From: a virus | Strand: one strand, 5' to 3' | IMG/VR virus record: IMGVR_UViG_3300010885_044285 | Coordinates: 1-21,880 of that record | DNA: 21,880 bases | Shown here: positions 1 to 21,880 of the stretch, piece after piece | How positions within the stretch are numbered: the stretch's first letter is position 1 | How the letters are laid out: every line of letters starts with the position of its first letter | Translations under genes and position numbers: made by a program | Notes under the pieces: model-generated | Seen by the model: only the letters and a program-made list of their open reading frames with translations | Told to the model about the DNA's origin: nothing | The model's database searches: none

Positions 1-1998
1 ACCACGCTTACGCTTAATATAAGCACTACCTACAGTATTCATAGCGCCTGGACGAACCAAAGCATTAGATGCTGCAAGATCTTCAAACTTATCAACACCC
101 ATTTTCATAAGAAGGTTTGTATAAGGAGTTGCTTCTGCTTGAAACACTCCCTTTGTAAAACCATTTGAAAGATTCTCATAAACCTTTGGATCATCAAACT
201 TTATATCTTTAAGGTTGATATCCTTTTTCTTTACATGCTTGATTGTTCTTATTGCATCATCAATAACAGATAATGTCTTAAGCCCAAGTACGTCCAGTTT
301 AATTAGACCTAAGTCTGCTGTCTGTTCCATGTCATATGCAACAACTGGAATACGACCTGATACTGAATCATTTGGATCTTTACGTGTTTCAATTGGTACA
401 TACTTGCTAATGTCGTCTTTTGCAACTACAACTCCCGCTGCATGCATACCATTTCCACGAATCTTTCCACGAAGCATTGAAGCGTACTTAGTTACTTCAG
501 GATATTTGTTTCTAAACTCCTGTGTACTTTGGCTTGACTCATACTCTTCAAATGTTTCAACACCCTTGAGTGCTTTGTCTACTTCACCAAGAGGAACTAG
601 TAAGGCTCTTGCAACGTCTCTTACAACACCTTTGTCTTTAAAGTACTGGTATGTAGAAATAGATGCTACGTGCTTAAACTTCTTACGAAGATACTCTTTA
701 ACTTCTCCACGACGACGGTCCATAAAGTCCGTATCAATATCTGGAAAGTCATTACGCTCTGGATTAATAAAGCGGAAGAACAGCAAGTCATATTCAATTG
801 GGTCTACTTCTGTAATACCCAACAAATAGCATACTAGCGACCCTGCGGCTGATCCTCTTCCTGGTCCAACAAGGATTTCATTTGTTTTCGCCCAGCCAAC
901 CATATCGCTGACAACAAGAAAATAGCTAGCAAAGTTTTTATCGGAAATAACCTGGAGCTCTTCTTTAAGTCTTTCTTTATATTCTTCATTCTCTAAACCC
1001 TTTTCTGTTAGTGCTTTATTGCACATCTCTTTTAATGTCTTTAATGCATTCTTTTTAGGAACTGGGAGCAAGTCCAAGTTCTCATGAAAATCATATACAT
1101 CAATCTTGTCAGCAATTTCTACTGATGATTGATAAATGTCTTCTCTTGTAATCCCCGCTGCTTCAAAGTCCGTTTTAATCTCATCATAGGATTGAATATA
1201 AACGTTAATGTCAGCGAAAGAAATAGGGCGATTGGGATAAAAATGATCAAACCTATCAATGAGATTAGTATGGACACGACCAGTTGTATAGTCTGCTTCT
1301 TTATTTTGAGCTGGCTTGGTAGAAAGGATGAGTAGAAGCTCTTCCAAATCCCGTTCTTCTTTGACTGCAAAATGACAATCTCCCGTTGCTACTGGTTGTA
1401 CTTTAAATTCATCTGCCAATGCAAGTAAAGCAGTATTTAAACTATCTGGGTTGTGTGCTTGAACCTCAATATAAAAGTCATTACCAAAACGGTCTTTAAG
1501 AATTTTAGTATATTCTCTTGCTTTTTCATTATCTCCACGCTCTATAGCCTTAGAAATAATGCCGCCCATGCAACCAGACAATACAATTATACCGTCACCA
1601 AACTCAAAAAGAACTTCCATGTCAATGCGTGGCTTATGATAATAACCTTCTGTCCAAGCAATCTGAGAAAGTTTTTGAAGATTTTTTAAACCTAAATCGT
1701 TCTTTGCTAATAAAATAATGTGTGAGTATAGAGAAGTATTATCATCTCTTTTTGCTACTGCTCTTTTGTCAAAACGGTCTGTTTCTGAAAGATAGGCCTC
1801 AAGCCCAAGTATAGGCTTCATCCCAAGTTCTTTTGCAGCAATTTGCATATCTCTATGAGATGCAAGAGAGCCATGATCAGTAATAGCCAAACATGTCTGA
1901 CCTTGATTTTTTGCAGCCTCAAGTAATTCAAGAGGTGTATTTAAACCATCCATAAGCGAATAGTGCGAATGGACATGCAAGTGAACAAAGTCAGACAT
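1..1998 (-). CDS. dnaE: C-family DNA polymerase III alpha subunit (DnaE-type), 3' part missing
   Basis: Replicative DNA polymerase; 666 codons are visible and the frame is still open at the left window edge, so the C-terminal part lies outside. I translated this frame myself from the ATG at 1998. The N-terminal PHP domain starts with HLHVHSHYS at residues 6-14. All nine metal ligands of active bacterial PHP domains can be placed: H8, H10, D17, H42, E67, H93, C143, D207, H209. The palm carries GPGRGSAAGS at 379-388, the catalytic pair in PDIDTDF (D422, D424), and the third aspartate in LIKLDVLGLKTL (D569). The visible end (RPGAM, about 650) matches the fingers region. A weak GAAAG precedes the ATG. 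It is the last visible gene of the replication operon, 24 bases after the SSB gene. Intact PHP ligands suggest built-in 3'-5' proofreading, which is an inference from the family. Confidence 0.96.
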   Translation of the reverse strand, partial: MSDFVHLHVHSHYSLMDGLNTPLELLEAAKNQGQTCLAITDHGSLASHRDMQIAAKELGMKPILGLEAYLSETDRFDKRAVAKRDDNTSLYSHIILLAKNDLGLKNLQKLSQIAWTEGYYHKPRIDMEVLFEFGDGIIVLSGCMGGIISKAIERGDNEKAREYTKILKDRFGNDFYIEVQAHNPDSLNTALLALADEFKVQPVATGDCHFAVKEERDLEELLLILSTKPAQNKEADYTTGRVHTNLIDRFDHFYPNRPISFADINVYIQSYDEIKTDFEAAGITREDIYQSSVEIADKIDVYDFHENLDLLPVPKKNALKTLKEMCNKALTEKGLENEEYKERLKEELQVISDKNFASYFLVVSDMVGWAKTNEILVGPGRGSAAGSLVCYLLGITEVDPIEYDLLFFRFINPERNDFPDIDTDFMDRRRGEVKEYLRKKFKHVASISTYQYFKDKGVVRDVARALLVPLGEVDKALKGVETFEEYESSQSTQEFRNKYPEVTKYASMLRGKIRGNGMHAAGVVVAKDDISKYVPIETRKDPNDSVSGRIPVVAYDMEQTADLGLIKLDVLGLKTLSVIDDAIRTIKHVKKKDINLKDIKFDDPKVYENLSNGFTKGVFQAEATPYTNLLMKMGVDKFEDLAASNALVRPGAMNTVGSAYIKRKRG

Positions 1999-2022
1999 GT
2001 TTAACTTTCTGTTAGTTATTTA

Positions 2023-2700
2023 TTACCACTCAACGGCTGATGAGGTGGATGACGCTTCTGCGCTTGATGAGTCAGAAGTAATTCCTAGGTAGAAATTCTC
2101 CTGCTCTGGATACTGAACATCACGAACTGCTGTCTTAGCAAGATCAAATAGTTCATACTTGTCAAAATCAATTTCTGCTGCATTTGCTGTAGGCAGAGGA
2201 ATGATTGAATAGTTAGTATCAGTTTTCTCACCTGTACGCTTTAGCTTCCAGTTAAGGTTTGTAATACTTCCTGTCTCACCTGCATAAGCAACAACTTCTT
2301 GTGTTGCTGACTTAGGACCAACGCCTTGCGAAAAGATTGCAACATATGGCTCTTCTGCGCCGTCATCAACTAATACGTTAGCGTAAAAACGTTGACGACC
2401 TTTCCAGCCAGCCTTTGCATCACGACGATGCATTTCGCATCCGTAGCAACGGCCTTGATCTTCAATTGTGCAAAGCGCTTTACGCTTGTAGTCATGTGGA
2501 TTTGTGTGCTCAATTGCAATAAAAGCTAGGCCAGCTTTTTCAACATATGTTGCTGAGTCTGGATCAATTTCTTGCATGAAGCGGATTTTTAATGATTGGC
2601 CATCTTTAAGTTGTAGCCATCTTCCTTTTTGTGAATCACCTGAATGTGACTTTTGTTCCATTTGAAGGTTCATAGCCTTCAAGCCTGTTACTATACCCAT
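2023..2700 (-). CDS. gp32-like single-stranded DNA-binding protein
   Basis: 225-aa protein that I read as the phage single-strand-binding protein, coating template strands at the fork. The best evidence is a zinc motif with the order and spacing of T4 gp32: H65, C77, C85, C88 (H-x11-C-x7-C-x2-C; gp32 uses H-C-C-C near residues 64-90). Aromatic and basic residues surround it. The C-terminus is a flexible Ser/Glu/Asp-rich tail ending in EW, like the tails through which phage SSBs recruit partners. The ATG is preceded by AGGAG at a good distance. It lies between primase and polymerase. An extended -10 promoter (2746-2754) sits just upstream, so it may be expressed above the rest of the operon, as an abundant coating protein would need. 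Overall fold assignment is inference. Confidence 0.75.
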   Translation of the reverse strand: MGIVTGLKAMNLQMEQKSHSGDSQKGRWLQLKDGQSLKIRFMQEIDPDSATYVEKAGLAFIAIEHTNPHDYKRKALCTIEDQGRCYGCEMHRRDAKAGWKGRQRFYANVLVDDGAEEPYVAIFSQGVGPKSATQEVVAYAGETGSITNLNWKLKRTGEKTDTNYSIIPLPTANAAEIDFDKYELFDLAKTAVRDVQYPEQENFYLGITSDSSSAEASSTSSAVEW

Positions 2701-2745
2701 TTATTTCTCCTTGTGTAGTGGACTATATTGTGTCCTGTTATTACT

Positions 2746-2754
2746 ATTATATCA
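2746..2754 (-). promoter_or_regulatory. extended -10 promoter candidate before the SSB gene
   Basis: On the minus strand this reads TGATATAAT, an exact TGnTATAAT extended -10. The TGA is the primase stop codon. No good -35 is present at 16-18 bases. A transcript would start about 40 bases before the SSB ATG and leave its AGGAG site intact. Confidence 0.45.
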
Positions 2755-3711
2755 CATAACAGCGTACTCAAAATGCGGAATTGCATTCTTTATACACTGC
2801 TTTATTTCTTCATCAGTCATATCCCCAACATCTTTAGCAGAATGAGGATAGATTATGTTGTGGTCATATTTAGCCCACAAAATATTTTTACTCTTTAACT
2901 TACTAGCAATAGTATTACCTAAAGCCCTTCCAGCAGAATCATTATCTGTCATTATAATAATTGTAGAAGCATATCTATTTAAGTTTTTTATGTTCATGTC
3001 TGATATGCTTCCACCTAATGTGCCTACAGCATTTGGATATCCCGCCTGCCATAGCCTAATAACATCAAATGAAGACTCACAAACAATAATAGTTCCGCCT
3101 TCACGCTTAGCCCTGTGTAGATTAAACATTGTCTTGTTACGTGGCAGATTTACGCTATTCTTAAACTGCTTATCTTTAATGGATCTTCCAATTATTCCTA
3201 CGGGTAGCCCGTCTGGGGAGTGAAGTGGTACAGTTACCATACCCATTGAATTAGAATAGCCTAAACTAAAGTGTTCCATTGCTTCTGCATTAATATTTCT
3301 TGACTCAAAATAATCTATTGCATCTTTGTTGTTAGCCAAATCTGCATGAAGTCGATCTAAAGTTTGTGTAGAGAACTCTGTAAACTCTGGTTTTTCATCA
3401 AGCAAGTCTTTAAGGCCTTCTTCAAAAGCCTCTTCTTGTGTTTGCTTGTTCTGAGATATAAATCTTAGAGCCTCAAAATCATTTCTATCTGTAAGTGCTT
3501 TAACTAAGTCTAATATTGTTCCAGAGGAATCGCAATTTTGATTGTAGCAAATATATAAACCTTTGGAATAACTTACAGCAAAAGCTGGGGAATCTACGTT
3601 GTGATGAAACGGACATAAGCATAAAAAGTCTGTGCCAGTCTCTGAAACAACATCTATATTGCAGGAACGCAAAATAGAACGGAGATCCGCTTTAGTATAT
3701 GCATCTAACAT
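2752..3711 (-). CDS. DNA primase (CHC2 zinc finger + TOPRIM)
   Basis: 319-aa DnaG-type primase, making RNA primers at the fork. Residues 25-70 form a CHC2 zinc finger with C33, H36, C55 and C60; the last pair is C-x4-C rather than the usual C-x2-C. Residues 140-200 fit the N-terminal half of the RNA polymerase core (FSLGYSNSMGMVTVPL). The TOPRIM part has the catalytic glutamate in CESSFDV (E212) and the metal-binding pair in MTDNDSAG (D256, D258). It is shorter than bacterial DnaG (about 580 aa) and has no obvious C-terminal helicase-binding domain, as in many phage primases. The start has AAGGAT five bases before the ATG, and that site overlaps the stop of the 93-aa gene. It lies downstream of the helicase gene, so the two probably act together. 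Confidence 0.92.
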   Translation of the reverse strand: MLDAYTKADLRSILRSCNIDVVSETGTDFLCLCPFHHNVDSPAFAVSYSKGLYICYNQNCDSSGTILDLVKALTDRNDFEALRFISQNKQTQEEAFEEGLKDLLDEKPEFTEFSTQTLDRLHADLANNKDAIDYFESRNINAEAMEHFSLGYSNSMGMVTVPLHSPDGLPVGIIGRSIKDKQFKNSVNLPRNKTMFNLHRAKREGGTIIVCESSFDVIRLWQAGYPNAVGTLGGSISDMNIKNLNRYASTIIIMTDNDSAGRALGNTIASKLKSKNILWAKYDHNIIYPHSAKDVGDMTDEEIKQCIKNAIPHFEYAVM

Positions 3712-3713
3712 TT

Positions 3714-3995
3714 TTATCCTTTAGGTATTAAACTCTGTCCCGAGAAACCTTCATATTTTAGTGCTTTGGCTTTCCCAAGATAAATCCCGTACATAACTAG
3801 GTTAAAGGTATAGTGATCCTTATCCTCATTATATTTTATATTAAATTGTGGCTGTATGTCAAGTACAGGAATATAACCTTTGTCCCGCATCTGCTGAACT
3901 AAAAGCCTTTCATAATTCTCTCTAGAGATCTGGAGTTTAGAGTCATCAATGATGGTTCCGCTTATCCAAAAGTCATGTATTTTTCTTGGGTACAT
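3714..3995 (-). CDS. conserved small protein between helicase and primase
   Basis: 93-aa protein of unrecognised family. It has mixed alpha/beta character: a charged helix around residues 24-39 (ENYERLLVQQMRDKGY), then two strand-like segments (VLDIQPQFNIKY and HYTFNLVMYGIYLG). There is no cysteine cluster, signal peptide or membrane segment. The ATG at 3995 is preceded by TTAGG at short spacing. Its place between helicase and primase, two bases from the primase, suggests a replisome accessory role, but that is only context. A promoter-like extended -10 (4017-4025) lies just upstream, making it the first gene of a primase-SSB-polymerase transcript. Confidence 0.75.
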   Translation of the reverse strand: MYPRKIHDFWISGTIIDDSKLQISRENYERLLVQQMRDKGYIPVLDIQPQFNIKYNEDKDHYTFNLVMYGIYLGKAKALKYEGFSGQSLIPKG

Positions 3996-4016
3996 GGCTG
4001 CCTAACTGTCTTGATA

Positions 4017-4025
4017 ATTATACCA
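4017..4025 (-). promoter_or_regulatory. extended -10 promoter candidate before the 93-aa gene and primase
   Basis: The minus strand reads TGGTATAAT, an exact TGnTATAAT, in the 51-base gap between the helicase stop and the next ATG. The -35 at 16-18 bases is poor (ATGTAA or TATGTA), so activity would depend on the extended -10. Start would be about 15 bases before the ATG. Confidence 0.45.
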
Positions 4026-4046
4026 ATTTAGATAGACATTACATAT

Positions 4047-5273
4047 TTATCCAATAGGAATATCGTAGACCTCTTTAACAATTCCTCGATTAAGGTCCCA
4101 ATCTAGATACATTCCAAACTCAGTTCCATGTCGATTCTTACGGCTTACAATTTCCATGATATTGTTATCTGGATTCTTGTGGATAGCCATTGCCATATCA
4201 GCATCATACTCAATTGCTTTTGACCAAGCAACTTGTGAGAGCATTGGTGGTGAGTCATGGTCTGCTACTTCTTCTGCAGTTGCAGCAGTAATATCAATAA
4301 TGGGAATATTATTACTCATAGCCAACTTCTTAAACGACTTTGAGATATTCATATTTCTTTCTGTTGGTCCCTTTGAATTCTGGTTATCAGCAAACAACTG
4401 GTGATAATCAAGAATGACTATATCTGGCTTATATTGATCAATCTTTCCCTGAATAACATTCGGAGTAACTTCACCCATACCTTCATTTGATACTAGGATA
4501 AACTGATTCTTACCAGCAAACTTCTTTGAGCCCCAATCATCAAATTGGTCAATGTTAATATCTCCTCTAGCAAAGTCTGAAGCTTTGAACAATCCCGACC
4601 CCATCATTGTATAGATACGATCACGCATATTCTCTGGAGTCATTTCAAGGGATACAATCATTGGCTTAAAGCCCTGTTCCCACGCTTTGCAGGCCAAATA
4701 AGACGAGAACCACGTCTTACCCTTACCTGGCCATCCAATCATCACTATAAGGTGCCCTGGAGCCATTCCAGTAGGGTATGCGTAGTCAATAGCCTTAAAG
4801 CCTGTCATGATCCCTGGACTTCCACCCATAGCATCGGAACGGTCTTTAATTGCTTGAAAATGTTTTTCTGCCTCTTTATAATCAGTTAAATCAACATCTC
4901 TAACATTAGAAGTAAGCTTTCCAAGTGTAGCTAGTTCCGCTTGCATTTGTGCAATGACTCTACCCGAAGCTTCTGTCTTAAGACTTGCACCTGATGAAAG
5001 CAAAAGATTTCTTAATCTTGAAGCAAGATATTCATTCTTAAGTTGGTCAAGATAATAGGCAGTCTCACCCTTTGTCTTTGTTGGTTCAAAATCTTTAAAC
5101 TTTTCAGTAAGAACAGATACATCAGGTACTGCTTTAAACTTTAAATAATAAGATTTGAGTCCCTCCCACACATCTCTGTGTGAGGTAAATACTTCATCAA
5201 TGTTGCCAGAGAGGACAACTGAAATATCCTTGTTCTCACATATCGCTGTTATTACTGCTGACTCTGTATTCAT
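4047..5273 (-). CDS. DnaB-like replicative helicase
   Basis: 408-aa RecA-fold hexameric helicase that unwinds DNA ahead of the polymerase. From the chosen ATG, Walker A is GWPGKGKT (180-187), followed by a strand ending SLEM (208-211), Walker B in VILDY (D289), and a C-terminal segment YDADMAMAIH. The first 100 residues are helical, as in DnaB N-terminal domains. The frame could begin at a TTG (5288), but the ATG at 5273 gives the typical N-terminus ESAVITAIC and is preferred; AAAGAG lies before it. It overlaps the upstream 119-aa gene by 38 bases. Oddity: the motif that normally carries a conserved glutamine after a hydrophobic strand reads DITAATAEE, so the glutamine is absent. Confidence 0.93.
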   Translation of the reverse strand: MNTESAVITAICENKDISVVLSGNIDEVFTSHRDVWEGLKSYYLKFKAVPDVSVLTEKFKDFEPTKTKGETAYYLDQLKNEYLASRLRNLLLSSGASLKTEASGRVIAQMQAELATLGKLTSNVRDVDLTDYKEAEKHFQAIKDRSDAMGGSPGIMTGFKAIDYAYPTGMAPGHLIVMIGWPGKGKTWFSSYLACKAWEQGFKPMIVSLEMTPENMRDRIYTMMGSGLFKASDFARGDINIDQFDDWGSKKFAGKNQFILVSNEGMGEVTPNVIQGKIDQYKPDIVILDYHQLFADNQNSKGPTERNMNISKSFKKLAMSNNIPIIDITAATAEEVADHDSPPMLSQVAWSKAIEYDADMAMAIHKNPDNNIMEIVSRKNRHGTEFGMYLDWDLNRGIVKEVYDIPIG

Positions 5274-5595
5274 TGTCTCTTTCTTCAACCATAGTTTTTG
5301 TCTTCGCCCTGATTAGTTCACGGCGCCTTTTATCTTCTTCAATTTGCGTTAAAGTTAAATCTATCTTTTCAAAATTATAAAAAAACCACTGCAGGGGATG
5401 ATTTGGACGACTCATCTTAAAGTAATATTCTAGCAGCTCTTTGGCTCTATCGTAACCAATGCTATCAACAACATCCTGCATAGCCCACTTCTCTCTATAA
5501 CGATTTACAATGGGTGCTTTAGAATAGACCTGTTTATATAAAGCACAATAAAACCCAACTAAACCGTAGGCTAACTTTGCTTCATCTTTGGTCAT
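5236..5595 (-). CDS. possible helicase loader / replication accessory protein
   Basis: 119-aa, strongly basic and helical protein. A central segment (about 46-80) has the pattern IGYDRAKELLEYYF ... HPLQWFFYNFEKID, similar to small phage proteins encoded next to DnaB-type helicases and described as loaders or DnaD-like accessory proteins. The C-terminal third (85-108) is a highly charged helix rich in Lys, Arg and Glu. The gene starts with an ATG overlapping the TGA of the 70-aa gene (ATGA) and ends 38 bases inside the helicase gene, so the two are probably translationally coupled. The loader function rests on position and general character only; no catalytic motif is present. Confidence 0.6.
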   Translation of the reverse strand: MTKDEAKLAYGLVGFYCALYKQVYSKAPIVNRYREKWAMQDVVDSIGYDRAKELLEYYFKMSRPNHPLQWFFYNFEKIDLTLTQIEEDKRRRELIRAKTKTMVEERDNEYRVSSNNSDM

Positions 5596-5804
5596 TTTTT
5601 ACTCGCTTTTAATTCTTCCTCTATTTCGTTGACTTTTTCCATCAACTTATTTTCTACAAAAGTATAAACTCTTTCAGTAGCCTCATCAATATTTTCTCCA
5701 GAGCGCTGATAATCTTCAATTGCAATGCCAACTTTAATGTTTTCAAAGTTGCCTAGGTTCCTAGTAAAATGCAACTCAACTTTAATTCCTGTCTGATTCG
5801 TCAT
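5592..5804 (-). CDS. small conserved phage protein, beta strands plus acidic helix
   Basis: 70-aa protein of unknown function. The first half (VELHFTRNLGNFENIKVGIAI) reads as paired beta strands; the second half is an acidic helix ending in Glu/Lys-rich sequence (ENKLMEKVNEIEEELKASKK). I recall similar small proteins with an N-L-G-N-[FY]-E-[NS] core from other phages near recombination or replication genes, but cannot confirm this here. GAGG lies about ten bases before the ATG. It overlaps the preceding gene by 23 bases and the following gene by 4. Confidence 0.7.
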   Translation of the reverse strand: MTNQTGIKVELHFTRNLGNFENIKVGIAIEDYQRSGENIDEATERVYTFVENKLMEKVNEIEEELKASKK

Positions 5805-6024
5805 CTAACTTGACCTCTTCCTTTTCTGCTATTGAAAATCCTGGCTTAAACTTTTTAGGACCCTTATCTGATAAATGCTGATAAAGCATCATCAAACGAT
5901 CTGATATTGCTATCATAGCATCTAGGTCTTCTTTTTGTCCAGCCAGCTCCATAGCATACTCAAGAACTCTTAATGAAGCATCTAAGGTTTGTTTTGCTTC
6001 TTTACTTAGTTTATTATCTACCAC
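5782..6024 (-). CDS. small helical protein of the replication operon
   Basis: 80-aa protein, unrecognised. Residues about 8-55 are almost wholly helical (LSKEAKQTLDASLRVLEYAM, then DLDAMIAISDRLMMLYQHLS), and the C-terminal end is charged and acidic. I chose the GTG at 6024, which has GGAAG eight bases upstream and overlaps the TAG of the HTH gene. A TTG at 6039 would add five residues but has no ribosome-binding sequence. It may form a helical-bundle adaptor, but nothing shows a partner. Confidence 0.65.
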   Translation of the reverse strand: MVDNKLSKEAKQTLDASLRVLEYAMELAGQKEDLDAMIAISDRLMMLYQHLSDKGPKKFKPGFSIAEKEEVKLDDESDRN

Positions 6025-6533
6025 TCTGGTTGCTTCCAAACTGGTGTAAATGTACCATCGTTATTTTTAACATATAAAATATTTTCCTGTCTCATTATAG
6101 CTTCAATCTCTGCTCTAGAGGGCATGTTGCCTGGATGGACTATACCATCATTTCTGGGTCTGCCTCTATGGACAGTTTTAAAAAAATCGTGCATCTCTCT
6201 AACATCGTCTTCACTCCAGTAGTATTTACCTGGAGTTTTTCTACCATTTAAAGAGTATACTTGTTTGGGAGTTTTTATATTCCCCGCATATAAATGTCTC
6301 TTGATGGTATCTTCATGCTTTCCAATAATTTTACATACTTTTGAGATAGGGTAAGCGCTTTGCATATTTTTCTTAACATCAGTTAATGCAAATGCTACAC
6401 GCTTACCCAACTCATAATCCCAGGCGACCATAAGATCTTCTGCTCTTGATTGTCTTAAGACTTTATAAAGCTTGGCATTTAAATAGAAATACCTAAGCTT
6501 TTCTGAAGTTCCTCTTCTTTTTTTGACAGCCAT
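6018..6533 (-). CDS. HTH DNA-binding protein (MerR/excisionase-like helices)
   Basis: 171-aa probable DNA-binding protein. Residues 60-115 read as a MerR-like winged helix: YPISKVCKIIGKHEDTIKRH followed by YAGNIKTPK and a wing around GRKTPGKYYWSEDDVREMHD. After it comes a conserved-looking segment with HRGRPRNDG and MPSRAEIEAIMR. The N-terminal 50 residues include LRYFYLNAKLYKVLRQSRAEDL. The frame is open to a TTG (6587) and an ATG (6566), but ATG 6533 has AAGG eight bases upstream and is preferred. Even so, it overlaps the zinc-ribbon gene by 55 bases. I recall this architecture from other phages, where it is called a DNA-binding protein. It might regulate the replication operon or mark an origin; neither is shown. 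Confidence 0.75.
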   Translation of the reverse strand: MAVKKRRGTSEKLRYFYLNAKLYKVLRQSRAEDLMVAWDYELGKRVAFALTDVKKNMQSAYPISKVCKIIGKHEDTIKRHLYAGNIKTPKQVYSLNGRKTPGKYYWSEDDVREMHDFFKTVHRGRPRNDGIVHPGNMPSRAEIEAIMRQENILYVKNNDGTFTPVWKQPEW

Positions 6534-6661
6534 ATACCGAACCTTAAATCCCTTTTGATCATCCATCGTTTCCCACACATAACGCAATATAGCTCAACAC
6601 GGATTTTTTGAGAATAAACCCTGTCTACAAAAACTCTACCATTGCATTTTTTACAGTACAT
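6479..6661 (-). CDS. small zinc-ribbon protein
   Basis: 60-aa protein with two CxxC knuckles, C3/C6 and C26/C29, separated by a two-strand segment (VFVDRVYSQKIRVELYC). This is the layout of a treble-clef or zinc-ribbon fold. The C-terminal half is basic, with a short charged helix. Such proteins bind nucleic acid or act as adaptors. It is the first gene of the replication operon, 20 bases after the holin-like gene. Its 3' end overlaps the HTH gene. No strong ribosome-binding sequence is visible (only A/G-rich AAGAAAA). The zinc site is clear; the role is unknown. Confidence 0.75.
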   Translation of the reverse strand: MYCKKCNGRVFVDRVYSQKIRVELYCVMCGKRWMIKRDLRFGIWLSKKEEELQKSLGISI

Positions 6662-6681
6662 TATTTAGTTTTCTTTTTTGC

Positions 6682-6984
6682 TTACTTAGAAGCAACCTTT
6701 TTAGAAGTAGCCTTATTAGGCTTTGAAGCCTCAGACAACTTCTTTTCAACTGTTGATGTAACTGCTTTTGCCACTAGGCCAAATGCTGGGTCTTTCTTGT
6801 TAGCGTAGCGCAATACTACTGGAACAAGTGAAGCCCATAGAGAGTTTGCTACTAGCAACCACTCATGACCACCGAAGCTTTGAATTGACACACCTGTTGA
6901 TGCTGCAACAATTGTTGCCGCTCCAATGATCTGTCCGATCAAGTTACGAACATAAGATTCAATCATTGCTTGATTAATCTTCAT
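6682..6984 (-). CDS. holin-like small membrane protein
   Basis: 100-aa protein with two hydrophobic segments: about 13-33 (NLIGQIIGAATIVAASTGVS) and 41-60 (EWLLVANSLWASLVPVVLRY). A basic Lys/Ser/Ala-rich tail follows. Small size, two membrane spans and a charged C-terminus fit a class II holin, which makes holes in the inner membrane for lysis. The motif NKKDPAFGLVAKA after the second span recurs, as I recall, in small phage proteins labelled holin. AGGAG lies seven bases before the ATG. It has its own promoter-like sequence (7051-7080). No endolysin gene is adjacent, so holin is a reasonable but unproven call; another membrane protein is possible. Confidence 0.6.
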   Translation of the reverse strand: MKINQAMIESYVRNLIGQIIGAATIVAASTGVSIQSFGGHEWLLVANSLWASLVPVVLRYANKKDPAFGLVAKAVTSTVEKKLSEASKPNKATSKKVASK

Positions 6985-7050
6985 TTTTTTCTCCTTTTAG
7001 TTTGTTGGTACTGCTGGGTATCGAAACCCTTTTCTATAATGATTTTTAGC

Positions 7051-7080
7051 ATTATACCGAAAATAATTTCCCATCTACAA
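7051..7080 (-). promoter_or_regulatory. sigma70-like promoter before the holin-like gene
   Basis: TATAAT at 7051-7056 with TTGTAG at 7075-7080 and an 18-base spacer (minus strand). The TAA stop of the phosphoesterase gene lies inside the -10. The -35 matches only the TTG half. A transcript would have a leader of about 60 bases before the holin-like ATG. Confidence 0.5.
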
Positions 7081-7855
7081 CACAAGTGTAGTCAGGGGAA
7101 ATTTCTACTATCTGCACATGAGGATGCTGACCATTCTCAATGTGTGCGATAGCAAAACCTTTTTGCCAATTGTGATTTTGAGTATATTTCATACCATCAC
7201 TTTTTTCATCACACATGTGTCCAATTTCGTATCCACGAATTGTTCTGCCACCAGTTGCTAGTGGGAGTTCGTATGTTTGAAAATGAGAGGCAATTCTGTG
7301 TGAGTGTCCTCTAATCAAGGAAATTTGTAAATCATCAATATCTTTTCTTACAGCACCAGTATCTGCAATTGAAAGTCCATGATGAACGTGAATATCTCCA
7401 AAGCGTTGCTTTGGCAATTCGTTGTAATAAATATAATCATAACCTAAAGAGTCTAAAGACCACAAAGATTCTGGCGTAACATCAGACAAGTACTCTGGAA
7501 GCTTTTTGTCTAGGTAATCAAAAATTCTAATATCGTGATTTCCTAATGCTGAGAATAGTTGAGCGTCTGGAAGCATGTCTCTTGTCTTGGCATAAAAATC
7601 TCTTGCACCTTTGGCCTCATGACGAATCATTGGAACAATTAGATCTCTGCTATCATCCTTATGCAACTGCATAAATTCTGCAGAGCGACCTTCTGTATAC
7701 TTGCTATAGCAAGCTTGATCATCTGTGTCGCCCAAGTAATCTACTACATCTGGCTTAAACCACTTCATAACCTTAAACCATAATTCAATGGCCTTATCAT
7801 CTTGATATGGAAATTGCTGATCAGACGATAGCATCCATTTTAAATCATTACTCAT
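7052..7855 (-). CDS. calcineurin-like metallophosphoesterase
   Basis: 267-aa protein with the full set of calcineurin-like phosphoesterase motifs: SSDQQ (D12; the first motif normally D-x-H), GDTDD (G42, D43), GNHD (105-108), HHG (158-160) and GHSH (183-186). These residues would hold a two-metal centre that hydrolyses phosphoesters in nucleic acids, nucleotides or proteins. The first-motif histidine appears replaced (D-Q-Q), so metal binding may differ slightly. There is no signal peptide, so it acts in the cytoplasm. AAAGGG lies just before the ATG. It is transcribed from a near-consensus promoter (7882-7911), which suggests strong or separately timed expression. The substrate is unknown; DNA processing and RNA/nucleotide turnover are both possible. 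Confidence 0.88.
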   Translation of the reverse strand: MSNDLKWMLSSDQQFPYQDDKAIELWFKVMKWFKPDVVDYLGDTDDQACYSKYTEGRSAEFMQLHKDDSRDLIVPMIRHEAKGARDFYAKTRDMLPDAQLFSALGNHDIRIFDYLDKKLPEYLSDVTPESLWSLDSLGYDYIYYNELPKQRFGDIHVHHGLSIADTGAVRKDIDDLQISLIRGHSHRIASHFQTYELPLATGGRTIRGYEIGHMCDEKSDGMKYTQNHNWQKGFAIAHIENGQHPHVQIVEISPDYTCVVDGKLFSV

Positions 7856-7881
7856 GTAATCCCTTTCTGAGGGTTTAGTTA

Positions 7882-7911
7882 ATTGTATCGCATGTTACTG
7901 TTTTATGTCAA
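7882..7911 (-). promoter_or_regulatory. strong sigma70-like promoter for the phosphoesterase gene
   Basis: On the minus strand, TTGACA (7906-7911) and TACAAT (7882-7887, one mismatch) are separated by exactly 18 bases. It overlaps the 3' end of the HNH gene, whose TGA stop lies in the -35. Start would be about 20 bases before the ATG. Confidence 0.7.
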
Positions 7912-8168
7912 GCGCAATGCGCTTTATTATGCTCTATTCTTGAGCAAAGAAAAAGATTAATTAATCTATTATCTATTTTGTTTTCATTAATATGATGTAC
8001 TGTTTCCCAGTCATCAAGAACTCTATTTATTTGTTTTTCTATTATAAGCCTATGTTCATAATACCAACCCTTAAATGATTTAGGGTGTTCTGCTACCTTT
8101 ACTAACATATAGCCTTCACGACTAATTTTCCTATCACGCTTATTCCAAGCATTGATAGGTTGATACAC
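7908..8168 (-). CDS. HNH endonuclease (free-standing homing type)
   Basis: 86-aa protein when read from the GTG at 8168. The HNH signature is VHHINENKIDNRLINL followed by EHNKAH, giving the catalytic His pair, the central Asn and the last His. The upstream part (ISREGYMLVKV, HPKSFKGWYYEHRLIIEK) matches the strand region that precedes HNH in small phage homing endonucleases. The GTG overlaps the TAG of the preceding gene (TAGTG) and has AAGGG about eight bases upstream. A TTG at 8198 would extend it by ten residues inside the upstream gene and is less likely. Such genes are mobile: they cut near their own site in phages lacking them. It sits between the tail-related small genes and the phosphoesterase gene. 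Confidence 0.85.
   Translation of the reverse strand: MYQPINAWNKRDRKISREGYMLVKVAEHPKSFKGWYYEHRLIIEKQINRVLDDWETVHHINENKIDNRLINLFLCSRIEHNKAHCA
7910..7924. promoter_or_regulatory. perfect inverted repeat touching the -35 box
   Basis: AAGCGCA-A-TGCGCTT: seven-base arms around one central base. It abuts and shares two bases with the TTGACA box of the phosphoesterase promoter. It codes for the last residues of the HNH protein (NKAHCA). The position suits a repressor operator. The minus-strand downstream sequence is not T-rich, so it is not an intrinsic terminator. Confidence 0.4.
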
Positions 8169-8563
8169 TATTCTGACCCTTGCCCTACCGCAACCCAAAA
8201 AATAGTCATACTGCCAGTGGATGCTTGACTAAGTGTAAATCTTACAGAAGATTTAGTTAAATCTGTGGCGGTACCTATGTAAGCAAACGTAGCTTTTGAA
8301 CCACCCATTAAAGTTGCTACAACGTTGGGCTTGTCAGTAAATTTTTTCTTAAAATATACATCAACCTGCGATACACCAGCATTAAATGTTTGGAGTGATG
8401 CATCAACAAGTTGTGTCACTACTTTACCAGTAGCAGGGTCTGTAGTTTTAGATCCTAAATTTATTTTATCAACTGTATCACTTAAATTATTAACAGTTTC
8501 AATTAATGCTTTAATTGTTGTATAATCAACAACTGCATTATCAGATTGAATTACCTTAGCCAT
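8168..8563 (-). CDS. small tail-associated protein with lectin-like beta domain
   Basis: 131-aa protein. Residues 14-35 form a helix with heptad-like hydrophobics (IKALIETVNNLSDTVDKI), suitable for trimerisation. Residues 66-128 are beta-rich, with FKKKFTDKPNVVATL, SSVRFTLSQ and MTIFWVAVG. This resembles the H-type lectin fold that occurs at the tips of phage fibres and in Gal/GalNAc-binding lectins. The assignment rests on pattern only. GGGAG lies about nine bases before the ATG, which overlaps the end of the 133-aa gene by 8 bases. It is the last gene before the HNH insertion. Likely role: detachable receptor-binding tip or decoration protein on the virion. Confidence in the gene is high, in the role moderate. 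Confidence 0.65.
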   Translation of the reverse strand: MAKVIQSDNAVVDYTTIKALIETVNNLSDTVDKINLGSKTTDPATGKVVTQLVDASLQTFNAGVSQVDVYFKKKFTDKPNVVATLMGGSKATFAYIGTATDLTKSSVRFTLSQASTGSMTIFWVAVGQGSE

Positions 8564-8957
8564 CTATTGGTTCTCCCTCTTGATGCACTAGGACTTCTTT
8601 TTGTCCCGCATCTATAATTTCTGTATTAATCCATTGTAATACATCTGGACTTACTACATGCCTACGTTTTGAATCGCTTATAAGATATATTTTACCATCA
8701 GATATGTCCTTGACCAAAGATCCATCTCTAAATCCTAGCGTCCCGCCAGATGTTAGTTTGTTTAAAAACGTGGCATCAATTTTTAAGACAGGAAGGCACC
8801 AAGATTTCATGGCTCTTTCAGAAACAAACTTAAACCTTTTATTTCCTTTTACATAGTAAAAAGAACCAGCGTTTAATCCTACCAGGCCGCTGGGCACAAA
8901 AGGAGCATCTTTAGTTATCTGTGTTGATTTTTTGCGAAAGGCTTTGAGAATATTCAT
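8556..8957 (-). CDS. protein with a duplicated ~43-residue surface-type module
   Basis: 133-aa protein with a basic N-terminus (MNILKAFRKKS). Two copies of one module follow: residues 33-75 (start FYYVKGNKRFKFVSERAMKS) and 90-132 (start IYLISDSKRRHVVSPDVLQW). Each has a strand, a turn with Lys-Arg, an F/V-V-S-x(3)-[ML] helix and a closing strand with a Gly-rich turn. I associate the pattern [IF]Y[LVY]-x(3-5)-K-R-[RF] with repeats in bacterial surface proteins and some phage proteins, but no function is certain. The gene overlaps the 58-aa coiled-coil gene by 47 bases and the lectin-like gene by 8, so it belongs to the tail-linked small-gene chain. Confidence 0.7.
   Translation of the reverse strand: MNILKAFRKKSTQITKDAPFVPSGLVGLNAGSFYYVKGNKRFKFVSERAMKSWCLPVLKIDATFLNKLTSGGTLGFRDGSLVKDISDGKIYLISDSKRRHVVSPDVLQWINTEIIDAGQKEVLVHQEGEPIDG
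8562..8861 (-). repeat. two-copy protein module (diverged internal duplication)
   Basis: Codons 33-75 and 90-132 of the 133-aa gene encode two alignable modules, about 43 residues each. Shared positions include aromatic-Tyr, Lys-Arg, [FV]-V-S and a final [VL]-x(3)-G turn. The DNA copies have diverged and are not near-identical. Confidence 0.5.
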
Positions 8958-9087
8958 CTGCTGCTTTCTCTTTGTCCATCATCTGTGTAATCTCTGCTCT
9001 AAGGATGGCAACCTGAGTTTCATAATTTGAAACCAATTCGCCAATACGTTGTTGTAGTGCAGTAATTACTAACTCTGCTTTTTCCAT
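8911..9087 (-). CDS. 58-aa coiled-coil protein
   Basis: Short gene read directly from the sequence: ATG at 9087, TAA at 8911-8913. The protein begins MEKAELVITALQQRIGEL and is predicted helical throughout, with heptad-spaced Leu/Ile/Val (LVITALQQRIGELV, then VAILRAEITQMM). AAGGAT lies about eleven bases before the ATG, overlapping the stop of the 76-aa gene. It fills what would otherwise be a 137-base gap in a genome with no other gap above 70 bases, and its 3' end overlaps the next gene by 47 bases in another frame. Similar small coiled-coil proteins in tail clusters are often assembly helpers, but no role is shown. Confidence 0.7.
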   Translation of the reverse strand: MEKAELVITALQQRIGELVSNYETQVAILRAEITQMMDKEKAADEYSQSLSQKINTDN

Positions 9088-9094
9088 TTTTTAT

Positions 9095-9325
9095 TTATCC
9101 TTCGCTAATAGTGGCATACTCTTGTAATAATGCCTGTTTTTTAGTATTCTCTTTTTGTAATTCACCATTTAGATTATCTAAATTTTCTTGATTAGGCTGA
9201 GTCAACGAACTTTCAGAAATAATCGCAACATTTATATTATAAATATTTGTTATAATGCTTTTTATATGTTGATTAATTATGCCAAGTTTTTCCTGAGTTG
9301 TTAATTCTGTTTCCATAATATTCAT
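9095..9325 (-). CDS. 76-aa coiled-coil protein
   Basis: Small helical protein rich in Gln, Asn and Glu: two helices (about 9-38 and 46-71) separated by a loop with SLTQPN, so a helical hairpin or trimeric coiled coil. There are no cysteines and no membrane segment. The first ATG (9325) overlaps the preceding stop (TAATG) and has GGTGAT eight bases upstream; an in-frame ATG at 9316 is also possible (see the promoter-like site at 9324-9332). It is followed eight bases later by another coiled-coil gene. Family not recognised; a tail-assembly or virion accessory role fits the neighbourhood. Confidence 0.65.
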   Translation of the reverse strand: MNIMETELTTQEKLGIINQHIKSIITNIYNINVAIISESSLTQPNQENLDNLNGELQKENTKKQALLQEYATISEG

Positions 9326-9332
9326 TATATCA
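9324..9332 (-). promoter_or_regulatory. extended -10 element overlapping a start codon
   Basis: Minus strand TGATATAAT, exact TGnTATAAT, made from the end of the 91-aa gene (its TAA stop lies inside). The -35 is weak (TATTCA at 17 bases). Transcription would begin at or next to the in-frame ATG at 9316, giving a leaderless message. Confidence 0.3.
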
Positions 9333-9600
9333 CATCACCACTATTCTGAATAGACCCCCATTTGCCAACAGGACAACTTGCGTGAGGTAGTTTGGCCTTT
9401 TCAGTCATAAAACAACCACATTTTTTACATGTTTTTGTAGCGCTAATTAAAAAGGGGCAGCTTAAGCAATGTTGTTCATAGCGGTATTTATAGTCTTCTT
9501 CACTTACTCTTGCAATTTTAGGATTAAGTAAGTCCCAAGGTCTGACTGGATCTCCCGCCTGTTTTTCTTTCCATAAATGCCAAGGTGTTTTATCTGACAC
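9325..9600 (-). CDS. six-cysteine zinc-binding small phage protein
   Basis: 91-aa protein. Cysteines 45, 48, 58, 61, 63 and 76 lie in the pattern HCLSCPFLISATKTCKKCG then CFMTEKAKLPHASCPVGKW, two CxxC knuckles plus two more cysteines. Small proteins with this C-P-x-L ... C-K-x-C-G-C-F-M ... C-P-x-G-K-W core are known to me from many tailed phages next to tail genes, without a proven function. Zinc binding is likely. The N-terminus is Trp/Pro-rich (TPWHLWKEK). It starts with GTG, overlapping the TAG of the preceding gene (TAGTG), with GGAG seven bases upstream, so it is translationally coupled. Confidence 0.75.
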   Translation of the reverse strand: MSDKTPWHLWKEKQAGDPVRPWDLLNPKIARVSEEDYKYRYEQHCLSCPFLISATKTCKKCGCFMTEKAKLPHASCPVGKWGSIQNSGDVI

Positions 9601-9860
9601 TACGCTTCTCCGATAATTTGTGATGGAGGAAGCAGCCTTTCAGGATTTGTAAATTCTTTTGTTTCATAATTATATGTTGCTCCAGGAATAACATAGTCTG
9701 ATTCTTTAGACATTTCTTCTGTAATATCTATAATTAAAGGCTCACTTAAAAATATAGCAGAAAGCCTTTCATCGGTATGAAGTACATCTGCTACTTCTCC
9801 GTCTATAATAAAAGCTAGTTTTTTTGGTGGCATTGGCTGTGATTCTTGTTCTTCTGTCAT
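9600..9860 (-). CDS. 86-aa conserved virion-cluster protein
   Basis: Small acidic protein, family not firmly recognised. The central part is beta-rich (KLAFIIDGEVADVLHTDERL, then PLIIDITEE and DYVIPGATYNYETKEFTNPE). The N-terminus is Glu/Gln/Pro-rich, and the C-terminus ends with a Pro-rich segment. It resembles short proteins found beside tail or neck genes in other phages. It is the first gene of the overlapping small-gene chain and has a perfect consensus promoter (9881-9910) directly upstream. AGGAG precedes the ATG by about eight bases. Role unknown. Confidence 0.7.
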   Translation of the reverse strand: MTEEQESQPMPPKKLAFIIDGEVADVLHTDERLSAIFLSEPLIIDITEEMSKESDYVIPGATYNYETKEFTNPERLLPPSQIIGEA

Positions 9861-9880
9861 TTTTATTTCTCCTTATTTAT

Positions 9881-9910
9881 ATTATACCCTAGTGTATGTG
9901 AAGTTGTCAA
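9881..9910 (-). promoter_or_regulatory. perfect consensus sigma70 promoter at end of fibre gene
   Basis: Minus strand TTGACA (9905-9910), 18-base spacer, TATAAT (9881-9886). Both boxes are exact. It lies within the last codons of the 499-aa fibre gene, and the TAA stop is inside the -10. Start would fall just before AGGAG of the 86-aa gene, giving a leader of about 15-20 bases. Confidence 0.75.
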
Positions 9911-11381
9911 GGGTTGATCCTAAATTATTTGCTGTATTTAATTTAATTATTCCTACGCTGGTCTCCCCGTTTGCAAAAGCTTTTGTAGAACCAGTTGCTA
10001 CGTGGGTTAGATCTGTACTCATTTGAGTAGTCAAATTAGTATCTGAATACCCCTTTGCAGTAATATTGTCTCCACTTGTAGCAACTGATAGGCTATATAT
10101 TTTTGAATATGCAGAATTACTGCTTGCCAATTCTTTTTCTGCCGCTGAAACTATTGAGCTACCGCTTGCGGACCATATCTTTAATAAAGAATAATATGTT
10201 GTAGTGGTTGAAGAGGTTACTGTATTGCATTGATAGCAAGTGGTTTGAGATCTATAGCAATTATATCCATCAACATAGTTTGTACCACTTTGACAATATT
10301 GTACCTCATATTGATAGGTATTTAAATTAAATCCCTTAGAACACAGCTCTCCTACTGTTGTGGGACCACAAACATAAGTTGGACCTGGATCAAAGATACC
10401 AACTTCATATACTGTTCCTCCACAAAAATAAGTGCTTCCTGTACAAGCATTTGGCTGTGTGATTGCAATTCCATAACAATCTCCAATATTACAAGTAAAT
10501 CCATAATTTGAATTACAGGTATAAGATTCTACTGAACAGCTACACCCACTTCCTCCAGCATTTGTTGATATTGGAGGCCCATTGCAGGCATAACTTGTAG
10601 TAGTTGATTGATTATAATATGTTGATGCTGCCCAATATGATCCTCTTGCTGTAACCCAAAAAGCTAATCCTGGGCCACCACCACCGCTTGGTATAGATGC
10701 AGATAAAGAGACATTGTTTTTATGAACTTCAATTGTTCTCATTGGATATGTATTTGCTGCATCAGAAAATCCTGGGATGTATGAATTGCTAGCGGCGTTT
10801 GAACTTATACCCCAAGAGTCTGCTGAATTTGTTGCAGGATTTTTATATGAAGAGTAAACAAATCCTGCACTACTTGTTCCAATTTCTTGACTATTATTAG
10901 TTCTGTCAAAAGTGTCTGTAAAGTTTGGTATAAATGCTGTTGCTCCAGATGCTGAATAATAGTAATAGTATGTTGATCCATCTAACGATAAAACTTTATC
11001 TCTTGTATAAAAAATTTGTTGTGGCGTTGTGGCATCTGCCTGAGTTACTGTATAGGGAGAAGATACTACGGTTCCTTCTGCAGTTGTTGATGCTTCGCTA
11101 GGTATGGTTCCATCTGTTATTTTAATCAACTGTGTTGTTACAGAGATTCTATTTGTATATGTTCCAGCAGATCCAATTGTAACTTGGGCTTGCGCTGCTG
11201 AAGAGCCACCAGTATTTGCAGGTCTTGTGCTTTGGGAAGGTCCTGAAATCGTAAAAAATAATTTCCAAACACCAGAAATTTTAACCCACATATTTGAAAT
11301 TGTACGCCATGTCCCAGATATTTTTACATAATTAGCTGTTACTGTTTTCCAAGCATCGCTGATCTTAACATGATAAGTCAT
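9882..11381 (-). CDS. tail protein with triple VKISG-W repeat and Cys-rich insert in a jelly-roll domain
   Basis: 499-aa virion protein. Residues 5-46 are three 14-residue repeats (VKISDAWK, VKISGTWR, VKISGVWK), a motif seen in phage tail and fibre proteins. Residues about 60-150 are Ser/Thr-rich beta sequence. Residues 154-499 look like a concanavalin-A/LamG-like sandwich: FTDTFDRTNN at 154-163, then GPGLAFWVTA at 236-245, YYSLLKIWS at 396-404, and a final LGSTLDNFTYTRV. Between strands, residues 266-385 form an insert with 14 cysteines (all those in the protein) and many Tyr/Asn/Gly, resembling no enzyme I know. This suggests a disulphide- or metal-stabilised loop on a sugar-binding domain, hence receptor binding. 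AGGA precedes the ATG. It lies 8 bases after the 532-aa fibre gene. Confidence 0.8.
   Translation of the reverse strand: MTYHVKISDAWKTVTANYVKISGTWRTISNMWVKISGVWKLFFTISGPSQSTRPANTGGSSAAQAQVTIGSAGTYTNRISVTTQLIKITDGTIPSEASTTAEGTVVSSPYTVTQADATTPQQIFYTRDKVLSLDGSTYYYYYSASGATAFIPNFTDTFDRTNNSQEIGTSSAGFVYSSYKNPATNSADSWGISSNAASNSYIPGFSDAANTYPMRTIEVHKNNVSLSASIPSGGGGPGLAFWVTARGSYWAASTYYNQSTTTSYACNGPPISTNAGGSGCSCSVESYTCNSNYGFTCNIGDCYGIAITQPNACTGSTYFCGGTVYEVGIFDPGPTYVCGPTTVGELCSKGFNLNTYQYEVQYCQSGTNYVDGYNCYRSQTTCYQCNTVTSSTTTTYYSLLKIWSASGSSIVSAAEKELASSNSAYSKIYSLSVATSGDNITAKGYSDTNLTTQMSTDLTHVATGSTKAFANGETSVGIIKLNTANNLGSTLDNFTYTRV
10227..10586 (-). other. 14-cysteine insert in the tail protein
   Basis: Codons 266-385 of the 499-aa protein. 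Cysteines at 266, 280, 282, 289, 297, 302, 312, 320, 338, 347, 363, 375, 382 and 385; none elsewhere in the protein. The flanking sequences (YYNQSTTTSY and TTTTYYSLLK) look like the two ends of a beta hairpin. Confidence 0.7.
11244..11369 (-). repeat. three 42-base in-frame repeats encoding VKIS-x-x-W units
   Basis: Residues 5-18, 19-32 and 33-46 of the tail protein share V-K-I-S-[DG]-x-W-[KR] with an exact 14-residue period. The third copy ends in hydrophobic LFF. Probably a small beta repeat that links the protein to the tail tip. Confidence 0.75.
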
Positions 11382-11389
11382 TTATAATC

Positions 11390-12988
11390 CTATACATATT
11401 TTGCCCACATGTCGCCATCATTTCCACCAGAAGGATCATAAATTGAAGCTGATATATTTCTTACCGATTTTGATCCTCCAGTTTCACTAGAATGAATTGT
11501 ACCGACTGTAACTATATTAGTATCATCTTTAATTGCAATACTATTTCTAGATCTATAAACATTATAAATTAAAAAATTAGCAGTTACTGGCTCAAATAAA
11601 GTTGCAAATTGATCTGCTGCGCCATATTTAATTGAAGCTGTGCTGCCAAAAGCGCTAGTTGCTGATGTAATCTTTAGCCCAGTTGCAGATAATGTATCTG
11701 CTCCTATTGTCCAACCACCAATTGAACCGCTTGCTGATATTAATATTCCTGAAAAATAAGCTGATCCCGCTGGAATAGTAACTGGCGCTGCATCAGTAGT
11801 AACAATGCTAGATGATGTTGAGTTTATTGCAAAAGATATTCCAGTTAAATTATTAATGCTGCTAGAGCTGTATCCTAAAATTCCATATTGATTGATTAAA
11901 ACTCTTGCCCCCGCAGTATCATTAGCTCCTGAATAAAATGTAGTTCCATTTGTAGAAACTTTACTTATTTGCCCAGTAGCATTTTGAATTTGATCGCTAA
12001 CAACTCTTAAGTAATTTGTAGATATCGTGCTAACTGTGCCAGATAGACCTGCTCCAGTTGCAGCATTAGCAACAACAGTTGATGCAAGTGTTCCAGATAT
12101 ATATGCACCTGCTGTAATAGTTCCTGCAAAATATGCATCCCCCGTTGCAGCACTTATATAAAATTGTTTTACCCCTGCATTAAACCCAGCAATTCCTGTT
12201 TTATTTAATACTACTCCTGTTGCATTTGGGGTATCGGTTACAACATTAATTGATCCCGCATTAATTGGAAATGTTCCAGCATACAAAGATCCGCCATCTA
12301 ATTGTATGTCACCATTTGAATTTTTGCTTGCAAAATTATTTCCGCTTGCAGAAAGCGGGGGAGTATTAACATGAATTGGTAAAGACCACGGAGATGTTAT
12401 TGTTTTTCCATCAGTAGTAGTTGCTTTTGATCTTACAAAAATAGAATAGGTATGGTTTGTTTCAAGCTTTTTTATATCTAAGGTGACTCTTGAATTGCTA
12501 TCTAAATCATTTGGAACGGGATCTGTAGTACCTGGCTTAGAAACACCTGGTGGAGAACCAGCGCCTGGATTAGCTGTTGAATCATTAAGTACTTTTAATG
12601 AATCCGCCAATGGAAGATTTTTTTGACTGAAAATATCAAATACTGTAGAACCGCTTGTAGCTGTTACAGTATTCATCTTAATAGAATTAATTGGAGTTGC
12701 GCCTGAGTTTGAATATGTTTTCTTTGTTCCCACTTCATTTACATTATAGGGGGTTGCATATAAATAATATTTTTGACCTGGGTCTAGAGTAGAAAAACTT
12801 TCTACTTTTGTATCTCCTGTTGTTCCTGTGCATGCTCTTGTTAAAGTGCGTCTTCCAGCTGTGCTTCCATTAGTAGGAAATATTTCCCATTTTATTTTAG
12901 TAACATTTGCAGGCTTTATAAAAGTAACATCAAAAGATGTTGATGTTAATTTTGAAACGTTTAACGAAGCAATTGTGCCTACAGCCAT
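11390..12988 (-). CDS. tail fibre protein with fibronectin-type-III-like N-terminus
   Basis: 532-aa Ser/Thr/Gly/Ala-rich protein. Residues about 1-100 and 103-210 read as two FN3-like beta sandwiches (first: SFDVTFIKPANVTKIKWEI ... LDPGQKYYLYATPYN; second: SRVTLDIKKLETNHTYSIFV). A Pro/Gly-rich stretch (140-160) lies within the second. Residues 215-532 are fibre-like, with KQFYISAATGDAYFAGTI (274-291) and a similar AGSAYFSGILISASGSIGGW (407-426), the kind of repeat found in tail fibre shafts. The end, GNDGDMWAKYV, is a common fibre terminus. AGGAG precedes the ATG. Such proteins form trimeric side fibres or tail-tip adhesins for host recognition. No enzymatic motif was seen. Confidence 0.82.
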   Translation of the reverse strand: MAVGTIASLNVSKLTSTSFDVTFIKPANVTKIKWEIFPTNGSTAGRRTLTRACTGTTGDTKVESFSTLDPGQKYYLYATPYNVNEVGTKKTYSNSGATPINSIKMNTVTATSGSTVFDIFSQKNLPLADSLKVLNDSTANPGAGSPPGVSKPGTTDPVPNDLDSNSRVTLDIKKLETNHTYSIFVRSKATTTDGKTITSPWSLPIHVNTPPLSASGNNFASKNSNGDIQLDGGSLYAGTFPINAGSINVVTDTPNATGVVLNKTGIAGFNAGVKQFYISAATGDAYFAGTITAGAYISGTLASTVVANAATGAGLSGTVSTISTNYLRVVSDQIQNATGQISKVSTNGTTFYSGANDTAGARVLINQYGILGYSSSSINNLTGISFAINSTSSSIVTTDAAPVTIPAGSAYFSGILISASGSIGGWTIGADTLSATGLKITSATSAFGSTASIKYGAADQFATLFEPVTANFLIYNVYRSRNSIAIKDDTNIVTVGTIHSSETGGSKSVRNISASIYDPSGGNDGDMWAKYV

Positions 12989-12998
12989 TTATTTACTC

Positions 12999-13925
12999 CT
13001 AATTTAACTCTATATAGTATTCAATATCTAAGGCAACTCCGTATGTTTTTGCTATTGGTGTTGACAAAGATGATTTACTAATAATGTAATCAGACACAGA
13101 AAGCTGTTCTGTTGTAGAAACTTTTAAGCAATCAAGAGTTATGCATGCAGTTGAATCTGTATCAATCTGTACAGTCTTTATTGGACCTAAAAATTGAGAT
13201 GATGTATTTACAGTATTTCCAGAAGGATCTTTGATTGTTTGTGGAAAAGGAACAGATAAAACTTGATAGTCTGCACTTGAAGATAAGGCGTATGTAAATA
13301 TAGCTTTATATCCTGCAGAGTCAATCATTGTTACTGTAAAATTGCCAGCAACTGTATTATATGCAAGAACCTGAAGATGATCTAAACTGCTATATCCAGA
13401 AATGTCTATTTCAGACATGCTATTAGATAGCGTTGTGCTTGGTAAAAGCTCTATTGAATAATTTCCTATTCTTGGAGATTGTGCACCTTGGGGTATAAAA
13501 CCAATAATGTTTGCTGTCCCCGCAATTTGTGCCCAACTAGAAATGTCTGCAAAATCTACAATTATTTTATTATCGTTTTTTGCTGCATCTGTTGCAGCAT
13601 TTGTTGGATATATTGCAACTTCATAAATATTTGCATATAAACTTGAAGGAAGCGTAGCACGAACAACTACTAAATCAGGCGTTGTGATTGTGGCAGCCTG
13701 ATATGTTTTCATTGTTATTGGATATCTACCAGTTTCAAAAGTTAACTCTACATCGTTTATTGTTGGAGATGATTGAATAGCTCCAATTGCAAGATCAGCT
13801 GCCCAAGTATTTTTTGCACCAGCAAGATATTGCAAAATTACCTTACGACCATTTGTTGTAATAAGGTTTTCTGAACGTCCTATTTCAATTCCATTTTCTT
13901 TAAATACGTATGTTCCTTTAAACAA
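12999..13925 (-). CDS. minor tail protein, two beta domains
   Basis: 308-aa protein. The first domain (1-115) has the pattern of phage tail proteins beginning YVFKENGIEIGRSENLITTN, with a following LQYLAGAKNTWAADLAIG. The second (about 120-270) is a beta sandwich resembling carbohydrate-binding, galactose-binding-like modules (YSIELLP, ISGYSSLDHLQVLAYN, TVQIDTD, CITLDCLKVS). The gene starts with TTG, not ATG; no in-frame ATG occurs until residue 72, and GGTGGGGGTG lies just upstream. The start overlaps the upstream stop by 8 bases, so translation is coupled. Likely a tail-tip or fibre-attachment component. Confidence 0.75.
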   Translation of the reverse strand: MFKGTYVFKENGIEIGRSENLITTNGRKVILQYLAGAKNTWAADLAIGAIQSSPTINDVELTFETGRYPITMKTYQAATITTPDLVVVRATLPSSLYANIYEVAIYPTNAATDAAKNDNKIIVDFADISSWAQIAGTANIIGFIPQGAQSPRIGNYSIELLPSTTLSNSMSEIDISGYSSLDHLQVLAYNTVAGNFTVTMIDSAGYKAIFTYALSSSADYQVLSVPFPQTIKDPSGNTVNTSSQFLGPIKTVQIDTDSTACITLDCLKVSTTEQLSVSDYIISKSSLSTPIAKTYGVALDIEYYIELN

Positions 13926-14760
13926 TTGTTACACCCCCACCTATAGCAAATGTTGCTGTTACTGCCGATGATGTGCCAGTTGTGTAGTGTGCTACAAAAG
14001 TAACAACATAGTTTCCAGAAAATACTCCGCTCACAGGCACTATTTTAAAACGTGCCTTTCCGCTTAAAAGCGAAACGTATCCTGGATAATTATAATTTGT
14101 TGATGCAATTGATGGGTCATAGTTTAAAAAATAAGATTTTTGTAAAGTGGGAGCGTACGGCCCAACAAAAGTCTTCATGTAAAATTCTGCTGGTGGAGTA
14201 TTTGCTCCCGTTACGGATACTGTATATCCTGTTGCATCAGAAATCCCATCCCACGTAGCTTGTATATTACTAGCTGAATTACTTGTAAAATTAATTGTAG
14301 TTTTATTAATTGGTTTATTTGATATAGATGTGCTGCCTGCATTTGCCCCAGTTGCTGTCGTGTCTACAGCATATTCATATTGCAGGCTATCAGATAGGTC
14401 ATCTCCTGGATTAAATGAAACTGTGATATCAACATAGTTTGATCCATTTACTGTTACATATTTTGTTGCAGAAGAATCATTGTAATCCCAATATAATCCT
14501 GTTGGAGCATTTAATGAAGTATTTGGAGCAACTTCAAGATATTTGATTTCTTCTACACGACCAGTCATTCCAAGATCACTTGCTAACATAGCCATATAAT
14601 CTGAATCGTCCATAACAACCACTTCAGCATAGTAGTCATTCATATACTTGCTTATAAAATCTTTGTTGGCTCTAGGGTCAGATTTTGCCAAATACAGCGT
14701 TCTTCTCTTCTGGACAGAAGTTGCTAGATTGCTAGATTTACTATAGATTGAGTCTGTCAT
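13918..14760 (-). CDS. minor tail / tail-tip protein with FN3-like domain
   Basis: 280-aa protein. Residues 1-78 are charged and mixed alpha/beta (YMNDYYAEVVVMDDSDYMAM, GMTGRVEEIKYLEVA). From 79 to the end the sequence is Ser/Thr/Asn-rich beta, including an FN3-like unit around 83-190 (APTGLYWDYN ... ATWDGISDATGYTVSVTG). The C-terminus ends in a hydrophobic glycine-rich strand. AAGGAG lies six bases before the ATG, and a promoter-like sequence (14776-14805) precedes it, so this gene may head a fibre-gene transcript. No enzymatic motif. Its position after the tail-tip hub suggests attachment of fibres. Confidence 0.7.
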   Translation of the reverse strand: MTDSIYSKSSNLATSVQKRRTLYLAKSDPRANKDFISKYMNDYYAEVVVMDDSDYMAMLASDLGMTGRVEEIKYLEVAPNTSLNAPTGLYWDYNDSSATKYVTVNGSNYVDITVSFNPGDDLSDSLQYEYAVDTTATGANAGSTSISNKPINKTTINFTSNSASNIQATWDGISDATGYTVSVTGANTPPAEFYMKTFVGPYAPTLQKSYFLNYDPSIASTNYNYPGYVSLLSGKARFKIVPVSGVFSGNYVVTFVAHYTTGTSSAVTATFAIGGGVTIV

Positions 14761-14775
14761 TTTTTCTCCTTTCTT

Positions 14776-14805
14776 ATTATATCATTGAAGCGATGGATCA
14801 TGCAA
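14776..14805 (-). promoter_or_regulatory. extended -10 promoter candidate before the fibre genes
   Basis: Minus strand TGATATAAT (TATAAT at 14776-14781) with TTGCAT at 14800-14805 and an 18-base spacer. It combines an exact extended -10 with the TTG half of a -35. It lies at the end of the 1310-aa gene, and the AAGGAG of the next gene begins about four bases after the -10. Confidence 0.5.
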
Positions 14806-17800
14806 TCTGGTTTAAAATAAGTACTGTTTTAAGGCCCGAATCAAATGTCTGTTTAATTCCTTGAACAAAGTATATTTGATCAGATATATTCTTTAATGAG
14901 TAATTAACTTTTACAACATCTCCAATTTCAAATAATGGATTTCCATATACTGAAATTTGTGTGTCACGACTAAATCCGTCTACCGCCCTAAAAATAGTAT
15001 TTAAAATACCATTTGCTGCTTGTTTTGATTGAACCCAGTTACTTGAGATCTCAACACTTTCAGATTCATTAGTTTCATCAAAAATCTTTTCTATTGTTTG
15101 CTCTTCGCTAAGGGATATAAGGTTGTCAGTATTTATAGAAAAAATTACATCCACAGTGTTTTTTGAATCTGGAGATTTTTTTAGCCACACTGAAGAGTTT
15201 GAGCTATTAACTATAAAAACCCTTCCTCTAAATCCAGAACTATACACAAGTGAATAATTTAGATCTTTTTCAAAAACAGAAATATACTTTATTGTTGGCG
15301 AATTAGATTTTGGATTTTCAAAATAATACCAATTATATTGCACTTTAAGTGGGTAGGCAGAAAGCGCTGGTGCGGAACTATACTGCACATCATATTTTGT
15401 TATACCAATTATTTTTGGCCTAACCTGAAACGTATAGCTCATTTCAAAAATTTTATGATTTGCTACTATTGCATTTACAAAGCTTGGCAATTCATAGTGA
15501 TAATGTATATCTTTATTATTTAATATGCTTTGAGTTGCATATAATTCAGTAAATCCTATTTTTGATGAACCACTCCCAGAGGCAGCAACTATACCAAAAT
15601 CTCCAAGCAAACTTAAAGACAGACCGCTTTTTGGTATAAGGTCAACTTTTGTTTTATTAATATATACCTCAAATGTCGATGTTGATGTTTTTACAAATTT
15701 TAAATTTACCAACTTTCCATTTTCTTCAAACGGGCTCCCAAGCGGATAATTCTTTGCATCTTCTTTTAAGATTGAAGTAATATCTATTGTTTCAGTATTT
15801 GCAATTAATGATTGACCATTATTATCTAATACTTTTAAAAAATACTTTTTTGTTGGGCTTGTAACTATATTAATAACTACACGAACATTATTGTTTGCTA
15901 GGGACATTCCTGCAAAAACATTATCATAACTTATATCTTTAGAATTAATTCCTATTGACATTTTTGTAGAAAAAGTATTATAGTTTGTGGTTGAAGTATT
16001 TGATTGGCCAACTGGCTTTAATGTTGTTGTAGCAAAATCAGATAAAGAATTCTCAAGATATACCTTTCCATCATTTACTTGTGGGATGTAGGCTGAAGCA
16101 CCAAGAGTTCCTACCATTTTTCCAGTGAGATCTGCTGGTGTTTTTACCACCTTATGTATTCTTACTGGGGTATTAAATAGCCCTCTTTCAATGTTCATAA
16201 TTTTTCCTGTTGGTAAAAATGTAACTTCTCCACCGTATCCCGCAAATTCAGAAAACTCTGTTATTGCTGATTGCAAATCATTTTGGCTAGATACCGTTCT
16301 AACAAAATCTCCAGGGATGCTTTTTGGTATTAATGGCGTTCCATCTGCTTTAGATTGTGTCTTTACTTGAAACTTAAACTGTTTATCTCTAAAGCTAACA
16401 ATTTCGTCTTCAATTATTGCATATCCATCATGATCAATATCAAAAGAAGTAAATGTGCCAAGTAGGTCGTTAACATTTATTTTAAAATAGTTTTGAGATA
16501 CTGTATTAATAGACTCATCAAGATAGTTAAATGTTGTCATTTCATCTTTTTCTAGGGTCCACAGGGCATCATTTTTTTGAATAATCTTTGTGGTAAGTTC
16601 TGCTAACTGATCTGTAGAGCTATCTGCAGAAAGAGTTTTAACCATGCTTGGAGTTTTGTATTTTAATATTGCTTTCCCAAGCTTTACTTTAACAGTTTCT
16701 GTATATGTATCAGTAACAATGTTTGGGCTAACAGTTAAAGTTTGTCCATCTTTTGGATCAACTATACTTTGAGGTGTAGAGTTATCATGCACTAAAAGGT
16801 TAGGGGTTTTATTGTCAAGAATATTACTTAGGCTTAAAAACTTCATAACGCCATATGAATCTATATAGGCACCTATCTGATAAACCTCAAATAGTTCTCT
16901 TAGCACATCAAATACTTTTTGTTGCTTTCCATTTGCAAAGAAATATGTTGAGCTTATAGGCTGTTTATTAGAAGTAGTAATAGCCTTAAGGCCATCATAG
17001 TCATAATCTGTAAATCCCGCAAAATCTAATATGTTTGTAATTATTGTAAATATATCTTGAGATTGTGATACATAGTCTGTTGGGGATCTTAATTGTAATT
17101 GATGTGATATATCATAACAGGACACCCTTGTTCTTTCTATATCCTGTCCCTCCCAGGTATCTGCATAATAAATTCCTCCAGGAATAACTAAATCTGAAGG
17201 TGTGCTACCAGAGACCTGATCTCTTACCACATAGTTAACGTAAAACTTCACGTTCTTTTTAAACAACCCTTTTAAAGGAGATCCTGTAGAGTTATTTGAA
17301 AATATAGACAATAGTCCACCGCTTACTTTTAATGGAACATTTGAAAGCTGAATTGTTGCGCTATTAGAAGAAATTGCTGAGATAGGCAGTGGATTCTGTT
17401 TATTGTCAAGCTCTGAGTTAGAATCAACATTCATAGTAAAGTATGTTAGATCTAGCTCTAATCTTGGAGATATCTCTATAACCTGCATTCTCTTCATGTC
17501 ATTTGCTAAAGCATCTCTTCTTGTAGAGTCCCAGCCTGTTCCAGACTGCGCTATTGAAACAGCATAGTTTGTGTTTGTAGTAGATGCAGTCTGATTAACA
17601 ATAATTTTATTTATTGGTTGCGAGTTAGTTATTGCACCATTTAAATTAAAAGTTGGCATAACAGACCATGGGGTTGTAGACCATGTTCCATTAGATTGTC
17701 TGTAAAGAATAACTACGCCAGTTGCTGAAGGAGTAACAGATATATTTCCAGAATCGTAAGAGGTGACGGTATTATATAATCTTACATTAACGGTTGGTGT

Positions 17801-18730
17801 TGAAAAAGGCATGCTAAATTTTAATACAATTTTATTTGTATATAATTGTTTTTCGTAAATTGCACCAAGGTATTTATTTGTTGGATCAGAAACAAAATAT
17901 CTGTACTCTGAATAATCAGACAATAATCCATTTTTATAAAGAGGGTTTGATGCTGGTAGCATTAATAATCTTGGATGATATACAACGGGACTGCATGGCA
18001 TTTGTTTTGTCCATGTGCTGTGTCCTTCTGTAGTTAAAGTTGTAGAAATTGCTCTAAAGTTTGCAGGAAGCGGGGTTAATGAATTGCCTGAAGGCACATA
18101 ACTCTCACCTGGTCTAAAAAATCCAAATGGTGCTCTTGTCTGCCATAGTTGACCATATTGATAATCAAATTCTGTAGTCTCATAAATCTGCACCATATCA
18201 ATAAGCACATTATAAGAAGTTGTTGTGTTGTCCGTTGCAGTATAATCAAGAGTAAAGTCAAATGATGAATATGCTGTATCTGAAGGTCTTGAGCTTACAA
18301 AAATCTCAAACTTAACCCATTGGGTATTATCAATAACCTTTGACATAGAGCCAGATCTGTGATAATCAATATATGCTAGTGCAGTTAAATTAACTTCTAC
18401 ATTTTGTAGAACCTTTGCATAGAATACAACCTTATATGTCTTTTGAGCTGCTGTACCTAGACTAACTGTTGATGTAGATGTTCCATAGCCAACACCATTT
18501 ACTAAGCCAAACCTTAATGCAGTCCCGCCATTTTTAGTATTAGTGGTATCTTGAGTTGGAGCGTTTGTCCATGTCCAAGAAGTATAGGTTGATTTGTTAA
18601 CTCCATCCCCAGCAAATGTGGTATATGGTTGATAAAATAAATTATAATTCCATTCTGCAGAAACAAGCGGGGTTACGTAATGAGTAACACGAGATGAAAA
18701 ATACTGTTTAATAGCATTTGTACCTAGCAT
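14798..18730 (-). CDS. large tail-tip / hub protein (minor tail protein)
   Basis: 1310-aa protein, in the place of the tail-associated hub (Tal-like) proteins that close the tail tube and contact the host. Residues about 30-190 form a carbohydrate-binding-like sandwich ending YNVLIDMVQIYETTEFDY. Residues about 380-760 contain hub-like segments (DYDYDGLKAI, KQQKVFDVLRELFEVYQIGA, YIDSYGVMKFL). At 764-775 the sequence DIDHDGYAIIED resembles a DxDxDG calcium loop. Residues about 910-1065 look like a second, LamG/ConA-like sandwich (VYINKTKVDLIPKSGLSLSL, FGIVAASGSGS). The last 90 residues (IGDVVKVNYSL, YFVQGIKQTFDSGLKTVLI) are typical of hub C-termini. The ATG overlaps the preceding TAA (TAATG) with GGAGG upstream. 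No lytic domain was recognised. Confidence 0.82.
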   Translation of the reverse strand: MLGTNAIKQYFSSRVTHYVTPLVSAEWNYNLFYQPYTTFAGDGVNKSTYTSWTWTNAPTQDTTNTKNGGTALRFGLVNGVGYGTSTSTVSLGTAAQKTYKVVFYAKVLQNVEVNLTALAYIDYHRSGSMSKVIDNTQWVKFEIFVSSRPSDTAYSSFDFTLDYTATDNTTTSYNVLIDMVQIYETTEFDYQYGQLWQTRAPFGFFRPGESYVPSGNSLTPLPANFRAISTTLTTEGHSTWTKQMPCSPVVYHPRLLMLPASNPLYKNGLLSDYSEYRYFVSDPTNKYLGAIYEKQLYTNKIVLKFSMPFSTPTVNVRLYNTVTSYDSGNISVTPSATGVVILYRQSNGTWSTTPWSVMPTFNLNGAITNSQPINKIIVNQTASTTNTNYAVSIAQSGTGWDSTRRDALANDMKRMQVIEISPRLELDLTYFTMNVDSNSELDNKQNPLPISAISSNSATIQLSNVPLKVSGGLLSIFSNNSTGSPLKGLFKKNVKFYVNYVVRDQVSGSTPSDLVIPGGIYYADTWEGQDIERTRVSCYDISHQLQLRSPTDYVSQSQDIFTIITNILDFAGFTDYDYDGLKAITTSNKQPISSTYFFANGKQQKVFDVLRELFEVYQIGAYIDSYGVMKFLSLSNILDNKTPNLLVHDNSTPQSIVDPKDGQTLTVSPNIVTDTYTETVKVKLGKAILKYKTPSMVKTLSADSSTDQLAELTTKIIQKNDALWTLEKDEMTTFNYLDESINTVSQNYFKINVNDLLGTFTSFDIDHDGYAIIEDEIVSFRDKQFKFQVKTQSKADGTPLIPKSIPGDFVRTVSSQNDLQSAITEFSEFAGYGGEVTFLPTGKIMNIERGLFNTPVRIHKVVKTPADLTGKMVGTLGASAYIPQVNDGKVYLENSLSDFATTTLKPVGQSNTSTTNYNTFSTKMSIGINSKDISYDNVFAGMSLANNNVRVVINIVTSPTKKYFLKVLDNNGQSLIANTETIDITSILKEDAKNYPLGSPFEENGKLVNLKFVKTSTSTFEVYINKTKVDLIPKSGLSLSLLGDFGIVAASGSGSSKIGFTELYATQSILNNKDIHYHYELPSFVNAIVANHKIFEMSYTFQVRPKIIGITKYDVQYSSAPALSAYPLKVQYNWYYFENPKSNSPTIKYISVFEKDLNYSLVYSSGFRGRVFIVNSSNSSVWLKKSPDSKNTVDVIFSINTDNLISLSEEQTIEKIFDETNESESVEISSNWVQSKQAANGILNTIFRAVDGFSRDTQISVYGNPLFEIGDVVKVNYSLKNISDQIYFVQGIKQTFDSGLKTVLILNQIA

Positions 18731-19224
18731 TATACCTCCGTAAATTCTATATTAATATTAACTAGGTCGTATTTGTTATTTCTTTTAACAACTTCATAAT
18801 CAAAGTTTGTAATATAGGTTATATAGGTATCTGGAGTCTTAGTTCTAGTCATATCAAATGATGAGCCATAATATGTGTCTTCTTGAGGTTGTTCTTTTTC
18901 TGCTGAAGGAGTAACTATTTGAGCATTAATAATCTTGACGTATATAGGAACAAAAACGTTTGCCTCATAAAATGACTGCATCCATGCTCCTGCTTTATTA
19001 CCATCAACTGTTTCTGCTGTTTTACTTGGAAGCATCTGCCAGGATGTTGAAATTTTGTGTTTACGAGCAATAACATAACGACGAAGAGTTCCATCTGCCA
19101 TACGGTTTGTTTTTTCAATTACCTCAAAAACTATTTTGATAGGTTGTCTATTGTGATCAGTTAACTTATACCAGGTGGTTCCCTCAAAGGAAACTTCAAT
19201 TCCCGCTGATATTTGATATGCCAT
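18730..19224 (-). CDS. minor tail protein (distal-tail candidate)
   Basis: 164-aa beta-rich protein between tape measure and hub, the usual position of a distal tail protein. Distinctive segments are RMADGTLRRYVIARKHKIST (about 41-60), SWQMLPSKTAETVDG and GAWMQSFYEANVFVPIYVKI, which I recall from tail proteins of actinobacterial phages. The C-terminal third alternates charged and hydrophobic residues (YITNFDYEVVKRNNKYDLVN, INIEFTEV), as in tube-like proteins. The ATG overlaps the tape-measure stop (TAATG), with GGAGG upstream. No catalytic or membrane features. Confidence 0.75.
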   Translation of the reverse strand: MAYQISAGIEVSFEGTTWYKLTDHNRQPIKIVFEVIEKTNRMADGTLRRYVIARKHKISTSWQMLPSKTAETVDGNKAGAWMQSFYEANVFVPIYVKIINAQIVTPSAEKEQPQEDTYYGSSFDMTRTKTPDTYITYITNFDYEVVKRNNKYDLVNINIEFTEV

Positions 19225-21880
19225 TATCGTCCTCCAACCTTAGTAATTGTACCACTCATCTTTTGAGTTGTAGCAATTTTTCTAAATGCATCATTGATAG
19301 CATTCTCTATATCTACACTGGAATCAACATTAGCAATATGTATTCCGCCGAGTTCATAGTTATTTACAACTGTAGATGCAGATGCTCCCATATTTGAATA
19401 AGCATCTCCAATTTTTATTGAGCCATTTGGTGAAGGGAATGACATTCTAGATAAAATATTAGATGTTCCTGAAGCACCTATCATATGGCCAAATGATGGT
19501 ATGTCTAATATTTCTGGACCTTGTTCTCCAACAAGATATCTTCCTGGTGGAGTAGTTCCTGCTTGTGCTTTTGGAGGAATTGGTACTTTTGAAACTTTTA
19601 CATTTGACCCAGCAACCCTATCTATTTTCCACTCAACACCATCTTTATCAAGAAAAGTTTGGCCTTCCCAAGTTTTTGTGGTTCCTCCATTATTTCTTTT
19701 TTCTATTCCACTGTATTTTAATTGCCCCATTGATATTGATCCATCACTTAGGTCTAGGTTTGTTTTTTTGGGTGTAGGACGTGATGCTCCGCCGCCAGTA
19801 CTTCCGCCAGCACCATTTTTCTTAAGCCACTCTAGCAATTGGCCTATTACTTCATTAGTATTTGTTATTGTCTCAAGAACAGGCTTTGGAACAGAACTTA
19901 CTGCATTTATTTTTTTATCTGCTGCGTCATTTTTATCTGTTAGGTTTTTGACAACAAGTTGTAATCTTTCTACTTCTTTTTCATTTGGAGTTACTGTTTT
20001 TTCAGCCTTATATTGACTTGTAGTATTGGCAAGTTGTTGTCTTAACTGATTTGCTTCTAGGTAGTTACCTGTAGCAACCGCTTGTCTAATCTTGTTTTCT
20101 ATATCGGTTTTAGAAGCCATATAGTCTTGCTGTTTTTTTAATTCATCTGTTTGTTTTTTCTCTGCTTTTACTTTATCTTCAGCTACCTGAAGTTGTTTTT
20201 TTGCAATTTCTAGTAAACTTTTTGAATCAACCAAAACTGCAGCAGCAGCTCTTGATTTAGCTTTTTCATATTCAGCCATTTTTGCTGCATTTCTTAATGC
20301 AACTGCTTGGGCTTCTTTTTGTAATGCCCCTCTTACTGTTACGTTATAATAATCATAATCAGATTGGCCATCTTTTTTTGACGCTATTTGCGATGCTCTT
20401 GCAAGTATTATTGCTTGCTGTACAGAAAGTCCAGCTGCTTGAGCCTGAGTAATTAGGTTTGATAACTCAACATCACCTGCATTTTTAGCAGCTATTGCTA
20501 ACAGATTAAATGCTTCTGCTGTATTTCCAACTACATCTTGTAAAATTTTTGCTTGAGCAATAGCGCTAGACCAACTTGTATTGAGATCAAGAATTGTATT
20601 AACAACATTTAAAGTGCTATCAGCATAAGTCTTTTGTCTTGAATTAAGACTATCATAAGAACGAACAAAAGGTGAAATATATCCACTTTGCTGTTTTGTT
20701 TTTTCTAGCCAAGTCTCTGTTGCTGTAGCAACATCTTTTGTATCGGCTGTAATTGTTTTTAATGCTTGTGATAAATACTGTGTTTTTCCTGCATATGTTA
20801 ACATTGCAGTAACCATGTCTTTTACTTTTGTTGGATCCATTCCATTAGCAACTTGTGATGCTGCAAATTGTCTAGCAGTACCTATAACACTGCTGGCTGT
20901 ATCAGATTTTTTAATTAAATCAGAAACTTGCTTTAAGCTTGAAGAACTATCAAGGGCTGCTATTCTATCAACATTTGCCTGTAAATCAGTTATTGATTTT
21001 GTAGTCTCTGTTACACTTTTTGCAAAGCTATGTATTTTGGGTTCTTGATTTTTTAAAGTACCGCCAAACATATCTATTGCATCAGCACTTGCTTTAAATG
21101 TTGATCTTACTGTTTGCTCGTGTTCTCTTTCTGCTTTCATCAATGATGTTATTCCGCCATATGCAACACCAAGTGCTGCACCTATTGCTGCACCTTGTGG
21201 GCCAAACATCATTCCCATTCCCGCTCCCATTGAAGCTGAGCCAGCAATAGACGATGCTGCTGAGCCTTGTGGCAGGGCTGAAGCAAGCATTTGTCCACCC
21301 ATAACAAGACCCATACCTGCGCCAAACTTTAAAGATCTTCTTCTTGCTGCTTTTTTCTGTGCTTTTTCTTCTGCTTTTTGCTGTACTGCCATTATGTCAT
21401 TTGACATTGGTTCTGCGGCATCATCAATTTCTTTACCTTTTGCTTTACCCACCATTTTAGAGAGCCATCCTCTATTTTTTGTTCCCCCATACCCGCTAGA
21501 CTCATAAAATGATTGAGTTCTAAGTTTTTTTCCTTCTAAATCTGTTCTTGCAACTGTCTTACCATTACTGATAATGTTATAGGCATTTCCACTTTCAGTT
21601 AATTCTCTAGTAAGGGATCCATCTGCTAAACCTTTTCTAACTGCGGCGGCTGAAACTTTTGTTCTTATTACGCCAACTTGTTGCGACGCTGCATGAAGAG
21701 CTGCTGCAGCCTCTGCATGTGCTCCACCTAATTTTTTAGACTCTGCTATAACCTGTTGAGTTGCTTTAATTAAAATTGGATCGTTTACTTTTTGCTCTGC
21801 AGTTCCTTTTGCAATAGTTATTGCTCTTTCTCCTATTTTTCTTTCAAGGTCATCTACTGCTGCAGCCATTTTTGGATTAT
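19224..21880 (-). CDS. tape measure protein, 5' end probably outside the window
   Basis: At least 881 aa, determining tail length and present inside the tail tube. Counted from the ATG at 21869: helical, Ala-rich residues 1-80; a Gly/Ala/Met hydrophobic region at 181-245 (LKFGAGMGLVMGGQMLASAL, then MGAGMGMMFGPQGAAIGAAL) that could span a membrane; long coiled coil around 520-660; a Gly/Ser linker with GAGGSTGGG; and a C-terminal GRYLVGEQGPEILDIPSFGH, the GE-x-GPE motif common at tape-measure ends. The reading frame is open to the window edge, and the 11 bases before the first ATG (ATAATCCAAAA) hold no ribosome-binding site, so the true start is probably upstream. It ends by overlapping the next ATG by one base. 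Confidence 0.88.
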   Translation of the reverse strand, partial: NPKMAAAVDDLERKIGERAITIAKGTAEQKVNDPILIKATQQVIAESKKLGGAHAEAAAALHAASQQVGVIRTKVSAAAVRKGLADGSLTRELTESGNAYNIISNGKTVARTDLEGKKLRTQSFYESSGYGGTKNRGWLSKMVGKAKGKEIDDAAEPMSNDIMAVQQKAEEKAQKKAARRRSLKFGAGMGLVMGGQMLASALPQGSAASSIAGSASMGAGMGMMFGPQGAAIGAALGVAYGGITSLMKAEREHEQTVRSTFKASADAIDMFGGTLKNQEPKIHSFAKSVTETTKSITDLQANVDRIAALDSSSSLKQVSDLIKKSDTASSVIGTARQFAASQVANGMDPTKVKDMVTAMLTYAGKTQYLSQALKTITADTKDVATATETWLEKTKQQSGYISPFVRSYDSLNSRQKTYADSTLNVVNTILDLNTSWSSAIAQAKILQDVVGNTAEAFNLLAIAAKNAGDVELSNLITQAQAAGLSVQQAIILARASQIASKKDGQSDYDYYNVTVRGALQKEAQAVALRNAAKMAEYEKAKSRAAAAVLVDSKSLLEIAKKQLQVAEDKVKAEKKQTDELKKQQDYMASKTDIENKIRQAVATGNYLEANQLRQQLANTTSQYKAEKTVTPNEKEVERLQLVVKNLTDKNDAADKKINAVSSVPKPVLETITNTNEVIGQLLEWLKKNGAGGSTGGGASRPTPKKTNLDLSDGSISMGQLKYSGIEKRNNGGTTKTWEGQTFLDKDGVEWKIDRVAGSNVKVSKVPIPPKAQAGTTPPGRYLVGEQGPEILDIPSFGHMIGASGTSNILSRMSFPSPNGSIKIGDAYSNMGASASTVVNNYELGGIHIANVDSSVDIENAINDAFRKIATTQKMSGTITKVGGR

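Follow-up and report, generated by a model that had tools for sequence, protein, structure and literature searches.

Predicted host-type promoters at gene ends of an uncultured actinophage-like virus, one of them within a possible start-hiding RNA hairpin

In Corynebacterium glutamicum, the TGnTATAAT extended -10 element and many leaderless mRNAs are described in the available part of the published account (PMC3890552). A second arrangement is described for T4 gene e, soc, 49, I-TevI, and segB and for mobE of phage Aeh1, where, in the accessible portions of the two reports, the promoter sits within a hairpin masking the ribosome-binding site (RBS); for gene e and I-TevI, the read-through mRNA is silenced and the internally initiated mRNA is free (PMC2988022, PMC3014915). 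A literature search returned no title or abstract opening on promoters of the phages considered here. The DNA analysed, hereafter the window, is the whole 21,880-nucleotide stretch of IMG/VR virus record IMGVR_UViG_3300010885_044285. A first-pass annotation had proposed a promoter grammar shared by its minus-strand gene junctions, based on TATAAT or one-mismatch forms at seven positions. All seven hexamers are present at those junctions, six as exact TATAAT and that at 7882 as TACAAT. The features considered below, all on the minus strand, are as follows.

2720..2735, minus strand: GGAC...GTCC hairpin in the J1 leader, where the ssb mRNA is predicted to begin, ahead of AAGGAG
2746..2754, minus strand: J1, extended -10 TGA-TATAAT of the predicted ssb promoter; the TGA is the primase stop codon
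3993..4045, minus strand: J2 hairpin predicted in read-through RNA, spanning the -10 together with the AUG and ribosome-binding region of g93
4017..4025, minus strand: J2, TGG-TATAAT in the loop or top of the long dnaB/g93 junction hairpin
7051..7056, minus strand: J3, TATAAT made up of the metallophosphoesterase gene's final codon and its stop
7882..7911, minus strand: J4, TTGACA-18-TACAAT, predicted promoter of the metallophosphoesterase gene
9324..9332, minus strand: J5, TGA-TATAAT ahead of g76, overlapping the stop of the 9325-9600 gene
9881..9910, minus strand: J6, TTGACA-18-TATAAT, a perfect consensus; its -10 contains the TAA that ends the 9882-11381 gene
14776..14784, minus strand: J7, TGA-TATAAT at the junction of the 1310-aa tail gene with a 280-aa gene
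18729..18734, minus strand: TATAATG at a TAATG stop/start overlap, of the chance type and absent from the first-pass annotation

Judged from sequence, these sites are very probably promoters read by a primary sigma factor of the host type (sigma-A/HrdB-like), placed at or partly within the 3' ends of genes and giving the downstream genes their own transcripts; the transcription starts, the sigma identity, and the sub-operons are what we infer from this. Two sub-types would exist, an extended -10 (TGn-TATAAT with a weak or no -35) and TTGACA-18-TATAAT. In a nearly gap-free genome read in one direction, such promoters would reach into the preceding gene, and separate transcripts are proposed for ssb-dnaE, g93-primase, the metallophosphoesterase gene, g76, g86, and the gene that follows the tail gene, g280; a division of the strand into sub-operons is plausible. 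As expected for a sigma-A extended -10, TGn-TATAAT or a one-mismatch form lies on the coding strand upstream of a start, the site at 7051 not being conserved. Exact TGnTATAAT occurs at 2746, 4017, 9324, and 14776 and nowhere else on the minus strand (four copies there versus one on the plus strand). The TTG-type -35 elements reported at 7051, 7882, 9881, and 14776 do have 18-base spacers, but TTGACA at the 16-18 bases before the hexamer typical of sigma-A is complete only at 7882 and 9881, which match the -35/-10 consensus in 11 and 12 of 12 positions; 7051 (TTGTAG) and 14776 (TTGCAT) have only the TTG, and each matches 3 of 6. A Sigma70_r4 profile search of 13 related contigs gave no match above the cut-off and two sub-threshold matches, which fits reliance on the host's own sigma factor, and a phage-encoded one was rejected on that ground.

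The promoter reading was compared across 11 of these 13 contigs plus the window, where the junction excess held against both gene interiors and shuffled sequence. On the sense strand of same-strand junctions there are 126 TGnTATAAT in 97 kb (1.29/kb), with 3 on the opposite strand, versus 30 in 844 kb within genes (0.036/kb), a 36-fold difference in density, the contigs being mostly fragments, mutually non-independent, and annotated with a home-made gene caller. Shuffled junctions contain a mean of 6.1, and control motifs at the junctions give 8 sites (reversed motif) or 3-13 (five altered motifs). Some of the 30 intragenic copies are perhaps active and some due to chance. The spacer is likewise uneven: 34 of the 56 TTGACA found 14-22 bases before a junction hexamer sit at exactly 18. 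At TGn sites the -35 is weak, the sole upstream position above 60% being a T at -23. In most of the 13 contigs TGnTATAAT is mostly one-stranded (e.g. 29 versus 7 and 23 versus 7, with 2-6 for reversed-pattern controls in these two), and the richer strand is presumably the main coding strand; the contrast is weak in some, such as G003 (9 versus 6) and G007 (4 versus 0, controls 7 and 10). Five of the seven sites (2746, 4017, 7882, 9324, and 14776) are found again in relatives at the corresponding junction.

At the primase/ssb junction, 73 loci were reduced to 56 distinct sequences, and in 55 of these TGn is retained together with a hexamer matching at 5 or more of 6 positions (47 of 56 hexamers are exact). 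All 54 aligned ssb leaders (the window and 53 of 54 distinct leaders; L038 was omitted for its doubtful hexamer call) have a perfect stem, which consists of 4 or 5 pairs and occurs in five different sequences. Such long leaders and hairpins might simply be 5' stabilisers of mRNA with no regulatory role, a serious contender that we place somewhat below even: the ssb stem is kept throughout, and 11 of 32 leaders of at least 30 nt at TGnTATAAT sites fold with z < -2, often at the predicted start. However, stabilisation leaves the hairpin at 4017 unexplained, its 5' arm being upstream of the predicted start, and promoter-spanning hairpins are not general. In a survey that kept 104 of 114 TGnTATAAT sites, they were found at 26 versus 30.9 expected, and a rule that promoters generally sit in start-hiding hairpins was rejected; 4017 is special.

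For the dnaB/g93 junction, a regulatory role is proposed. A read-through mRNA from dnaB would, according to the predicted structure, fold a hairpin hiding the g93 RBS, whereas an mRNA started at the internal 4017 promoter would be without the 5' arm and leave that RBS free; g93, and possibly the primase behind it, would then respond to which promoter is used. On the modelled folds, the chance falls just short of even that dnaB/g93-primase is a conserved switch of this kind, with a host-type extended -10 inside an RBS-covering hairpin, a read-through mRNA silent for g93, and an internally started mRNA that is translated, and that it represents a separate, sequence-diverging invention of T4 gene e logic ahead of replication genes. 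In silico, the g93 RBS and start codon have a mean unpaired probability of 0.25 in read-through RNA and 0.47 in RNA from the predicted internal start, the latter being higher in 29 of 31 sequences. Folding of the junction gives a mean z of -2.45 over 38 sequences (25 below -2, 13 not). RNAalifold on a MAFFT alignment found no consensus structure at this junction, which led to an arm-swap test that needs no alignment: in the 15 of 31 sequences kept, which share ancestry, native pairing gives -12.9 versus -7.3 kcal/mol after swapping, a difference reached in 0 of 20000 permutations. Counts over alignment columns gave a mixed picture: 72.7% are paired versus 32-53% when slid, but the number of pairs with changes on both sides is not above shuffles. 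The arms appear, by sequence and modelling, to diverge between clades yet still pair. An Rfam search of the window and five loci gave no match.

It is rather unlikely that 4017 is no promoter at all, being only an RNA element (a UAUAAU loop that an RNA-binding protein or a nuclease would recognise) or else a DNA operator. The hexamer does lie in the hairpin loop or top in most sequences, and some relatives (L030, L045, L048, L053, and L074) have no TG before it. Nevertheless, g93 relatives carry a hexamer with at least 5 of 6 matches, usually 26-31 nt upstream of the g93 start, and exact TATAAT is kept in 26 of 31 rows, most with TGn as at the other junction promoters. A sequence-specific operator is further at odds with arms that differ in sequence between clades, and G-U pairs favour RNA.

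The remaining junctions bear on whether AT-rich junctions and TAATG stop/start overlaps yield functionless TATAAT by chance, which as a general account is improbable. In the window, 25 junction strings (819 bases) were compared with dinucleotide shuffles. Hexamers with up to one mismatch are at chance level (14 versus 14.9, not significant), and the use of one-mismatch forms as evidence falls with this; exact TATAAT (7 versus 1.39) and TGnTATAAT (4 versus 0.10) were equalled in 0 of 500 shuffles each. Two of the seven exact hexamers (9324 and 18729) read TATAATG, that is, TAATG overlaps, and 19 of the 26 exact copies on the minus strand lie within genes; hence junctions are marked by TGn or TTGACA context rather than by the bare hexamer. 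Against chance stand the strong, strand-specific enrichment of exact TATAAT, TGnTATAAT, and TTGACA-18 and the conservation of J1, J4, J5, and J7, which refutes it for J1, J4, and J7. After removal of identical rows (hnh 30 of 37, tail 17 of 19, metallophosphoesterase 64 of 74, and g76 30 of 36 kept), 17 of 30 distinct hnh ends have TTGACA at their stop codon, 16 of them with TACAAT at exactly 18. Among the 17 distinct tail-gene ends, 15 have TGGTATAAT and the other 2 have TGGTAGAAT, with tail protein identity down to 22%. Upstream of g76, 25 of 30 distinct relatives have exact TATAAT and 23 have TG; their starts align with ATG 9316-9314, 7 nt past the -10 (leaderless-type). Only three relatives of g86 were found, all distant, with upstream TATAAT (two) or TACAAT (one), and support for 9881 is mainly its perfect match. 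Chance explains 7051 and 18729 best. At the metallophosphoesterase gene end, TATAAT occurs in 10 of 64 distinct sequences, nine of them as TATAATG start/stop overlaps, and the close relative L006 has TATAAT farther downstream instead; 7051 is probably not a conserved promoter and was rejected as one. Immediately before the TATAATG at 18729 stands GGAG, which belongs to the ribosome-binding site of the following gene.

The first-pass annotation also held that stop codons are built into the -10. The sequence agrees that a TAA stop is part of the -10 at 7051, 9324, and 9881 and that a TGA stop supplies the TGn at 2746; in addition, the hnh stop TGA (7910-7908), absent from that annotation, lies within the -35 of the 7882 promoter. 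As a design, the idea did not survive. At primase/ssb the promoter is constant while the stop register shifts (of 56, TGA as TGn in 34, TAA within the hexamer in 5, TAG touching the hexamer end in 4, TAG near a TAGACA -35 in 7, others in 6). Stops fall in the promoter because TGATATAAT itself contains a TGA and, in a different frame, a TAA, which leaves one of the three frames free of stops; an upstream frame running into it would end there in up to two-thirds of frames. Deliberate coupling of translation end to transcription start is very unlikely, even with TGA serving as TGn in most primase/ssb junctions, TTGACA on over half of hnh stops, and TAA within the hexamer at several further junctions, since the register varies freely, tail-gene stop offsets are -2, 7, 8, 9, 11, 13, and 15, the motif letters alone force the possible registers, and crowding is slight (27 stops at TGnTATAAT versus 19.1 expected, P=0.05; of 182 sites, 110 were kept as lying at junctions with both neighbours present, and 98 once near-duplicates were removed). 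The built-in stop is mostly passive, and the promoter rather than the stop register is what selection keeps. Of the proposed shared grammar, enrichment, the 18-base spacer, and conservation stand, but not 7051, designed-in stops, or one-mismatch forms.

These results provide a testable promoter map for an uncultured, actinophage-like virus group, point to the part of a junction that selection keeps, and offer a simple account of apparently built-in stops, two of which lie within the consensus. If true, the predicted switch at 4017 places a T4-like RNA device in an unrelated phage group.

Five cultured Streptomyces phages of the Stanwilliamsviridae (TunaTartare, Kenrey, MeganTheeKilla, Tomas, and Blueeyedbeauty) share the gene order hnh (4 of 5), metallophosphoesterase, DnaB, unknown, primase, SSB, and DnaE. 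Like the window, all five have an extended -10 before ssb (TGG/TGC-TACAAT in four, TGT-TATACT in one), and TGnTAYAAT occurs 12-15 times on one strand versus 0-8 on the other (controls 0-4). Unlike the window, their primase/ssb gap is longer, with a terminator-like hairpin between primase and promoter in all but Tomas, and they have no dnaB/g93 gap and hence no counterpart of 4017. In TunaTartare and Blueeyedbeauty, a candidate -10 TGGTACAAT lies ahead of ssb and TGCTATAAT ahead of a membrane protein.

As far as the available part of the C. glutamicum account extends, the sites resemble its sigma-70/sigma-A extended -10 promoters in having TGn plus TATAAT and a weak -35 ahead of genes, some with an ATG following after 6 nt as in the leaderless type (PMC3890552). 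In contrast, they belong to a phage genome, reach into upstream gene ends, and prefer an 18-base spacer at TTGACA sites. Measured against the accessible portions of the T4 and Aeh1 reports, 4017 differs in that the phages are unrelated, the -10 is of the host extended rather than T4 late type, and a small unknown gene and primase follow instead of lysis or endonuclease genes, the case here being a sequence prediction. It is nonetheless like the T4 gene e type: the RBS-hiding hairpin is predicted on the read-through mRNA only (PMC2988022, PMC3014915), and the internal promoter would start an mRNA without the 5' arm.

Read from the sequence, most of the minus-strand TATAAT-like hexamers at seven gene junctions are probably promoters of an ordinary kind, in fitting positions and with good conservation, whose transcription starts we infer. 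Their overlap with stop codons has an ordinary reason, and one junction, at 4017, stands apart and is worth experimental attention. The sites are:

2746, minus strand, -10 at the primase/ssb junction
4017, minus strand, -10 at the dnaB/g93 junction (g93, a small gene)
7051, minus strand, TATAAT at the metallophosphoesterase gene (mpe) end, rejected as a conserved promoter
7882, minus strand, -10 at the hnh/mpe junction
9324, minus strand, -10 before the small gene g76
9881, minus strand, -10 at a gene junction
14776, minus strand, -10 at the tail-gene end

The window is a complete 21,880-base IMG/VR virus record with a single coding direction, carrying tail genes, small genes, HNH, mpe, a holin-sized gene, DnaB, g93, primase, SSB and DnaE. 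HNH and DnaE are named from syntenic, annotated relatives, and "holin" for 6682-6984, which matched no family, is borrowed from the annotation of cultured relatives. The gene order is largely common to the relatives from a DnaB scan (80 kept from 324). Cultured Streptomyces phages, placed in the Stanwilliamsviridae by their records, have these genes arranged alike, as HNH, metallophosphoesterase, DnaB, unknown gene, primase, SSB, DnaE; HNH was not covered in TunaTartare, where it lies beyond the stretch analysed.

All hexamers, spacers and stop overlaps listed in the first-pass annotation are present. One-mismatch forms of TATAAT are too frequent to prove anything, numbering 246 on the minus strand. 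Exact TATAAT and, above all, TGnTATAAT greatly exceed what dinucleotide shuffles of the junctions yield. Across 11 related contigs and the window (1269 genes called by a home-made caller), TGnTATAAT occurs 126 times in 97 kb of same-strand junctions, against 3 in the antisense direction of these junctions, 6.1 in shuffled junctions, and 30 sense and 17 antisense inside genes (844 kb). Equal density inside genes, which the first-pass annotation had named as its refutation, is thus not what the counts show. Control motifs gave 8 (reversed) and 13, 5, 3, 4 and 3 (five altered). TTGACA followed after 16-18 bases by TAnnnT occurs 37 times in junctions and 31 times in genes, although the genic sequence is almost nine times longer. 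Where a junction TTGACA precedes a near-TATAAT hexamer by 14-22 bases, the spacer is exactly 18 in 34 of 56 cases.

In the same contigs and the window, 9/98 TGnTATAAT sites at junctions are followed by an ATG after exactly 6 bases, a leaderless-type spacing also found at the tail-gene end of one clade (L043, L047, L055 and other loci). In contigs G002, G004 and G013, several predicted promoters begin within the run of Ts that ends a terminator-like hairpin (e.g. CCCGCCCTTTTGGTATAAT), so that terminator and next promoter share bases.

The primase/ssb junction was compared in 73 loci, 56 of them distinct. The hexamer is exact in 47 and matches 5 of 6 in 9, and TG precedes it in all but one (55/56; the exception is locus L038). 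The primase stop is a TGA forming the TGn in 34, a TAA within the hexamer in 5 and a TAG touching its end in 4. In 7 others it is a TAG next to a TAGACA -35, 23-27 bases upstream, and the last 6 have it elsewhere. TGn also precedes ssb in all five cultured Streptomyces phages examined, with TACAAT in 4 and TATACT in 1. In four of these (L134, L135, L136, L138) a terminator-like hairpin directly follows the primase stop, and then come TGnTACAAT, a leader hairpin, AGGAG and ssb. The ssb leader (2720-2735 in the window) keeps a stem in 54/54 aligned sequences, in five versions with arms GGGC, GGAC, GAGC, GATGG or GACGG and their complements, and A-T-rich loops that are alike; it is possibly an mRNA stabiliser or a site of SSB autoregulation.

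The annotation had read the stops as built into the -10. The overlaps are real, and it is their interpretation that changes. Because TGATATAAT carries a TGA and, in a different frame, a TAA, up to two of the three frames of a gene entering the promoter must terminate there. Among 98 de-duplicated junction sites most stops fall in the 30 or so bases preceding the hexamer. At the motif itself (ten offsets, -2 to 7) there are 27, where the density at offsets 8-29 predicts 19.1 (P=0.05). It is thus the promoter that is preserved, while the stop falls wherever the motif's letters permit.

The 14776 site is kept in 17/17 distinct sequences, with stop offsets from -2 to 15, and 9881 is a perfect match (12 of 12), with three distant relatives for comparison. 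At 7882 the hnh stop TGA sits in the -35 TTGACA, which had been overlooked; TTGACA coincides with the stop in 17/30 distinct hnh ends, 16 of these 17 with TACAAT at 18, and the other 13 lack it. Before g76, exact TATAAT is found in 25/30 relatives and TG in 23/30. The relatives' alignment puts the 76-aa gene's start at ATG 9316-9314, seven bases past the -10, and probably not at 9325; the -10/ATG overlap of the longest ORF at 9324 is therefore probably a start-calling artefact. As a conserved promoter 7051 was rejected, with TATAAT at the stop in 10/64 distinct mpe ends, 9 of the 10 being TATAATG overlaps. The mpe-to-holin leaders after the mpe stop (e.g. L033, L002, L004, L010) are conserved and structured, with outer arms like GTAGATG/CATCTAC that surround a small hairpin and an arm resembling GGTTTCAAATCC; ARAGORN reports an odd "tRNA-???" at L010 2406-2499, and the leader had no Rfam match.

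At 4017, read-through RNA from dnaB is predicted to form a long hairpin that holds the hexamer in its loop or close to it and extends to the ribosome-binding site and AUG of g93. Folding gave a mean z of -2.45 over 38 sequences (25 below -2). The arms differ in sequence between clades, and exchanging them among 15 divergent sequences, whose shared ancestry was not corrected for, weakened the fold: the native mean of -12.9 kcal/mol became -7.3, and 0/20,000 permutations reached the native value. The g93 start region has a predicted unpaired probability of 0.25 in read-through RNA versus 0.47 in RNA from the internal promoter, higher in the latter in 29/31 sequences. Against the hairpin, RNAalifold found no consensus structure for this junction, and a column test of the pairing was mixed. 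Promoter-spanning hairpins are not a general feature (26/104 sites versus 30.9 expected). ATGTAA, in which a stop directly adjoins a start codon, lies in the 5' arm just past the dnaB stop in 23/31 aligned sequences. PMC2988022 and PMC3014915 document such a promoter/hairpin arrangement in T4 (gene e, soc, 49 and I-TevI) and in Aeh1 (mobE); the 4017 element would share it, as predicted from RNA folding, and on paper would work like these cases.

Follow-up and report, generated by a model that had tools for sequence, protein, structure and literature searches.

A putative disulphide-locked, exchangeable head on a ConA-like tail adhesin of uncultured phages

The adhesin gene and its genomic setting

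The DNA analysed here, referred to as the window, is a contig of 21.9 kb from an uncultured bacterial virus. On the minus strand, genes for proteins of 881, 164, 1310, 280, 308 and 532 amino acids lie upstream of a gene for a 499-residue protein, which closes the tail module and is described below as a tail adhesin (Table 1). The 881-residue protein is tape-measure-like by its size and position and had no match in a comparison with PHROGs; it is followed by minor tail proteins, the adhesin and finally replication genes, which encode a helicase, a primase, a single-strand binding protein and a DNA polymerase. Neighbours of the adhesin gene match the PHROGs tail families phrog_10359 and phrog_9983, so that the adhesin is encoded among tail genes, as receptor-binding proteins are, and its gene occupies the same position in related contigs. 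The host of the window phage is likely to be actinobacterial, because the best annotated relatives of the 1310-residue tail protein are found in Streptomyces phages; genome scans with the neighbouring phosphoesterase or with the sandwich core of the adhesin found no bacterial host. Two contigs with family members (L140, L144; L numbers denote related loci) carry tail-sheath genes, and in a third (L139) tail-fibre-like genes lie beside the family member, whereas a sheath gene is absent from the portion of the window's tail module that is seen; the family therefore probably crosses tail types.

Table 1 Features of the adhesin gene in the window
Feature	Position	Strand	Basis
Gene for 499-residue tail adhesin, closing the tail module	9882..11381	-	Open reading frame and translation
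Triple 'xVKISxxW' repeat, N-terminal, residues 1-43	11253..11381	-	Match to phrog_25859 (annotated as function unknown), residues 1-67, E 2.3e-7
Middle region, residues 44-153	10923..11252	-	Alignments; common to L020, L021 and L043
Predicted ConA/CBM66-like sandwich, N-terminal half, residues 154-265	10587..10922	-	pLDDT mostly 70-97 and fold comparison
Predicted outgoing stalk strand, residues 249-266, to C266, the first cysteine	10584..10637	-	DSSP, E106-123 of the model
Cysteine-rich knob, residues 266-385, 14 cysteines	10227..10586	-	Composition; cysteine parity of relatives
Predicted returning stalk strand, residues 388-406, just past C385, the last cysteine	10164..10220	-	DSSP, E245-263 of the model
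Predicted ConA/CBM66-like sandwich, C-terminal half, residues 386-499	9885..10226	-	pLDDT mostly 90-98 and fold comparison

A preliminary description, made from the sequence alone, had confined all 14 cysteines of the protein to a block of 120 residues, and both the count and the coordinates proved exact (cysteines 266, 280, 282, 289, 297, 302, 313, 320, 338, 347, 363, 375, 382 and 385). The block consists of 11.7% cysteine, 10.8% tyrosine and 14.2% glycine. The clustering is far beyond chance, since six further tail-module proteins, counted for comparison, together have only 5 cysteines in 3475 residues. The N-terminal repeat is probably the segment by which the protein is attached to the virion.

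Two further minus-strand genes of the window deserve mention. A small protein with six cysteines (9325-9600) has a sub-threshold match to DUF6171 (E 1.5e-4), and similar six-cysteine reading frames recur just downstream of the fibre gene in several related phages. A metallophosphoesterase (7052-7855) with up to 97% identity across related phages and 577 matching stretches in IMG/VR is unusually conserved, although it adjoins the hypervariable fibre.

Relatives of the adhesin

The protein encoded at the fibre position differs in nearly every phage, yet it opens with the same triple repeat, which stands at the start of this gene in those related loci that were inspected. The same sandwich is present in five of these loci, the window included, each time with a cysteine block at the same place. 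Scans with neighbouring genes gave 38 loci with the 1310-residue protein and 80 with the phosphoesterase. Searching twice with sandwich alignments, whose patterns were free of cysteines, yielded 47 and 49 loci. After removal of duplicates, 41 distinct proteins of uncultured phages were obtained (38 plus those of L211, L212 and L214). In all 41, the insert lies between '...GVAFWVTDANSWWASS' and 'YYTELKLYK.VSG', and a cysteine-rich insert is thus found at the same hairpin in every relative recovered, which confirms and extends the initial observation: the feature is real and larger in extent than first noted. Ahead of the insert no cysteine occurs in any member except L165, which has two upstream of its likely methionine start. 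The cysteines of the insert span 54-352 residues across the family. Neither of two findings that would have spoken against the preliminary description, a continuous fold with unconserved cysteines or scattered, unpaired ones, was encountered.

Searches of general collections were largely negative. Neither the whole protein nor its insert alone retrieved a relative when IMG/VR was scanned with single proteins, and the insert alone matched nothing among phage and plasmid records. Full-length relatives had no match in an annotated phage collection or matched by the N-terminal repeat only, and in 50,697 annotated phage records all matches were to this repeat or were weak and limited to the core. 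None of 21 family members matched PHROGs; Pfam gave no relevant match and PDB sequences no convincing one, matches to alphavirus E1 (E 0.14-0.19) being treated as chance; and no family member was detected in GTDB genomes at the sensitivity of the search. The annotated minor tail protein gp16 of Arthrobacter phage Brad (L216:1960-3528) has a C-terminal segment that resembles the core and lacks a cysteine insert. It is a possible insert-free cousin, but its matches are weak (tblastn E 0.04, hhalign probability 4.7%) and it was excluded from the evidence. In L214 (3959-5100), the adhesin reading frame is split past the cysteine block into two overlapping frames, owing either to a sequencing error or to a broken gene.

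Parity and conservation of the cysteines

The number of cysteines is even in 41 of the 41 distinct proteins and lies between 6 and 40; among 38 of the family proteins, 14 different counts occur. Two 5'-truncated proteins and the split reading frame of L214 were included because their cysteine blocks are complete; cysteines of L211 and L214 were counted from the methionine start, and the count of L165 is even from either start. Clustering of the inserts gave 31 clusters at 70% and 25 at 40% identity. If the 25 clusters are taken as independent, even counts throughout would arise by chance with a probability of about 2^-25 (about 3e-8), a value that is approximate because the relatives are not fully independent. 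Among other proteins of the neighbouring loci, which served as controls, those with at least eight cysteines had even counts in 16 and odd counts in 17 cases, and those with at least four in 97 and 66 cases.

The all-even counts are what a disulphide-rich (knottin-like) domain would show and point to fully paired disulphides. Conservation within the inserts was compared in seven pairs or groups, and in four of them (the 12-cysteine group, L159/L166, L020/L043 and L150/L166) cysteine columns were kept preferentially over the others (12/12 versus 84/131, 18/18 versus 76/105, 14/16 versus 95/171 and 16/20 versus 42/109). Cysteine columns showed no significant excess of conservation over other insert positions in L154/L173 and L136/L147, nor in the near-identical pair L156/L203. 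L020 has an extra pair of cysteines, close together and just beyond the insert, which is missing from its close relatives. The disulphide knot proposed at the outset is thereby strongly supported, and full pairing of the knob cysteines appears well supported for the family.

Predicted structure

An AlphaFold model built with 32 sequences, which superseded a first run with five (mean pLDDT 43.7), reached a mean pLDDT of 71 overall and values above 90 over most of the sandwich. Together with matches to ConA-like folds at Z values up to 17.2, it bears out the proposals that the flanks of the insert form one beta sandwich and that the insert lies within a ConA-like domain. The knob (model residues 131-240) fell below pLDDT 50, that is, it was not predicted, and gives no measurable distances between cysteines. 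The two predicted strands that lead to and from it (model residues 106-123 and 245-263, 18 and 19 residues long) form a long antiparallel ribbon, which stops at the first cysteine and resumes three residues past the last; the outgoing strand was present in the shallow five-sequence model too. The model thus predicts a stalk-and-knob architecture.

In a VIA-align comparison, the closest solved fold was the C-terminal tip domain of the central fibre gp20 of mycobacteriophage Douge (PDB 8ZDP/8ZDQ), with Z 17.2 and rmsd 3.0 over 176 residues at 14% identity. This tip has no room for a similar stalk-and-knob insert, since the stretch comprises about 189 residues, of which 176 are aligned. CBM66 of Bacillus subtilis (PDB 4B1M/4AZZ; Z 16.3) and other ConA-like lectin folds (Z about 16) share the same overall sandwich at about 12-13% identity; their chains of 161-165 residues, about 150 of them aligned, likewise hold no large insert, and comparison with PDB sequences gave no match between them and the family. 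Foldseek found nothing in the PDB at E <= 0.001 (best E 0.028), and in BFVD six proteins of uncultured Caudovirales matched (E 2e-26 to 1.7e-12). The core is accordingly described as a predicted ConA/CBM66-like jelly-roll sandwich in terms of fold only, as distinct from a sequence family.

Divergence and exchange of the heads

The adhesins of L150 and L166 share 99% protein identity in the N-terminal and 100% in the C-terminal core, whereas their inserts are only about 58% identical, with 18 cysteines in both. Synonymous divergence (dS) amounts to 0.07 for the core but 1.10 for the insert. In longer versions of the same contigs, identity near the insert is 97-100% on both sides; the head has therefore been replaced rather than just mutated. 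The same pattern is seen in L154/L173 (dS 0.21 in the core versus 1.65 in the insert). In L159/L166, dS is similar, but dN/dS is 1.06 in the insert and 0.16 in the core. From these comparisons, knobs are apparently exchanged as cassettes between lineages. Among L155, L158, L161 and L164, dN/dS is about 0.1-0.2 throughout and insert and core evolve at similarly slow rates, which fits a folded head under selection; judging from these slow inserts, head variability is not universal. L153 (6901-7200) and L167, whose contigs are otherwise near-identical, show a second local drop of identity shortly past the insert.

Certain motifs, for example 'C.GGPISTDSSGTGCGGC', vary in place and number among the heads of the window and of L020, L043, L128, L131 and L142. 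Since these recurring motifs, which were picked by eye, stand at differing places and in differing numbers, they suggest that the heads may draw on a shared pool of modules.

Function of the head and alternative explanations

On balance we consider it likely that the adhesin forms a receptor-binding tip whose disulphide-locked head can be exchanged. The ConA/CBM66-like sandwich of a tail-tip or fibre adhesin would serve as the scaffold, of which one hairpin would extend as a beta-ribbon stalk carrying at its end a head rich in glycine, serine, threonine, tyrosine and asparagine, with charged and large hydrophobic residues scarce. This head would be held by seven intrachain disulphides, as which the 14 cysteines of the window knob are taken, and not by a packed core, and because cross-links would do the work of core packing, its sequence could vary almost freely provided that cysteines are gained or lost pairwise. 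Recombination within the conserved stalk and core would pass whole heads from phage to phage. The head would contact the host surface and set specificity, which is the preferred reading of its role. The disulphides would most likely be formed once the protein is outside the reducing cytoplasm, and we infer oxidation after lysis; the adhesin thus poses the question of how a reducing cytoplasm yields such a disulphide-rich protein. Adhesion is a natural role for the window protein, because the expressed Douge tip domain bound mycobacterial surface glycans (PMC13033339).

The alternative that survives best, although we hold it to be unlikely, is a knob that is disulphide-locked but structural (a stiff spacer, trimer clamp or protease shield), with the sandwich binding the receptor. 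ConA/CBM66-like domains themselves bind sugars, the Douge tip binds glycans without a large insert in the aligned stretch, and strong purifying selection acts on the inserts of some lineages. Yet a specificity element is expected to behave as the head does here, being swapped while the sandwich stays almost the same, and so many unrelated sequences would be superfluous in a spacer.

A cytoplasmically folded module binding zinc or an iron-sulphur centre, like the metal sites of some phage tail tips, would account for clustered cysteines despite the reducing milieu, and a CxxC and a CxC motif each occur once in the window insert. Against it stand the lack of histidine in the window insert (24 histidines in 6479 insert residues overall), the shifting of cysteine spacing from member to member, and cysteine counts which are multiples of four in 20 of 38 proteins and of the form 4n+2 in the other 18, which pure four-cysteine sites do not explain. 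The metal-bound loop offered in the preliminary description is accordingly weakened, and we judge it improbable.

That the block is unfolded, drifting low-complexity sequence, its cysteines owed to codon bias in TGT/GGT/AGT-like sequence, is scarcely credible: its biased composition (Gly, Ser, Thr, Tyr, Asn) and internal repeats would fit, but not the even parity and preferential conservation of the cysteines, the near absence of cysteine from neighbouring tail proteins and the dN/dS of about 0.1 in several pairs. Equally disfavoured is a diversity-generating retroelement or other programmed mutator, for although hypervariable tail adhesins such as Mtd of phage BPP-1 are its classic targets, no RVT_1 match was found in the 36 records carrying the family, some of them fragments, and indels and exchange at high synonymous divergence are seen beyond point changes. 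The earlier idea of a variable host-range element therefore stands in so far as inserts vary and are traded on near-identical cores, whereas cycling inside one phage is unsupported, the differences resembling cassette exchange between lineages.

Comparison with known systems

Variation of phage adhesins is usually ascribed to domain swaps, point changes or retroelements. In Mtd and other retroelement targets, the surface that contacts the receptor is hypervariable while the phage-tail scaffold beneath it is fixed; Mtd uses a C-type lectin scaffold and point changes, whereas the present family relies, as far as its sequences indicate, on cassette exchange. Douge gp20 is, like the window protein as read here, a tail adhesin, and Douge is an actinobacterial phage; the searched text of PMC13033339 does not mention disulphides.

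The nearest likeness in design is the ultralong CDR H3 of bovine antibodies, in which a beta-ribbon stalk carries a disulphide-bonded knob whose cysteines vary in number and pattern and which is subject to deletions (PMC5994613). The resemblance is one of analogy and not of descent, as scaffold (an immunoglobulin sandwich) and organism are unrelated. In cattle, a single germline D segment is diversified by AID hypermutation, whereas diversity among the phages apparently comes from cassette exchange and substitution, and the phage knobs can far exceed the bovine ones in size. We lean, by a small measure, towards a general display system of tailed phages, a counterpart of these cow loops, in which disulphide-locked heads with always paired cysteines, drawn from shared modules, would be mounted on a single hairpin of a ConA-like tip and passed between phages of different morphotypes. 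No description of large disulphide-rich phage heads was found in the papers searched, all from an open-licence library. If the reading holds, the stalk-plus-disulphide-knob answer to sequence diversity would have been used a second time, independently; the reading would account for the folding of a freely varying, Gly/Ser/Thr-rich sequence that almost lacks a core, and an even cysteine count at a fixed hairpin would be a signature for specificity elements in uncultured phages.

Other fibre-position proteins

Several proteins at the same position are built differently. Those of L069 (1657-4383), L083 (3-2906) and L002 (11757-13364) have a C-terminal domain that looks like a Hint/intein-type domain ('GGCFVYGTQIQMADGSWQNIEDLYIGDEV...'); those of L069 and L083 contain 27 and 33 cysteines, even numbers once the presumed catalytic cysteine is set aside. 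The fibres of L006 (18086-21151), L036 (18034-21003), L058 (2112-4103) and L100 (606-7439) end in threonine-rich linkers with different cysteine-rich modules ('SCVCAYSDYGTYYYSPQCC...SCCPN', 'YWKCNSADVANPSNPCTYVGQC'), and a fibre of L024 (21759-22937) has, after a proline run, a terminal tail of 29 residues with 10 cysteines.
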